This document shows, in pieces, positions 1 to 64,000 of a stretch of DNA of 64,000 nucleotides. A program made the position numbers and the translations under genes. Positions within the stretch are counted from its first letter, which is position 1; every line of letters begins with the position of its first letter. Origin of the DNA: Lactiplantibacillus pentosus (GTDB lineage Bacteria; Bacillota; Bacilli; Lactobacillales; Lactobacillaceae); contig NZ_CP032757.1 of the NCBI RefSeq assembly GCF_003641185.1, positions 2,356,001-2,420,000 on the forward strand. The letters run 5' to 3'. The notes beneath the pieces are model-generated. The model made no database searches and was not told the origin of the DNA. It was given only the letters and a program-made list of their open reading frames with translations.

Positions 1-266
1 TGGTCCATTCCTGGTAACCACAGCGTATCGAAGCCCTGCATCCGTTTCTGACGAATAATAATATCTTGTAAGGTCGTATCCCAAGCATGGCCTAAATGCA
101 ACTTACCAGTAACATTTGGCGGCGGAATCACGATTGAATACGGTTTAGCTTTCTTATCGCCCGAAGGCTTGAATAAATCTTGGTCTAGCCAAGTCTGATA
201 ACGGCCCGCTTCAACGGCGGTCGGATCATACTTAGTTGGCATATCAGTAGTTGGTTCTTCTGACAT
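1..266 (-). CDS. valS: Valine--tRNA ligase, N-terminal part (cut by window edge)
   Basis: Class I aminoacyl-tRNA synthetase that charges tRNA-Val in the cytoplasm. Only about the first 88 codons are present; the gene runs off the left edge. The reading frame contains the ATP-binding HIGH signature as HLGH near residues 57-60, preceded by a PPPNVTG stretch typical of ValS. The ATG at 266 follows a GGATGTG Shine-Dalgarno. A T-box leader of the same strand lies directly upstream, which is the usual control of tRNA synthetase genes in Firmicutes and supports the call. Confidence 0.95.
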
Positions 267-295
267 TGGGGCACATCCTTTCCATTTGGGTACAA

Positions 296-550
296 AAAAA
301 TCCACTCATCCCAATTGAGTTAGGACGAATGGATTCGCGGTACCACCTAATTTTAAAGCAATCACAAGTAACTGCTTTACAGCTTAAACATCGTTGTTAA
401 CGAACGGTGTATCCCGTCCGGCTATTCCTACTTAAACGTTCAGAATAACAGCTCGCAAGCTACCTTCATGCTGAAACGCCAAACGTGTTCCACTACTCAC
501 GCTCTCTCTAAAGACGTCATTCAGCACTACTCTCTTGCTCATTGCTAGTT
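296..550 (-). promoter_or_regulatory. T-box riboswitch leader of valS
   Basis: On the minus strand the conserved T-box sequence (AGGTGGTACCGCG) lies at about 336-348. It is followed by a hairpin ending in a T-run at 294-333 (ATCCATTCGTCC pairing with GGGATGAGTGGAT), the intrinsic terminator. A GTA triplet in a GAAGGTAGC context (rc of 461-463) is a plausible valine specifier codon. Uncharged tRNA-Val is expected to stabilise the antiterminator and switch valS on. The motif and terminator are seen directly; the specifier is inferred. Confidence 0.9.
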
Positions 551-556
551 GTCACT

Positions 557-585
557 ATTGTAATGAATTTCCTGGTTATCGTCAA
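557..585 (-). promoter_or_regulatory. Promoter of the valS T-box transcript
   Basis: A TTGACG -35 box (rc of 580-585), a 17-bp spacer and a TACAAT -10 box (rc of 557-562) form a near-consensus sigma-A promoter. It lies between the tpx stop and the T-box leader and should start transcription near 550. Confidence 0.75.
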
Positions 586-588
586 TCT

Positions 589-1083
589 TTATTCGAATTG
601 TTTTAAAGCTTCCAGTGCAGCCACATAGTTTGGTTCATGACTGACATTGGGCACGATTTCGTGATAAACGATCTTGCCGTCCGCATCCGCTACATAAATG
701 GCGCGTGTCAACGTCCCATTATTGGGCAGATAAAGATTCGTTGCATACCCAAAGGAAAGCTCCTCATCAGAAGCCACCGTCAGATTTTTCACGCCTTCCT
801 TAGCACACCAGCCAGCTTGATCCGCTACTGAGTTGTTGGAAATCGCGACAAACTGAACGTGGGGGTACTTATCGGCTTGTTGATTGAACTTCTTAGTTTG
901 AATCGAACAAACGCGCGTATCAATATCGGGCATGACACTCAATAGGACTGGCTTACCAAGTAAGTCTTTGGTCTTGATCTTCTTATCATGCGTCGTGAAT
1001 ACTTTGAACTTTGGTAATTGATCGCCATCTTCTAGTGGCTCACCGACTAGGTCTAATGCTTGATCATGAAATAATACTTGCAC
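589..1083 (-). CDS. tpx: Thiol peroxidase (Tpx)
   Basis: Atypical 2-Cys peroxiredoxin that reduces hydrogen peroxide and alkyl hydroperoxides in the cytosol using thioredoxin. It has 164 codons, normal for Tpx. The peroxidatic cysteine is C59 in the context DIDTRVC, with T56 completing the TxxC motif; the resolving cysteine is C93 (GWCAKEG). The start is taken as GTG at 1083, because AAGGGG sits 8 bases before it. An in-frame GTG three codons upstream overlaps that ribosome binding site. It appears monocistronic. Confidence 0.93.
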   Translation of the reverse strand: MQVLFHDQALDLVGEPLEDGDQLPKFKVFTTHDKKIKTKDLLGKPVLLSVMPDIDTRVCSIQTKKFNQQADKYPHVQFVAISNNSVADQAGWCAKEGVKNLTVASDEELSFGYATNLYLPNNGTLTRAIYVADADGKIVYHEIVPNVSHEPNYVAALEALKQFE

Positions 1084-1243
1084 GAAAAACACCCCTTCGA
1101 TAACTAATGATTGACAATGTATGCCTTGAAACTAGTATAGCTTAAATTTACCGCAATTTCAGGTGCTTCGCAAACTTTAGCCTCATCAATCGTTAATTTA
1201 TTTTTAGCCTCCTGGTCGTGATTATTTGCAACAAGATAGTGCG

Positions 1244-2473
1244 TTAAATCCGACGTGCGGCAAGGTGCAGTGCCAATTGGGTGGCTTGCGTGACTGACCC
1301 CTGTGTTTCGTGACACCAACGCGCAGCCAAAGTCGATTCTGGTGCACGTAGTCTGGCTGCAATCAACGTTGCCACGTCTTCTGCTGCCGATTGATGTAAG
1401 CTTTGCCCAAGCTCACGTAACGTCGCAGCCAACCGCATCCCCGTTTCAAAATATTGGGTCCTCGCAGCCGGCACTTCTAACGCCACGTGCTGGTTAGCGT
1501 GCTGACCCGCGTCAATCCACGCATCCGGGTCAGTGGGATTTGGCAACCACACCATCAATGCGGTAAACCACGTCACCACTTGAAGTTGTTCATTGGTCAC
1601 ACCGATGATCGACCACGGATTCAAATCCAACTGGCGTAACTCTAAATACTGAATGCCCGTTTGGCGCAAGGTCGATAAGTCACGACCACCACGCAACCGC
1701 ACTTGTCCATAATACTCTTTGACCGCGCTTAACTGCCCACGGGCGACTGCCGTCTGCAAACTATCACAATACTGTGTCAGTGACGCATAGGAAACATGCA
1801 GGCCAGGCCGATTCACGTAGCCCTCAGGACCATTGCGCAGACTACGTACTAACCGGTGACTCTCATGAAACCCCGAATTTGGCCAAACATGTGGCGTACA
1901 GCCATATAAATAAGTTAATAGCCACCGATAATGCAAATAATTTTGAGCGAGATGCAAATAACATTGATTCCGAAAATCGACCGGGTCGGTTATCTCTGTC
2001 TGCGTCTGAAATAATGCGGTCAGCAGGTCCGGATTTAAGCTGATATTGCAATGCAGACCAGATAGCATTTGACGACGCCGGCCGTATCGTTCCGCCAGAC
2101 CCTCACGATACGCGACCGCCGCCCTGTCCAGCTTTGCAATTGGAATTAGCCTTTCGTCCGTTGGCAAGGCCGGTGGGACACTCAAGGGCCAAATCAGTTC
2201 AGGTGCGATTCCCTGGCGAACCTGGCGCGTTAATTCAGTCAACGCCCTACCAGCAGCTTCAGCATTGGAACAAACTGGGGTCACTAACTCGACCTGAGTT
2301 TCAGCGAAGTCCCGCTGCAGCCCAGATAATTTTCCAATCAAAGCGGGCGCTAAATCCGTTTGCGCCAATTGACCAGTTTCAACGATCCGCTGGCCTTCAC
2401 GCTCGAGGCCGACTTGGAGCATATTCGAATTAATTGCTACTGAATTTAATTTCAATAACTGTTGCCAATCCAT
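1244..2473 (-). CDS. gshA: Glutamate--cysteine ligase family protein (GshA-like)
   Basis: Likely gamma-glutamylcysteine synthetase, which joins glutamate and cysteine with ATP in the first step of glutathione synthesis. About 409 residues. The order of motifs, LEREGQR near the start, GLHCNISLN in the middle and GIQYLELRQLDLNPW later, follows the ligase domain of GshF (the longer fusion at 19831-22080), but the ATP-grasp glutathione synthetase half is absent. It therefore makes at most the dipeptide. Start: ATG at 2473 with GGGGCGG upstream; a GTG at 2479 is possible. Activity and substrate are inferred. Confidence 0.82.
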   Translation of the reverse strand: MDWQQLLKLNSVAINSNMLQVGLEREGQRIVETGQLAQTDLAPALIGKLSGLQRDFAETQVELVTPVCSNAEAAGRALTELTRQVRQGIAPELIWPLSVPPALPTDERLIPIAKLDRAAVAYREGLAERYGRRRQMLSGLHCNISLNPDLLTALFQTQTEITDPVDFRNQCYLHLAQNYLHYRWLLTYLYGCTPHVWPNSGFHESHRLVRSLRNGPEGYVNRPGLHVSYASLTQYCDSLQTAVARGQLSAVKEYYGQVRLRGGRDLSTLRQTGIQYLELRQLDLNPWSIIGVTNEQLQVVTWFTALMVWLPNPTDPDAWIDAGQHANQHVALEVPAARTQYFETGMRLAATLRELGQSLHQSAAEDVATLIAARLRAPESTLAARWCHETQGSVTQATQLALHLAARRI

Positions 2474-2590
2474 GCCCACCGCCCCATTTCTAACGCTATC
2501 CTAGCATACCTAGTCCATCGGTTCATAAAGGATGACCATTATTTTAGGTCAGCTAACACATTAATTCAACAATATTGATATATTACTGAC

Positions 2591-3230
2591 ATTTTGTGCT
2601 TGTTATTCTCTAGCATTATAGATGATTAAATCATGCCGGTTGGGATTGCTGAATATTAGGTGACTGGTCCTTCGAGCAAAGCTTAATTGGTATCGATGAT
2701 GACTGATGGCATTTAATTACTGAGAGGATTGCCTGAATATGAGTCACTCATTTTAATACTATTAATTTTGATGATGACTAATCTTAAATTTAACCGATAA
2801 ATTACCTTTGTTTATAATTGAAGATTTTGCAATCTCAAACGACTTGAGAAAATCCTGACAAGTTCAGTGAGGATGTTTGTCAGATGCCTTATCGCATGGG
2901 TAAAAGAGTTTATCTATTGTTAGAACCGGTATGACAGTTGAATATCAAATTGGCCCTATAGCGTAGAAGCAAAGACTAATCTAACCAAAAGTTGGGTCCG
3001 CACATGTCTGCCTTTCGAATACCATCCCGGCTGGAAGGTATTCTGGGGCAAGGCCCAGTGGTGAAATTTCACTTAGCAAGCGTTTTTGGCTTGGTTAGTG
3101 AAAGACCAGTATTTAAGACGCGGGTTATCGGCTTAAATCTGTGTCCAGCGGGTCTCAGCTGGCGGCTCTTGAGCTTAAAAAATGGGATGATTTAATCATG
3201 CTTCATGACGAATTAACTAGCACAATACGG
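2591..3230 (-). repeat. Dispersed palindrome-ended element, copy A
   Basis: Gene-free stretch between the gshA-like gene and thiI. It is bounded by the 13-bp odd palindrome ATGATTAAATCAT (2622-2634) and its counterpart ATGATTTAATCAT (3187-3199), with outer inverted arms around TTGTGCTAGTTA (about 2594-2612 and 3209-3227). The right part (2990-3200) is the L module in reverse orientation, shared with copies B, D, E and F (for example CTTCCAGCC and GGCAGACATGTG on the minus strand). The R module is almost entirely deleted next to the left palindrome. The middle is AT-rich with no supported gene. Confidence 0.85.
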
Positions 3231-3252
3231 ATGACTTATTTTATCTAAGCAA

Positions 3253-3292
3253 CAAAAAAACGAGCACCCAATTTAGCTAGGCACTCGTTTTT
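3253..3292 (-). terminator. Intrinsic terminator after thiI
   Basis: On the minus strand AAAACGAGTGCC and GGTGCTCGTTTTTTT form a hairpin with a T-run just beyond the thiI stop. Confidence 0.85.
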
Positions 3293-3301
3293 AAATAAAA
3301 A

Positions 3302-4519
3302 TTAAAGTAGTTCCGCAAAAACGTCTTCTTGAGCATTAAGGTAGTTTTCACCGGGTTTGATCTCGGTCATCTTAATTCCCGCCAAAGCACGTTCCATTAA
3401 ACCATCAACGTCGATGCGTTCTTCGTATGCACGTGAACGATCCAACTTCGGATGAGTCTTCGGTGCTGGTGGCGCAAAGATCGTACAGCAATCTTCAAAT
3501 GGCATAATTGATAAATCATAGGTGTCAATGTCTTCAGCAATCTTGATGATTTCCGTCTTATCCATCGAAATCACTGGCCGTAAAACGGGTAAAGTCGTCA
3601 CATCATTGATAGCAATCATACTATCCATGGTTTGTGAGGCGACTTGCCCAAGTGATTCACCGTTGAAAATCGCCTTGCCATGCCGTTGACGCGTCACTGC
3701 GTCCATCAACCGCATCATCAAGCGCCGTTGCACGGTCATCAAGTAGCCTTCTGGAACCTTTTCCTTGATTTCCTCTTGGATCTCGGTAAATGGAATTTGG
3801 ATAAACTTGACGCGACCAGAGTAACTGGCAAGCGTCGAGGCTAATTGTTTGGCCTTGGCGAGCGCTTGTTCACTCGTGTATGGCGGACTAAAGAAGTGCA
3901 CCATTTCCATGTCAACGCCGCGTTTCATCCCGAGATAACCGGCAACTGGTGAGTCGATACCACCAGATAACATCAGCATCCCCTTACCAGCAGTCCCTAC
4001 TGGCAGGCCACCAGCACCTTGAATCGTTTCGGATGACAAGAAAATCCCATTCAACCGAACTTCGACACGCAGGACGATGTCTGGATTCTTCATCTTAACT
4101 TGAATCCCGTCGACGTGGTCAAGAATTTGACCACCCAACATATCGTTGATCTGGTTGGTGTCGTATTCGAAGTGGTGGTCAGAACGACGGGTGTTGATTT
4201 TAAACGTCATTCCCGGTTGATACTGGGCTTTGATCATTTCGATCGCCGTCTCGTAAACCGCATCCATATCCGTATCCACTCGAATACTTGGTGAAAAGTT
4301 TTGAATCCCGAACACTAACTTCAAACGATCCATGACAGGTGCAGCATCTTCATCGTTTAACATGATGTGCATCCGGTCACGGTTCGCATGAACTTTGAGC
4401 GTTGGGAAATCGTGCAACGCGTTGCGGACGTTGCGGCCCAAGCTATCGATAAAATTCCGCCGGTTCTTACCCTTGGTCGACAACTCGCCGTAACGTACCA
4501 TAATTTCAGTGTACTGCAT
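3302..4519 (-). CDS. thiI: tRNA 4-thiouridine synthase ThiI
   Basis: Adenylates U8 of tRNA and transfers sulfur to form s4U; in some bacteria it also supplies sulfur for thiamine. About 405 residues, the Firmicute form without the C-terminal rhodanese domain found in E. coli. An N-terminal ferredoxin-like/THUMP region (1-170) is followed by the PP-loop SGGIDS at 185-190. A conserved cysteine pair ([11 protein letters not shown]) lies in the C-terminal part. ATG at 4519 follows AAGGA; the upstream in-frame TTG is less likely. The cysteine desulfurase gene immediately upstream is the expected sulfur donor. Confidence 0.95.
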
Positions 4520-4536
4520 GAACAAGTTCCTTTCCG

Positions 4537-5691
4537 TTATGCATCTGCATTGATTTTAGAGAATTTTTGATAAAGCTGATCAAAAACTTTGATAAACTGG
4601 TCGGCTTCTGCCAACGTATTATTTTCATCAAGACTGACCCGGACGGCACTCGTGGCAATATTTTCTTGCACGTGCATCGCCATCAACGTACTTGACGCCA
4701 TGTGTTTCTTAGACGAACAAGCACTAGTCGTCGAAATATAGATGCCCTGATCTTCAAACGCGTGGACGATGGTTTCGCCCCGCACCCCATTGATCGTGAA
4801 GCACAGGATATGTGGTGCAAATCCATCAGTCGGTTGGCTAAAAATCGTGACTTTCGGGAACGTCTTGATGTGGTCGTAGATTCGCTGTTTGATGGCACGT
4901 TCGCGAGTGACCTTTTCGTCCTCACCCGTCAATAATAGACGTAGGGCCTTCGCCATTCCAGCGATTGCGGGCAAGTTTTCAGTCCCCGAACGCCAGTTAC
5001 TTTCTTGACCGCCACCATTCATGAGCGGTGCTAATTTGCGCCCATTCCGCGCATAAATAAAGCCCACGCCCCGGGTCGCATGAAACTTATGGCCTGAGAA
5101 CGTCACAAAATCGACCCGGTCATTCATGATCATGTTCTGAATGCCCTTGCCGATGCCTTGAACCGCATCAATATGGAAGTGAATCTTTGGATATTGTTTT
5201 AACAAATCAGCCACTTCAAGTAGTGGTTGAATCGTACCAATCTCATTGTTGACGGCCATCGTGGAAACCAGAATGGTGTCCGGTCGAATCGCCGCTTTCA
5301 AATCAGCCACGTTAATACGGCCTTCTTGGTCCACGGGTAAGTACGTCACTTCATACCCCAGTTCTTTCAACTGTTCCATCGAATTGTGGATAGCCGGATG
5401 TTCGACCGCCGTGGTAATCAGATGTTTCCCAAAGGCACGTTTCTCAATCGCCGTCCCCTTGAGCACCCAGTTATCGCCTTCCGTCCCACCTGACGTGAAG
5501 AAGATTTCGTGCGCCTGAACGCCAAGTAAATCGGCAATCTGTTGGCGCGATTGTTCCAATAAATGAAAGGCTGTTTCACCAAAGTTATGCAAACTAGAAG
5601 GATTCCCCCAGATTTTCTGAGAGACCTTCGTATAAGTATCTAGTACGGCGGGAGCAGCTTGCGTCGTCGCACTATTGTCAAAATAAATCAT
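4537..5691 (-). CDS. Cysteine desulfurase (IscS/NifS family)
   Basis: PLP enzyme that converts cysteine to alanine and hands the sulfur on as a persulfide. 384 residues. The PLP lysine is K202 in [10 protein letters not shown] and the mobile catalytic cysteine is C325 in [13 protein letters not shown] at 5691 has AGAAGG seven bases upstream. It lies 17 bp before thiI on the same strand, matching the NifZ-ThiI arrangement of Firmicutes, so its main job here is probably tRNA thiolation rather than Fe-S assembly. Confidence 0.93.
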
Positions 5692-5961
5692 TACTACGCC
5701 TTCTCTTTCCAAGAAAGTGTGCCTTGCACTTACTTTCGATAAGAATTCTTTGCAATTATACCAAAAATTAGGACTGAAACAAGATTTTTTGTTTCAAAAA
5801 CGCGATTAATCGACGCTAGCAGCAGTATCGCTGAAGCTCACAAGCAATCATCCTGCAATTGTCGGGCATTTTTTGACGCCAATCAAAAACCAGCTGGCCA
5901 TGGTTGCGTTCATCACAATCACCACCAACTGGTTGGCATTTATCTTCTTGATTGGCGCTAA

Positions 5962-7683
5962 CTAAGCATCAGCATCTGAACTAGCCGCCTGCTTATTAGC
6001 ATAGTAGCTGTCCTCAATCCGTTTGTAAGAGCCAGGATCGACCTTATCGACCGCCGTCGCAATAACTTCCAAGCTCCGTGCGTAGTCATGGGCTTCGTTG
6101 AACAACCGTTGTGCTTCAACACTCGCTTCTTGAACATCTTCATGACTGTTTTTATAACGATTAGCATATTGCAAGAGTTGTTCGGCAATCACCGCGGCAT
6201 CCGTCAAATCATCAGTCTTCTCTTTTAAAGTGGCCATATCGGCCTGAATCACGATGAGTTGCTTCGTAATATCATCCATGTTAATCACAAGTTTATTGAT
6301 ATCATGGTCTAAGCGCTCGATTTCCTTAGAAACGACCCTGAAGTAATCCAGATAATCCTTAGGTAAACCTGGCAGATTCAGATTTTCCACTTGGCGTTTG
6401 ACCGCATGGATTTCAAAATCAAACCGTTGCAAGGTCTCATGAGCCTTAGATTCCTCAGCAGTCAAGTTGGCAACACCCTGGTTGATTGCCACTTGTTCCT
6501 CTTCAATGCCGGTGAGTTGTTTGTCCTGCTCCTCAAAGTGAGCTGCAATCTCACTGAAAACCGCTTGCTTACTGGTAATCGCAGTCGTATCGGCTTGATA
6601 AACCGCCTGAATATTCTTCAATTGCTCGTTCAATTCACGCGTCCGTTCAACTTCATTGTTATTGAGTGTATAACTTTGTGCTAACCGGTCCAATTCGACT
6701 TGTAAGCGGTGGTTTTGATTCATCGCGTGCGTCAAGAACTTGCTGATCTCTTCTTGGCGTTGGTCAACGATGGCTTTAGCGTCGATTTCTGCCTGCATCA
6801 CATCGTACAAATGGTCGATACGCTTCTCAATGGCATGATTGCCATTTTCCGCATCGGTAACTTTCAAGTCGCCCAGTAACGCGGTGTTATCATCGATGGC
6901 TTGTTTGAGTCCCTGAATCTCAGGTTCGATTGAATCCACTTCAAAGTGAAAATGTTGGGCGGTCAATTGTTGATAACCACTCGCTAGTTCAGCTAATTGA
7001 TCAGGAAAGCCACTCACTAAGTCTTTATAAATCGGTGGAATCCGGTCAATATCCATTTCAAGGGCACCGGTATCATGATGTAACTGGTCTAAGACTTTTT
7101 CAGCCGCATCGTGATCGCCAGCCTTCGCTAATTCAGAAAAATGATCGAAGTCACTTTCCAAGTTGGCGAGCTGATCTTCAAGTTTGTCGATACTCGGGCC
7201 AAACGAGAAGTTCTGCGACAACAACGTTTTCCGCAAGTTTTGATATTTTTTCTCTAAACTCGCAACCGCTTGACGGTGGGCCGCATCGGCGTCATCTAAG
7301 GCTTGTAGCCCGTCACGAATTTCGGCCTGCCGCTGTTCGATTTGATCCAACAGTGCCGCGACTTTTTTTAGATTTTGTTGGGCGTCTAAGAACTTGATGC
7401 CGCGCGCCTCGGTGGTAATTGTCGCCAATTTATCGCTTACTGCGGGCAACTGGTCGTTTTCCACTTCTTGACCAGCACTCTGCAACGCTTCCAACTTTTC
7501 TAACGAGCCGCCCGTTAGTCCGAGTTGTTCAATTTTTTCGAAATCCGTGGTCTGTGATTGTTTCACTAACGCTTGTTGGCGCTCCGTCAGTTGGCGGACT
7601 TGCTTGTCAATATAATATTGAAAGCCCTTGACCGCCGCGTAGATGACAATCGCAACCACCACAATGCCGATTGCTACTTGCAT
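5962..7683 (-). CDS. ezrA: Septation ring formation regulator EzrA
   Basis: Membrane-anchored regulator of FtsZ ring assembly in Gram-positive bacteria. 573 residues, the usual length. One N-terminal membrane segment (about residues 2-20) is followed by a Lys/Arg-rich stop-transfer, then an almost entirely helical coiled-coil body made of spectrin-like repeats rich in Glu, Gln and Leu. No signal peptide cleavage site is evident. It is separated from the desulfurase gene by a 270-bp gap and from the next plus-strand gene by a divergent promoter region. Confidence 0.95.
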   Translation of the reverse strand: MQVAIGIVVVAIVIYAAVKGFQYYIDKQVRQLTERQQALVKQSQTTDFEKIEQLGLTGGSLEKLEALQSAGQEVENDQLPAVSDKLATITTEARGIKFLDAQQNLKKVAALLDQIEQRQAEIRDGLQALDDADAAHRQAVASLEKKYQNLRKTLLSQNFSFGPSIDKLEDQLANLESDFDHFSELAKAGDHDAAEKVLDQLHHDTGALEMDIDRIPPIYKDLVSGFPDQLAELASGYQQLTAQHFHFEVDSIEPEIQGLKQAIDDNTALLGDLKVTDAENGNHAIEKRIDHLYDVMQAEIDAKAIVDQRQEEISKFLTHAMNQNHRLQVELDRLAQSYTLNNNEVERTRELNEQLKNIQAVYQADTTAITSKQAVFSEIAAHFEEQDKQLTGIEEEQVAINQGVANLTAEESKAHETLQRFDFEIHAVKRQVENLNLPGLPKDYLDYFRVVSKEIERLDHDINKLVINMDDITKQLIVIQADMATLKEKTDDLTDAAVIAEQLLQYANRYKNSHEDVQEASVEAQRLFNEAHDYARSLEVIATAVDKVDPGSYKRIEDSYYANKQAASSDADA

Positions 7684-7853
7684 ACGAATACCCCTTACAT
7701 TAATTATTCCGTTTTAATTGCGTTGCGCCTCACCCTGCTGAGAACCGCAGCCTTGCTTTTTTCTGAAAATCCAATTAAAATCTATCTTAAATTATAACAT
7801 AGACGTAACTAACGGACAGTAACAATTTGTTAACATTCAAGGAGGATTTTCAC

Positions 7854-8315
7854 ATGGCTACCACCGAAACATCACTTATGAACCAACAGCTCGACGCGTT
7901 ACTTTTTCAAGAAACGAACTTGGTCGCGAACCTAGCCAACGCTAGCGCCCTCCTCAACAGTACGTATGACGACTTGAACTGGGCCGGCTTCTACTTATTT
8001 AACGATGAGACTGGCGAGCTCGACCTCGGTCCCTTTCAAGGCAAAGTTGCCTGCATGCACATCAAAGTCGGTGCAGGGCTCGTTGGTACGGCCTTTGAAA
8101 CGCAAACTAACCAACGGATCGCGGACGTTCATCAATTTCCAGGCCACATTGCCTGCGATAGTGCCAGCAATTCTGAAATCGTCGTTCCAATCACCAAAGA
8201 CGGTCACCAAATTGGCGTCCTCGACGTTGATTCCCCATCCTTAGACCGTTTTAGTGCCGAAGATGAGGCTGAATTGACTGAATTCGTTGCAATTTTAACG
8301 ACGCACATTGACTAA
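7854..8315 (+). CDS. msrC: Free methionine-(R)-sulfoxide reductase (GAF domain)
   Basis: Reduces free Met-(R)-sulfoxide in the cytoplasm, part of oxidative repair. A single GAF domain of 153 residues with the family signatures NWAGFYL and FPGHIACDSASNSEIV. The catalytic cysteine of the IACD motif is C101, and C67 (KVAC) is also present. The third family cysteine, normally in GVCGTA, is replaced by valine (GLVGTA, V77). The start at 7854 is fixed by AAGGAGG eight bases upstream; an upstream ATG at 7827 lacks a site. It lies directly before the rpsD leader. Confidence 0.9.
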   Translation: MATTETSLMNQQLDALLFQETNLVANLANASALLNSTYDDLNWAGFYLFNDETGELDLGPFQGKVACMHIKVGAGLVGTAFETQTNQRIADVHQFPGHIACDSASNSEIVVPITKDGHQIGVLDVDSPSLDRFSAEDEAELTEFVAILTTHID

Positions 8316-8337
8316 CCATTACCAAACGTGTTATGCT
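8308..8337 (+). promoter_or_regulatory. Promoter of rpsD
   Basis: TTGACT (8308-8313) and TATGCT (8332-8337) are separated by 18 bp. The -35 box overlaps the last codons and stop of the preceding gene. The position fits a transcript starting near 8344 that carries the folded rpsD leader. Confidence 0.55.
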
Positions 8338-8343
8338 ACTCTT

Positions 8344-8512
8344 TGTGTAAAATAATGCAGCAGTAAGTGGGTAAGCTCGTCAACAGATTGGTGCCAATAT
8401 TTTGGTCAGTTAGTAACCTGCGGCTGCAATGGTGAACCCTGCAGTCCAATCTGAACGAATATCGAACTTACATCGGATTATTTTACTCCAACTAAAATTA
8501 TTGGAGGAAACA
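8344..8512 (+). promoter_or_regulatory. Structured 5' leader of rpsD (candidate S4 autoregulatory element)
   Basis: Three nested helices can be read directly. GTAAAATAAT (8347-8356) pairs with ATTATTTTAC (8477-8486). GTAAGT (8363-8368) pairs with ACTTAC (8466-8471). CAGATTGG (8384-8391) pairs with CCAATCTG (8446-8453). An inner hairpin uses CTGCA/TGCAG. Together they form a long multi-part structure ending just before the rpsD ribosome binding site. In Bacillus, S4 represses its own translation through an rpsD leader; assigning the same role here is inference. Confidence 0.7.
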
Positions 8513-8516
8513 TTTT

Positions 8517-9125
8517 ATGTCTCGTTATACAGGTCCAAGTTGGAAGATTTCCCGTCGTTTGGGAATGTCCCTTTCAGGTACTGGTAAAGAATTAGCTCGC
8601 CGCCCTTACGCTCCTGGTGATCATGGCCAAGGCCGTCGTGGTAAGCTTTCAGAATACGGTACTCAATTACGTGAAAAGCAAAAGTTACGGATGATGTACG
8701 GTTTAACTGAACGTCAATTCGCTAACTTATTCATCAAAGCTGGTAAGATTCGCGAAGGTAAGCATGGTGTTAACTTCATGATCTTACTCGAACGTCGTTT
8801 GGATAACATGGTTTACCGTTTAGGTTTGGCAACGACTCGTCGTCAAGCACGTCAATTAGTAAACCATGGTCACATCACTGTTGATGGCAAGCGCGTTGAC
8901 ATCCCTTCATACGAAGTTAGTGTTGGCCAAGTTGTCTCAGTTCGTGAAAAGTCCAAGAAGTTGGCTGTTATCACTGGCGCCGTTGAAGCCGTGGTTGCAC
9001 GTCCTAACTTCGTTCAATTCGATGCTGATAAGCTTGAAGGCTCATTAACTCGTTTACCAGAACGTGAAGAACTTGAAGCAGATATCGACGAATCATTAAT
9101 CGTTGAATACTACAACAAGCTTTAA
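8517..9125 (+). CDS. rpsD: 30S ribosomal protein S4
   Basis: Primary 16S rRNA-binding protein that starts assembly of the 30S body and helps set translational fidelity. 202 residues, standard length. The N-terminal S4 region opens [16 protein letters not shown], and the S4 RNA-binding fold is near 93-155 ([20 protein letters not shown]). A strong GGAGG lies upstream of the ATG. Codon use is highly biased, as expected for a ribosomal gene. Stand-alone gene with its own leader and terminator. Confidence 0.99.
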
Positions 9126-9140
9126 TTTCCGGTTATTAAA

Positions 9141-9167
9141 AACCGTCGCGGTTGCGGCGGTTTTTTT
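9141..9167 (+). terminator. Intrinsic terminator of rpsD
   Basis: AACCGTCGC and GCGGCGGTT form a tight GC-rich hairpin followed by seven T residues. Confidence 0.93.
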
Positions 9168-9217
9168 GTGTTCTTTTAACGATTTAGCTGTTCAAGAATC
9201 GGGCGCTTCTAGGCATA

Positions 9218-9982
9218 CTACTGAACCCCAATGACGCCGCCCTCGCCTGCATTAAAGCTTCGAATTCTTGCACCCACTTCAGCCATCATCCTCCTAGCAA
9301 CCGGTATCTGATCACCATTATTCATCATTAACATTTGAAGCGAGCGATCCATCACTTCAATATTGGGCACATTCACTACAAATGACCGATGAACACGAAT
9401 AAAGCTCGGGTTAGCAACCACTATTTCCGATAGCTTTGCGGTCACGGTTCGTTTGGAAAAATTAGTCACCACGTCAATCTTGTGTGGTTCATCAGCCGTC
9501 TGAAAGTAGTTGACGTCCAACAGCGGCAGCTGCAAACTGATCGATTTATTTTCAAAGAAAAACCAGCCCCCGTTCTTCTGACTACTACCAATCATCGGCA
9601 AACGCAAACTCGCTTTCAGATCAGTCACAATTCGCCGATTCAAGTCGCTGTCGCCTATGCTGTACGTATTTAGTGGGTAAACACGTGACTGGATAATCGC
9701 CATCGCATTTACGGGCTGCGTAGTGACTAAACTGATCACTGCGAATTTATCAACCGCTCTAATCAGCCGGCAAACCTTTAAGGCATACGTGTCCCAATGG
9801 GCAAAAACCACAAAATAAACCTGATAATTGGGTTTTTGCGTCAAATAACGTGCGACGCGTTTTAATGACGACAAATGGCAGACGCGTTTGACTAGCGATA
9901 ATTCAGGCCCACCATTGAACTTCTGGCAAAAACATTCCCCACTCGCGAAATCCTCAGAACAAATGCAAACATCGAATTTCAT
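9218..9982 (-). CDS. LytTR-domain transcriptional regulator (orphan, AgrA/PlnC-like)
   Basis: DNA-binding regulator with a C-terminal LytTR domain (about residues 150-245), recognisable by SFIRVHRSFVVNVPNIE and the preceding HKIDVVTNFSKRTVTAKLSEI. The N-terminal 130 residues resemble a response-regulator receiver in length but I cannot place a clear phospho-acceptor Asp. The first 20 residues contain three of the protein's cysteines (CICSE, GECFC). No histidine kinase or peptide gene is adjacent, so input is unknown. The ATG at 9982 follows GGGGG; an upstream start 16 codons earlier lacks a site. Convergent with rpsD. Confidence 0.8.
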   Translation of the reverse strand: MKFDVCICSEDFASGECFCQKFNGGPELSLVKRVCHLSSLKRVARYLTQKPNYQVYFVVFAHWDTYALKVCRLIRAVDKFAVISLVTTQPVNAMAIIQSRVYPLNTYSIGDSDLNRRIVTDLKASLRLPMIGSSQKNGGWFFFENKSISLQLPLLDVNYFQTADEPHKIDVVTNFSKRTVTAKLSEIVVANPSFIRVHRSFVVNVPNIEVMDRSLQMLMMNNGDQIPVARRMMAEVGARIRSFNAGEGGVIGVQ

Positions 9983-10120
9983 TGATTTTCCCCCATCAAC
10001 GCTGTTTTTCATGGCAACACTAGAAGACAAGATACAATGATTAAACCTAACGCTTTACACCACAAAGTCTAGCATATCGCTTGGACGTTCTCTATCAATC
10101 GCGTCTCTTGTTTCATACAC

Positions 10121-10176
10121 TAAAACGGACAGTTGATCTAAGCAGCGCTATAGCGACTTAAATTAACTGTCCGTTT
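10121..10176 (-). terminator. Intrinsic terminator downstream of the 109-codon unknown gene
   Basis: AAACGGACAGTT and AACTGTCCGTTT form a long imperfect stem (with an inner CGCTATAGCG hairpin) flanked by T/A-rich ends. It faces the minus-strand gene that ends at 10204. Confidence 0.7.
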
Positions 10177-10203
10177 CCACTCAATCTGAATGACATCAAT
10201 AAT

Positions 10204-10533
10204 TTAAAGATAAGGATCAAAAATGGTTGGCGTTTCAGCAAGCTGCGAGATTAGATGGCGATTCTTCAATTCTTTTTCACGCAACAGCAGCAACATGTGC
10301 CACGTATATTGGTACAATTTCTGATTATTAGTTGGCAGCATCACCGGTACCATATCGTTTTCGCGAAAATTATGATACAAGTCAATCATCACGAATTGAG
10401 TCCCCTTGCCGTTCCTCAATTCGTGTATCATCCGTTTCAGGCCGTTTTTATATGAAACCGACTGCTGATTATCAACAGGCTCTTGATAGGCAGTTTCAAT
10501 CAACTGTTCCAAGGTTTCTGCATCCGCATCCAT
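10204..10533 (-). CDS. Hypothetical protein, 109 residues
   Basis: I do not recognise this family. It is a soluble, mixed-charge protein without membrane segments or metal-binding cysteines. It opens MDADAETLEQLIET and has a central hydrophobic stretch GTQFVMIDLYHNF. ATG at 10533 has AAGGGGG upstream; a longer frame to 10617 has no such site. Same strand as the LytTR gene below it and the YktB-like gene above, separated from both by more than 170 bp, with its own terminator. Confidence 0.6.
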   Translation of the reverse strand: MDADAETLEQLIETAYQEPVDNQQSVSYKNGLKRMIHELRNGKGTQFVMIDLYHNFRENDMVPVMLPTNNQKLYQYTWHMLLLLREKELKNRHLISQLAETPTIFDPYL

Positions 10534-10705
10534 CCTAATTACCCCCTTGTGCCTTACAAAATTTTCGCTAACTCGAAAGATTTTGTCTTTCAACAAGGTT
10601 ATAATCCTTTTGGCCACCGGCTACCAGCTATTCTCCCAAACTGCGTGCTAGGGCGCTTAAGTGGCTGCATGCGATTTTTTACCCGTCTCCGTCGCCCGCT
10701 TTTGA

Positions 10706-11329
10706 CTATCTATTGTTCATCACCTGATCATAAATCGGGAGTAACTGCTCAAACGTTGTCAAAATTGTCGCCGTTAGTTCAGCCGGATCATCAAACAATG
10801 GGTCTCCCACTTGGACCGACCGCCCCACGACCAGTTCACTATGTTTATACTGATCAAATTTCTGAATTGCTGCCGTAATATTAGCGGGAGTGGCGGGCAT
10901 TGTCTTGGCTTCACCGTGATTATTACTGATGACAAAACCAGTGGGCAGCGCCATGAGCTTGGGCGTTAAGTCTTTAATCGCCATTTTAGCCTGAACGCTA
11001 GGCTTGCATTCGTCCAAAATATCAAAATAGATAAAGAGCCGGTCGGGCCACAAGCCGAGTTCAAAATGCGGCCAGGCCTTATAACTCCGCTTATTTTGAC
11101 TAAAAGCCACCCACGTATCTACCGGCGGATTCTTATGGCGCCGTAGATGTTTGGCAACATGGGCATAAAATGGCGCACCGTTTGGCTGTTGCAAGTGGTC
11201 AATAATCAGTGGTGCCAATTGCTCAAACTTCGGATCGATCACCGTTTTGATCAGCTGCATCCGTCCAGCCAGTGTTGGGTCATTAAAGATTTCAAAATCT
11301 TGATTCGTAAACACGAGACTCATCTCCAT
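10706..11329 (-). CDS. DUF1054 / UPF0637 family protein (YktB-like)
   Basis: Conserved Firmicute protein of unknown function, 207 residues, similar in length and sequence style to B. subtilis YktB. Recognisable blocks are HVAKHLRRHKNPPVDTWVAF, WPHFELGLWPDRLFIYFDIL and MALPTGFVISNNHGE. Soluble, no signal peptide. Start choice between ATG 11329 and ATG 11323 is open; neither has a well-spaced ribosome site. Divergent from the YueI-like gene. Confidence 0.85.
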   Translation of the reverse strand: MEMSLVFTNQDFEIFNDPTLAGRMQLIKTVIDPKFEQLAPLIIDHLQQPNGAPFYAHVAKHLRRHKNPPVDTWVAFSQNKRSYKAWPHFELGLWPDRLFIYFDILDECKPSVQAKMAIKDLTPKLMALPTGFVISNNHGEAKTMPATPANITAAIQKFDQYKHSELVVGRSVQVGDPLFDDPAELTATILTTFEQLLPIYDQVMNNR

Positions 11330-11445
11330 CAGTCGTTTACACTAACCATACCGCACCACCAATCCGAACGCCACCCCCTTCTCTTCGCTATTCTGACGGG
11401 AACATGCTACAATGATAATTACTATCTAGGAAAGGATGTTAGACA

Positions 11446-11910
11446 ATGGCTGAAACAGACAAACAACCGGTCGATCGAATCGAAACTGCCATCCACGGGA
11501 CGCCAAAGCTGCATCCCGACGAACAACGAAAGTACCTTGGGACATTTCGTGAACGCGTCGAAGTCGCAGTGACCGTGGCGCAAATTAAGCAGGCAGACTA
11601 CGTCGATGCACTGACCCAGGCTTTTGCGGCCCATCCCGATAACCAACTATTCATCAATGGCAATCTGGAACAGGACTTGATTGGGCCCTACATCAAGGCT
11701 GCGAGTCACGCCAAGATCAAATTCACCATCAAAACAGATGATATTTATCGCACCGCTGATGATAATTACGCCCTGGTGTTCACCGCGGCAACGGCTATCA
11801 ACCAAGACGATATTGATATTGCCCATCGCTATCCAGCACAAGGCACGTCGACTGACGAAGATGATAACAAGCCAGCTGGGTTGTTAGATAAATTCAAAAA
11901 ATTATTATAA
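11446..11910 (+). CDS. YueI family protein (DUF1694)
   Basis: Small soluble protein of 154 residues, unknown function. Family features are the N-terminal LGTFRERVEVAVTVAQ and the NLEQDLIGPYIKAA block with a following ADDNYALVF strand. The ATG follows AGGAAAGGA. Ends in a short acidic linker and a Lys-rich tail. Monocistronic with a strong terminator. Confidence 0.85.
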   Translation: MAETDKQPVDRIETAIHGTPKLHPDEQRKYLGTFRERVEVAVTVAQIKQADYVDALTQAFAAHPDNQLFINGNLEQDLIGPYIKAASHAKIKFTIKTDDIYRTADDNYALVFTAATAINQDDIDIAHRYPAQGTSTDEDDNKPAGLLDKFKKLL

Positions 11911-11923
11911 GCATTCAGATAAC

Positions 11924-11967
11924 AAAAGCCCGGACGACTTTAAACTTGAAGTCGTCCGGGCTTTTTT
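11924..11967 (+). terminator. Intrinsic terminator after yueI-like gene
   Basis: AAAAGCCCGGACGACTT and AAGTCGTCCGGGCTTTTTT form a perfect 17-bp stem. It may also serve the convergent SdpI-like gene. Confidence 0.92.
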
Positions 11968-11984
11968 CATGCGCTAACTATGCG

Positions 11985-12611
11985 CTAACTATGCGCTAAC
12001 GCACTATACAAACTCATTGCAAATAACGCCAAGATAACGACGACCATGACGATGATCGCAATCACCTGCGTGGTCATGACGCTTAATAATAACAATATCC
12101 CGCCACCAACTAAGGTGTAACCTAACCAATACCGCACGCGCCGCCAAACCATCGGATGAATCGGCCGGGTGCCACGCCGCACCTGTGCGTACTGATTGGC
12201 GCTAATCGTCGGCAAGTAGTTGCCAATTGCCATGAAGATAAACGCCACCAAGCTGATGGCAATCCGCCAAATATCCATCCGATGGCCCAGATTGTAGCTA
12301 ATCGTGGTGGCATAAATCACGCCAGACAGTACGGGCACAATCCAAATCATCATCCGCTCAAATCGTGGCGCTGGCCCTTTGTGGGTCGCATTTAGACGTG
12401 TAGCTCCCACGCAGATCAGTTGAAAAACCACCATTAACAATGGCAAACCAAAAACGACCACCGCTTTACTTGCCATGCCATTCGGCTGATTATCCAAGTT
12501 GAAATGAATTGCCATTCTGACTGGTAACGCTTGATAGTTGGCCACGCCATACAAAATCGGTAATAAAATCACAATATAACTCAACCATAATTGCACGCTA
12601 CGCTTCATCAT
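11985..12611 (-). CDS. SdpI-like integral membrane protein (DUF1648/SdpI family)
   Basis: Predicted polytopic membrane protein, about 208 residues with six hydrophobic segments (about 10-28, 50-70, 85-105, 115-135, 160-180, 182-203). It carries the family's VRMAIHFNLDNQPNGMASK segment between the first two. In B. subtilis, SdpI gives immunity to the SdpC toxin and signals to SdpR; no SdpC-like gene is visible here, so the substrate or stimulus is unknown. The start overlaps the end of the ArsR-type gene; ATG 12611 has GGGGG nine bases upstream, with 12608 and 12620 as alternatives. Confidence 0.82.
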   Translation of the reverse strand: MMKRSVQLWLSYIVILLPILYGVANYQALPVRMAIHFNLDNQPNGMASKAVVVFGLPLLMVVFQLICVGATRLNATHKGPAPRFERMMIWIVPVLSGVIYATTISYNLGHRMDIWRIAISLVAFIFMAIGNYLPTISANQYAQVRRGTRPIHPMVWRRVRYWLGYTLVGGGILLLLSVMTTQVIAIIVMVVVILALFAMSLYSALAHS

Positions 12612-12888
12612 TATTGTCATCCCCCTGCTTGCCGCTGAACCGATACAGCCACGTCAACATCTCTTCGAACACACTCGCATTTAACTCATAATACAAATAA
12701 TTTTTTTCTTTAGTGACGGTAACCAAACCCGCGGACCTCAATAATTTAAGGTGATACGAAACCGTCGCTTGGCTCAAGTTAAAGTGCGCGGCAATCTCGC
12801 CCGCCGACTGTCGATTCTGTCGCAACTCCTCCAGAATTTGCCGTCTCACCGGGTCAGCAATCGCCTTGAACGTTGTATTCAATGCCAT
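12598..12888 (-). CDS. ArsR-family transcriptional regulator (SdpR-like)
   Basis: 96-residue winged-helix repressor. The HTH runs over residues 10-75 with RRQILEELRQNRQSAGEI and FNLSQATVSYHLKLL as the recognition helix. No metal-binding ELCVCDL motif is present, which argues against arsenic or zinc sensing and for an SdpR-type role. It overlaps the downstream SdpI-like gene, and a perfect inverted repeat just upstream of its start probably serves as its own operator. Confidence 0.88.
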   Translation of the reverse strand: MALNTTFKAIADPVRRQILEELRQNRQSAGEIAAHFNLSQATVSYHLKLLRSAGLVTVTKEKNYLYYELNASVFEEMLTWLYRFSGKQGDDNNDEA

Positions 12889-12910
12889 CTGAACCCCACC
12901 TTCTCACTAC

Positions 12911-12934
12911 CTATTTAGATATATCTCTAAATAG
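12911..12934 (-). promoter_or_regulatory. Candidate autoregulatory operator of the SdpR/SdpI-like pair
   Basis: CTATTTAGA and TCTAAATAG are perfect 9-bp inverted arms separated by 6 bp, about 25 bp upstream of the regulator's start codon. ArsR-family repressors bind such palindromes; the assignment is inferred from position. Confidence 0.6.
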
Positions 12935-13045
12935 ATTATAACAACGAGTTGTTTGAAACACAAGGGAGTATTTAGAAGAATTTCGAAACAGATTTTCTGG
13001 ATGCTTTGATGCTTGGCTTCAACGTTTAGGCCAACCATTTAGACG

Positions 13046-13083
13046 CAAAAAATCGGTTTTTAAGTTAGGCTTAAAAACCGATT
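13046..13083 (-). terminator. Terminator of the pxp operon
   Basis: On the minus strand AATCGGTTTTTAAG pairs with CTTAAAAACCGATT, followed by a T-run. It is the first strong hairpin after the last gene of the 13-19 kb operon. Confidence 0.85.
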
Positions 13084-13187
13084 CTCTGTTGTAAGTTTCA
13101 AAGGGATAGTGGTGGTTATCTTAATGTACCAATGCCTACTCGTACTAATCAGTTAATCACACCTCGTCCAGCTTAGATTAATATCCT

Positions 13188-14393
13188 TTAAATATGAATC
13201 GACATGATCGTTCGAATACCCGCAAATGCCATAAAAATCACGACCACCCAACCACTGATTAGCAACCAGACCGGATGACGATAACTTTGCCCCATAATTC
13301 GATGCGACGTTGCAGCAATCAATAAAATTGCCAGTGCAATTGGTAGGATTAAACCATTGAGTGCGCCAACGACGACCAAGACCTTTGCTGGATTACCAAT
13401 AAAATAAAAGATTATCGTTGCAGCTGCTATAAAACCGATAATTAGCCAACGACGCCAGCGTGGATTCGTCTCACTTGCCGTATGGTAATCTAAAAATGAT
13501 ACCGATGTGAATGTCGAGCCAAGTGTTGACGTCATTCCTGCTGCTAACAATAATAATCCAAAGAATTTATAACCAAATTCACCAGCCGCAACTTTGAAGA
13601 TTGTCGCGGCCGGATTACTGGCATCTAATTGATGTCCGCTGACAACCACCGCTAATCCTGCCAAAAATAGCATGACGCGAATGACTGATGCAACACCAAT
13701 TCCGGTCAGTGCGCCTTCATTAACTGTCTTTAAGTACTGCGAACCATGTACACCGCCTTCCAATAAGCGATGTCCACCTGCAAAAGAGATGTAACCACCA
13801 ACCGTACCACCTACAATCGTGACGATGGAATAAAAGTCAATGTTACTAGGTAAGAAAGTGTGTTGTACCGCACTCTGATACGGTACGGTCGTCACGGCAA
13901 TAATATAGATCAATATTAAAATCTTGATAACTGCCAGTCCCTGAACAGTGCGATCTACAACTAGCAAAGCATCCTTTACTAAAAAAAGACTAATTGCGAC
14001 AATCGCTGCAATAATGGCGCCATTCTCAGGAGAGATCCCAAAAAGAACGTTTAAACCAAGACCTGCACCACCAATATTACCAATATTAAAGAAGAACCCA
14101 CCAATCACAATCAGGACTGTTAACAGATACCCAAGTCCAGGAACGACTTCATTAGCCAATACTTGAGCGTGCTTTCCGGAAACAATAATAATACGCCAAA
14201 TGTTTAATTGGACAACAATATCTACCAAAATACAAATCAGGATGGCAAATCCAAAATTGGCACCTAGTTTTCCAGTAAAAGTCGCAGTCTGGGTCAGAAA
14301 TCCTGGGCCAACTGCCGCCATCGCCATCATAAAAGCCGCGCCCATTGCGACATTTAATGCTGAACGCTTACTAATCGCCTTCTCGTTCTTCAT
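13188..14393 (-). CDS. NRAMP-fold transporter (YcsG-like)
   Basis: Polytopic membrane transporter of 401 residues with about 11 hydrophobic segments. The signature GPGFLTQTATFTGKLGANFG at residues 28-47 replaces the DPGN metal-binding motif of true Mn/Fe NRAMP carriers. Homologues (B. subtilis YcsG) are linked to pxpABC genes, so it may carry 5-oxoproline or a related organic acid rather than a metal; this is inference from context. It is the last gene of the operon, 58 bp after pxpA, and is followed by a terminator. Confidence 0.85.
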   Translation of the reverse strand: MKNEKAISKRSALNVAMGAAFMMAMAAVGPGFLTQTATFTGKLGANFGFAILICILVDIVVQLNIWRIIIVSGKHAQVLANEVVPGLGYLLTVLIVIGGFFFNIGNIGGAGLGLNVLFGISPENGAIIAAIVAISLFLVKDALLVVDRTVQGLAVIKILILIYIIAVTTVPYQSAVQHTFLPSNIDFYSIVTIVGGTVGGYISFAGGHRLLEGGVHGSQYLKTVNEGALTGIGVASVIRVMLFLAGLAVVVSGHQLDASNPAATIFKVAAGEFGYKFFGLLLLAAGMTSTLGSTFTSVSFLDYHTASETNPRWRRWLIIGFIAAATIIFYFIGNPAKVLVVVGALNGLILPIALAILLIAATSHRIMGQSYRHPVWLLISGWVVVIFMAFAGIRTIMSIHI

Positions 14394-14451
14394 CTCATTA
14401 CCATCCCTTCAAGAACCCACACTTCGATGAACCAATATTAGTCTACACAAA

Positions 14452-15198
14452 TCAGAATGCAGTAACTGCTATCTGGTTTTCAATTAATGCAGCGTGAATT
14501 CGTTTGACAAATGCTAACGCCTTAGGACCGTCCCCGTGTACACAAATCGTATCGGGTATGATTGAAACCTCACTACCATCGACTGCAGTTACAACATGGT
14601 CTTTTACCATTCGTAACACTCTTTGAACGGCAATGTCTTCGTCTGCTATCATCGCGTTGGGTTGATTGCGGGGAACTAGCCTGCCATTAGGCAAATATTG
14701 TCTATCCGCAAAAACCTCCTGAGCATAGGGTAAACCAACCTGACGAGCCGCTTTAATCAAATTACTATTCGCTAAGCCAATCAAACAAGTACTCGGGTCA
14801 ACACTTGCAATCCCATTACAAATTGCCGTTGCAAGTGTTAAATCATCGGCTGCCATATTGTATAGTGCACCGTGTGGCTTAACATGGTGCAGTGGCGTAC
14901 CACCACAAAACGCTTGCAATGCCCCAAGCTGATAAACAATATCTGCTTCAACCGCTGCTGGAGTCAATTGCATTTTGCGGCGGCCAAAGCCAACCAAATC
15001 AGGAAAACCAGGATGTGCGCCAATAGCAACCTGATTTTTATGCGCCAATGCAACGGTTTTCTGCATGACTTCAGGATCACCCGCGTGAAAACCACAAGCA
15101 ATATTCGCTGATGTAATCACTGCTAACACCTGCTCATCCATCCCAAGTGAGTATCTCCCAAAGCTTTCACCCAAATCACAATTTAAATCAATTTTCAT
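14452..15198 (-). CDS. pxpA: 5-oxoprolinase subunit A (LamB/YcsF family)
   Basis: Component of the ATP-dependent PxpABC 5-oxoprolinase that opens pyroglutamate to glutamate in the cytoplasm. 248 residues. Opens with the family signature MKIDLNCDLGESFG and has SANIACGFHAGDP (about 31-43) and HHVKPHGALYN (about 104-114). ATG 15198 is chosen because AGGAG lies seven bases upstream and because homologues start at this Met. The frame's upstream end runs into the stop of ycsI. Confidence 0.93.
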   Translation of the reverse strand: MKIDLNCDLGESFGRYSLGMDEQVLAVITSANIACGFHAGDPEVMQKTVALAHKNQVAIGAHPGFPDLVGFGRRKMQLTPAAVEADIVYQLGALQAFCGGTPLHHVKPHGALYNMAADDLTLATAICNGIASVDPSTCLIGLANSNLIKAARQVGLPYAQEVFADRQYLPNGRLVPRNQPNAMIADEDIAVQRVLRMVKDHVVTAVDGSEVSIIPDTICVHGDGPKALAFVKRIHAALIENQIAVTAF

Positions 15199-15214
15199 CT
15201 CAACACTCCTCGTA

Positions 15215-15997
15215 TTATTCACCCAGAACTTTTGTCAACTCAGTATCCAAAATATCAGTCATTAACATATGTCCAGGTGCATGCGTGATGACCAATGGTA
15301 ATTTGCTTTGCATTACCACCGCTTGCGGGGTTACACCACACGCCCAGAAAACTGGTATTTCCCCGTTATAAATTGGAACTGAATCCCCAAAATCAGGCTT
15401 TGACAAATCAGTGATTCCAAGTGACTCTGGTTGTCCAACTTGGATTGGCATTCCGTGTACTTGCGGTAGCCGTTCTGTAATTGCAATGGCCTGAGCAATT
15501 TGGTTGGCAGGAATTGGTCGCATACTGACAACCACATTACCGTGGAATCGTCCCGCCGGAGTTGTTTTAATATTAGTCGTATACATTGGGACATTTTTCT
15601 TCAACGTAATATGTCTCATTTCAATACCGTTTTCTAATAAGGCTGACTCAAATGAAAAACTACAGCCAATCAGAAACGTCACAAAATCCGATTGCCAAAT
15701 TGAACTCACCTCATACGGACTATCAACGAGCTGACCATTCCTATAAACTCGATATTGAGGACAATCTCGAGCAATATCGATATCTGTTGCAAATACACTC
15801 AACTTTCTTGAACCCACATCTGTCACTTCAAGAATTGGGCAAGCCTTGCGATTACGCTGAACAAACAACAAAAAATCATAAGCTTCGCTCTCTGGTAAAA
15901 TAACCAAATTTGCTTGCGTATACCCTAGGCACTGGCCACTACTTTGTTCCCGATATAGTCCTTGGCGACACGCTTGTCTGAACATTGCTGGTGTCAT
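15215..15997 (-). CDS. Putative hydro-lyase, YcsI family (DUF1445)
   Basis: 260-residue cytosolic protein whose relatives are called putative hydro-lyases; the true reaction is not established. Signatures are YTQANLVILPESEAYDFLLF, CPILEVTD, TFLIGCSFSFESALL and PVFWACGVTPQ. Its relatives repeatedly sit beside pxp genes. A clean AGGAGG precedes the ATG, yet this site and the first 20 codons lie inside the 3' end of accC, a 59-bp overlap. Role in converting or protecting an oxoproline-related metabolite is only inferred. Confidence 0.88.
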   Translation of the reverse strand: MTPAMFRQACRQGLYREQSSGQCLGYTQANLVILPESEAYDFLLFVQRNRKACPILEVTDVGSRKLSVFATDIDIARDCPQYRVYRNGQLVDSPYEVSSIWQSDFVTFLIGCSFSFESALLENGIEMRHITLKKNVPMYTTNIKTTPAGRFHGNVVVSMRPIPANQIAQAIAITERLPQVHGMPIQVGQPESLGITDLSKPDFGDSVPIYNGEIPVFWACGVTPQAVVMQSKLPLVITHAPGHMLMTDILDTELTKVLGE

Positions 15998-17318
15998 GGT
16001 GTGACCTCCTATTTTTTACAACTTCATCAATAAATTCAATATCAAACTGATTATCTAGCCACTTAGCGTTATGGATGAGTTGATCAACGAAATCAAGATT
16101 GGTTGGAACCCCCATAATTACGGTCTCTGAAATTGCAACTTGCAGTTTTCGTATTGCAATTGCTCTAGTTGGACCATAGGCGATGATTTTTGCAATCAGT
16201 GCATCATAATTTGGCGGAATCATATAACCCTGATATAGCGCAGTATCCACACGAATTCCATTTCCACCTGGCAAGTGTAGTCCAGACACACGTCCAGGGG
16301 CTAGCGCCGTTACACGACATTCAATTGCATGACCGTCTAGTTGAACATCCGATTGTTGAAGCAACAAGGGCTCTTGGTTAGCGACCCCCAGCTGTGCATC
16401 TACCAAATCAAGACCTGTAATCAATTCTGTAACTGGATGTTCAACTTGAATACGCGTATTCATCTCCATAAAATAATATTGTCCGGGTGCACAATACAGA
16501 AATTCAAGCGTTCCAACACCACGAAACCCCAATGTCTTGGTGACATTGCGTGCAAGCTGTTGTAAAGTTACTCGACTCTCAACATCAATACTACTTGGTG
16601 CTTCCTCGATTACTTTTTGATGATATTGCTGTAGTGAGCAATCCCGTTCCCCCAAGCTCAAAACATGTCCATGCTCATCCGCCAGCACTTGAATCTCGAT
16701 ATGCCGCGGTTTCAGAATTAACTTTTCTATATACATTTCTGCATTCCCAAAAGCGGCATTGGCCTCCTCACTAGCAATTGAAAACACCTGCTTCATTTCT
16801 TCTTCGCCATTAATAATTCGCATCCCTTTTCCTCCGCCACCAGCCACAGCCTTCAGCATGACAGGATATCCAATATTTGACGCTGCTTGACAGGCTTTCT
16901 GGACATCAGTCAACCGGGGGCTTCCAGGGATAACCGGTATATTGGCATTTTGCATGGCAGTTCTAGCTGCAGCCTTGTCGCCGAGTAGCGCAATTGTTTC
17001 AGGTGTCGGTCCAATGAATATCAAATGATTATCTATACATCGTTGGGCAAATTCAGCATTTTCTGACAAAAAGCCGTAACCGGGGTGAATCGCGTCAGCA
17101 CCCATGACTTGTGCAGCACTGATGAGTCGCGCTTGATTCAAATAACTCTCTTGGGGCTCACCAGGCCCAATACAAATTGCCATATCTGCCATTCGAACAT
17201 GTAAAGCGTCGCGGTCAACGGTCGAGTATACCGCCACGGTCTGTATGTGTCGCACCCGGCATGCCCGAATGATACGCACGGCGATTTCACCACGATTAGC
17301 TATCAGTACTCGTTTCAT
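15939..17318 (-). CDS. accC: Biotin carboxylase of the pxp operon (divergent AccC)
   Basis: ATP-grasp enzyme that carboxylates biotin on a carrier protein. 459 residues. Domains: N-terminal KRVLIANRGEIAVRIIRACR, glycine-rich ATP loop AVAGGGGKGMR, HPGYGFLSENAEFAQ, catalytic TRIQVEHPVTE and GHAIECR. The usual MQRRHQK motif reads LQQYHQK, and the NAEDP motif after IECR is lost (TALAP). The C-terminus extends about 20 residues into the ycsI start. These changes set it apart from standard fatty-acid AccC, so a dedicated role with pxpBC is likely. Confidence 0.93.
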   Translation of the reverse strand: MKRVLIANRGEIAVRIIRACRVRHIQTVAVYSTVDRDALHVRMADMAICIGPGEPQESYLNQARLISAAQVMGADAIHPGYGFLSENAEFAQRCIDNHLIFIGPTPETIALLGDKAAARTAMQNANIPVIPGSPRLTDVQKACQAASNIGYPVMLKAVAGGGGKGMRIINGEEEMKQVFSIASEEANAAFGNAEMYIEKLILKPRHIEIQVLADEHGHVLSLGERDCSLQQYHQKVIEEAPSSIDVESRVTLQQLARNVTKTLGFRGVGTLEFLYCAPGQYYFMEMNTRIQVEHPVTELITGLDLVDAQLGVANQEPLLLQQSDVQLDGHAIECRVTALAPGRVSGLHLPGGNGIRVDTALYQGYMIPPNYDALIAKIIAYGPTRAIAIRKLQVAISETVIMGVPTNLDFVDQLIHNAKWLDNQFDIEFIDEVVKNRRSHHDTSNVQTSVSPRTISGTK

Positions 17319-17337
17319 GAAGTTCTTCCTTTCAAAT

Positions 17338-17766
17338 TCAATCCAAGCTCACTTCCAGCAAGTCTTGATCATACTCAACAGTTTCTTCATTACCAACACA
17401 GATTTTAGTAATTGTTCCTTCCTTATCCGAAACAATATTGTGCATCATCTTCATCGCCTCAATGACGCCAACCGTCTGACCTTTTTTGATATGGTCACCA
17501 ACTTTCACTAGTGGCCCTTCTCCTGGATTGGTAGCAGTATAATAAATGCCAACTAAGGGCGCCTTGATAGTTGATGTTGAAGTTGCAGCACGGTTTGATT
17601 TTCTAGAATCACTATCATCACCATCAGCTACTGGTAGCCCTGACGATTCACCGTCAACAGGCTGACGTTCCAGGTGATAGTGTCGGTCACCCTCTCGATA
17701 ATCAAACTTTGTCACGCCATACGCACTCATCAACGCCATAATACTTTTGATTTCTTTAACATCCAT
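17338..17766 (-). CDS. accB: Biotin carboxyl carrier protein of the pxp operon
   Basis: Small biotinylated carrier of 142 residues. The N-terminal helix region (1-35) and a Ser/Thr/Asp-rich linker (36-66) lead to the biotinyl domain with EAMKMM; K106 is the expected biotin site. It is 4 bp after pxpC and 19 bp before accC, so it is translated with both. It should be modified by the cell's biotin ligase and loaded by the adjacent AccC. Confidence 0.94.
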   Translation of the reverse strand: MDVKEIKSIMALMSAYGVTKFDYREGDRHYHLERQPVDGESSGLPVADGDDSDSRKSNRAATSTSTIKAPLVGIYYTATNPGEGPLVKVGDHIKKGQTVGVIEAMKMMHNIVSDKEGTITKICVGNEETVEYDQDLLEVSLD

Positions 17767-17770
17767 GACT

Positions 17771-18775
17771 TCACTCTCCTGCTTTAAATAATCGTTCTAT
17801 CTGTGCGGCAACCCGTCTATGAGTAAACGACAGTTGTGGCTGCATCTGCCAAGGGGACGCCTTCTCTGCTTGTTGACTGGTCCTTAACGACTGCCATTCA
17901 AATCTGACTAGCTGCCCAGGTACTAGCTGAACCAACATGCTGAGATCCTTTGGGACAACAACCCCGATAACCGGATATCCACCAGTCGTTTGTCGATCAG
18001 CTAATAAGATAATTGGCTGTCCACCACGCGGCACTTGAATGCCACCCATAACGGTTGCTTCAGACAGCATCTCCGGCAATTCACCAGTATCTATGCTATC
18101 TCCCTTCAACCGAATTCCCATTCGATTAGACGATTGACCGACAACATAGTCGTTTTGAACGAATGTTGCACAAGTTTCTTTTGAAAACCAGTCAGCTTGT
18201 GGTCCAGGAGTAATGTGGATCACCACGGGTTGTTTTGCCGACTGCACTGAATTTTTCATGGTAAGCGCCCACTGATCCTGATGATTAGGTAATGGTTTGG
18301 GCCAACAATCAGGTAGAATCGTTTGAAGATAGTCGCCACTTTCCAAACGCCGGCCGTGAAATCCACCAACATGCGACAAAACACTTGTTGACCGTGATTT
18401 CAGTACCGGTGCAACTTGGACGCCACCGTTGATTGCCATATACCCATAACGACCTGCTTTCAGTTGCCCAATTTCTAGCCGGTCTCCTCGTTCAACAGCT
18501 AATACAAAATTTTGGATAAGACTACCATTCAGCTTTGGGGTAACCAGGCCCCCTCCAAAGGCGATTACGTTAGGACTGGTAAATATTAGTGTGGGGCCGA
18601 TGATTGCATATTCAAGGACAGCTGCCTCTTTTGAGTTGCCAACCAAAATATTGGCCCGCATTGCGGCATTCTGATCCATACTCCCAGCAGTTGAGAATCC
18701 TGACGCCATGCCTAAATAGCGACCTTCATCTTGAACCGTGGTCAAAAAGCCACCGGATTCAACTCTAATCCCCAT
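17771..18775 (-). CDS. pxpC: 5-oxoprolinase subunit C (KipA/AHS2 family)
   Basis: 334-residue partner of PxpB. The biotin-dependent carboxyltransferase/allophanate hydrolase subunit 2 fold shows as GGFLTTVQDEGRYLGMASGFSTAGSMD in pieces at 7-34, a central GRYGYMAINGG and PRGGQPIILLADRQTTGGYP. With PxpA and PxpB it forms ATP-dependent 5-oxoprolinase. The same fold is one half of the carboxyltransferase domain of urea carboxylase, which matters because accB and accC follow. Located 3 bp after pxpB. Confidence 0.92.
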   Translation of the reverse strand: MGIRVESGGFLTTVQDEGRYLGMASGFSTAGSMDQNAAMRANILVGNSKEAAVLEYAIIGPTLIFTSPNVIAFGGGLVTPKLNGSLIQNFVLAVERGDRLEIGQLKAGRYGYMAINGGVQVAPVLKSRSTSVLSHVGGFHGRRLESGDYLQTILPDCWPKPLPNHQDQWALTMKNSVQSAKQPVVIHITPGPQADWFSKETCATFVQNDYVVGQSSNRMGIRLKGDSIDTGELPEMLSEATVMGGIQVPRGGQPIILLADRQTTGGYPVIGVVVPKDLSMLVQLVPGQLVRFEWQSLRTSQQAEKASPWQMQPQLSFTHRRVAAQIERLFKAGE

Positions 18776-18778
18776 AAT

Positions 18779-19492
18779 TCAACACCTCTGTTCAGTTAAG
18801 CTTAATTTTTGTGGATGCCGACGCCACTGCCAGTATTCTCGGGAACTAATTGCATCAAAATGAATGTAATCTCCCGCATGATAATAAATAACAGGTGTCC
18901 GATTGACATCGAATAACTGTACCGGCGTCTGACCAATTATCTGCCAGCCGCCCGGTGACTCAACAGGATACATCCCAGTTTGTGACCCGGCAATTCCTAC
19001 CGCACCAGCTGGTACAACTTTCCGAGGTGTTTCTAGTCGTGGGGTCGCAATCTCAGAGGCTAAACCACCCAGATAGACAAATCCAGGTAAGAATCCCAAC
19101 ATATAAATAAGATAATCAGGATGGCAATGGGCAGTAATCACTTCGCGCGTTGTTAAATGTGCATGTTCCGCAACAAATTCCAAATCCGGAGCAAAAGGAG
19201 TCTCATAACAAACGGGAATATGCAGAATATGCTTGGTTTTCGCGTCCTCAACAACAAGAGTTGACGCCGCATCATTGATAATTTGTGTTATCTGGGGCAT
19301 CGTCAACTGGTCTGACCTGTAAAACACCGTAAGCGTACGATACGCGGGTACCATCGCTTGAATACCGTCTGATATATATTTTTTCAACCGATTCATCAAT
19401 GCAAGTATGAATCGATTGATTTCAGGATCAATTCGGTTTGGCATCGTGATATTGACCGCTGACGCTCCTGCCGGAATAATTTTGTATTCCAT
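18779..19492 (-). CDS. pxpB: 5-oxoprolinase subunit B (KipI/AHS1 family)
   Basis: 237-residue first gene of the operon. It carries the AHS1 signature GFLPGFVYLGGL, the conserved TPRLETPRKVVPAGAVGIAG and the ESPGGWQIIGQTP end motif. Forms the catalytic B-C pair of 5-oxoprolinase; the B. subtilis homologue KipI was also described as an inhibitor of the sporulation kinase KinA, which has no counterpart in a non-sporulating lactobacillus. Start ATG 19492 follows AGGAGG by seven bases. Confidence 0.92.
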   Translation of the reverse strand: MEYKIIPAGASAVNITMPNRIDPEINRFILALMNRLKKYISDGIQAMVPAYRTLTVFYRSDQLTMPQITQIINDAASTLVVEDAKTKHILHIPVCYETPFAPDLEFVAEHAHLTTREVITAHCHPDYLIYMLGFLPGFVYLGGLASEIATPRLETPRKVVPAGAVGIAGSQTGMYPVESPGGWQIIGQTPVQLFDVNRTPVIYYHAGDYIHFDAISSREYWQWRRHPQKLSLTEQRC

Positions 19493-19674
19493 TCTCAATC
19501 CTCCTGTTAATTAGAAAATGATTAGAAGTTAGCTTAACACATTCCAAGCCAAACTCAAATTCATGACGATGATTTGAAACATTTTAGCTCTTGATTTTTA
19601 GTTTGAGTGACTAATATATCAATGCTTTTTTTGCAAATAACTTTAAGATATATAGTTTTTAACGTAAATCAGTT
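19493..19674 (-). promoter_or_regulatory. Upstream region of the pxp operon
   Basis: AT-rich 180-bp stretch between the gshF terminator and pxpB. A weak promoter can be drawn on the minus strand (TTGAGT, 16-bp gap, TAAGCT, about 19530-19557). An imperfect dyad CAAATTCAT...ATGATTTG lies just upstream and could be an operator. No regulator gene is in the operon. Confidence 0.35.
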
Positions 19675-19714
19675 AAAAAAATAACGGCTTATCAAAATTG
19701 ATAAACCGTTATTT
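19675..19714 (-). terminator. Intrinsic terminator of gshF
   Basis: On the minus strand AAATAACGGTTTATCAA and TTGATAAGCCGTTATTTTTTT form a long hairpin with T-run. It separates gshF from the pxp operon, so the two are probably independent transcripts. Confidence 0.88.
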
Positions 19715-19830
19715 CTATAATTGTTTTCTAATTTTACTTGTTTACTGATCTCTTTATCGTTCAATTGAGAAGATTATGCTTTATCTCTTCGGTTATAGAA
19801 TTCACTCAAAGCTTTTGGCTTTAACTAGAT

Positions 19831-22080
19831 CTACTCCGCAAACAACGTCTCCACCAACGTATCCGCTACCGGCCGCGCCGTCCCAAATGTTGGGAATAAG
19901 TGTGGATACAAGTATGGTGCGGCATGAATTCCCAGATAGACCGCCATTTCGGGATGCTCAGGCACTAATTCGGCGTATAGGTTGGGAATCATAACGTCCA
20001 CACCGGACACGGATAACTGTAAGTCCGCCACCAACTTTTCAACCGCTTCAATATACGATTGATGCATGTCATCAGTCGCATCGAGCACGTCTGCCCCATT
20101 CCCAAAGGTCGCATCTTCACGCAATAAAATCTGTGTTCCACGACTGACGACCGAGTCTAAATCAAGATGATAGGAAGCCAACCGATAACGTTCGATTGTC
20201 CCTAGTTGAAGTTCTGATTGTGGGTACTGGAAGGCAGGCCCACGCAGCGCCCGACCGTTTTTACGTGTGAGCAGTTCCTTAACAGTGGAACGGCCATCCC
20301 CCACGATGTTAGCGGGGAGCCGCTCAACAATCGCCTGAACGTGCCCACCAATGACTAAGAAACGATAGCTTGAAGCAACGACGACTTCTTCCGCCATTAC
20401 CGCACGCGTTTGCTCAAATAATTGCCGGACGACTTGTTCGAACAACTGCCGTTCTGGCATGATCCGGAAAACGACCACTTTATGCGTCGCATCCGCAGCT
20501 TTTAACACGATGCCGCCCGCTTGAACGTAGCGGTCATAGTCGTCGATTAGCTGGTTGGCCGAATGGTAAGTCTGTGAAGCGGGCACCTGCACCCCGTGTT
20601 CAGCTAAGACTTGTTTGGCGGCAGCTTTATGTTGCAAAACCGTCGTCAAGGCTTGTGGATTCAAATCAGTGCCGCTGCCATTGACCACCAGCCGTGATTG
20701 CCCGAGCTTCGTTAATCGTAAAATATTTGCGGACTCGTCGATCACATCGGCCTGAATACCACGTGTCAGTGCCGCCTGCACCACCTGTTGGCTGGAAATA
20801 TCCAGTCCAGTAAAGCCATCGAGTTCAAATGGCCGTTCAATTGCTGCTTCCTGATAGTTAGCTGCCTGTTGCAACGCCCAAGTTAACGGTTCTGATTCAC
20901 TGGCAATCCGCGCACTCGGCGTCTTTTTCGGATCGGTGACCCGTTGCTTTAACTGTTTCAACAACACGGCGTCATCATTCGGCAATCCATACGCTTTCAC
21001 GAAATCGGCCAGTGCATCTAAAACTTGCGCTGCCGGAATGGCCTGAGCACTGGCGGTCGTTGGGTTTTCAGCTAAAACCTGCTGAGTTAATTGGTCCGCC
21101 TGGGCATTGACTTGTGGTACCAGCTTGGTTGGCAAACCAGGCATCATCACGAAATAACTGGCCAATAGCCGCATCAACGCGATGGCATTGGCGTCGACCC
21201 CGTTAGCCTTGGTTGGATCCAGGTCAAGGCCACGGTATTCAACATAGTAGACCCCTTGGCGTGCCATCGTAGCTAACTGGCCATTACTGTGAAACCGAAC
21301 TGGACCATCGAAATCGTTCACAGATAACAACTGCTTTTGACGCACTGCAGCCGTTAATTTCGCAACGTAGCGGTCAATCGTCGTGTAGTCCCCAGTGACC
21401 GGTTGGTAACGCCCATCTGGATGCTGAACGCTACTGCGCCGTGGCCGCGTCTTGGTATCGGTCACAGCTAATCGCGGTGATGCTCCAAATAGATACTGAA
21501 TCAGCCAGTTCATCCGCACAAAGCCTTGTGCGACTTTCAAATAAATCGCGTTGCGAAAATCGACGTAACTATGATATTGCTGATGAAAGACTTCGGTATA
21601 CAGCCGCGTAAATAGTTGCTCATTGAGGCTCAAATTCACGTGCGTCCCAGTCGTCAGTAGTTTCTGGAGGTCCGTCTGCTGAGCCAAGTCACGGCGGTGC
21701 TGGTAACTCGTTTGGTCAACATCCGCCAGTTGAATCGTCGATAAGTCTTCCGGCAAAACTGGTGTACTTGACAGCGGCCAGAGCTGTTCATCAGCCGCTA
21801 ATGTCCGGCGAGCGGCCATGTTTAGCCCGTTCAAGTCGGCCATCAACGTTGGAATCGTGTGCCGAACGGGTGTGACCATTTTTAACGTGCTAGCCGCAAA
21901 GCCCGGCCGCAATTGCCGATTTTGCTGAGGATTGCCAAACTTCTGCGGATGTGGCGTGGTCGCGAGGTGGCCCTGGCGATCAACACGCTGCATCGTGACT
22001 TCCAGCCCGAGGTTCGTCTGATGAACGAGCGGGACCAAATGATACTGAACAATTGCTTTACCAACTGCATCTAATTCCAT
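19831..22080 (-). CDS. gshF: Bifunctional glutamate--cysteine ligase/glutathione synthetase (GshAB)
   Basis: Fusion enzyme that makes glutathione from Glu, Cys and Gly in two ATP-driven steps. 749 residues, the usual GshF length. The N-terminal ligase domain (1-430) has HVNLSLN and GVYYVEYRGLDLDP. The C-terminal ATP-grasp domain (about 480-749) has GGIVLKAADATHKVVVFRI and YRFLVIGGHVQAIVERLPAN. The latter resembles cyanophycin synthetase/D-Ala ligases rather than classical GshB, as is known for GshF. ATG 22080 with AAGGA nine bases upstream. Lies beside the 5-oxoprolinase operon. Confidence 0.93.
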   Translation of the reverse strand: MELDAVGKAIVQYHLVPLVHQTNLGLEVTMQRVDRQGHLATTPHPQKFGNPQQNRQLRPGFAASTLKMVTPVRHTIPTLMADLNGLNMAARRTLAADEQLWPLSSTPVLPEDLSTIQLADVDQTSYQHRRDLAQQTDLQKLLTTGTHVNLSLNEQLFTRLYTEVFHQQYHSYVDFRNAIYLKVAQGFVRMNWLIQYLFGASPRLAVTDTKTRPRRSSVQHPDGRYQPVTGDYTTIDRYVAKLTAAVRQKQLLSVNDFDGPVRFHSNGQLATMARQGVYYVEYRGLDLDPTKANGVDANAIALMRLLASYFVMMPGLPTKLVPQVNAQADQLTQQVLAENPTTASAQAIPAAQVLDALADFVKAYGLPNDDAVLLKQLKQRVTDPKKTPSARIASESEPLTWALQQAANYQEAAIERPFELDGFTGLDISSQQVVQAALTRGIQADVIDESANILRLTKLGQSRLVVNGSGTDLNPQALTTVLQHKAAAKQVLAEHGVQVPASQTYHSANQLIDDYDRYVQAGGIVLKAADATHKVVVFRIMPERQLFEQVVRQLFEQTRAVMAEEVVVASSYRFLVIGGHVQAIVERLPANIVGDGRSTVKELLTRKNGRALRGPAFQYPQSELQLGTIERYRLASYHLDLDSVVSRGTQILLREDATFGNGADVLDATDDMHQSYIEAVEKLVADLQLSVSGVDVMIPNLYAELVPEHPEMAVYLGIHAAPYLYPHLFPTFGTARPVADTLVETLFAE

Positions 22081-22121
22081 AATGATCAATCCTTATTTTT
22101 TATTTAGTCTTCTAAACCTAT

Positions 22122-22367
22122 GCGCATTGTGCGAGTTAATCTTCGTAATTGATGATTAAAACGTGCCAGTAGCTGGTTTACCGTTAGTCAGTCGAGTCTA
22201 TTTCCTAATCCAACTTTCAGGGCTGCCGACAACGCTAAAACGAGGCGGCATCGATTGAAACTCACGTAGCACCCCACTGCTCCCAGCGGGTCCAAACTGG
22301 CGGGTTTGGTGCTTAAGAACTGGCGCGTTTAATCATCTTTATTGTCATATCATAATCAACACAACAC
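22122..22367 (-). repeat. Dispersed palindrome-ended element, short copy G (deletion derivative)
   Basis: 246-bp element between gshF and rarA. The ends are inverted: GCGCATTGTGCGAGTTAAT and GATGATTAAAACG on the left, GATGATTAAACGCG and TTGTGTTGAT on the right (minus strand). Inside, 22218-22280 matches the R module of copies C and D (GACAACGCT...TGAAACTCACG...CCCACTGC). From 22281 on it matches the outer end of the L module of copy A (CCCAGCGGGTC...CTGGCGGG...GCTTAA). The whole middle is missing. Confidence 0.8.
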
Positions 22368-22443
22368 GTAAACCTATTATTCGGTGTCGGTCACTGTAAA
22401 TGCTATAATAGTTGGGACTAGTTTTGCAAGGAGGAATTACACG

Positions 22444-23724
22444 ATGCAACAACCATTAGCTTATCGCATGCGTCCGAAAACACTTGAAGACGTTGTCGGT
22501 CAGCAACAATTGGTCGGTCCGGGCAAAATCATTGCGCGGATGGTTAAAGCCAAACGGTTATCATCCATGATTTTGTACGGGCCACCGGGTACCGGCAAGA
22601 CGAGTATCGCCAGCGCAATTGCGGGCTCGACTAAGTACGCCTTCCGAATGCTCAACGCGGCGACCGATAGTAAAAAGCAACTCCAAATCGTCGCCGAAGA
22701 GGCTAAAATGAGCGGGACTGTAATCTTGCTGCTTGATGAAATCCACCGACTCGATAAAACCAAACAAGACTTTTTATTGCCCCACTTAGAAAGTGGCCGC
22801 ATCATTTTGATTGGTGCCACGACTGAAAATCCCTACATCAGTATCAATCCGGCGATTCGCAGTCGGACGCAGATTTTTCAAGTCTTCCCACTGACCGCTG
22901 ACGATATCCAGCACGCAATTGAACGGGCGCTCGCTGACAAAACTAACGGTCTCGGTAATTATCAAGTGGATCTGGATCCCGCTGCCATGCATCATCTCTG
23001 CACGGCCACCAATGGTGATTTACGGAGTGCGCTTAACGGACTGGAACTCGCGGTACTTTCTTCGACCCCAGCTGAGGATGGGACGATCACCATTTCGCAA
23101 GCCACAATTGAAGAATGTTTACAGAAAAAGGCCCTTTCAGCTGACAAAGATGGCGACGCCCACTACGATGTCATCTCCGCTTTTCAAAAATCGATTCGTG
23201 GGTCGGACGTCAATGCAGCCTTACATTATCTCGCCCGGTTGGTGGAAGCCGGTGACTTAAAGAGTATCATGCGCCGCCTGATGGTCATCGCATATGAGGA
23301 CATTGGTCTAGCAAATCCAGCCGCATGCGCCCACACCGTCTCCGCTGTTCAAGCCGCTGACCAACTGGGCTTTCCGGAAGCACGCATTCCACTAGCCGAC
23401 GCGGTCATCGAGCTGGCTTTATCGCCGAAGTCCAATTCTGGAATCAGTGCAATTGATGCCGCTTTGACGACGGTTCGCAACGGACACTTCGGTGATATTC
23501 CAGACGACATCAAGGACGCACATTATCAAGGGGCGGCTAAGCTCGGTCACGGGGTCGGCTATGATTTTCCCCACGACCACCCCGGAGACTGGGTCGCGCA
23601 ACAGTACTTACCAGACGCGATCAAGTCTGACCAGTACTACGAACCGAAAACGAATGGTCGCTACGAAACTGCCCTCGCCCAGCAATACGAAAAATTATTA
23701 AAAGCCAACGCACGAAACCGCTAA
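22444..23724 (+). CDS. rarA: Replication-associated recombination protein A (RarA/MgsA)
   Basis: AAA+ ATPase of the clamp-loader family that acts at stalled replication forks. 426 residues. Walker A GPPGTGKTS (about 46-54), Walker B LLDEIHR, sensor GATTENPYISI, and the C-terminal tetramerisation region with YEDIGLANP. The start ATG 22444 follows AAGGAGG; an upstream in-frame ATG at 22384 has no such site. The gene order rarA - ncRNA - usp is characteristic of lactobacilli. Confidence 0.95.
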   Translation: MQQPLAYRMRPKTLEDVVGQQQLVGPGKIIARMVKAKRLSSMILYGPPGTGKTSIASAIAGSTKYAFRMLNAATDSKKQLQIVAEEAKMSGTVILLLDEIHRLDKTKQDFLLPHLESGRIILIGATTENPYISINPAIRSRTQIFQVFPLTADDIQHAIERALADKTNGLGNYQVDLDPAAMHHLCTATNGDLRSALNGLELAVLSSTPAEDGTITISQATIEECLQKKALSADKDGDAHYDVISAFQKSIRGSDVNAALHYLARLVEAGDLKSIMRRLMVIAYEDIGLANPAACAHTVSAVQAADQLGFPEARIPLADAVIELALSPKSNSGISAIDAALTTVRNGHFGDIPDDIKDAHYQGAAKLGHGVGYDFPHDHPGDWVAQQYLPDAIKSDQYYEPKTNGRYETALAQQYEKLLKANARNR

Positions 23725-23747
23725 CAATCGCGAAGCTGTGCTTATAA

Positions 23748-23776
23748 TTGCAACTTTTATTTTTATATGCTAGACT
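23748..23776 (+). promoter_or_regulatory. Promoter of the 6S/Lacto-usp RNA
   Basis: TTGCAA (23748-23753), 17-bp spacer, TAGACT (23771-23776) preceded by TGC, an extended -10. Predicted start near 23783, just where the folded RNA begins. Confidence 0.6.
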
Positions 23777-23782
23777 AAGAGT

Positions 23783-24018
23783 CGAAATTACTAAGGTGTG
23801 CGCATTGCTCTAAACAAAGTGTTGCCGAACAATTAATACTACTTTGGGATGTCCGTTAGCTAATCCCATAACATGCCTTATCCTTTGGTAGTTAGCGGAT
23901 TAGTCAGAACGTCCCACCTGCCTTGAAGCGGGTCAATACTGAAGGGCGATTAACGGCACCACTAGTTTTTCCGGAAGTTTACTTCCGTCGGTCAGGACTT
24001 GTCCTGGCCCTTTTTTTA
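23783..24018 (+). ncRNA. ssrS: Probable 6S RNA (Lacto-usp motif)
   Basis: About 235-nt structured, non-coding region with promoter and terminator. Helices read directly: AGTGTTGCCG (23818-23827) with CGGCACCACT (23954-23963, one mismatch), TGGGATGT (23845-23852) with ACGTCCCA (23909-23916), TCCGTTAGC with GTTAGCGGA (two G-U pairs). They frame a large central open region, as 6S RNA needs to mimic an open promoter. GGTCAGGAC/GTCCTGGCC plus T-run ends it. Known context: the Lacto-usp motif lies between rarA and a usp gene and has been proposed to be 6S RNA. Identity is from structure and location, not from a covariance search. Confidence 0.78.
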
Positions 24019-24170
24019 TTCGCAATTTTATGCGGCAACTAACTTCACCAACTAACCGGTTGGTTCGCTGACGGTCCAATCTGCGCCCGGCATTTCATCC
24101 CCTGCGTTGCAGTTGTCTTCCGTTCTGGAATCCGCTAAAATAAAACCATCATCACTATTGGAGGCACATT

Positions 24171-24455
24171 TTGATTACTTTACTGCTCGTCCTGTACACC
24201 CTAATTGCCGGGTGGCTCAGCTACTACTTACTGACCCATCAGTCACGGCCGTTTCTATTTTTTGACCCAAATAAGGCACCCACCATCAAACACGTCGCCC
24301 GTTATGGTGGTAGTTTGATGTTACTCGTTACACTCGGCTGCCTGGTCGCCATTTTTGTCCAAACGACGATGTTGATTGCCATTGTATTGGCAAGTGGGTC
24401 GCTGATTATGATGGCCATTGCACTAATTTTGGTCAGTTTTATGCAAATCTCATAG
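24171..24455 (+). CDS. Small membrane protein, 94 residues
   Basis: I do not recognise a named family. Three hydrophobic segments (about 2-20, 43-66, 68-92) with a short polar loop RPFLFFDPNKAPTIKH between the first two. TTG start at 24171 with GGAGG six bases upstream; no in-frame ATG would keep the first membrane segment. It lies between the 6S-like RNA and the universal stress protein gene, both on the same strand, and may be co-transcribed with the latter. Confidence 0.72.
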   Translation: MITLLLVLYTLIAGWLSYYLLTHQSRPFLFFDPNKAPTIKHVARYGGSLMLLVTLGCLVAIFVQTTMLIAIVLASGSLIMMAIALILVSFMQIS

Positions 24456-24518
24456 AAAACGCTTTTTATTTTTTACGAAAACCTTTACAATATAGTTATA
24501 AAGTAATGAGGGGTGAGA

Positions 24519-25004
24519 ATGATGTTACAACAATACCAACACATTTTAGTTCCTGTTGATGGTTCCTATGAAGCGGAATTAGCATTTAAGAAGGCGGTCG
24601 CGGTCGCGAAACGGAACGGCCCTAACGCTTCCGTTCACATGGTGCACGTGGTTGACACCCGGGCATTCCAAAACATTTCTAGTTTTGATACGACCATGGT
24701 TGAACAAGTTACGGATACCGCACAAAAGACACTGGACAAGTATGTTGCTGAGGCTAAAGCGGACGGCTTAGATAACGTCGATTACTCCATTGAGTATGGC
24801 GCACCAAAGACGATTATCGCACGGGACGTTCCTAAGGACATGGGCATTGACTTAATCATGATTGGCGCCACCGGTTTAAATGCCGTTGAACGCTTATTGA
24901 TTGGTTCCGTCACTGAATATGTTACCCGGATGGCTGTTTGTGACGTGCTCGTGGTTCGGACTGACTTAGAAAATAAGCCTGCACCAAAACCTAAGAAGAA
25001 ATAA
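24519..25004 (+). CDS. Universal stress protein UspA family
   Basis: Single Usp domain of about 161 residues, cytosolic. ATP-binding signature is complete: GATGLNAVERLLIGSVTEYV (G-2x-G-9x-G-S/T), and the first strand HILVPVDGS is typical. Ends with a Lys/Pro tail. GAGGGG precedes two adjacent ATG codons (24519, 24522); either may be used. Downstream of the 6S-like RNA, followed by a terminator. Confidence 0.93.
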   Translation: MMLQQYQHILVPVDGSYEAELAFKKAVAVAKRNGPNASVHMVHVVDTRAFQNISSFDTTMVEQVTDTAQKTLDKYVAEAKADGLDNVDYSIEYGAPKTIIARDVPKDMGIDLIMIGATGLNAVERLLIGSVTEYVTRMAVCDVLVVRTDLENKPAPKPKKK

Positions 25005-25022
25005 GCTTTATTAATCATGATC

Positions 25023-25060
25023 GACGCGCTAAAGGCTGAAAAGTCTTGGCGCGTCTTTTT
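25023..25060 (+). terminator. Intrinsic terminator of the usp gene
   Basis: GACGCGC and GCGCGTC form the stem with flanking AA/TT pairs, followed by TTTTT. Confidence 0.88.
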
Positions 25061-25124
25061 GTGCTTGATCGCCTTAAGTTACACAGGATTTCAAAGTCCC
25101 CTTGATTGTCGTCTATCATGTCGA

Positions 25125-25973
25125 CGCGTTGTGCTAGTTATTCCTTAGCAGTAAAGATGATTAAATCATGCTATTTTCTAAGTTCAAGTGCTGCCAGCTG
25201 AAACTCGCTGGAAACGGTGCGAGTTACTGGAAACTTGCTGTTGTAGGTTCGTCCCAAGCCGGCTTTCAGGCATTCTGGGCCTTGCCCAGAACACCTTCCA
25301 GCCTGGATTGCATTCGAAAGGCAGACATGTGTGGACTCAACTTTTTGTTGGATTGTTCGTTGATTCTTGGCAAACAGTCATTTGACATTCAACTGTCAGA
25401 CTTGTTCTCAATGATAGCTAAACTTTCTTCCCGGGTTTTAAATCATCGAATCATTGGGTTCACTGGACTTGCCATAACTTTCTTTGGTCGGCCTGAGATA
25501 GCAAAGTTTCGAACGATAAACGAGGACAATTTTATCGACTAATTTCAAGACCAGTTGCCATTTGGATTAGCGAGTAACATTTAGGAAATCTTCCAGTACA
25601 TAAATACTATAGAGCATCACAGTTTCCGCTTAATCATTTGCCTGAAGAACTAGGCACTTAAGATTCAGTGGTCAATTGCACCAAGATAAGTGGCCGTTCA
25701 TCCGCCATTCGAGCGACTTCCCGACTGGAGGGGCTGGCTGACAATGCTCAAGGGCGAAATTCTTCTTGTCCGGGTGAATCTCCCGGGCTAGAAGAAGACT
25801 CGTATTTGAAATTGCGCAGTGATTTTCTGCGTGAGTTCAAATCGATGTCCGCCCTGTTCCAGCGTTGTCAGCCGGCCCTGGAAGTCGGAATAAGGAGATC
25901 ACCGGCAGACGAACAGCAATCCAAAACAGCATGATTTAATCATGACTCATGACAAATTAACTAACACAATGCG
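25125..25973 (+). repeat. Dispersed palindrome-ended element, copy B (best-preserved ends)
   Basis: 849-bp gene-free element. Both terminal palindromes are intact: ATGATTAAATCAT (25157-25169) and ATGATTTAATCAT (25931-25943). The outer arms CGCGTTGTGCTAGTTA (25125-25140) and, reversed, CGCATTGTGTTAGTTAAT (25956-25973) form the terminal inverted repeat. L module 25170-25330 (short form), AT-rich middle 25331-25660, R module 25661-25930 with two strong hairpins (TTCTTCT...AGAAGAA; ATTTGAA...TTCAAAT around GCGCAG). The open frames inside lack ribosome sites and are not called genes. Confidence 0.88.
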
Positions 25974-26034
25974 TGATGTTGACTGGGAGATAACATCGTG
26001 AGAATGTCGCCATTGTCGGCTACTCACAAGGCAC

Positions 26035-26112
26035 AAAAAAGCCAGCTAACGACGCCGGCACTCATAGAAAGAGAGAATCCCTCCTACTAGGCTGGTCTAG
26101 CGTTAGCTGGCT
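26035..26112 (-). terminator. Terminator of the XRE/TPR regulator gene
   Basis: On the minus strand GAGCCAGCTAACG and CGTTAGCTGGC form an 11-bp outer stem around a long imperfect loop, followed by TTTTTT. Confidence 0.8.
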
Positions 26113-26123
26113 CATACCGCGAA

Positions 26124-27020
26124 TTAAGCTTCGTTTGCCACTTGCAATGGTGCAATGTGGTAAGCGGCCATTTCCTTGGTAATCTTTTCAGTTAAAGAAG
26201 TGTTGTGCGTGACGAGGCTCAACGCGTAGGCCACGTAATAGTGGTCGTGCGCAGATTGCACGTTATTTAACACGACCTCGTTGGCGGCTTTTTGTGCATA
26301 TAACCGATCCAACAAGTACAATGACTGGCTTTCTTGGGCCTTCTTGAGGGCTAAGTCAATTAACTCAAGGGCTTCTTCTGGGAAGTTGATCTTTGCATAG
26401 AGCTGTGCGGCTGAAGCGTAAATCAAAATCTCATTTTGCAAGTAGTCATCGTCGCCCATTGGCATCGCTTGCGCGTCGATCGTATGCAAGGTCGCCACGG
26501 CTTGTTTGACAAAAATCTCAGCCTTATCATAGGCTTGCTTACGTTCGTAAGCCAAGCCGGTCCCCAAAGTGGCTAAAATAGCATACATATCATGACTGGA
26601 CTTCACAAACTGGTTCAATAACAAACCAAAGTTGAAGATTGCTTCGTCGGCGTTGTCGTTCAAGACAAGCTGCAAGTAACCTTCGTAGTAGTAATATTGC
26701 TTCTTGTCATTATTACTACGCAATTGCTTTGGCCGGATCCGTTGAAAGACATCCTGCGCTTCTTGGAGCTGCGTGTGACGAATCAATGAATCAATTTTTT
26801 TGAAAGTCCGATATAACTGGTCATCATTTTCAATAATCACTTCTGACAAACGAATTCCTAATCGATTACAGATTTTCATCATAATCTTCATACTAGGAAT
26901 CTTGCTTTTTTTCTCAATCAAACTGATTGTTGCCTGGGTACAAATACCCTCTGCCAATTCTTTTTGCGACATGCCCTTACGCTTCCGGAACTGCCGCACC
27001 TTTTCGCCTAATATTCTCAT
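26124..27020 (-). CDS. XRE-family regulator with TPR-like domain (Rgg/PlcR-type architecture)
   Basis: 298 residues. N-terminal HTH (about 6-60: VRQFRKRKGMSQKELAEGIC then TQATISLIEKKSKIPS), followed by an all-helical region of tetratricopeptide-like repeats (75-290). This is the layout of RRNPP-type regulators, which sense short secreted peptides; no peptide gene is visible next to it, so the signal is unknown. ATG with GAGGGG upstream. Single gene with its own terminator, and a 450-bp AT-rich region upstream. Confidence 0.85.
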   Translation of the reverse strand: MRILGEKVRQFRKRKGMSQKELAEGICTQATISLIEKKSKIPSMKIMMKICNRLGIRLSEVIIENDDQLYRTFKKIDSLIRHTQLQEAQDVFQRIRPKQLRSNNDKKQYYYYEGYLQLVLNDNADEAIFNFGLLLNQFVKSSHDMYAILATLGTGLAYERKQAYDKAEIFVKQAVATLHTIDAQAMPMGDDDYLQNEILIYASAAQLYAKINFPEEALELIDLALKKAQESQSLYLLDRLYAQKAANEVVLNNVQSAHDHYYVAYALSLVTHNTSLTEKITKEMAAYHIAPLQVANEA

Positions 27021-27470
27021 GCTTAACCCCTCTTTTTTGATCTGCCTTAAACCAAACTCAGTTGTACCTACCCTTACCCGACCCCACTTCGTAAGTAAGG
27101 GTATCGTGACACCTAATCAATCCTCATTAAAACGTTCGAATAATTGAGTCCTAGTCAATTGGACAATACCAATTACGCATATAATTATATTCACATAACG
27201 GAATTTAAGCAAGAAATACGCGTAATTCTTATTTAATATTAAGTTTATACCATGTTAACCGCGTTAGGTCATTTATTAATTATCGACTGACCCTGTTTGT
27301 TAACCAGCCAAATTAAGGCCTTGTTCATTAAAAGTGATAACTACTGAAAGCGATTCAAAGCCGAGCCAATTAGCCTTACATAAGGTCAAAAGTAATTGTC
27401 ATGACACCCTCAACAATCTGAATCCGTATCCTTAATAATTAAGCGGGCTTCTCATAGTCTTTTCAGCGGA
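27021..27470. other. Gene-free region upstream of the XRE/TPR gene
   Basis: 450 bp, markedly AT-rich, with no open frame that has a ribosome site and no match to the dispersed element. The part near 27160-27205 contains ATTATATTC-like boxes that could be the promoter of the regulator gene. Nothing else can be supported. Confidence 0.5.
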
Positions 27471-29045
27471 TTATAACCACTCCAGGAACCAATTTATCAA
27501 TTGATAAAAATAATAATGGCTGCTGTCAGTCTGGACACGGCGTAACTGTCCAGGACGGTTGGTAATGATGCCATCCGCCCCCATCGCCGCTAAGCGCTGC
27601 ATGTCAAACGACCGGTCGACCGTCCAAAAATAGACCGGTTGTTGGTGCCGATGTGCAGCACTGATCTGTTCACGGGTGGCTGTCAGCGCTTGTAACGAAT
27701 AAAAATTTGCAACCGAATCTGCAAAATCAGTCAGATAAAACGGCGTAATGAACCCCACAGATAATTTGGTATTCCGCTGATGCAGCCGTTCAATCACCCG
27801 GTAATCCAACGAATGCACAGCCCCTTGATGACGCACGAGCATCTGCGCATAGCGGTCCGCAAACGGCCCCATCAATTGGTCAGCCGGTCCGACTGCTTTG
27901 ATTTCGACTAATAGTGGCTGGTGTAACTGTTGGGCAATGGCGAAGTATTGTTTAAACGTACTCAACCGCCCCGTTTGGCCATGTTCACGCAGCGGTAAAC
28001 CACTCAAATCATTGACCGGATAATCACGGACGGTTCCAGCTTGCCCAGCTAAAGCCTTTAGCGTCGGATCGTGCATCACGACCCAGTGTAAATCGGCAGT
28101 CGGCTGAATATCCATCTCCACCATATCGGGATGCGTCTGCTTAACGGTCTTTCTGAGCGCCGCTGTCGTGTTCTGTACGCCGTCATGGCCATTGACACCC
28201 CGATGGGCAATCACGGCTGGTGTGGTCTCAGGAGGCGTTCCTAGCCACCAACCCGCATAGCCTAGTAAACTCAATCCGCCAATCAGCATTAACAGTCGTC
28301 CCTGCCACTTTGGCCGTACGGGGATTTTCGAATCAGGCCAGTGAATCGACCACCAACCCATCAATACGTGCCACCACCAAGCTTGTCCCATGGCGAGCAC
28401 AATGATAGCAAGCACCCGACTGACCAGTTGGTTACCGACGTTGCCCAGCGGCGCGATGCCACTCAGCCAAACGAAGCCAGTGCCAATCACCACTAGCCCC
28501 AGCCAACCAATGATTGCCAACAGCTTGGCAAAACTGGCTTTGAATACCGACCACCAATGTTTTTGTCGCCCGGCGTGCCAAAAATCACGCCAACCGGTCG
28601 GCACCGCCATGAACTGAGTAACCCCCGCTAACCATTTCCAACTCGCTAACCAACAGAACAGCCACAACGGGATGACGACTGGCAGCCACTCATAACGGGT
28701 ATTAAAAAGCCAGTTTTGCCAAACCGCTGGTAACTTCAAACTCGCCTGAACAGTCGGTAAGTAGCTGAACCAGCCGAGCGGTAACCACCACACAGCCAGT
28801 ACAACTAATTGGCACCATAAGCGACCAATTTGTCGGACTGTCCAGCGCCGACGACTACTGCGAACAGCGAATAACGGTAGCCAAAAACTCAGTAACAGTA
28901 AGCCCCCAAGTGTGACGATGCCGCCCAACTGAATGCCCAGTAGCTTCACTACCAGGGCCAGCCACAACCCGACTAGCCACCAGCTTGCGAATGGTCCGGT
29001 TAATTGTCGACGACTCGCCAACCATTGACCTTCGCGATGACTCAC
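27471..29045 (-). CDS. Membrane-anchored glycerophosphodiester phosphodiesterase
   Basis: 524 residues in two parts. Residues 1-270 contain about seven membrane segments; the GDPD domain (about 275-510) follows, with AHRGVNGHDGVQNT, EMDIQPT, VMHDPT, LLVEIKA and DGIITNRPG marking the metal and substrate site. It hydrolyses glycerophosphodiesters, perhaps from lipid or lipoteichoic acid turnover, outside the membrane; the side is inferred. GTG start at 29045 with GGAGGGG five bases upstream. Follows ddl after a terminator. Confidence 0.9.
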   Translation of the reverse strand: MSHREGQWLASRRQLTGPFASWWLVGLWLALVVKLLGIQLGGIVTLGGLLLLSFWLPLFAVRSSRRRWTVRQIGRLWCQLVVLAVWWLPLGWFSYLPTVQASLKLPAVWQNWLFNTRYEWLPVVIPLWLFCWLASWKWLAGVTQFMAVPTGWRDFWHAGRQKHWWSVFKASFAKLLAIIGWLGLVVIGTGFVWLSGIAPLGNVGNQLVSRVLAIIVLAMGQAWWWHVLMGWWSIHWPDSKIPVRPKWQGRLLMLIGGLSLLGYAGWWLGTPPETTPAVIAHRGVNGHDGVQNTTAALRKTVKQTHPDMVEMDIQPTADLHWVVMHDPTLKALAGQAGTVRDYPVNDLSGLPLREHGQTGRLSTFKQYFAIAQQLHQPLLVEIKAVGPADQLMGPFADRYAQMLVRHQGAVHSLDYRVIERLHQRNTKLSVGFITPFYLTDFADSVANFYSLQALTATREQISAAHRHQQPVYFWTVDRSFDMQRLAAMGADGIITNRPGQLRRVQTDSSHYYFYQLINWFLEWL

Positions 29046-29061
29046 TTTGACCCCTCCTCGT

Positions 29062-29104
29062 AAAAAAAGGTGGTTGCGATGAATGACTTCATCCCAACCA
29101 CCAC
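29062..29104 (-). terminator. Intrinsic terminator of ddl
   Basis: GGTGGTTGGGATGA and TCATCGCAACCACC (minus strand) form the stem, followed by TTTTTTT. It ends just before the ribosome site of the GDPD gene. Confidence 0.85.
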
Positions 29105-29116
29105 GACATTCACCAA

Positions 29117-30229
29117 TTATTCTGCGTCCAAAGCCACAAAATCGTAGTGAATTTCAGATTGACGTTTAAATTCATCAAACCCAAGTTGAATCAACTGATC
29201 GATCAAATCAGTATAACTGATTCCTGAGACTTCCCATAATTTCGGATACAAACTAATATTCGTGAAGCCAGGTAAGGTGTTGATTTCGCCCAAATAAGGT
29301 TCGCCATCTTCAGAAACTAAGAAGTCAACGCGGGCCATGCCCTTCAACCCTAAGGCTTTGAAGGCATCTAATGACATTTGTTGAATCCGTTGTGTTAAGT
29401 CTGCGGGCAATTCGACAGGTAATTCGAAGGTCACACCACTCGCGTCCACGAACTTATTGTTATAGTCGTAGAACGTATCCGTCTTAGGCACGTCGATGGC
29501 ACCAAGCTTGGAAGCTTTCGGATCTTCGTTACCCAAGATTGAGCATTCAACTTCCCGCGGATTGTCGATGGATTCTTCGACCAAAATCTTGTAGTCATAC
29601 TTGAAGGCATCTGCTAAGCCGTCCAGATATTCCTGCTCGTTTTCAGCCTTGTGGATCCCGACCGATGACCCTTGGTTCGCTGGCTTAATGAATAAATGGT
29701 CGCCAACGTGTGCTTGCAAATAAGCATAAGTCATTTGTTCCCGGTTTTCAGGCGTTACCACGACATACTTGGTGTTCTGAATGTGATGGTGTGTCAAAAT
29801 CTGCTTGGTAATGTCCTTATCGAAACTAGCAGCAGAAGCTAACACGCCACTCCCAACATACGGCTTTTTCAATAGCTTGAAGAGTCCCTGTAAGGTCCCG
29901 TCTTCACCTAAATTACCGTGCACAACTGGGTAGAAAATATCAATATCCTTAGCGAGTGCAAGGTTCTTGATGGGCGCTAATGGATCACTCATGTCCAACT
30001 TCGGCATTTCTTCGGCCACCACTTGATCCTCTGGTTCACCATCAAATACCCGCCGAGTTGCGGCATCACTTAGCACAATTCCGTCCTTTGTCAGTAAAAA
30101 CAAATCAACATCGTACTTATTCTTGTCCATGGCATCATAAATGTTATGAGCGGAACGCTTTGAAACGTCGTGTTCTGAAGAATTTCCGCCAAATAACATC
30201 CCAACGTGGATCTTTTTTTGTGTCTCCAT
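29117..30229 (-). CDS. ddl: D-alanine--D-alanine/D-lactate ligase
   Basis: ATP-grasp ligase providing the terminal dipeptide or depsipeptide of the cell-wall stem. 370 residues. Motifs: HVGMLFGGNSSEHDVSKRSA, HGNLGEDGT, FIKPANQGSSVGI, and GEINTLPGFT for magnesium. The omega-loop motif reads FYDYNNKF near residue 260: phenylalanine replaces the tyrosine (KY) of D-Ala-D-Ala enzymes. In Leuconostoc Ddl this Phe gives D-Ala-D-Lac synthesis, the cause of natural vancomycin resistance, so the same activity is expected. ATG 30229 preferred over 30241, which abuts the ribosome site. Confidence 0.95.
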   Translation of the reverse strand: METQKKIHVGMLFGGNSSEHDVSKRSAHNIYDAMDKNKYDVDLFLLTKDGIVLSDAATRRVFDGEPEDQVVAEEMPKLDMSDPLAPIKNLALAKDIDIFYPVVHGNLGEDGTLQGLFKLLKKPYVGSGVLASAASFDKDITKQILTHHHIQNTKYVVVTPENREQMTYAYLQAHVGDHLFIKPANQGSSVGIHKAENEQEYLDGLADAFKYDYKILVEESIDNPREVECSILGNEDPKASKLGAIDVPKTDTFYDYNNKFVDASGVTFELPVELPADLTQRIQQMSLDAFKALGLKGMARVDFLVSEDGEPYLGEINTLPGFTNISLYPKLWEVSGISYTDLIDQLIQLGFDEFKRQSEIHYDFVALDAE

Positions 30230-30331
30230 AATTTTGTTCATCCTATCAAGGTTTATTTCATACTACGGCTTAATTAATTCTACAATATCTGAGCACAATT
30301 GGAAACATTTTTGCAACCAAAACATGCTTTT

Positions 30332-31360
30332 TTAAGCATTGAAGGGCTCAGTCAAAACAACTTTACCTAACATTTGACCCGTTTCGACGATCTCATGGGC
30401 TTGCCGCAGATTGGCTGCATTGATGCCAGTCAACGTTTGTTTGGTCGTTGGAACGATGATCCCAGCATCCGCCAGCTGAGCGACGCGCGCCAAGATAATC
30501 CCCTGCGTCGCCATGGTCGTCAGCTGATAATTGGCCTTCGTGAACATGAATTCCCAAGCGAAGTTCAAACTCTTGGGCTTCAGCAAGTCCATCGGTAGCG
30601 GCTTCTGATTCGTCACCACCGCCACAATCGTCCCGAGTGGTTGGACCAGTGGGGTCACGATTGGCAAGTACAGATCAGTAGAATGCAGTAGGATCGCATG
30701 CTCGACACTGTCTAGACCCGCAGCGGCCAGTTGTGGCGCCAAGTCCTGATGATAATCCAACACGACATCAGCACCAAGTTGCTTGACCCAGGCAGTCGTT
30801 TCAGGCTTACCAGTCGTCGTGACCACCGTGAGCCCGGCCCACTTAGCCAATTGAATCGCCATGGAACCAACTCCACCGGCACCATTAATGATTAAAACGC
30901 TGTGACCGACATTGGCATCCGCAACTGCCGTATAAGGTAACTTTTCAAACAAAGCTTCCCAAGCAGTCAAAGTCGTCAACGGTAAGCCTGCCGATTCAGC
31001 GGTCGTCCAGGTTTTCGGTGCACAAGCCACGAGTCGTTCATCAACGAGTTGATACTGGGCATTACTACCGGGACGGTCGACCGCGCCAGCGTAATAGACG
31101 ATATCGTCGGTCATGATCGTCGTAACGGCCTCCCCGACTGCCAGGACCTTTGCGACAGCGTCAAAGCCTAGTATCCGTGGTGTCGTGACTTCAGGCTGCC
31201 CCTGCCGTTGCTTCGTATCAATCGGATTAACCGACGTCGCCAAGACTTCCACGAGAATATCTCGTCCCTGTGGCTGTGCGACGTCAATGGTCACGTCCTG
31301 TAAACTCCGTGGGTCACTGATCGGTAATCCTTGTAAGACCCCAACTGCTTTTGCTTGCAT
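30332..31360 (-). CDS. Zinc-independent alcohol dehydrogenase/quinone oxidoreductase family protein
   Basis: Medium-chain dehydrogenase/reductase of 342 residues. N-terminal GroES-like fold (VLATSVNPIDTKQRQG), then a Rossmann NAD(P)H site GAGGVGSMAIQLAKWAG (about 158-174). The cysteines that bind catalytic and structural zinc in alcohol dehydrogenases are missing, so it is a quinone or enal reductase type; the substrate is unknown. Same direction as the DUF2785 gene 21 bp upstream, a likely two-gene operon. ATG with AAAGGAAG upstream. Confidence 0.87.
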   Translation of the reverse strand: MQAKAVGVLQGLPISDPRSLQDVTIDVAQPQGRDILVEVLATSVNPIDTKQRQGQPEVTTPRILGFDAVAKVLAVGEAVTTIMTDDIVYYAGAVDRPGSNAQYQLVDERLVACAPKTWTTAESAGLPLTTLTAWEALFEKLPYTAVADANVGHSVLIINGAGGVGSMAIQLAKWAGLTVVTTTGKPETTAWVKQLGADVVLDYHQDLAPQLAAAGLDSVEHAILLHSTDLYLPIVTPLVQPLGTIVAVVTNQKPLPMDLLKPKSLNFAWEFMFTKANYQLTTMATQGIILARVAQLADAGIIVPTTKQTLTGINAANLRQAHEIVETGQMLGKVVLTEPFNA

Positions 31361-31381
31361 TCAAAAGACTTCCTTTCAAAA

Positions 31382-32356
31382 CTATCCTAAAAATTCCAAT
31401 TCATCATCTAAATAATCGACCACCGCGGTTGGCAAATCATCATGGAGCGCTAAGGCTTCTAGCAACCGATTCCGATTAAAGATCTGCGTCCATTCTGCTT
31501 CACTATTGGGGTGACGGTGGGCCATTAACCGTTGGTGCCACCGTTTGAGTGCCATCAGCAAGTACTCACAATACAACTCATCCTTATTGGAAATCAGCGT
31601 CAAATAAGACGACAAGCGCTCTGGTTCGCCAAAAATCAAGGGCGTCGTCAGTGTTTGATAACGACTCATCAGGGCCGCCAATAACAGCAATTTATCTGCA
31701 CGCGCTAATTCTGATTCATCCGCTAACTCGTCTAAAATATTGCCGATATGCGTATAGGCATGGGCCCACCCGGTCGTCCCAACAAAGCCGCGCGTATCCT
31801 GCTCGAACAAAATATAAGCGGTCATCTGGGTAACGATGAGTTCCAAGCGTGCGGGGGTCATGAAAGTTAACCCCGCATGGTCGGCATATAGTAAAACTGA
31901 TAATAATAAAACAGCAAATGAGCGTTGATAAACGGCGTCATTCTGTGGTTCATCGATATGGACAAATAACACGTCATCTTGAATCAACTGGTCGAAAATA
32001 TCGCCCAGCTGTTGCGTTGTCAGGACTTGCTGTTGCAAGGCCTCGTTTAGTAAATAATAAACACCCTGGTCACGCACACGCGGATTGCGTGAGCCAATAT
32101 GTGCCATCAACTGTCGAATCTGCTCATCACTGATGGCCGTCAACGTGCCCTTCGTTAATTGTTCGTGAAGGTCCGTAATCAAGGGCAGGACTTCCTCATC
32201 ACTAGGAAGCGTCACCGTCGTTGTGACCGTCTGCGGCAACTGCGCAACCAGCCCGTCCATCCGAATTGGTAACGACTGATAGAGCTGTCCTGAGCGCAGT
32301 TGCTGTCTCAATTTTAAAACTGCATCTTTAACCTGCTTCAATTTCTCTGCTTGCAT
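31382..32356 (-). CDS. DUF2785 domain-containing protein
   Basis: 324-residue soluble helical protein of unknown function. The family hallmark is DTRGFVGTTGWAHAYTHIGN followed by LDELA (about 190-215); a HEAT-like pattern RNPRVRDQGVYYLL precedes it. First of a probable operon with the oxidoreductase gene. ATG follows GAGG. Confidence 0.85.
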   Translation of the reverse strand: MQAEKLKQVKDAVLKLRQQLRSGQLYQSLPIRMDGLVAQLPQTVTTTVTLPSDEEVLPLITDLHEQLTKGTLTAISDEQIRQLMAHIGSRNPRVRDQGVYYLLNEALQQQVLTTQQLGDIFDQLIQDDVLFVHIDEPQNDAVYQRSFAVLLLSVLLYADHAGLTFMTPARLELIVTQMTAYILFEQDTRGFVGTTGWAHAYTHIGNILDELADESELARADKLLLLAALMSRYQTLTTPLIFGEPERLSSYLTLISNKDELYCEYLLMALKRWHQRLMAHRHPNSEAEWTQIFNRNRLLEALALHDDLPTAVVDYLDDELEFLG

Positions 32357-32440
32357 AAATGACCTCGTAAATATCCAATTTAACTTCTATTTTAGCATGT
32401 TGGCGCCCGTCTGCCCAAGAGAACCCACTAGTTTTATAAA

Positions 32441-32488
32441 GGACCATCAAGATCGACTGATGACTACTCAGGTCGCTCTTGATGGTCC
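32441..32488 (-). terminator. Hairpin after hicD
   Basis: GGACCATCAAGA and TCTTGATGGTCC-type arms with inner CGAC/GTCG form a long stem 30 bp beyond the stop. The following T-run is short (TTTATAAAAC), so termination may be partial. Confidence 0.65.
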
Positions 32489-32516
32489 CTAACTAAATCG
32501 TTTGATCATGTGTTAA

Positions 32517-33446
32517 TTATGCGTTAACTTCGGCACCTGGCAGCACGTCGACCTGTGACTTGATAAACTTGGCTGAGGCTGCTAATGACGCTTGTTCATC
32601 AGCCGTCAGTTCAAGTTGGATCAAGGATTCGATCCCATTTTTGCCAATCACAGCCGGCATACCGACGTAAGTTCCGAATTGTGGGTCAAACGCCGAAACT
32701 GGGCAAGCGAGCTGCGCGTCAGCACTAACCGCTTCCGCCAAGCGTACGCCACAAGTGGCAATCGCAAAGTTCGTGTAGTGCTTTCCGGCCATGACAGCAA
32801 AGGCCCCTTGCCGCGCATCTTCTTCCAACTGGTCAAGATTCAAGCCAGGGAATTTCTTGATTGGCTGACCATTCACACTGACCGTGGACCAAGCAACAAA
32901 TTGAGAATTGCCGTGTTCGCCATAAACATAGCCTGAAACATTTTTACCGTTCGTCCCAGTTGCTTGTCCCACATATTTTTGCATCCGTGCCGTATCGAGG
33001 AACGTCCCGGTCCCAAAGACCCGGTTGCGTGGAAACCCAGTCATTCGTTGTAAGTAATCGGTCATCACATCACATGGGTTCATGATATCAATGAGAATCC
33101 CCTTGAAGCCAGACGCCACGATTTTAGGCGCAATATCACGGACGATGGCTTGATTCAAATCGTATTCACCAAAGCGCCCCTTTGAACTGTTCATATCGAT
33201 TGCCCCAATATTACCGGAAGCCACAATCAATACTTCGGCGTCTGCTAAGGCATCGTAGTCATTTAAAATGATTTTAGTTGTTGAGCTTAGCCGAGGAGAC
33301 GCATCGTCTAAATCGAGCTTTTGGGCCTTCGCCAAGGCCTCATTCTTGTCAATTAAGACCAATTCATCAACAATTCCTTGTTGAACCAACGTATAAGCCA
33401 CCGTCGCACCGACTTGGCCTAACCCGATCACACCATATTTACGCAT
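32517..33446 (-). CDS. hicD: L-2-hydroxyisocaproate dehydrogenase (LDH family)
   Basis: NAD-dependent 2-hydroxyacid dehydrogenase that interconverts branched 2-oxo and 2-hydroxy acids, for example from leucine breakdown. 309 residues. Rossmann motif GVIGLGQVGATVAY, the active-site region DIMNPCDVMTDYLQRMTGFP, GTGTFLDTARMQ, and catalytic His in YGEHGNSQFVAWSTV. The sequence lines up closely with Weissella (L.) confusa L-HicDH in these blocks. ATG follows GGAG. Single gene upstream of a dispersed element copy. Confidence 0.9.
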   Translation of the reverse strand: MRKYGVIGLGQVGATVAYTLVQQGIVDELVLIDKNEALAKAQKLDLDDASPRLSSTTKIILNDYDALADAEVLIVASGNIGAIDMNSSKGRFGEYDLNQAIVRDIAPKIVASGFKGILIDIMNPCDVMTDYLQRMTGFPRNRVFGTGTFLDTARMQKYVGQATGTNGKNVSGYVYGEHGNSQFVAWSTVSVNGQPIKKFPGLNLDQLEEDARQGAFAVMAGKHYTNFAIATCGVRLAEAVSADAQLACPVSAFDPQFGTYVGMPAVIGKNGIESLIQLELTADEQASLAASAKFIKSQVDVLPGAEVNA

Positions 33447-33559
33447 GCTGCAAACTCCAATCTGTAGTTTATTTAACTTGGTAAGCGTACCTTGGAACCG
33501 CTATAAAGTCAAGCAGGACGCTGTCTCACGGGATTTTAAGGATGTTCTAATTTTGAGGT

Positions 33560-34010
33560 TTTCATGTATGGGGTAGTGACTTGTTCGTCGGCATTTGCTC
33601 GTCCTAGTCCGACTTCCGGGGCCGGCTGACAACGCTGGAACAGGGCGGACATCGATTTGAACTCACGCAGAAACCCACTGCGCAATTTCAAATACGAGTC
33701 TTCTTCTAGCCCGGGAAACCCACCCGAACAAGAAGAATTTCGCCCTTGAGCATTGTCCGCCAGCCCCTTCAGTCGGGAAACCGCTCGAATGGCAGATGAA
33801 AAGCCACCTATCTGGGTGCAATTGACCACTGAATATTAGGAGACTGGACCTTCAGTCAAACTTATAAACGGTATCGTTGATGCTTTAAGGCATTTGAATT
33901 CTGCGAAGCGTACTGAATATTCGTCACTCATCTTAATGATACTAAATTTCAATGGCAACTAGTCTTGAACTTAGTCGACAAAATTCCCTTCGTTAGAATT
34001 CAGGACTTTG
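33560..34010 (-). repeat. Dispersed palindrome-ended element, truncated copy C
   Basis: The R module (33575-33835, reverse orientation) is nearly identical to that of copies B and D, including both hairpins. It continues into the middle region shared with copy A (CTGAATATTAGGAGACTGGACC at 33828-33849 and TCACTCATCTTAAT). It stops near 34010; the L module and its palindrome are absent. Lies between hicD and a small membrane ORF. Confidence 0.82.
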
Positions 34011-34148
34011 TTATCTTTGGTGATCAGGACAAGTTCCCAGGACCCGATGATTCAAATAAATTGCAAGCCCACCTACTTCCACAGCGATGGTGTTTTGTAA
34101 TAAAATCATATCATCGGTTGTATATCATTTATAAAATGGGGGATTAAG

Positions 34149-34256
34149 ATGACAATCAAAAAAGTCGGACTGATTACATTAGTCCTGTTCCTTGCGCTCG
34201 GCGTACTATTTGAACTTGCTAGGTTCGTTGTATTGTTTGGCAAGCTTTTTAGCTGA
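34149..34256 (+). CDS. Small hydrophobic protein, 35 residues
   Basis: Short ORF with a strong GGGGGATTAAG ribosome site before the ATG. The peptide has a basic start (MTIKKVG), one hydrophobic membrane-spanning stretch (about 8-31) and a short tail KLFS. No family recognised. It is the only plus-strand gene between hicD and the met operon; a bidirectional terminator follows at 34434-34483. It could be a membrane micro-protein or toxin-like peptide, but neither can be shown. Confidence 0.55.
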   Translation: MTIKKVGLITLVLFLALGVLFELARFVVLFGKLFS

Positions 34257-34433
34257 TTTAGAGGGGTAAGAATCACTACTGAAGCACAATTAAGGGCCAC
34301 TGCAAAGTCCGCAAAAATGGGCCTGATAAACGGGGCCACACCAAAGCATGCTCTGTTGCCAAAAGTTTGATAAATACTATGCACAGACTGTTAACACGAC
34401 TGCGCGCAGATCAAGGCACAGACCCAGCTTCAA

Positions 34434-34483
34434 AAAAGCATGCCACCCCAATCATGATGATTGAGGTGGCATGCTTTTTGTTT
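34434..34483. terminator. Bidirectional terminator
   Basis: AAAAAAGCATGCCACC and GGTGGCATGCTTTTT form a perfect stem with A/T runs on both sides, so it can stop plus-strand transcription from the small ORF and minus-strand transcription from metQ. Confidence 0.88.
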
Positions 34484-34617
34484 GCTCAGCAGCTTTTCCA
34501 GCGGTCCTCAGCTGGCCATTCCTGATTGTTAATTCCACAAAAAAACTAGTCCCAAAGCACTCAGGCTCTGAAACTAGCTTAATTTGAATCATGGTATTTG
34601 GTATTGCAGGGTCACGA

Positions 34618-35445
34618 CTAGTCAGCAGAAACTGGCAAGATGGCACCCTTGTATTTCTTTTCGATCCACTTCTGGGTACTCTTAGAACGTAAGGCCTTCA
34701 TCAACTTCTTGATGGCCGGCTTGTTCTTGTCACCTTTACGGACAGCCACAATGTTAGCGTATGGCGAGTCGGATTTTTCAAGGGCGATGGCATCCTTCTT
34801 AGGATTTAACCCAGCTTGAACAGCGTAGTTAGCATTGATCACGACCGCGTCACCTTCGTTGTTTTTGTAGAAGGTCGGCATTAACTTAGCTTCGTAAGAG
34901 TGCTTGAACTTCAAGTGACGCTTGTTGGTCTTGATATCGTTAAACGTTGCAGAAGTCAAATCAGTGCCCTTCTTCAACGTGATCAAGCCCGCATCCTTGA
35001 ATAAGGTTAAGACCCGACCATAGTCGGCAACATTACTACTTACTAAGACCGTTGCGCCGTCCTTCAAGTCTTTCAAGTTCTTGACTTTCTTGGAGTAAAC
35101 ACCGATTGGTTCCAAATGAACCTTACCGGCAGAAACTAAAGTACCGTTGTTTTCCTTGTTCCAGTTCTTTAAGAATGGAATATGCTGGAAGTAGTTGGCA
35201 TCCAATTCCTTTGAAGCTAACGCTTTGTTAGGCAAGACGTAATCTTGGAAGACTTTGATCTTCAAGTTGACGCCTTCCTTTTTCAATTCTGGTTGCACAT
35301 GCTTCAAAATCTGTGCGTGTGGTACGGCAGAAGCGCCCACCGTAATCGTCGTGGTCTTCGATTCTGAAGAAGACTTACCACAGCCAACTAATAAAACGGC
35401 GGTTGCTGCAACTGCCAATAACCCTAAAATCCGCTTTTTTTGCAT
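34618..35445 (-). CDS. metQ: Methionine ABC transporter substrate-binding lipoprotein
   Basis: NlpA/MetQ family lipoprotein of 275 residues that captures methionine at the membrane surface. Signal peptide MQKKRILGLLAVAATAVL with lipobox LLVGC; C22 is the lipidated residue. Ligand-binding core has TITVGASAVPHAQIL and VFQDYVLPNKALASKELDANYFQH. Third gene of metNIQ, 27 bp after metI. Confidence 0.94.
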   Translation of the reverse strand: MQKKRILGLLAVAATAVLLVGCGKSSSESKTTTITVGASAVPHAQILKHVQPELKKEGVNLKIKVFQDYVLPNKALASKELDANYFQHIPFLKNWNKENNGTLVSAGKVHLEPIGVYSKKVKNLKDLKDGATVLVSSNVADYGRVLTLFKDAGLITLKKGTDLTSATFNDIKTNKRHLKFKHSYEAKLMPTFYKNNEGDAVVINANYAVQAGLNPKKDAIALEKSDSPYANIVAVRKGDKNKPAIKKLMKALRSKSTQKWIEKKYKGAILPVSAD

Positions 35446-35472
35446 GACCCTAATTCCTCCTAAGAACTAACT

Positions 35473-36165
35473 TTAATTGACCCGCTTATCGATATGACGA
35501 ACCGCGAAATCCCCAATAAATTGGAAAATAAACACAATAATGACAATAATCACGGTTGCGACCAATGTCACGGCATTGTTGTTGGATTGGAACCCATCTT
35601 GATAAGCCAAGTTCCCCAAACCACCAGCACCGATCGCACCAGCCATCGCAGTATACCCAATCAACGAAATCGTTGTTACGGTAATCCCAGAAACTAACGC
35701 TGGCATGCTTTCGGGCAACAATACTTTGCGGACGATCTGCCAACGTGTGGCACCCATCGATTCAGCCGCTTCAATCACGCCATGGTCTAATTCATGGAAC
35801 GCTAATTCGACCATCCGTGCGTAAAACGGTGCCGCTGAAATAATCAGTGAAGGCAGCGCCGCGCGTGGTCCAATGATGGTTCCAACTAACTTGGACGTAA
35901 TCGGTAATAATAGCACGATCAAGATAATAAATGGAATCGACCGGAACACATTGACGAACAACGCCACGACCCAATTCAAGATTTTAGCTAAAATATTTTG
36001 ACTGCCGGCGGTCTCGTAAAGTAACAATCCTAAGGCAATCCCTAAAATTGCCACGACCACCATGGAAACGATCGTCAACCAAATCGTTTCCCAAGTTGAG
36101 GACATCATGCTTCCCCAATCCACATTGGAAAATTTGAAGTATGAATCTAATCCTTGACTATTCAC
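35473..36165 (-). CDS. metI: Methionine ABC transporter permease
   Basis: 230-residue integral membrane permease with five hydrophobic segments; the ABC coupling motif [20 protein letters not shown] sits at about 137-156. GTG start overlapping the end of metN by 8 bp, with GGAGG upstream, so translation is coupled. Confidence 0.94.
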
Positions 36166-37189
36166 GGTTTAAGACCTCCGTTTCGACACGCATGGTTTGT
36201 AGGTACGCTAAGGCGCCTTTGAGTTGTTCTTCATCACCAGTCAATTGCACGTACAGTGACCCAATTGCGCCCTCTTGCGTCTGATGAATCCCACCTTCAA
36301 TGATGTTCAAATCAAGTGGATACTTCTTCAACATTTCGGACACAATTGGTAACTGGGCTTGGTCGCCGTGGAACGTCAATTGAACGATCGTCCCCTTAGG
36401 ATATTTTTCAAGCAACTGATCAACGACCACTGTCGTATCATTCAATGAAGGGGTGACCTCTTCGTTCACGAAACGCTTCGTAACGGCTTGCTTTGGCCGC
36501 TTGAAGACTTCGAGCACTGGACCCTGTTCAACGATCTTACCGGCTTCCATGACGGCCACGTGATCCGCAATCTTACGGATGACGTGCATTTCATGGGTGA
36601 TCAAGACAATGGTTAAATGCAACTTTTGATTGATCGACAACAATAAGTCGAGGACTTCATCAGTCGTTTGCGGATCCAAGGCACTCGTTGCTTCATCAGA
36701 AAGTAAGATTTGCGGGTCATTTGCTAACGCCCGGGCAATCCCGACCCGCTGCTTTTGACCACCAGATAATTCTGACGGATAGGCGGTCTCGCGACCAGCG
36801 AGTCCAACCAAATCTGCGAGGTGTTCCGCCTTCTTGCGCGCTTCCGCTTTGGACTTACCCGCAATTTCAAGTGGAAACATGATATTTTCTAACACGGTCC
36901 GTGACCACAACAAGTTGAAATGTTGAAAGATCATGCCGATTTTTTGCCGTTGAGCACGTAATTTAGCGCCACTCAGCGTCGTAATATTCACATCGTCAAT
37001 CACAACTGACCCGCTAGTTGGCGTTTCGAGCCCGTTGAGCATCCGGACTAAGGTACTCTTACCCGCGCCAGAATAACCGACGATGCCATAAATGTGACCG
37101 TCCTCAATCTTCAAGTTAACATCTTGGACCGCGTGAACGGCGCCCTGCTTAACATCAAAGGTCTTTGTCACATCTTTAAATTCAATCAA
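36158..37189 (-). CDS. metN: Methionine ABC transporter ATP-binding protein
   Basis: 343-residue ATPase. Walker [10 protein letters not shown], signature [15 protein letters not shown], Walker [16 protein letters not shown]-terminal NIL/ACT-like domain (about 265-343) is the methionine-sensing part that gives trans-inhibition in this family. Start is TTG at 37189 with AAGGAGG seven bases upstream. Preceded by a Met T-box leader. Confidence 0.95.
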
Positions 37190-37210
37190 GTCAATTCCTC
37201 CTTATGCATC

Positions 37211-37510
37211 AAAAAAAGCTTCTCATCCCAGACAATTATCACCATAATCATCAATAGGACGAGAAGCTTAGCCTCGTGGTACCACCCATCTTCACAACCA
37301 GCTCACACTGGTTGTCTCAAGAGTTACTCTGAACTCCCGCATGGTAATGGATGCGACCCACGTCCAGCTTGCTTTCGTTCACTGAACGCCATTATTTCAA
37401 GACCATCTTCCGCTTCACGATTAATCCCCTTGCACCAACGAGGGACTCTCTTAGTAATCGTAGCCACGTACTCATCTTTTCAAAATGAAGTTTTTTTAAT
37501 CATTTGTTAA
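37211..37510 (-). promoter_or_regulatory. T-box riboswitch leader of metNIQ
   Basis: Minus strand carries the T-box GGGTGGTACCACG (about 37274-37286). A terminator follows in which AAGCTTCTCGTCC pairs with GGGATGAGAAGCTT before a T-run (37211-37270). An ATG triplet in the specifier-like loop (rc of 37390-37392) fits tRNA-Met. Uncharged tRNA-Met is expected to allow read-through. T-box and terminator are seen; the specifier is inferred. Confidence 0.9.
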
Positions 37511-37517
37511 TGTAACG

Positions 37518-37560
37518 AGTATACCGAGCCTGTTTCTAATTGTCAAGGCCTGACAATTAG
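37518..37560 (-). promoter_or_regulatory. Promoter of metNIQ with overlapping inverted repeat
   Basis: TTGACA (rc of 37541-37546), 17-bp spacer, TATACT (rc of 37518-37523): a near-perfect sigma-A promoter. CTAATTGTCA (37536-37545) and TGACAATTAG (37551-37560) are perfect 10-bp arms covering the -35 box and the gcvH stop codon, so the site could bind a repressor in addition to T-box control. Confidence 0.75.
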
Positions 37561-37853
37561 TCCACGTCGATTAACCAAGCAACCCCGTCTTCAACACTGT
37601 TCAGGGCATCAAAGTTGTCCTTAAGTGCGGGATTGACTGCAACCACCGTCCCGTTGATTGGGGCGTTGAATTCTGAGACTGCCTTCGTTGCTTCAACGCT
37701 TAAAAACGCACTGTTTTGACTAATCTTGTCGCCAATTGCGGGTAATTCCGCATACTTAACTTCGCCCAATGCTTCGTGAGCGGCTTTAGTTAAGCCCAAG
37801 CGCGTGTGACCATCGACATCTTTTGTCCAAAAATAAGCTGCATCTTCACTCAT
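37557..37853 (-). CDS. Glycine cleavage system H-like protein (lipoyl carrier)
   Basis: 98-residue lipoyl-domain protein of the GcvH type. The lipoyl lysine is K57 in LSVEATKAVSEFNAPINGTV, and the later NPALKDNFDALNS block is a family hallmark. No gcvT or gcvP gene is near; in Firmicutes GcvH can act as the octanoyl/lipoyl relay for other enzymes, a possible role. ATG 37853 preferred, with GGTGGA upstream. Downstream of rodA, so probably on its transcript. Confidence 0.87.
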   Translation of the reverse strand: MSEDAAYFWTKDVDGHTRLGLTKAAHEALGEVKYAELPAIGDKISQNSAFLSVEATKAVSEFNAPINGTVVAVNPALKDNFDALNSVEDGVAWLIDVD

Positions 37854-37883
37854 ACATTCCACCATACCTTTGCAATAATTTTA

Positions 37884-39089
37884 CTATTCGAACCGGTCGT
37901 TACGACTGAACATATATGACTTGTAGTGGAACCGCATCGACATCATCAAGCCGATCCCCGCCATATTGGCAATCAACGCCGAACCCCCTTGACTGATAAA
38001 CGGCAACGGAATCCCGGTCATTGGTAACAGTCCAATACTCATCCCAATGTTTTCGAACACGTGGAAGAGAATCATCATGATGACCCCGGTCGAAATGTAA
38101 GCATAAAATTCGTTCTTAGTATCAAACGTAACCCGAATCATTTGGTAAATCAATAGAAAATATAACAAAATAACTACGGCACAGCCGATAAAGCCAAAGT
38201 TTTCACCAATCACGGAGAAAATCATATCGGATTCACGCACTGGCACGGTCACGTGTGACACGTTAAACCCACGACCAGTAATCTGTCCGGACCCAATGGC
38301 CTTCATACTCTGCCAAACTTGGTACGCATTGTTAGACGTATCCGTTGAGGGATTCAACCAAGTATCGATACGTGCAAATTGGTACTGTTTGAACCCAACG
38401 GCTTCCAAAATATGCCGACCACTTTGAGAAATGACCAAGTACAATGCCGTCCCGGCAACCGCCGCAACGATTGCAAAGGTCGGTGCAAGTAACCGCCATG
38501 AAATCCCAGAAACTAAGATCACACCACCCAAAATGGCGAAGAACACGAGCATCGTCCCAAAGTCATTTTGGAGTTTCAGCAGGATGGCAACGGGAATCAT
38601 GTACGCCACCAATTTACCAATCAGCTGCCAGTCACCCGCCATGGTATGGGTCGGATGCTCCGTATTATGCATCGTCACCACCCGGCCTAACATCAAGATG
38701 AAGGCTGGTTTCATGATTTCAGACGGTTGCAGCGTCAACGAGCCGACCGCAAACCAACTTTTGGCCCCGGTACTCGTGTACAACGACCGACTATACAGGA
38801 CCAGTACGGCCGCTAGTAGGAAAATCCCAAACCAATACGCGATGGGCGCCACGCGCCACAATTGTTCTGAGTCAAATTGCATCACGATCACGGCAATCGC
38901 TGTCCCAATCACAAACCACATGACTTGAGAAATCACCTGTTTCGTGACGTTCACTGAACTAGAATCGTGCACTGCGGCGACATAGATCGAGGCCAACCCG
39001 ATCAGTCCTAGCATCATCACTGAAAATATGATACCCCAGTCAATTCTTGAATCTTCGTCTTGACTGCGGAGTCTAGATTCTTCTGCCAC
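37884..39089 (-). CDS. rodA: Rod-shape SEDS peptidoglycan polymerase (RodA/FtsW family)
   Basis: SEDS glycosyltransferase that polymerises lipid II during cell elongation. 401 residues with ten membrane segments. Signatures: SWFAVGSLTLQPSEIMKPAF, KLQNDFGTMLVFFAILGGV, and GMSIGLLPMTGIPLPFISQGG near the C-terminus. GTG start with AGGAG. Located with mreB/mbl and yidD, which supports RodA over FtsW. Confidence 0.92.
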   Translation of the reverse strand: MAEESRLRSQDEDSRIDWGIIFSVMMLGLIGLASIYVAAVHDSSSVNVTKQVISQVMWFVIGTAIAVIVMQFDSEQLWRVAPIAYWFGIFLLAAVLVLYSRSLYTSTGAKSWFAVGSLTLQPSEIMKPAFILMLGRVVTMHNTEHPTHTMAGDWQLIGKLVAYMIPVAILLKLQNDFGTMLVFFAILGGVILVSGISWRLLAPTFAIVAAVAGTALYLVISQSGRHILEAVGFKQYQFARIDTWLNPSTDTSNNAYQVWQSMKAIGSGQITGRGFNVSHVTVPVRESDMIFSVIGENFGFIGCAVVILLYFLLIYQMIRVTFDTKNEFYAYISTGVIMMILFHVFENIGMSIGLLPMTGIPLPFISQGGSALIANMAGIGLMMSMRFHYKSYMFSRNDRFE

Positions 39090-39237
39090 AAATAACGCTC
39101 CTAACCTATTTGAATTAGTCCAACGTCCACGTTGAATCTAACCTTATTCACACTATCAATTGGTACTCTAAGATAGCTTTTATTATACAACAACCTGGTG
39201 CCGAATTCTCGGGACCAGGTTGAAGGTTTACTAAAAA

Positions 39238-39465
39238 TTAGCCTTTGTGTAAATGGTAAGCTGACAAGATTTCTTGCAAACTCTCATCAAAAGATTTGGT
39301 ATGTGCAAATGGTTGGTTGTCGCTAAGCATTTCGGCATCAAAACGTTCGCCGACTTGGGTGACCTGACCAATCATCTGCTTTCCAATTAAAACTTCGGTA
39401 ACCGTCTGACCGTTGACCTTGGTCTCATTTAAAGTGACCGAAATCGCCTTATCTTTTCTTGCCAC
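39238..39465 (-). CDS. DUF2969 family protein
   Basis: 75-residue soluble protein found in lactobacilli, function unknown. Start is GTG at 39465 ([10 protein letters not shown]), because AGGAGG lies nine bases upstream; the longer frame to 39528 lies inside yidD. Conserved [14 protein letters not shown] and the ending [11 protein letters not shown]. Overlaps the yidD stop by 17 bp, indicating coupled expression. Confidence 0.8.
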
Positions 39466-39721
39466 GGTTGTCTTCCTCCTTATATTGCGGATTACGACGC
39501 AGTGAAAAATGGGCTGGTACGGGGTCAAAGCCCCCCTTAACGAAGGGGTGACAACGCAAGACGCGTGCCACCCCCATCAAACTTCCCTTAACTGCGCCAA
39601 ACCGGTCGATTGCCTCCAACGTGTAATTTGAACAAGTCGGATAATAACGGCAATGGGCCGGACTAAACGCAGAAAAGGCCCGCTGATAGAAGCGGATCCC
39701 TTTCATTAATAACCGTCGCAT
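39449..39721 (-). CDS. yidD: Membrane protein insertion efficiency factor YidD
   Basis: 90-residue family protein with the cysteine signature [15 protein letters not shown] and the conserved [17 protein letters not shown]. Thought to assist YidC-type insertases at the membrane. A second in-frame ATG five codons in is possible. Lies 6 bp after mreB. Confidence 0.93.
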
Positions 39722-39727
39722 CGCGAA

Positions 39728-40729
39728 TTATTTCTTGTTCTTTGCGGTTTTCTGCATGTGTTCCAGCAAAATCCCGGCACCCTGAGCCACGTTGTTCAAC
39801 GGATGTTCAGCAACCATGACGGGCACGCGTAAGTTTTCACTAATCAACTGGTCGAGTCCACTGAGCAGTGCACCGCCACCAGTTAAGGTGATCCCACGAT
39901 CGATAATATCCGCCGCAATTTCAGGCGGCAAAGTTTCCATCACGTGATGCGCGGTGCTGACGATCTGCATCAGCGTTTCGTGAATGGCTTCTTCAACCTG
40001 ATTCGAGTCAATGTCAATTGACCGTGGCATCCCGGTAACCGTATCACGACCACGCACTTGGGTGACCTTGTCATCATCACCATCTTGCTTGAAGACTTGG
40101 GCAATCTGAATCTTGACTTGTTCAGCACTGCGTTCACCAATCAACAGGTGATGCTGATCCTTAACGTAGTTGACAATGTCTTGGTTCATGCGATCGCCAG
40201 CCATCCGTAGTGAGCTACTTGCGACAATGTCACCAAGCGATAAGACAGCGATATCACTCGTCCCACCACCAATATCGATGACCATGTTACCGCGTGGTTG
40301 GAAAATATCCATCCCAGCACCGATTGCAGCAACTTTCGGTTCAACTTCTAAGTAGACCTTGTTACCACCGGATTTTTCTGCTGCTTGTAAGATTGCTTTA
40401 CGTTCAATTTCAGTTGTGTTCGTTGGGGTACAGATCATAATACTTGGACGTGACATGATTCCCCGAACGTTTAATTTTTTGATAAAATAGGACAACATCT
40501 CTTCGGTGACGTCAAAATCGGAGATGACCCCGTCTTTTAACGGCCGAATCGCCCGGATGTTGCTAGGCGTCTTCCCAACCATTTGATAGGCTTCGGACCC
40601 AACTGCTAATACTTGATTCGTGTTGGTATCAATAGCGACAACGGATGGTTCATTTAGTACGATGCCCTTACCTGATACGTAAATCAAAACATTGGCAGTT
40701 CCCAGGTCAATACCAATATCTAAAGCCAT
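39728..40729 (-). CDS. Rod shape-determining protein MreB/Mbl
   Basis: Actin-like filament protein of 333 residues that positions cell-wall synthesis. Phosphate loops: IGIDLGTANVLIYVSG (5-20) and MVIDIGGGTSDIAVLS; adenosine motif LTGGGALLSG. No mreC/mreD next to it, and it lies between murA and yidD/rodA, the place of Mbl-type paralogues in Firmicutes. ATG 40729 with GAGGAG upstream. Confidence 0.93.
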   Translation of the reverse strand: MALDIGIDLGTANVLIYVSGKGIVLNEPSVVAIDTNTNQVLAVGSEAYQMVGKTPSNIRAIRPLKDGVISDFDVTEEMLSYFIKKLNVRGIMSRPSIMICTPTNTTEIERKAILQAAEKSGGNKVYLEVEPKVAAIGAGMDIFQPRGNMVIDIGGGTSDIAVLSLGDIVASSSLRMAGDRMNQDIVNYVKDQHHLLIGERSAEQVKIQIAQVFKQDGDDDKVTQVRGRDTVTGMPRSIDIDSNQVEEAIHETLMQIVSTAHHVMETLPPEIAADIIDRGITLTGGGALLSGLDQLISENLRVPVMVAEHPLNNVAQGAGILLEHMQKTAKNKK

Positions 40730-40853
40730 GTTTTTGCTCCTCTCAAACATACAATTATACGACTAATCATTATACCATACTCTACAGTTGATGAGAACTA
40801 ATGGCTGCATGTACCAACGATTCAGTTGTGCGCGCCAAAACGCTCAACAGCCG

Positions 40854-41408
40854 CTAGTCATCTTGCCGTTTGGACCATTCATCAACGGTCAACGAATAGA
40901 TGGCTTCATCACGGTACTGATCATTGACGAGGATGTTCTCAGGCAACGTTGCATCCAAATGGTATTGCCGACGTTCAGCAACGGCGCGGCTCGCTTGATT
41001 ATTGACATCTGCACCCAAACTCAACTTGTGTAAGTCTAATTCAGTAAAGGCAATTTCTTCTAATCGTTCGAGTGCTTTGGTCATCACGCCCCGCCCCGTA
41101 TAGGCCGCGCCTAACCAGTAGCCGATTTCACCACGATGATTGACGTCACTGATATTGTGAATGTCCAGCATTCCCGCAACCTCACCGTCCACGATAATAG
41201 TCGTAATGAAGACCTGTCCGTGCGCTTGCTTGGTCAACATGCTTTCAATGAATTGGCGTTCATCGGCGATAGTCGCAGTCGCATCGACCCATGGCATCCA
41301 TGGGGCTAAGTGGTCGCGATTCTGGTCAACGAGATCAAATAGTGGCTCAGCGTCAGCCACCTCAGTTGGTTTTAACGAAATGTGTTTGTCGATAATATTA
41401 ATAAACAT
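40854..41408 (-). CDS. GNAT acetyltransferase (RimJ/RimL type)
   Basis: 184-residue N-acetyltransferase. Substrate region LAPWMPWVDAT resembles ribosomal-protein-serine acetyltransferases; acetyl-CoA loop YTGRGVMTKALERL and the NNQASRAVAER motif follow (usual form NxxSxxVxEK). Target unknown. Placed between murA and mreB with about 100-bp gaps, interrupting their usual adjacency. Confidence 0.88.
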   Translation of the reverse strand: MFINIIDKHISLKPTEVADAEPLFDLVDQNRDHLAPWMPWVDATATIADERQFIESMLTKQAHGQVFITTIIVDGEVAGMLDIHNISDVNHRGEIGYWLGAAYTGRGVMTKALERLEEIAFTELDLHKLSLGADVNNQASRAVAERRQYHLDATLPENILVNDQYRDEAIYSLTVDEWSKRQDD

Positions 41409-41452
41409 AAGTGTCCTCCCGAATGATGGGCGTCAGCCACAGTGGCTCGCCA

Positions 41453-41497
41453 CAAAAAAACCTTCAAACACGAGTTTAGCGCACTTTGAAGGTTTTG
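41453..41497 (-). terminator. Intrinsic terminator of murA
   Basis: AAAACCTTCAAA and TTTGAAGGTTTTTTT (minus strand) form the stem and T-run 18 bp after murA. Confidence 0.88.
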
Positions 41498-41514
41498 TAA
41501 GCAATTATTTACAT

Positions 41515-42831
41515 TTATTCTGCTGCCTGGTTGGCAAAGTCTGGATTAAGCGCATAAACGGTGCCATCTGGAATCTCGACCCGTTTGATTTCTGCACCCA
41601 ACTTGGCTAACTTACCATGGAAGTTGAAGTAGCCCCGATCCAAATACTTGAGGTTAGTCACTTCGGTATAACCCCGACTGACTAAACCGGCGATGACTAA
41701 GGCTGCAGCTGCTCGTAAATCAGTAGCCGTCACTTGCGCCCCGTTGAAATCAGTTGGCCCATACATAATGACCGACCGTCCTTCAATCTTGAAATCAGCG
41801 TTCATTCGGCGGAGTTCATCTAGGTGCATGAAGCGATTCTCAAAAACCGTTTCCGTCAGTAAACTAGTGCCTTGCGCACACAATTGCAGAATCGTCATCT
41901 GTGGTTGCATGTCCGTTGGGAAACCAGGATGTGGCAGTGTCTTGACCGACGTTGGTTTTAACGTCTCCGGACCGATGACCCGGATACCCCCGCGTTCTTC
42001 GGTCACCGTGACACCCATTTCGCGCATCTTTGAGATCAACGGCTTGTTATGTTCCGCAATCGCGTCTTCCACCAAGACGTTACCTTGCGTCACTGCGGCA
42101 GCGACCATAAACGTACCGGCTTCGATCCGGTCTTGGACGATGCTGTGATCACAACCGTGCATCGTCTTCACGCCTTCGATTCGGATCGTTTCAGTCCCGG
42201 CACCCGTGACTTTAGCACCCATCTGATTCAGATAGTTAGCTAAGTCGACGATTTCTGGTTCGCGCGCCACGTTTTCCATGGTCGTCACGCCGTCAGCGAG
42301 CGTTGCGGCCATCATAATATTTTGGGTCGCACCAACACTTGGAAAATCTAAGTAGATTGCCGCACCATGTAATTTAGTTGCGGTGGCTTCAACGTAGCCA
42401 TCGTGGCGTTCGATTTCTGCACCGAGCGCATTTAAGCCTTTGAGATGCAAATCAATCGGCCGTGAGCCAATCGCACACCCACCCGGCATCGCAACCTTCG
42501 CATGACCTAAACGTGCTAATAACGGTCCCATCACAACAATTGATGCACGCATTTTAGACACGTATTGGAATGGTGCTTCTGATGATAATTGACGGCTGGC
42601 GTCAATATCGATCGTTTTATTAATTTCATCAAAATCAATTTTAGCATTCAAAAATTTCAAGACGTTATTCATTGTGAACACGTCTGACAAAACTGGTACA
42701 TTTGATAAATGTGTTTGTCCGTCGCTAGCCAATAAACTGGCTGCTAAAATCGGTAACACAGCGTTCTTAGCGCCCTCGATATGAACATTACCTGTCAAAC
42801 GTTGACCGCCATGAACTACAATTTCCTCCAT
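41515..42831 (-). CDS. murA: UDP-N-acetylglucosamine 1-carboxyvinyltransferase
   Basis: First committed step of peptidoglycan synthesis, transfer of enolpyruvate from PEP. 438 residues. [20 protein letters not shown] at the N-terminus, catalytic and fosfomycin-binding cysteine C119 in [14 protein letters not shown] 42831 is set by GGAGGG seven bases upstream. In many Firmicutes murA directly follows atpC (often with a small DUF1146 gene); here about 1.5 kb containing element copy D lies between. Confidence 0.96.
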
Positions 42832-43364
42832 GGATAAACCCTCCATCACTAAACGATAATCAATAAACAAGCTACGTCAGATTGCAGACCCAATGAAAAC
42901 AAAACGGTCTCGCACCACGCAGCAGTACATGTCGCCTTGGCTGCTCAGCATCCCAGAGCGACTGGTTCACGTGATGGTGCAATCTCAATATCATTCAACC
43001 GCCAGTTGACTTGAAGGCCCCTAGCCAAACGACCCGAGTGTCATTCAAGTTCAAATCGGTTCCTAATCATCATAACATAGAACTACGGTGAAGAAATATT
43101 ACATTTTACATTTTCGTTACAATTCCAACACAAATATTAAATACTTATGATTACTTAACTAATGTTGGATTTGTTAGCGTTTTCGCTTGACAATCAAGCA
43201 ATTAATCATCACACACCCTTGCCTGTGTTGATTTAGCTAGCGATGGCAATGTAAGCAGCCACACTTTGAGCGTCCCCTATCAGTACCTATTCATAACCCG
43301 TCGTTAGCATTCATTCTATCATTTCCCATCCTGACACGGGTCTAATACGCTCACAGACATTGAG
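42832..43364. other. Gene-free region upstream of murA
   Basis: About 530 bp with no supported ORF. It should hold the murA promoter; AT-rich boxes lie at 43090-43150. No match to the dispersed element is seen before about 43365, and no DUF1146 gene is present. Confidence 0.5.
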
Positions 43365-44290
43365 TTTGCATGAAAGATGAGTAGTACCGATGAGTCGGAT
43401 TCCTGTTCGTCAGCCGATGCGCGTCTTAGTCCGACTTCCGGGGCCGGCTGACAACGCTGGAACAGGGCGGACATCGATTTGAACTCACGCAGAAACCCAC
43501 TGCGCAATTTCAAATACGAGTCTTCTTCTAGCCCGGGAAACCCACCCGGACAAGAAGAACTTCGCCCTTGAGCATTGTCAGCCAGCCCCTCCAGTCGGGA
43601 ACCCGCTCGAATGGCGGATGAACGACCACCTATCTTGGTACAATTGACGACTAATTTCTTGTGACTAAAACTTCAAGTAAACTTTTAGACAAAGTCGATA
43701 ATGATTTGTGAAATTGAATGCTAATCTGCAGATTATTGTCTATTTTCAAATCGAGCCTATTCTTACAGTTAAATGCAGAATGCTATCCGTGTATGATTTT
43801 AGGATTTGTAGTCCTAATCGACTAGAAAGTCTCCGATAATATGTATTATGTATTAATGCAACTAGTCAGTAGGATCAAAGCACAAGTGCGACGAGAGACT
43901 GTCGGAAACTAATCTGAAAGTTAAGGACAAAAACAAAATGTTACTAAGAACCAACAATCAGTTCATCAAAAGTTGGGCCCACACATGTCCGCCTTCGAAT
44001 ACTATCCCAGGCTGGAAGGTATTTCTGACAATGCTCAGCGTTTTTCAGAGTGTGAGGTTCAGACGGGTTGGGACTGAGGATTAGCCTAGCTAGAGCGTTA
44101 AGCGGTGAATTTCCGCTTGGCGTTCTGGCGTAGCTAACCGGAAGTCCCAGCGTTGTCATAAATGCCTGGAAGCCGGCCTAGGACGACACCACGACTGCAA
44201 GTTTACGCTAATTCGCCCTGTTTCCAGCGAATCTCAGCTGGCTGCTTTTGACCTTAAACGGTGTTCAGAACTCGAATTATCGTGGCACAA
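43365..44290 (-). repeat. Dispersed palindrome-ended element, copy D
   Basis: Long copy between murA and atpC, in reverse orientation. R module 43430-43645, nearly identical to copies B and C. AT-rich middle 43646-43965. L module 43966-44275, whose 44049-44145 core matches copies E and F with few changes. Part of the outer L arm (the segment with GATGGACRCAGATTTAAG in E/F) is deleted at 44150. The terminal palindromes are worn down, but GTGGCACAAC at the right end matches the outer arm. The end abuts the atpC terminator. Confidence 0.85.
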
Positions 44291-44325
44291 CAAAAAAGCA
44301 CCCGCAAATAATTGCAGATGCTTTT
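44291..44325 (-). terminator. Intrinsic terminator of the atp operon
   Basis: AAAAGCATCTGCAA and GCGGGTGCTTTTTT (minus strand) form a stem 20 bp after atpC; copy D begins right behind it. Confidence 0.82.
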
Positions 44326-44343
44326 CAGAATTTTAAGTTGTGG

Positions 44344-44772
44344 TTAATGCCGGGCAACGTTCAAACGGTTCATAGCCCGACGCAAGGCAACTTGCGCCCG
44401 TGCCAACTCAGCATCATCATGCTTTTGTTGGGCAGCTTTGATTGCCGTTTCAGCGCGTTTCCGTGCATTCTCAGCCCGAGCAACGTCAATGTCATTCTGA
44501 CGTTCAGCACTATCGGCGACAATGGTAGCCGTATTGTTACTGAACTCAACGAAACCACCGTTAACGGCGATTTCATCGTCTTCCTGATCACTTTCGAGTT
44601 GCTTGATCCGAACCTCATCGATTGCCAGCGAAGCAATCACTGGAATATGGTTCGGCAAAATCCCGAGTTCGCCGTCAATCGTCCGTACGATCAACATTGG
44701 CGTCTTGTTTTCATAGACCTGACCGTCTGGAGTTACGATGCTAACGGTTAATGATTTTGCATTGTCAGCCAT
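44344..44772 (-). CDS. atpC: ATP synthase epsilon subunit
   Basis: 142-residue F1 central-stalk subunit. N-terminal beta sandwich (SLTVSIVTPDGQVYE, GELGILPNHIPVIA) and C-terminal two-helix region rich in Ala/Arg. Last gene of the operon, 11 bp after atpD. Confidence 0.97.
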   Translation of the reverse strand: MADNAKSLTVSIVTPDGQVYENKTPMLIVRTIDGELGILPNHIPVIASLAIDEVRIKQLESDQEDDEIAVNGGFVEFSNNTATIVADSAERQNDIDVARAENARKRAETAIKAAQQKHDDAELARAQVALRRAMNRLNVARH

Positions 44773-44783
44773 GTAAACCCCTC

Positions 44784-46193
<1,410 letters not shown>

Positions 46194-46211
46194 TTAATTC
46201 CTCCCACTTCG

Positions 46212-47156
46212 TTATTCTTGCGCAACCAAGCCACCAGTGATTTCAGTAATTTCAGTGGTAATCGCAGCTTGACGCGCACGGTTATATTTCAGATTTAACT
46301 TATCAATTAAATCGCCAGCGTTATCTGATGCAGCCTTCATCGCAGTTGACGACGAAGCATGTTCAGCAGTCTTGGCATCCAAGATTGCACCATAAACTAG
46401 GCTTTCAGCGTATTGTGGCAACACGGCCGACAAAATCGCTTCTTCTGACGGTTCCATTTCGTACTCAGGACCGACATCGACCCGACTGTCCTTGGCTTTA
46501 CGGTTGTCTGATTCACTTTGTTCAAAGGTCTCTTCAGAGATCGGCAGCATTTTAACTGACCGGAAACCAGAAGAAAGCCGGTTGATAAAGTGATTGTAGA
46601 ACACGTAAAGTTCATCAAAGACTTCGTTATGATACATTGATGTGACTGTCTTAACGATTTCACGAACTTCTTTAAAAGTTGGTACGTCAGAGACGCCGCG
46701 GTATTCATAGGCCACGTTTAAGCCGTTCTTTTTATAGAAATCCGCACCAGTGCCACCAACCGCCAAAACGACTGCGTTATTGGCATCAAGCTTATGCGTC
46801 CGCATGAAGTCATTGGTTTGCTTTAACACGTTACTGTTATAGCTCCCCACGAGACCACGGTCGGAAGTGATGATCAATAAACCAGTCTTTTTAACAGGCC
46901 GTTGTGCTAATAATTCGCTTACCGAGATGGTATTGGAATTACTATTGGCAACACCGACACTTGCTGACATCAGATGAGCTTTGGCTAGATGCGAAACGAT
47001 GCTTTCAACTTTGGAAGCGTACACTTGATACGTCGTCGTATGCTTTTGAATCTGATTCAACTTAGAGGTTGAAACCATTTGCATTGCGGACGTGATCTGA
47101 TGAGTCTTCTTCGTTGAGTCAATCCGGCGCTTGACATCCATTAATGATTCTGCCAT
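46212..47156 (-). CDS. atpG: ATP synthase gamma subunit
   Basis: 314-residue rotor shaft of F1. N-terminal [20 protein letters not shown] and C-terminal [17 protein letters not shown] helices form the coiled coil; [12 protein letters not shown] is conserved. Somewhat longer than E. coli gamma because of a charged insertion near 195-220. Confidence 0.98.
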
Positions 47157-47185
47157 GCACTACTCACCATCCTTTTCAGCCATAA

Positions 47186-49263
<2,078 letters not shown>

Positions 49264-49274
<11 letters not shown>

Positions 49275-49779
49275 GCTTTCCCAACCCTTCAATATACGAA
49301 TTAATTAATGCCTGTTGGCCTTCCGGATCCAATTGCTTCTTAATGATCTTCGTCGCAATCGCAACCGAAATGTCAGCGACGTCTGATTGGACGTTCTTCA
49401 AGGCATCTTGACGCTCCTGTTCAATATCCTTACGCGCATTTTGTTTATACTGCGTTGCTTCGTTTTGCGCATCGGCAATGATACTTGACCGTTGCTTTTC
49501 GCCACTCTTTTTCGCGTCAGCGACAATTTCACTCGCTTCAGCTCGAGAGTGTGATAGCGCATCACGCCGTTGATCAGCTAAGTCACTCGCTTCTTGCCGA
49601 GACTTTTGTGCTGAATCAATGTCGTTCGCAATCTTGTCGGCTCGATCAGCCATCATTTTTGTGATGGGCTTCCAAGCAACAACAGAGATCAATGCCATCA
49701 AAACAATAAAGCTAATCCCGATAAACAACATATCACCAAGGTAGAGACCGGATGCACCGATAATTAAATGCGAGAGCAT
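49264..49779 (-). CDS. atpF: ATP synthase b subunit
   Basis: 171-residue stator subunit. One N-terminal membrane helix (about 12-32) followed by a long Ala/Lys/Glu-rich coiled coil. Confidence 0.97.
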
Positions 49780-49832
49780 CTAATGACACCTCCTTCTTTC
49801 ATTTTCATTAAAATGAACTCGTTGACCAATGA

Positions 49833-50075
<243 letters not shown>

Positions 50076-50082
50076 CTAGAAA

Positions 50083-50796
50083 TTATTCCTCGTCGTTAAC
50101 CTTCTGAGAAATATAAACTGAAGTCAAGGTTACGAACACGAACGCTTGAATGCTCCCGATAAACACTGAGAAACCTTGCCATAAGAGTTCAATTGGAAAT
50201 GAGTAAACATAGCTCAACCAACCGTTGCTCTTTGCCAAATCAGCAACCTTCGTTAGTAACAATTCACCAGCAAAGATGTTCCCGAACAGCCGAAGACCTA
50301 AAGTTAGGAAATCGGTAAATTGTTCAAAGACGTTAACAACCGCGAAAACAGCAAAAGGTTGTGTGTATTCTTTCAAATAACCACCCATACCTTTCTTACG
50401 AACACCCGCAGCATGTGCAAGTGCAACGGTCATAAACGATAACGTCAAAGTCACAATCGGATCGGCGGTTGGACTCTTCAGATACGTATACTGCCCGACC
50501 TGAACCTGAATGAACAATCCAAGTTGGTTAGCGATGAAGATAAAGAGAAACAATGTAAATGCGTACAAACCGAAGTTAGACGCTTCGTTACCCTTGATCG
50601 ACCCTTTGACAATGCCATTCGTGAACTCGATGAGCCACTCCAGCACATTTTGTCCACCCTTGGGCTTCATCGTAATATGTCGCGAAAGCAAAAATACAAA
50701 CAAGAACACAATTAGACAAGTCACGATTACTGAGATGTCATTCGCGATATTAAACGTCAGCCCAAGGAATTTGACTGTAGGAACTGGATCACCCAC
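50083..50796 (-). CDS. atpB: ATP synthase a subunit
   Basis: 237-residue Fo membrane subunit. The essential arginine lies in LGLRLFGNIFAGELLL, and the C-terminal helix ends SVYISQKVNDEE. First gene of the operon; no atpI is seen upstream. Confidence 0.98.
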   Translation of the reverse strand: MGDPVPTVKFLGLTFNIANDISVIVTCLIVFLFVFLLSRHITMKPKGGQNVLEWLIEFTNGIVKGSIKGNEASNFGLYAFTLFLFIFIANQLGLFIQVQVGQYTYLKSPTADPIVTLTLSFMTVALAHAAGVRKKGMGGYLKEYTQPFAVFAVVNVFEQFTDFLTLGLRLFGNIFAGELLLTKVADLAKSNGWLSYVYSFPIELLWQGFSVFIGSIQAFVFVTLTSVYISQKVNDEE

Positions 50797-50829
50797 TGAA
50801 TATCACCTCTTTCCTTTAATTTCGGTACT

Positions 50830-50858
50830 ATGATAACCTTAACCGTTGCGACTAGCAA
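50830..50858 (-). promoter_or_regulatory. Candidate promoter of the atp operon with embedded dyad
   Basis: TTGCTA (rc of 50853-50858), 17-bp gap, TATCAT (rc of 50830-50835), about 35 bp before atpB. CGTTGC (50844-50849) and GCAACG (50855-50860) form an inverted repeat over the -35 box, a possible regulator site. Confidence 0.5.
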
Positions 50859-50977
50859 CGTCAATTTTATCGTAATCCGAAATGATAGATCAGGGTCGCC
50901 CCTAATCAAAATACAAAGGTAATAATACCACCACCGTCGAAAAAATTCAAAATAATTTCAACTTTTCGTCAATCAAT

Positions 50978-51029
50978 AAAAATCCAACAACATCAAGCTT
51001 TCATGAAGCTTTCACATCGTTGGATTTTC
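50978..51029 (-). terminator. Intrinsic terminator of the uracil permease gene
   Basis: AAAATCCAACgaTGTGAAAGCTT pairs with AAGCTTGATGTTGTTGGATTTTT (written in two arms of under 24 bases each side, minus strand), followed by T-rich sequence. Confidence 0.85.
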
Positions 51030-51073
51030 ATCATCTGGACTTTATTTTCATGTGCTAACTGACAACCATCGAT

Positions 51074-52354
51074 TTACTTCTCGTTGACAGCCACCTTTGG
51101 TAATATCAGGTTCATAGCGATTCCGAGCACTGTTGCGACAGCTAAACCACTAAATTGAAAGCTCCCAATTTGTAAGTAAGCATTCCCAATTCCAATCACC
51201 AAAATCGCTGATGCAATCATCAAATTACGCTTCTGATTAAAATCAACTTTATTATCAATCAGGATGCGCATTCCACTGGAGGCAATCACCCCAAATAGCA
51301 AGAAACTGACACCACCAATGACTGGAGACGGAATACTTTCAATCAGTGCGGACAGCTTGCCGACAAAACTAAAGATGATGGCAAAAAACGCCGCGCCACC
51401 GAGCACGTAAATACTGTGAACCCGAGTAATGGCCAACACACCGATATTTTCACCGTAAGATGTCACGGGCGGGCCACCAACAAAACCAGCAATAATTGAC
51501 GCGGTCCCGTCACCAGCTAACGTGTGATTAAGACCTGGATCTTTGAAAAAGTTTCGTTTGGTCAACTTGTTCAGCACCATAATGTGGCCCATGTGTTCTG
51601 ACATCGTGACAAAGGCAATCGGCGCCATACTTAAAATTGCCCCCCAGTAGATGCCGGGATGGTAACTAATAAACGGTAATTGAAAGGCTGGCATCGCAAA
51701 CCAGTGCGCCTTTTCAACACCAGAGAAGCCCACGATTCCGACTAAGACCGCCAAAATATAACCACAGACGATGCCGAGTAAGATTGGCACTAAACTCATG
51801 AAGCCGCGCAGATACATATTAAAGATTACCGTCAGTAACATCGTCGCAATCGCGACCGCAAAATATTTCAAATCATAATTATTGCCATTCATCGTCGCGT
51901 CCTTGGCCGCGGTACTGGCGAGTGACAATCCAATCACCATGACGATTGGTCCAACAACAATTGGTGGCAACGCCTTGTCGATCCAATCCGACCCAATCAA
52001 TGTCACCAACAGACTGACAAGCAAGTAGACGCACCCAACGGCGACCGTCCCTTGCGCGATTGCTGGATAACCAGCCGTCTTCATCAGCGACTGCATAACA
52101 ACGATGAATGAAAAGCTAGACCCCATGTACGCTGGAATCTTACCACGCGTAATCAGGATATACATCAACGTCCCGACCCCGGAACTAAAAAGCGCAATGC
52201 CCGGATTTAACCCCACCAGAATTGGCACCAGGACGGTCGACCCAAACATGGAGAACAGATGCTGTACGGATAATCCTAACCAACTACCAAACTTTGGTCG
52301 GTCATGAATGTCTAATACGACTTCATCATTATGAAACGCCGCTTTCTTTGTCAT
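51074..52354 (-). CDS. uraA: Uracil permease (NCS2 family)
   Basis: 426-residue uracil:proton symporter with about 14 membrane segments. Motifs GSSFSFIVVMQSL, APIAFVTMSEHMGHIMVLNKL and GDGTASIIAGFVGGPPVTSYGEN fit uracil carriers. ATG 52354 follows AAGGGG; the track upstream of it contains no site. Controlled by a PyrR attenuator in its leader, which links uptake to pyrimidine supply, and located near upp. Confidence 0.94.
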   Translation of the reverse strand: MTKKAAFHNDEVVLDIHDRPKFGSWLGLSVQHLFSMFGSTVLVPILVGLNPGIALFSSGVGTLMYILITRGKIPAYMGSSFSFIVVMQSLMKTAGYPAIAQGTVAVGCVYLLVSLLVTLIGSDWIDKALPPIVVGPIVMVIGLSLASTAAKDATMNGNNYDLKYFAVAIATMLLTVIFNMYLRGFMSLVPILLGIVCGYILAVLVGIVGFSGVEKAHWFAMPAFQLPFISYHPGIYWGAILSMAPIAFVTMSEHMGHIMVLNKLTKRNFFKDPGLNHTLAGDGTASIIAGFVGGPPVTSYGENIGVLAITRVHSIYVLGGAAFFAIIFSFVGKLSALIESIPSPVIGGVSFLLFGVIASSGMRILIDNKVDFNQKRNLMIASAILVIGIGNAYLQIGSFQFSGLAVATVLGIAMNLILPKVAVNEK

Positions 52355-52380
52355 AACGCACCCCTTTATTAAATCATTGC

Positions 52381-52500
52381 AAAAGAAAAGACAGCCCACC
52401 ACTCAAAGCGGCTAGGCTGTCCGAAATTACGTCTGGCTTCCTTACAAGTCGACGTCCGTTCATCCTTATCAGCCTCTCTGAGCTAATTTAAAGGAACTGT
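52381..52500 (-). promoter_or_regulatory. PyrR-binding attenuator of uraA
   Basis: The minus-strand leader has AGAGAGGCTGATAAGGATG (rc of 52461-52479), the PyrR binding consensus. A hairpin GGACAGCC...GGGCTGTC with a T-rich tail follows at 52381-52423. When UMP is high, PyrR should favour the terminator. The motif is seen; the mechanism is known from Bacillus and lactobacilli. Confidence 0.88.
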
Positions 52501-52599
52501 TTAATTGCAATTAGTGTACTCGTCTGTTGAATACTTGTCAACTAACGGTTTAAATGTCTTTGCTTTTTCGCTGGTATGTTTGGTGGTTTGTGGTTGTCG

Positions 52600-53360
52600 A
52601 TCCGTTAAAGTCAACTGCGGCCAGCTTAGGACCGCTGGGAACAGTGCGAGTTAGCGCAAACTTACAGCAGTATGCTCGTCCTACGCCGGCTTCCAGGCAT
52701 TTCTGACAACGCTGGAACGCGATGGACGCAGATTTAAGCCGACAAACCACGTCTTAAATACTGGTCTTCCACGTTATCTGCAATATAGATGAAACGTGTT
52801 CGGGTCAGACTGGGACTTCCGGTTAGCTACGCCAGAACGCCAAGCGGAAGTTCACCACTTAACGCTCTAGCTAGGCTAATCCTCAGTCCCAACCCGTCTG
52901 AACCTCACACTCTGAGAACCACTGAGCATTGTCAGAAACGCCTTCCAGCCTGGGCAGTTTTCGCAAGGCGGACATTTGCGGACCCAACTTCAATTGAACT
53001 GATCATTGATTCTTAGCCAACCGTTCATTTGATATTTATCTGTAAGACTAGTTTTCAATCACTGACTAAATGTTTGAATTAGATAAAGTATCAGTATCAC
53101 AGGATATCATCAGGAATATTCACAATTGGCAGAGAAGCCCAAGACCACAGTTGGAAACAAAAGCAAATTTTATCGTCTAACCATATGTTCAGTTTCAATT
53201 GGAGTAAATAATAATCTGTGGGCGATTTTACTGGTGTATCTAAATTTCTTAAATCATCAACGATACTGATTCAAGTTTCACTTGAAGGTCGGTCTTCTAA
53301 CTGCCAGTGATCAATTGCGCTAAGTTAGGTAGCCGTTCATCTGCTATTCGAGCAGGTTTC
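52600..53360 (+). repeat. Dispersed palindrome-ended element, copy E
   Basis: Copy between the uraA leader and upp. L module 52615-53020 is very close to copy F; over 52788-52913 only two bases differ. That core can fold as CAGAC..GGGACT with AGTCCC..GTCTG enclosing CTTCCG/CGGAAG. AT-rich middle follows; the R module is cut off after GTTTCCGAC near 53360. Terminal palindromes are not recognisable. The rest of the gap to 53636 shows no gene. Confidence 0.83.
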
Positions 53361-53636
53361 CGACTACCCCACTGTTTCACCGTAAACAGCCGCTCTCAAA
53401 AATTTTTCTGAGACTCATAAAGAACATGCCAACTAATCGTCTTTTTGAATCACATTTAAAGCGAAATAGTGATTAGTGCAACACGTGCACACTTATTCAT
53501 TCATAGTTTTACCAAAAATCCGGTAGTCTCATCGACAAAGATCAAATTCACTGTGGTAAGTAATCGTGAATCCAGTCTATCTCTCACTGGACAGGTCCTA
53601 TAATATAGTAAGGATTTTTTCAAATATTAGTGAACC

Positions 53637-53686
53637 AAAAAGGCAGCCCCACCCCACGCGTTTGTGGAATGGTGCTACCTTTTTTA
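53637..53686 (-). terminator. Intrinsic terminator of upp
   Basis: AAAAAAGGTAGCACC and GGGGCTGCCTTTTT (minus strand) form an imperfect stem with T-run directly after upp. Confidence 0.8.
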
Positions 53687-53693
53687 TGGCAAC

Positions 53694-54323
53694 TTACTTC
53701 GTACCAAATAACCGGTCGCCAGCATCGCCCAAACCTGGAACGATGTAGCCATCTTCATTTAAATGGTCATCAAGTGCTGCGGTATAAACATCGATGTCTG
53801 GATGTGCGTCGCGAAGGGCTTTAACCCCTTCAGGCGCTGCAACTAAGCACATGAACTTAATATTGCTAGCACCACGCTTCTTCAACATATCCATGGCCAT
53901 GATGGCTGAACCACCAGTGGCTAACATTGGATCAACGACAAATAACTGACGTTGTGAAATGTCACTTGGTAATTTAACAAAATATTCGACTGGCTTTAAC
54001 GTCTTTTCGTCACGATACATACCGACGTGACCAACTTTAGCCGCTGGAATCATGTTTAAGAACCCATCGACCATTCCTAAACCAGCCCGTAAAATCGGCA
54101 CAATGGCAACTTTCTTACCAGCCAATGTCTTTTGCGTTGACTTGGCAATCGGTGTCTCGATTTCAATGTCCTTCAATGGCATGTCGCGTGATACTTCGTA
54201 CGCCATCAACGTTGAAATTTCGTTGACCATTTCCCGGAAGACTTTCGTCCCACAGTTCTTTTCCCGAATAATTGTCAATTTATGTTGAATGAGCGGATGA
54301 TCCAAAACCTCAAACTTACCCAT
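53694..54323 (-). CDS. upp: Uracil phosphoribosyltransferase
   Basis: 209-residue salvage enzyme, uracil + PRPP to UMP. N-terminal [21 protein letters not shown] loop [11 protein letters not shown]; uracil site [23 protein letters not shown] 54323 is chosen because homologues begin MGKF; a GTG four codons upstream abuts AAGGAG. Confidence 0.96.
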
Positions 54324-54402
54324 GTTGCTACGCACACTCCTTAGTGATTTCTTTCTATTGTAGCTAATTTGGAAAGAAAAAACCAGACCTGATATAAATT
54401 AC

Positions 54403-55641
54403 TTAATCAACATCAATTGGATGTTTGGCTGTTAATGCCATGGCTTGTTGCTTAACGTCATCCAAGTTTGCTTGGTCTGTCGGCGCTTGTAACGCTTGCA
54501 AGATTAATTCAGCAACCTTGGCGGCATCCGCTTCATCAAATCCACGTGTCGTAATCGCTGGCGTTCCTAAACGAATCCCAGACGTCTTAAAGGCCCCTAA
54601 AGTTTCGTTCGGGATGGCTTCCTTGTTGACGGTGATGTAGACCGTATCGAGTAGATCTTGAACTTGCCGACCATTTAATCCCGACTTCGTGACGTCGATC
54701 GTCATTAAATGGTTGTCCGTCCCACCAGAGATGACCCGGACTAGGTCAGATTCAGTAAAGACCTTCGCCATTGCTTTCGCATTATCAATAATGTGTTGTG
54801 CATAGACTTTAAATTCTGGTTGTAAGTCTTCGCCCAAAGCAATCGCCTTACCAGCAATCACGTGGTCTAACGGGCCACCCTGATTGCCAGGGAAGACGAC
54901 TGAATTGATTTTCTTACCATATTTTTCCTTCGCGAGGATCATCCCACCACGAGGACCACGTAACGTCTTGTGTGTCGTCGTCGTGACCACGTCGGCGTAA
55001 GGGACTGGATTTGGATGCAATCCGGCTGCCACTAAACCAGCAATGTGGGCCATGTCGACCATCAAGAGTGCACCAACGGCATCCGCAATTTCACGGAACT
55101 TCTTAAAATCAATTAACCGACTATAAGCCGAAGCCCCCGCAACGATTAATTTTGGTTGGAATTCTTGCGCTTGTGCCAAGATGGCATCATAGTTCAGCTC
55201 TTCGGTCTCAGGATCTAACCCGTATCCTTGGAAATCATAGAGCTTACCAGAAAAGTTAACACTCGAGCCGTGTGTCAAATGGCCCCCGGCGTCTAATGAC
55301 ATCCCCATAACCCAGTCGCCCGGTTGAATTAATGCCATGTACGCTGCCGCATTCGCTTGTGAACCTGAGTGAGGTTGAACGTTAGCGTATTCCGCGCCAA
55401 ATAATTTCTTAGCACGTTCAATCGCTAAGGTTTCAACTTGGTCAATATATTCGTTACCGCCGTAAAAACGGTGACCTGGATAACCTTCGGAGTATTTATT
55501 AGTCAGCACACTCCCCTGTGCTGCTCGAACACCTTTCGAGACAATGTTTTCGGAAGCAATCAACTCAATGTTGTGCTGTTGCCGTGCCTGTTCCTTACTA
55601 ATCGCAGCCCATACTTCTGGATCTTGTTCTTGGTAATTCAT
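54403..55641 (-). CDS. glyA: Serine hydroxymethyltransferase
   Basis: 412-residue PLP enzyme interconverting serine and glycine with tetrahydrofolate. N-terminal [14 protein letters not shown] lysine in [21 protein letters not shown] precedes ATG. Lies between tsaC and upp, a conserved order. Confidence 0.97.
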
Positions 55642-55699
55642 GAATAAATCTCCTCCATTTCACAAGTGACAACTTTCGGGTTTTCCCGACTTGCAATTA

Positions 55700-56719
55700 T
55701 TATACACTAAAATGAGTCTGTCCGGCAGATTTATTTAAGCGATTCATGTAAGCTAACCCTAACCCTTTATTTTCAAAGGCTTGGCAGAGAATATCCTTAA
55801 TTTCAGTTTCCGTATCAAAGTGTCGTAAGCCGGCAAACAATCGTTGACTTGCCGATTGAATATCAGTCCCAAGCGAAAATCGTTCGCAATTTGACGGGAT
55901 TTGATTTTGATTCAGAATGGCACCCGTCGCCATGACCCCCATCGGGACGTCTTGTTGCGCTGCCCAGGCTAAAGCTTGTGGCCAATCTTCCGAACGATCA
56001 ACGATATAAACCTGTGCATTCGGTGCATAGTGCTTGTATTTCATCCCCGGCGCCTTAGGAACTTCAGTGGCCCCGACGTGATGTGCTTCTGTCTGAACGG
56101 GCATGCCAATCACGGCTTCGATTGCTTCTGGCGTAATGGCGCCGGGCCGCAAAATCGCCGGCTGATCAGTCGACAGATCCAAGACGGTTGATTCCACCCC
56201 GACCTTAGTTGGGCCATCATCCAGAATACCGGCAATCTTACCGTTCAAATCGTGATAGACGTGCTCAGCCAAGGTCGGACTTGGTTTGCCTGACGTATTC
56301 GCAGACGGCCCCACGATTGGTGTCTTAGCTGCCCGAATCAATGCCAAGGTCGCAGCGTTATCCGGATTGCGAAATGCTGCGGTCTGTAAGCCGCCCGTCA
56401 CCTCGGTGGCAAGTGCGTTTGGTTTTAACTTAAAAATCATCGTTAATGGTCCGGGCCAAAAGGCTTTGATCAACTTCTTGGCTGCTTCTGATAGCGGCAT
56501 GGCAAACCGCTCAACTGTCGCCACGTCGGCAACGTGGACGATCAGCGGATTATCACTCGGACGTCCCTTCGCGCGATAAACTTGTTTCACTGCATCGACA
56601 TTCGTGGCATCCGCACCTAAGCCATACACGGTCTCGGTCGGGAAAGCCACTAGTTCACCCGCAGCTAACAGCGCCGCGGCAGCTGGAATTTCATCCGGCT
56701 TAAATACTTTGGTTTCCAT
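55700..56719 (-). CDS. tsaC: L-threonylcarbamoyladenylate synthase (TsaC/Sua5)
   Basis: 339 residues; makes threonylcarbamoyl-AMP for the t6A37 modification of ANN-decoding tRNAs. YrdC domain (10-195) with AFPTETVYGLG, KGRPSDNPLIVH, and PSANTSGKPSPT; the extra C-terminal Sua5 domain (about 230-339) is joined by a PGMKYKHYAP linker, making it the long form. ATG 56719 has GAGGA ten bases upstream; the 67 codons before it run into element copy F and are not coding. Confidence 0.95.
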   Translation of the reverse strand: METKVFKPDEIPAAAALLAAGELVAFPTETVYGLGADATNVDAVKQVYRAKGRPSDNPLIVHVADVATVERFAMPLSEAAKKLIKAFWPGPLTMIFKLKPNALATEVTGGLQTAAFRNPDNAATLALIRAAKTPIVGPSANTSGKPSPTLAEHVYHDLNGKIAGILDDGPTKVGVESTVLDLSTDQPAILRPGAITPEAIEAVIGMPVQTEAHHVGATEVPKAPGMKYKHYAPNAQVYIVDRSEDWPQALAWAAQQDVPMGVMATGAILNQNQIPSNCERFSLGTDIQSASQRLFAGLRHFDTETEIKDILCQAFENKGLGLAYMNRLNKSAGQTHFSV

Positions 56720-56775
56720 AATTACTGATTCCTCTACTTTATTGTATTTATAATTTGTGATTGACGATTTAATAT

Positions 56776-57812
56776 GCATTATTAGTGCTAATTTGTCTTG
56801 AATCGTGATTACAACGTGCTGATTTTTAAATTCAAAACAGCCAGCTGGAAAATGGGGCGAGTTTCGTGTAAACCTATATGACAGATGCATCCTACTCCGG
56901 CTTCCAGGCATTTCTGACAACGCTGGAACGCGATGGACACAGATTTAAGCCGACAACCCACGTCTTAAATACTGGTCTTTCACGTTAGTTGCAGTATGGA
57001 TGAAACGTGTTCGGGTCAGACTGGGACTTCCGGTTAGCTACGCCAGAACGCCAAGCGGAAGTTCGCCGCTTAACGCTCTAGCTAGGCTAATCCTCAGTCC
57101 CAACCCGTCTGAACCTCACACTCTAAGAGCCGCCGAGCATTGTCAGAAACACCTTCCAGCCGGGGATCCTATTCGAAAGTCGGACATGTGCTGACCCAAC
57201 TTTTGATGAACTGATCGTTGGTTCTTAGTAAAATGTTGTTTTTACATTTAACTTTCAGAATAGTCTCCTACAGTCTCTAGCCACACTTGCGCTTTGATTT
57301 TTCTAAGCTAGTAACATTTTTGAATATTGTCAGAAATTCTATAGTCAGTTGAGATTGAGACTACAAATTTTAAAAATTTACATGGATACACGCTGCGACT
57401 AACTGTAAGAATTAGTTCTACGTGAAATTGGTCAATAGTCTTCTAATTAGCATTCAATTTTTGACTCACGATTAATGCTGTCTAAAAGTTTGTTTGAAGA
57501 TCCAGTCACTAAAAAGCTGTGGTCAATTGCACCCAGATGGGTGGCCGTTCATCCGCCATTCGAGCGGCTTCCCGACTGGCCGGACTGCCGGACAATGCTC
57601 AGTAGCCAAATTATTCTTAGCTGGAAGTGGGGTACTTCCGGCTTAGAATAAGACTCGTATTTGAAATTGCGCAGTGGTCTTCTGCGTGAGTTCAAATCGT
57701 CGGCTGCGTTCCAGCAATTGTCAGCCGACCCCGGAAGTCGGACTCAGACGTTCACCGGCTGACGAACCGAAGTCCAACTCATCAGCACGTTTTAATCATT
57801 TTTAGCACAACC
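56776..57812 (+). repeat. Dispersed palindrome-ended element, copy F (longest)
   Basis: 1,037-bp element filling the gap between prmC and tsaC. Left end GCATTATTAGTGCTAATTTG then CGTGATTACAACGTG; right end, reversed, GGTTGTGCTAAAAATGATT then AAAACGTGCTG, so the ends are inverted. L module 56835-57230 with the strongly conserved core at 56999-57124. AT-rich middle 57231-57530. R module 57531-57790 with hairpins. Outer arms of L (56900-56985) and R (57650-57760) are also inverted relative to each other, so the whole element can fold back. Confidence 0.87.
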
Positions 57813-57838
57813 CAATAACTAATTGTAAGTCATCTGAC

Positions 57839-58699
57839 CTACCCAGGTTGAACGACCCGTAACATTCGGTCGTGTCCGGCCATGTCTTGACGCAAGGTCA
57901 CCGTTGCGGTTGGCAACGCTTGTTGAAATAAGTGCTGGACTGCCGGGCCTTGATGATAGCCTAACTCCAAATATAAGCGTCCAGCTGCCGTCAAGTGTGG
58001 CGCAACCGTCGCGGCCAGTTGCTCATAGAGTGCTAGGCCGTCGTGGGCCGCAAACAAGGCTGTTTGTGGTTCATAGTCTAAGACGCTGGCATCCATGACA
58101 TCTTTTTCATTCGTCGCGATGTACGGCGGATTACTGACGATCACGTCAAACGGTTCGGCCGCAATCGACTGCAATAAATCACTCTGGACAAAGTTCACGT
58201 CAAGTGCGAGCTGTTCAGCATTGCGTTTGGTGACCGCTAACGCCGCTGACGAGACATCACTCGCCGTCACCTGCCAGCTCGGACGCTCGTGTTTGAGTGC
58301 CAAAGCGATTGCCCCGGAGCCAGTACCGATGTCTAAGACCCGTAGCGGGGTATCAGCGGCTGCATAATCGGTCAAAATCCAGTCTACCAGTTCTTCGGTC
58401 TCAACCCTAGGAATAAGAACTGCTGGATCGACTTGCAAGTCTATGCCATAAAAAGGTGCCTTGCCCAAGACATACTGGACTGGTTCTCCAGCCACGACCC
58501 GCGCAATGCCCTGCTGGTAGGCTTGCCAAATTGACGTTGGCAAACTGTCACGATAATGGATCAAGAGCTGGGTCTGGTCCAGATGGCTTAATCCCAATAA
58601 CAAAAAACGGGCACTATCGGTTGGCAATTTGGCCGTTTTAAGACAAAAAGAAGCCCACTGCTGGGCTTCAAAATAGGTCGGCTGTTGTGGCTTATTCAT
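57839..58699 (-). CDS. prmC: Release factor glutamine methyltransferase (PrmC/HemK)
   Basis: 286-residue SAM-dependent enzyme that methylates the GGQ glutamine of RF1 and RF2. SAM loop [15 protein letters not shown] and catalytic NPPY in [16 protein letters not shown] overlaps the prfA stop by 8 bp, so it is coupled to its substrate's gene. Confidence 0.96.
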
Positions 58700-59774
58700 T
58701 GGTTAAGCGCTCCATCTTTTCAGCCTGGTCCGCTAAGACTAATGCATCGATAACTTCGTCTAATTCACCGTTCATGACCCGGTCTAATTTGTTCAACGTC
58801 AAACCGATTCGGTGGTCAGTCACCCGGTTTTGTGGGAAGTTATAAGTCCGGATTCGTTCAGAACGGTCCCCGGTTCCGACTGCCGACTTACGCTCAGCAT
58901 CGTACTCATTTTGTTCCCGTGATTGATAGTAATCATAGACCCGCGCACGCAAGATTTCCATGGCTTTGGCCCGGTTTTGTTGTTGTGAACGTTGGTCTTG
59001 CATCGAAACAACGATTCCCGTTGGTAAGTGAGTCATCCGCACCGCTGAAGAGGTCTTGTTGATATGCTGACCACCGGCACCAGATGAACGAAAGACGTCG
59101 GTCCGAATATCTTTAGGATCAATATCAATATCCACGTCTTGGGCTTCTGGCATGACTCCGACCGTGGCAGTTGACGTGTGCACCCGCCCGGCAGATTCGG
59201 TAACTGGTACCCGTTGCACCCGGTGTGCGCCACTCTCATACTTCAGTTTGGAGTAAACTTTGTCACCAGAAATAATCAGCACGATTTCCTTAAAGCCACC
59301 GACTTCGGTTTCGTTACGGTCAGCGACTTCCACTTGCCACCCCTGCCGTTCAGCATACTTGGAGTACATGTTAAAGAGGTCCGCAGCAAACAGACTGGCT
59401 TCATCACCACCGGCAGCACCGTGGATTTCCATGATGATGTTCTTATCATCGTTCGGGTCCTTTGGTAACATCAACAGGGTAATTTCATGTTCAAGTTGGT
59501 CTTTTTCAGCGTTGAGGTTCTTCAAGTCGTCCTTGACCATCGCATTCATCTCGTCATCGAGCTTTTCATGCAATAATTCATCGTTTTCCTCAATCTGACT
59601 CGTAACTTCTTTGTAGTGGTTATACTTTTCAACCGTCTCACGCAGGTTACCCATTTCTTTAGATAACTTCATAAAACGTTGTGAATCCGCAATCACATCG
59701 GGATCACTCAGCAGTTCGCCAAGTTCTTCATACCGATCAGCAACGGCTTGTAATTTATCAAAAAACTTATCCAT
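58692..59774 (-). CDS. prfA: Peptide chain release factor 1
   Basis: 360 residues, reads UAA and UAG. Codon-recognition tripeptide PVT at 190-192 and catalytic GGQ at 234-236 ([11 protein letters not shown]). Followed by prmC in an overlapping arrangement and preceded 13 bp upstream by tdk. Confidence 0.98.
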
Positions 59775-59787
59775 TCTCAGCTATTCC

Positions 59788-60366
59788 TCACTTTGTTAAT
59801 TTCGGCGGGTAAAAATAATGATGGCGACAAACTGGGTAGTACGCCTCATTACCCCCGATTTGAACTTGTTCGCCCTCATAGACTGGCTGGCCGTCGTGGA
59901 ACCGTAAATTCATGATGGCTTTCTTACGGCAGAACCAGCAGATCGTCTTCATCTCTTCGATTTTATCGGCATACAGTAATAGGTACTTGCTGCCTTCGAA
60001 CAATTCATTACGAAAATCGTTCTTCAAACCAAACGTCATGACTGGAATCTTCAACTTATCAACGATGTTGGCAAGTTCCAGCACGTGATGTTTCTTTAAA
60101 AATTGGGCTTCATCGATCAGGACGCAGGCGGCATCCGGATTGGTCCGCTCAACCACGTCGAAAACGTCCGTGTCATCGAAGACCGGAATGGCTTCCCGTT
60201 TGAGTCCGATGCGACTAGCAACGTAGCCGACGCCGTCACGATTATCTAAGCCACTCGTTAAAATAATGACCGACTTATCCTGTTCCTCATAATTATGGGC
60301 AACTTTCAGAATTTCAATGGTTTTTCCACTGTTCATCGCGCCATATCGAAAAAATAACTGTGCCAA
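59788..60366 (-). CDS. tdk: Thymidine kinase (type II)
   Basis: 192-residue salvage kinase. P-loop GAMNSGKT (9-16), Walker [11 protein letters not shown], zinc ligands in CWFCRKKA and the C-terminal CRHHY. First gene of the tdk-prfA-prmC group. Confidence 0.96.
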
Positions 60367-60623
60367 GTGACTAATCCCCTTTTTTACACATTTCTAGTCA
60401 ATTATAGCGGATTTGAGCATGAATTTCAGCATTCTGTCATTAAAACTAATTAACGAATTGATAATATGCGTACAAATGGCAGGAGTATCACTTTTCTTTT
60501 AGGGGCGTTCAGTATAAAATACTTGAGAGTAGGACATCTCGTCCGGTAATTATGATTTTCATACCCAGTCAGTGCTTTGTTCGCATTGACGGGTAAATCA
60601 AGAATTAGGGGTACCGATAACTT

Positions 60624-61970
60624 ATGTCAATTAATAGTACATTAGCCACTTGGACGGGAAAATCAGCCTACTGGTTTTTACACACCTTTCGTGGTGGTGG
60701 GAGTTCACTTCCCGGCAAGTTGGCGTTGAAGCTTGATCCATCGATCTTGAAGCATCTCGCCAAAAACTACGACGTCATCGTCATCACTGGGACCAATGGT
60801 AAAACGTTAACGACTGCATTGACGGTCAAAGTTTTACGTGAACAGTACCCTGATATTTTAACCAACCCAAGCGGATCAAATATGAAGCAAGGCATCGTCA
60901 CGACCTTTTTAACGGCCCCGAAAGCGCACCAAAAGCCCCTCGCCGTGCTCGAAGTCGACGAAGCCAACGTGATTATGGTCACCAAGTACATCACGCCAAA
61001 AGCGTTCGTATTCACCAACATTTTCCGTGACCAAATGGACCGTTATGGTGAAATCTACACGACTTATCAAAAGATTCTGGACGGCGTGGCGCTGGCACCC
61101 GAAGCGACGATCATCGCCAATGGTGACTTACCGTTATTTAACGCCAAACCACTGCCGAACCCCATCCTGTACTACGGTTTCGATTACCAAGCTGACCATG
61201 ACCAACAAGCCCCAGCCAATACGGACGGCCTGCTGTGTCCACGCTGTCAGCACATCTTGCGTTATCACAGCCGCACCTACAGCAATATGGGCAAGTATTT
61301 CTGTCCCAACTGCGGCTTTGAACGGCCTCAGTTGACTTACAAACTGAATGCCTTGACTGCCATGACACCAACCAGTTCGGATTTTGAAATCAACGGTCAG
61401 GCGATGCACCTGAACATCGGTGGTCAATATAACATCTACAACGCACTCGCTGCCTATGCGGTCGGTCGTTTCATGGACGTCAGCCCGGCTAAAATCGCCC
61501 ACGCACTCAGCGACAACGATGAACAAGTCTTCGGTCGTCAAGAAACGTTCCACGTTGGTGACAAGGACGTCACACTGATTTTGGTCAAAAATCCAGTTGG
61601 CCTGAACCAAGTTTTGCAAACGATCAGTACTGACGACCGGCCCTTCTCGTTTGCGGCCTTACTCAACGCCAACTACGCGGATGGAATCGACACGAGTTGG
61701 ATCTGGGATGGCGACTTTGAAAAATTGCCATCGCTGAATATTCCAGCCTTTATTAGTGGTGGCGAACGTTACCGCGATATCACGTTCCGACTTAAAGTCG
61801 CTGGTGTCCCTGAGGACCAACTCACTATCATTCCAGATTTAACTGAAATGACGGCAGCGATTCAAAAATTACCAACCAAGCAAGTTTACGTCGTGGCAAC
61901 TTACACGGCGATGCTGCAATTGCGTAAACAGCTTGCCAGTCAAGGCATTATTGATGGAGGGATGGCATAA
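60624..61970 (+). CDS. murT: Lipid II isoglutaminyl synthase, MurT subunit
   Basis: 448-residue Mur-ligase-like protein that activates the D-glutamate of lipid II for amidation. ATP loop ITGTNGKTLTT, a zinc ribbon CPRCQHI...YFCPNCGFERP inserted in the middle domain, and the C-terminal DUF1727 region. AGGGG before the ATG. Partner gatD overlaps by one base. Confidence 0.95.
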   Translation: MSINSTLATWTGKSAYWFLHTFRGGGSSLPGKLALKLDPSILKHLAKNYDVIVITGTNGKTLTTALTVKVLREQYPDILTNPSGSNMKQGIVTTFLTAPKAHQKPLAVLEVDEANVIMVTKYITPKAFVFTNIFRDQMDRYGEIYTTYQKILDGVALAPEATIIANGDLPLFNAKPLPNPILYYGFDYQADHDQQAPANTDGLLCPRCQHILRYHSRTYSNMGKYFCPNCGFERPQLTYKLNALTAMTPTSSDFEINGQAMHLNIGGQYNIYNALAAYAVGRFMDVSPAKIAHALSDNDEQVFGRQETFHVGDKDVTLILVKNPVGLNQVLQTISTDDRPFSFAALLNANYADGIDTSWIWDGDFEKLPSLNIPAFISGGERYRDITFRLKVAGVPEDQLTIIPDLTEMTAAIQKLPTKQVYVVATYTAMLQLRKQLASQGIIDGGMA

Positions 61971-62692
61971 TGACTTATACTTTACACGCCGCACACCTCT
62001 ACGGCGACTTGATGAACACGTACGGCGACATTGGCAATATTCTTGCCATGCGGTACTACGCCAAGGCGGTTGACGCGGACATCACCGTTGATTTAGTCAG
62101 CTTAGATGATCCATTCGACCCGGCCGCTTATGATTTCGCCCTCTTCGGTGGCGGTCAGGACTACGAGCAAACAATCGTTTCGAAGGACCTGCAGACCAAA
62201 AAAGACGCATTAACGGCTTACATTGAAGCTGGCGGCCCCCTACTGGCTATTTGTGGTGGCTTCCAGATGCTCGGCCATTACTACATCGGCGCGCATGGTG
62301 AGAAAATCGCCGGAATTGGCGCGCTCGACCATTACACGCTGAGCCAGGACAATAACCGTTTCATCGGTAACATCACGATTGAAAACGCCGAGACGCACCA
62401 GACTTACTATGGTTTCGAAAACCACAACGGCATGACCTTCCTGGGCGAAGGCGAACGGCCACTCGGCAAGGTGCTCCAAGGCAACGGGAACAACGGCAAG
62501 GATCAGTCTGAGGGTGTCATCTACAAGAATACCTTTGGCTCATACTTCCACGGCCCAATCTTAGCCCGCAATGAAGCCCTTGCCAAACGAATCTTGAAGT
62601 TGTCGCTACAACGCAAATATCCGGATGCCAACTTCGACGCCTTGGATCAATTGAACGAAGATTTAACCAAAAACGTGGTCGTTAAGCCGTAA
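61970..62692 (+). CDS. gatD: Lipid II isoglutaminyl synthase, glutamine amidotransferase GatD
   Basis: 240-residue class I-like (CobB/CobQ type) amidotransferase that frees ammonia from glutamine for MurT. Nucleophile C95 in LLAICGGFQMLG; the catalytic histidine is in GSYFHGPILARN. Start ATG shares its A with the murT stop. Confidence 0.95.
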   Translation: MTYTLHAAHLYGDLMNTYGDIGNILAMRYYAKAVDADITVDLVSLDDPFDPAAYDFALFGGGQDYEQTIVSKDLQTKKDALTAYIEAGGPLLAICGGFQMLGHYYIGAHGEKIAGIGALDHYTLSQDNNRFIGNITIENAETHQTYYGFENHNGMTFLGEGERPLGKVLQGNGNNGKDQSEGVIYKNTFGSYFHGPILARNEALAKRILKLSLQRKYPDANFDALDQLNEDLTKNVVVKP

Positions 62693-62800
62693 TTCAGTGT
62701 CGCGTATGTCGATTCAGAAGGTGTTTGGCGTATTCAAACGACTCCAGATCATCTGTGGTATCACGTCAAAGTAACCTCGCCTCATTACAAATTATTTTAT

Positions 62801-62845
62801 ACTCGCTGTCAGCAGCCAGGACCCATGCTGACAGCGAGTTTTTGT
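62801..62845 (+). terminator. Intrinsic terminator of murT-gatD
   Basis: ACTCGCTGTCAGCA and TGCTGACAGCGAGT form a perfect 14-bp stem followed by TTTT. Confidence 0.92.
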
Positions 62846-63172
62846 TTGGGGATAATTAATGGCTGCCCTCACCCAGGTGCTGGTGCTGAATCCAATGCAA
62901 ACCCTTCCTGTCTACTTTCCACTTTCAAGCATGTCACGATTCCCGTTGACAAAGGGGTACTGGACGGATGCCTCCATGACAAATTGGCAGTGCGCCAAGC
63001 GACCCGCACGATATTCCGACAACACTTCGACTAGAATCATCCCGGCAAGAACTTTTGATTGCGCACGACTGATGTAAGCGTCAACATTAGTAAACCCCTT
63101 AAAGTTATAATAAATATTTATATACTTTTTGATAGCAATAACTAACAAACTGACAGTATCAGTCTAACTGGC
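62846..63172. other. Gene-free gap between gatD and manA
   Basis: About 330 bp without a supported gene. Open frames here have no ribosome site and no recognisable product. No match to the dispersed element. Confidence 0.5.
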
Positions 63173-63217
63173 AAAAAAAAGATTGATAATGGCAAACGCC
63201 AATATCAATCTTTTTTA
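63173..63217 (-). terminator. Terminator of manA (bidirectional)
   Basis: AAAAAAGATTGATATTGGC and GCCATTATCAATCTTTTTT (minus strand) form a long stem with A/T runs on both sides. Confidence 0.88.
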
Positions 63218-63238
63218 TCCCATCAGGGGTTTAACTAA

Positions 63239-64000
63239 TTAAGCTTTGTCGCCAGGTTCTGAGGCAATGATCTGTAAGTCACCTGACAAGGTCCACTGTT
63301 TCACATCGTATGGCAACATGAAGTGGACACCTTTATGCAATGGATAATCCTGACCGTCGACCGTAATCTTTCCGTCACCATCTAAGACGGACACCAAGGT
63401 GTAAGGTGCTTTACCGCGGTTGAAAGTCGCTTGGCCATTCGTCAACCGCCATTGCCAAACGCTAAAGAATGGTGATTGGACGTAGGTCGTGACAGTCGCA
63501 TCGCCGACCTGAGTCGTGGTGATATTCAAGTCCGGATCATGGTGGGGCACATTGGTCGTGTCAATCGACTGTTGTAAGTGCAATTCGCGCTTCTTACCCG
63601 TCGTCTTATCAACCCGATCCCAGTCATAGAGCCGGTAAGTCGTATCAGAACTCTGTTGGGTCTCTAAGACCATGATGCCCTTGCCGACCGCGTGAATCGT
63701 TCCCGATGGCACGTATAAAAAGTCCCCGGCTTTAACGGGAACCCGCCGTAATAGCTTCTCCCATTCGCCATTGTTGATCCATTCAGCGAGCTGTTCGCGC
63801 GTCTTAGCATGGTGGCCGTAAATCATCGTTGCGCCTGGTTCTGCAGCGATGACGTACCAGCATTCAGTCTTGCCGAGCTCATGTTCATGTTCGGCCGCGT
63901 ATGCGTCATCTGGATGAACTTGAACCGACAAATCTTCACTTGCATCCAAAATCTTAGTTAACAGTGGGAACACATCCCCTTTGGCGTTACCAAAGACGTC
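63239..64000 (-). CDS. manA: Mannose-6-phosphate isomerase, class I (5' end beyond window)
   Basis: Zinc enzyme interconverting mannose-6-P and fructose-6-P. About 254 codons are present; the N-terminus lies past the right edge. Motifs SVQVHPDDAYAAEHE (zinc histidine), GKTECWYVI, and FLYVPSGTIHAVGKG fit the type I Firmicute form. C-terminal jelly-roll ends in IASEPGDKA. Confidence 0.94.
   Translation of the reverse strand, partial: DVFGNAKGDVFPLLTKILDASEDLSVQVHPDDAYAAEHEHELGKTECWYVIAAEPGATMIYGHHAKTREQLAEWINNGEWEKLLRRVPVKAGDFLYVPSGTIHAVGKGIMVLETQQSSDTTYRLYDWDRVDKTTGKKRELHLQQSIDTTNVPHHDPDLNITTTQVGDATVTTYVQSPFFSVWQWRLTNGQATFNRGKAPYTLVSVLDGDGKITVDGQDYPLHKGVHFMLPYDVKQWTLSGDLQIIASEPGDKA

What the first reader, a model, noticed from the sequence alone, without database searches (positions are those of the whole stretch)
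2591..57812. A dispersed family of non-coding, hairpin-rich elements: seven copies in 64 kb
Copies at about 2591-3230 (A), 25125-25973 (B), 33560-34010 (C), 43365-44290 (D), 52600-53360 (E), 56776-57812 (F) and 22122-22367 (G) share an L module, a variable AT-rich middle and an R module, in both orientations. All are intergenic, none encodes a supported protein, and together they occupy over 4.5 kb. At this density a whole chromosome could carry hundreds. I know of no named family that matches, though I cannot search.
Basis: partly seen in the sequence, partly recalled or inferred. Interest (0 to 1): 0.85.

Follow-up and report, generated by a model that had tools for sequence, protein, structure and literature searches.

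The report
Mobile elements carrying Y-shaped hairpin modules
Short gene-less jumping DNA elements, present in more than a hundred copies in this lactobacillus genome, carry an intricately folded, probably RNA, module whose shape has been kept by paired mutations across many genera, a large family that I could not find described.

Summary
The seven copies belong to a family of at least 139 loci in this 3.67-Mb genome. They are MITE-type elements: inverted terminal repeats, and perfect direct repeats of at least 8 bp at 10 of 62 copies with both ends readable (0.01 expected). What sets them apart is the cargo: one or two ~170-nt Y-shaped modules, in pairs oriented minus then plus (63 of 63 here; 48 of 54 in named genomes). 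The fold shows massive compensatory change (58 of 63 pairs) and, in its inner stems, GU far above AC in a structure-blind alignment (156 vs 31): one strand is kept as a fold, probably RNA. Structure models find it in 85 of 397 Lactobacillaceae genomes, 5 of 18 of a second family, and only the window's own genome among 398 of the phylum. In the second family it rides an ISL3-type MITE whose module-less form apparently also moved. No Rfam match. Fresh mutations look neutral, so selection seems to act on spreading lineages, not on each copy. What the fold does is inferred only.

The parts
2591..3230 (.). copy A (640 bp), both termini, one module
3024..3190 (+). Y-module of copy A (L type)
   Evidence: R2 model 78.5 bits; inverted repeats to F's L module
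22123..22368 (.). copy G, 246-bp internally deleted element with both termini
   Evidence: perfect 9-bp direct repeats at 22113-22121 and 22369-22377
25125..25973 (+). copy B (849 bp), reference copy
25125..25171 (+). left terminal inverted repeat of B (type I)
25250..25310 (-). remnant of B's L module: outer stem kept, inner hairpins lost
   Evidence: my reading against the modules; no R2 match there
25718..25893 (+). Y-module of B (R type), -104.6 kcal/mol, z -12.5
25923..25973 (+). right terminal inverted repeat of B (type II)
33604..33779 (-). Y-module of C (R type)
   Evidence: R2 151.8 bits
43426..43601 (-). Y-module of D (R type)
   Evidence: R2 153.3 bits
44005..44181 (+). Y-module of D (L type with a nested extra hairpin)
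   Evidence: R2 34.0 bits; sequence
52681..52881 (-). Y-module of E (L type)
   Evidence: R2 55.9 bits; 94% repeat of F's L module
56776..57812 (.). copy F (about 1037 bp), two modules
56892..57092 (-). Y-module of F (L type with nested hairpin)
   Evidence: R2 51.3 bits; R1 takes it as 275 nt, 56892-57166
56991..57124 (.). about 134-nt extra palindrome nested in F's L module; also found outside the usual place in L031
57569..57746 (+). Y-module of F (R type)
   Evidence: R2 105.0 bits

Best explanation
A family of non-autonomous DNA transposons (MITE type), moved in trans by insertion-sequence transposases, whose cargo is one or two copies of an ancient structured module: a long stem closed over a three-way junction with two hairpins. 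The vehicle differs between lineages: termini CGC[AG]TTGTGCTAGTTA with target repeats of 8-9 bp or more in Lactiplantibacillus; ISL3-type termini GGTTCT with 8-bp target repeats in a second Lactobacillales family. The module is kept as a single-strand fold, most likely as RNA made when host transcripts run through the element; with the (-)...(+) arrangement any transcript crossing a two-module copy, from either side, carries a sense-strand module in its downstream half. My best guess for its job is an RNA-level buffer (a 3'-end-protecting or processed hairpin that lessens the harm of the insertion, so that lineages with an intact fold spread better). Shown: repeats, termini, target repeats, ISL3 link in one genome of the second family, fold, covariation, strand asymmetry, orientation rule, distribution. 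Inferred: movement of module-less copies (from shared junction and target repeats), transcription, the RNA role, its benefit, and the transposase of the Lactiplantibacillus vehicle.
For: Termini and direct repeats: both ends readable in 62 of 107 oriented loci; 10 of 62 with a perfect direct repeat of 8 bp or more, mean 0.01 in 300 re-pairings of flanks. Second family: 11 of 16 aligned copies have perfect 8-bp direct repeats at the unit's ends (no shuffle control there); a 452-aa ISL3-family transposase gene (Pfam DDE_Tnp_ISL3 E 1.7e-53; NCBIfam transpos_ISL3 285.7 bits, cut-off 180) follows a closely similar terminal repeat at two loci of genome G112. Fold: 94.5% of cells paired against 66.8% shuffled, 58 of 63 pairs changed on both sides, covariation score 0.668 against 0.178, slid controls at most 0.094 (53 modules). 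Strand: structure-blind alignment of 150 modules, inner stems WC 4083, GU 156, AC 31, other 246; outer stems WC 2139, GU 311, AC 171, other 818. Orientation: 63 of 63; 48 of 54 with none of +-. Distribution: 17 of 21 genus, 85 of 397 family (12 of 40 genera), 29 of 395 order, 5 of 18 second family, 1 of 398 phylum.
Against: No expression data; promoter-like sites in and around B are not above chance (1 found, 1.3 expected). Fresh changes in this genome's copies look neutral: singletons in stems WC to GU 14, to AC 12, to mismatch 23, still WC 4, from GU 2 (89 of 92 rows), so most copies need not work. Movement does not seem to need the module in one lineage: two module-less copies of 103 and 104 bp, each with perfect 8-bp repeats, share one junction, and copy G kept only remnants. 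Only 4-6% of pairs are GU, low for an RNA and also compatible with a single-stranded DNA fold. 52 of 62 copies lack a perfect direct repeat of 7 bp or more. No transposase was established for the Lactiplantibacillus termini.
Confidence: 0.55

Rival explanations
1. The module is a DNA signal: it folds as single-stranded DNA (or a cruciform) during replication or transposition and is bound by a transposase or host protein to help the element move.
For: Inverted module pairs fit an inverted-repeat element; low GU share; structure kept between lineages while single copies drift neutrally.
Against: A double-stranded or cruciform signal would not give GU five times AC in the inner stems; a single-stranded DNA fold could. 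The same module sits in vehicles with different termini, and module-less copies seem to have moved.
Confidence: 0.2
2. The module is itself a mobile unit that inserts into hairpins or MITEs, as recalled for the E. faecalis EFAR repeats, and the MITEs are only its carriers.
For: Same core in different vehicles (other flanks also); core more uniform between copies than outer stem (singletons 0.17 against 0.69 per column); another hairpin nested in L modules.
Against: Core-free stems in B and module-free L373 and L377 look like deletions between short repeats (my reading); within a lineage the outer stem is largely the same, with a variant in some copies; no empty hairpin site was shown.
Confidence: 0.12
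3. Host-adopted regulatory RNA: copies regulate neighbouring genes and are kept for that.
For: Intergenic, folded, high copy; each of the three sites compared (D, E, F) is occupied in at least one of three relatives; core changes are rarer than outer ones.
Against: Neutral singletons in stems; shared sites decay by internal deletion; no favoured gene arrangement beyond few divergent ones (65 tandem, 22 convergent, 10 divergent of 97 usable loci of 107, open frames only).
Confidence: 0.08

Closest known systems
EFAR / Efa-1 repeats of Enterococcus faecalis
   Same: Efa-1: intergenic, 163 bp, 65 copies, two adjacent stem-loops (passages of PMC2267715). That it equals EFAR, a miniature insertion sequence of about 170 bp, is recalled; that paper is not held.
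   Different: No sequence of Efa-1 was at hand, so homology is untested; pairing of inverted modules, spread over genera and a closing long stem are not in the passages I saw.
bcr1-bcr18 repeats of the Bacillus cereus group
   Same: Intergenic repeats, some MITE-like, some with conserved structures; 84 of 165 and 62 of 155 copies lie in mRNAs (passages of PMC3446304).
   Different: Described there for B. cereus; our module spans many genera and different transposon vehicles.
ISL3-family MITEs
   Same: Termini, 8-bp target repeats and an ISL3 partner in genome G112.
   Different: Applies to the second family only; the Lactiplantibacillus vehicle has other termini and no established partner.
BOX, RUP, ERIC, Correia-type MITEs (recalled; BOX, RUP and ERIC also named in passages of PMC2267715)
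   Same: Folded, dispersed, non-autonomous.
   Different: Smaller and, as far as recalled, without paired Y-modules or spread over many genera.

Membership tests
MITE (non-autonomous DNA transposon) | terminal inverted repeats | tested here: met
   both ends readable in 62 of 107 loci; 113 terminal matches against 8 control
MITE (non-autonomous DNA transposon) | target-site duplication | tested here: met
   10 of 62 perfect at 8 bp or more, 0.01 expected; 11 of 16 in the second family
MITE (non-autonomous DNA transposon) | no transposase of its own, shares ends with an autonomous element | tested here: inconclusive
   met in G112 (ISL3). In G000 100 of 113 terminal matches were listed; those not near a known copy were fetched: no element with both ends and a transposase; one 20-nt one-ended match near an rve/HTH_38 gene on contig C2 stays open
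ISL3-family MITE (Lactiplantibacillus copies) | ISL3-like GG... termini and 8-bp repeats | tested here: not met
   termini CGC[AG]TTGTGC; perfect repeats of 9 bp or more in 7 of the 10
any Rfam 15 family | match at gathering score | tested here: not met
   window: only T-box and PyrR, outside the elements; L091 and six relatives, permissive search: nothing over a module
EFAR / Efa-1 | sequence homology | not tested
   no EFAR sequence available; the second-family hosts are unnamed
structured RNA | covariation beyond chance | tested here: met
   0 of 500 shuffles; that shuffle does not remove relatedness and the alignment was fitted to the model, but slid controls agree
structured RNA | transcribed | not testable with these tools
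   no expression data

The most novel reading that the evidence does not exclude
A structured RNA that behaves as transposon cargo: an ancient RNA module (protein-recruiting or catalytic) that has colonised unrelated DNA transposons across Lactobacillales, is carried in more than a hundred copies in some genomes, and is preserved by selection on spreading lineages rather than on any one copy.
Probability: 0.25. Interest if true: 0.85.

Novelty: new variant of a known kind. Interest (0 to 1): 0.64.

Why it matters
The first 90 merged match intervals alone cover 75 kb, about 2% of this genome, and the module occurs in 12 of 40 sampled Lactobacillaceae genera, yet Rfam has no model for it and my paper searches found no description. 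If the module is RNA, it would rank among the most repeated structured RNAs of food and gut lactobacilli, and it ties a conserved RNA fold to the spread of DNA transposons, a testable case of selection on a selfish lineage. The model can be used at once to annotate and mask these genomes.

Tried and rejected
Protein coding: the ORF list has frames of 88-124 aa inside B and C, but only 1 of 89 R modules is stop-free over 300 nt in any of six frames; no homology search of those frames was run. Autonomous element with the Lactiplantibacillus termini: the 3.9-kb pair 1271496/1275389 encloses ordinary-looking genes (names by eye); loci L146, L147, L358, L362 have no match to B, F or A; L147 on contig C2 has a 20-nt terminal match and an rve/HTH_38 gene but no second end. 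Phages: 0 of 50,697 records by BLAST; plasmids: 26 of 72,556, 19 Lactiplantibacillus and 7 Ligilactobacillus; one site is full in pAWA2013_3 and shorter in pPLAN563. Divergent promoters in the middle: 10 of 54 neighbouring pairs have spacers under 55 nt, so they cannot be general. Target-hairpin idea (outer stem = invaded hairpin): weakened because the outer stem is largely the same within a lineage. Clean empty sites between species: not obtained; D, E and F differ between G000, G016, G003 and G005, where alignable mostly by internal deletion. L. achengensis and C. furfuricola copies: other flanks, ends not resolved. In one search the class count of AC shared a key with the letter pair AC; the printed 127 stands for 88 by arithmetic; one search uses a separate key. 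Rare variants of up to 4 copies gave GU 10, AC 7 in the core, again near neutral.
Full report
OBSERVATION. Copy B (window 25125-25973) gave 86 matches in its own genome with 40 of 187 candidates scored; F and A gave 79 and 93 with 40 of 197 and 40 of 171 scored. The union is 90 loci covering 75 kb, which I fetched. A terminal-repeat pattern gave 113 matches with up to two mismatches against 8 for the reversed control. With terminal matches and model hits the count is at least 139 loci in 3.67 Mb (117 fetched loci with a copy plus 22 clusters of listed model hits); the searches were capped, so this is a lower bound. The species of the window itself was not determined.

MOBILITY. Elements end in about 45-bp inverted repeats of two types, CGCGTTGTGCTAGTTATTCTTTAGCATTAAAGATGATTAAATCATGC and CGCATTGTGCTAGTTAATTTGTCATGAATCATGATTAAATCATGC (my consensus). 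In 62 of 107 oriented loci both ends score well; 10 of these 62 have a perfect direct repeat of at least 8 bp, 7 of at least 9 bp, against 0.01 and 0.00 on average when flanks are re-paired. The order of terminal types against the inner modules is 33 I-II, 22 II-I, 5 II-II, 2 I-I, so inner part and termini have been inverted against each other. The other 52 of 62 show degenerate or no repeats, as old insertions would. [quoted passage not shown]

THE MODULE. Ninety-two matches to B's R module fold together into a Y: stem, then two hairpins on a three-way junction. Three of the 92 were in fact L modules, read in the opposite orientation, which showed that L and R are one module inverted. A covariance model R1 from 38 of the 92 was run on the genus: 17 of 21 genomes, with 128 of 128 scored candidates positive in G000 and in G016, and 113, 100 and 94 of 128 in G018, G008 and G003. 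In the family 85 of 397 genomes and 12 of 40 genera match. Plain BLAST with B had found 7 of 150 genomes, own included, with three candidates scored each. A second model R2 from 53 modules of many species found 29 of 395 genomes of the order, four of them in a second family, 5 of 18 genomes of that family at E up to 0.01 (best E 3.9e-8), and 1 of 398 of the phylum, namely G000 itself, which speaks for specificity.

STRUCTURE IS REAL. On 53 modules, 94.5% of 3141 cells pair (66.8% after shuffling), 58 of 63 pairs change on both sides, and slid controls collapse. That alignment was fitted to the model; in a structure-blind alignment of 150 modules the inner stems give WC 4083, GU 156, AC 31, other 246, and the outer stems WC 2139, GU 311, AC 171, other 818. 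GU above AC suggests that one strand is selected as a fold. B's module folds at -104.6 kcal/mol (z -12.5) on that strand and -85.2 (z -11.6) on the other. Conserved unpaired or mismatched motifs stand out by eye in the consensus: GGAG against CGGA, AG against GTTCC, AAA at the junction, CTTAG against CTTAG with its T-T mismatch.

ORIENTATION. In 80 named loci 153 modules were found, 150 of them aligned; of 54 neighbouring pairs within 1.2 kb, 48 are (-)(+), 4 (-)(-), 2 (+)(+), none (+)(-); 30 of 78 loci with an aligned module have a single one. In this genome 162 hits in 90 loci, 150 of them aligned, in 87 loci; 63 of 63 pairs are (-)(+). Spacers in the named loci run from 21 to 899 nt, the short ones too short for two promoters. 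So a transcript from either side meets an antisense module first and a sense module last.

VEHICLES AND PARTNER. In the second family modules were found singly, in units of 260-309 bp with ends GGTTCT...AGAACC; 11 of 16 copies have perfect 8-bp direct repeats, for example AGTTAAAT, TTTTTAAT, ATAATTGT. A closely similar left end stands before a 452-aa ISL3-family transposase gene at two loci of G112; the right end was cut by the fetched stretch but begins alike. Two copies of 103 and 104 bp lack the module, share one junction and have perfect 8-bp repeats: the simplest reading is that a deleted copy moved, so the module is not needed in cis there. The Lactiplantibacillus termini are different and no partner was established.

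SELECTION LEVEL. In 89 R modules of this genome, single-copy changes in stems went WC to GU 14, to AC 12, to mismatch 23, and stayed WC 4 times, with 2 more from GU, close to what neutral mutation gives. Rates in stems and loops are similar at each level, loops slightly higher in the two inner levels, but the core has fewer changes than the outer stem (0.15 against 0.72 per stem column), which may be selection or recent homogenisation. Between lineages pairing is kept almost perfectly. I read this as selection on spreading lineages more than on resident copies.

MECHANISM. Best reading: MITE-type elements with an RNA-level cargo that softens or exploits read-through transcription. The RNA step has no direct evidence here. 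Analogy, not membership: B. cereus repeats are found in mRNAs and one family, bcr3, correlates with mRNA decay (passages of PMC3446304).

KNOWN OR NEW. Rfam: nothing over a module. Papers: searches, seen as listings with starts of abstracts, and passages of PMC2267715, PMC10969869 and PMC3446304; none that I saw describes this family. The library lacks most subscription journals, and the EFAR paper that I recall is not held. I call it a new variant of a known kind: structured MITEs are known, but not, to my knowledge, one module conserved by covariation over many genera and in different transposon vehicles.

Noticed in passing
window 52384-52498 (-): PyrR binding-site leader (Rfam RF00515) about 100 bp from copy E (52600-53360), so E seems to sit just upstream of a pyr-type transcription unit.
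   Followed up: no
window 318-551 (-): T-box leader (RF00230, 120.7 bits).
   Followed up: no
window 56991-57124; L031:1738-1871: A second, about 134-nt palindrome nested in some L modules and found at 95% identity beyond the usual element in L031; it may be a separate small mobile hairpin.
   Followed up: partly
L227:3061-4300: In Companilactobacillus suantsaicola a (-)(+) module pair 899 nt apart encloses what looks like a small protein gene; I inspected the spacers of L227 and L268 only.
   Followed up: partly
L180, L181, L182: Single matches in three genomes of other genera (G198, G296, G418) score like Lactiplantibacillus L modules, and L180 looks nearly identical to one by eye, suggesting horizontal transfer. 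G296's contig has the length of a Liquorilactobacillus uvarum record.
   Followed up: no
L163:1174-1665: A (-)(-) pair of nearly identical modules (by eye), an exception to the orientation rule.
   Followed up: no
L383:1626-2984: ISL3-family transposase gene (452 aa) in G112, the same sequence at L381.
   Followed up: yes
L147:208-981 and 1538-1557 (contig C2): Gene with rve and HTH_38 domains (IS30-like by recall) with a 20-nt match to the Lactiplantibacillus terminal repeat about 560 bp away and no second end seen; an open lead for the missing transposase.
   Followed up: partly
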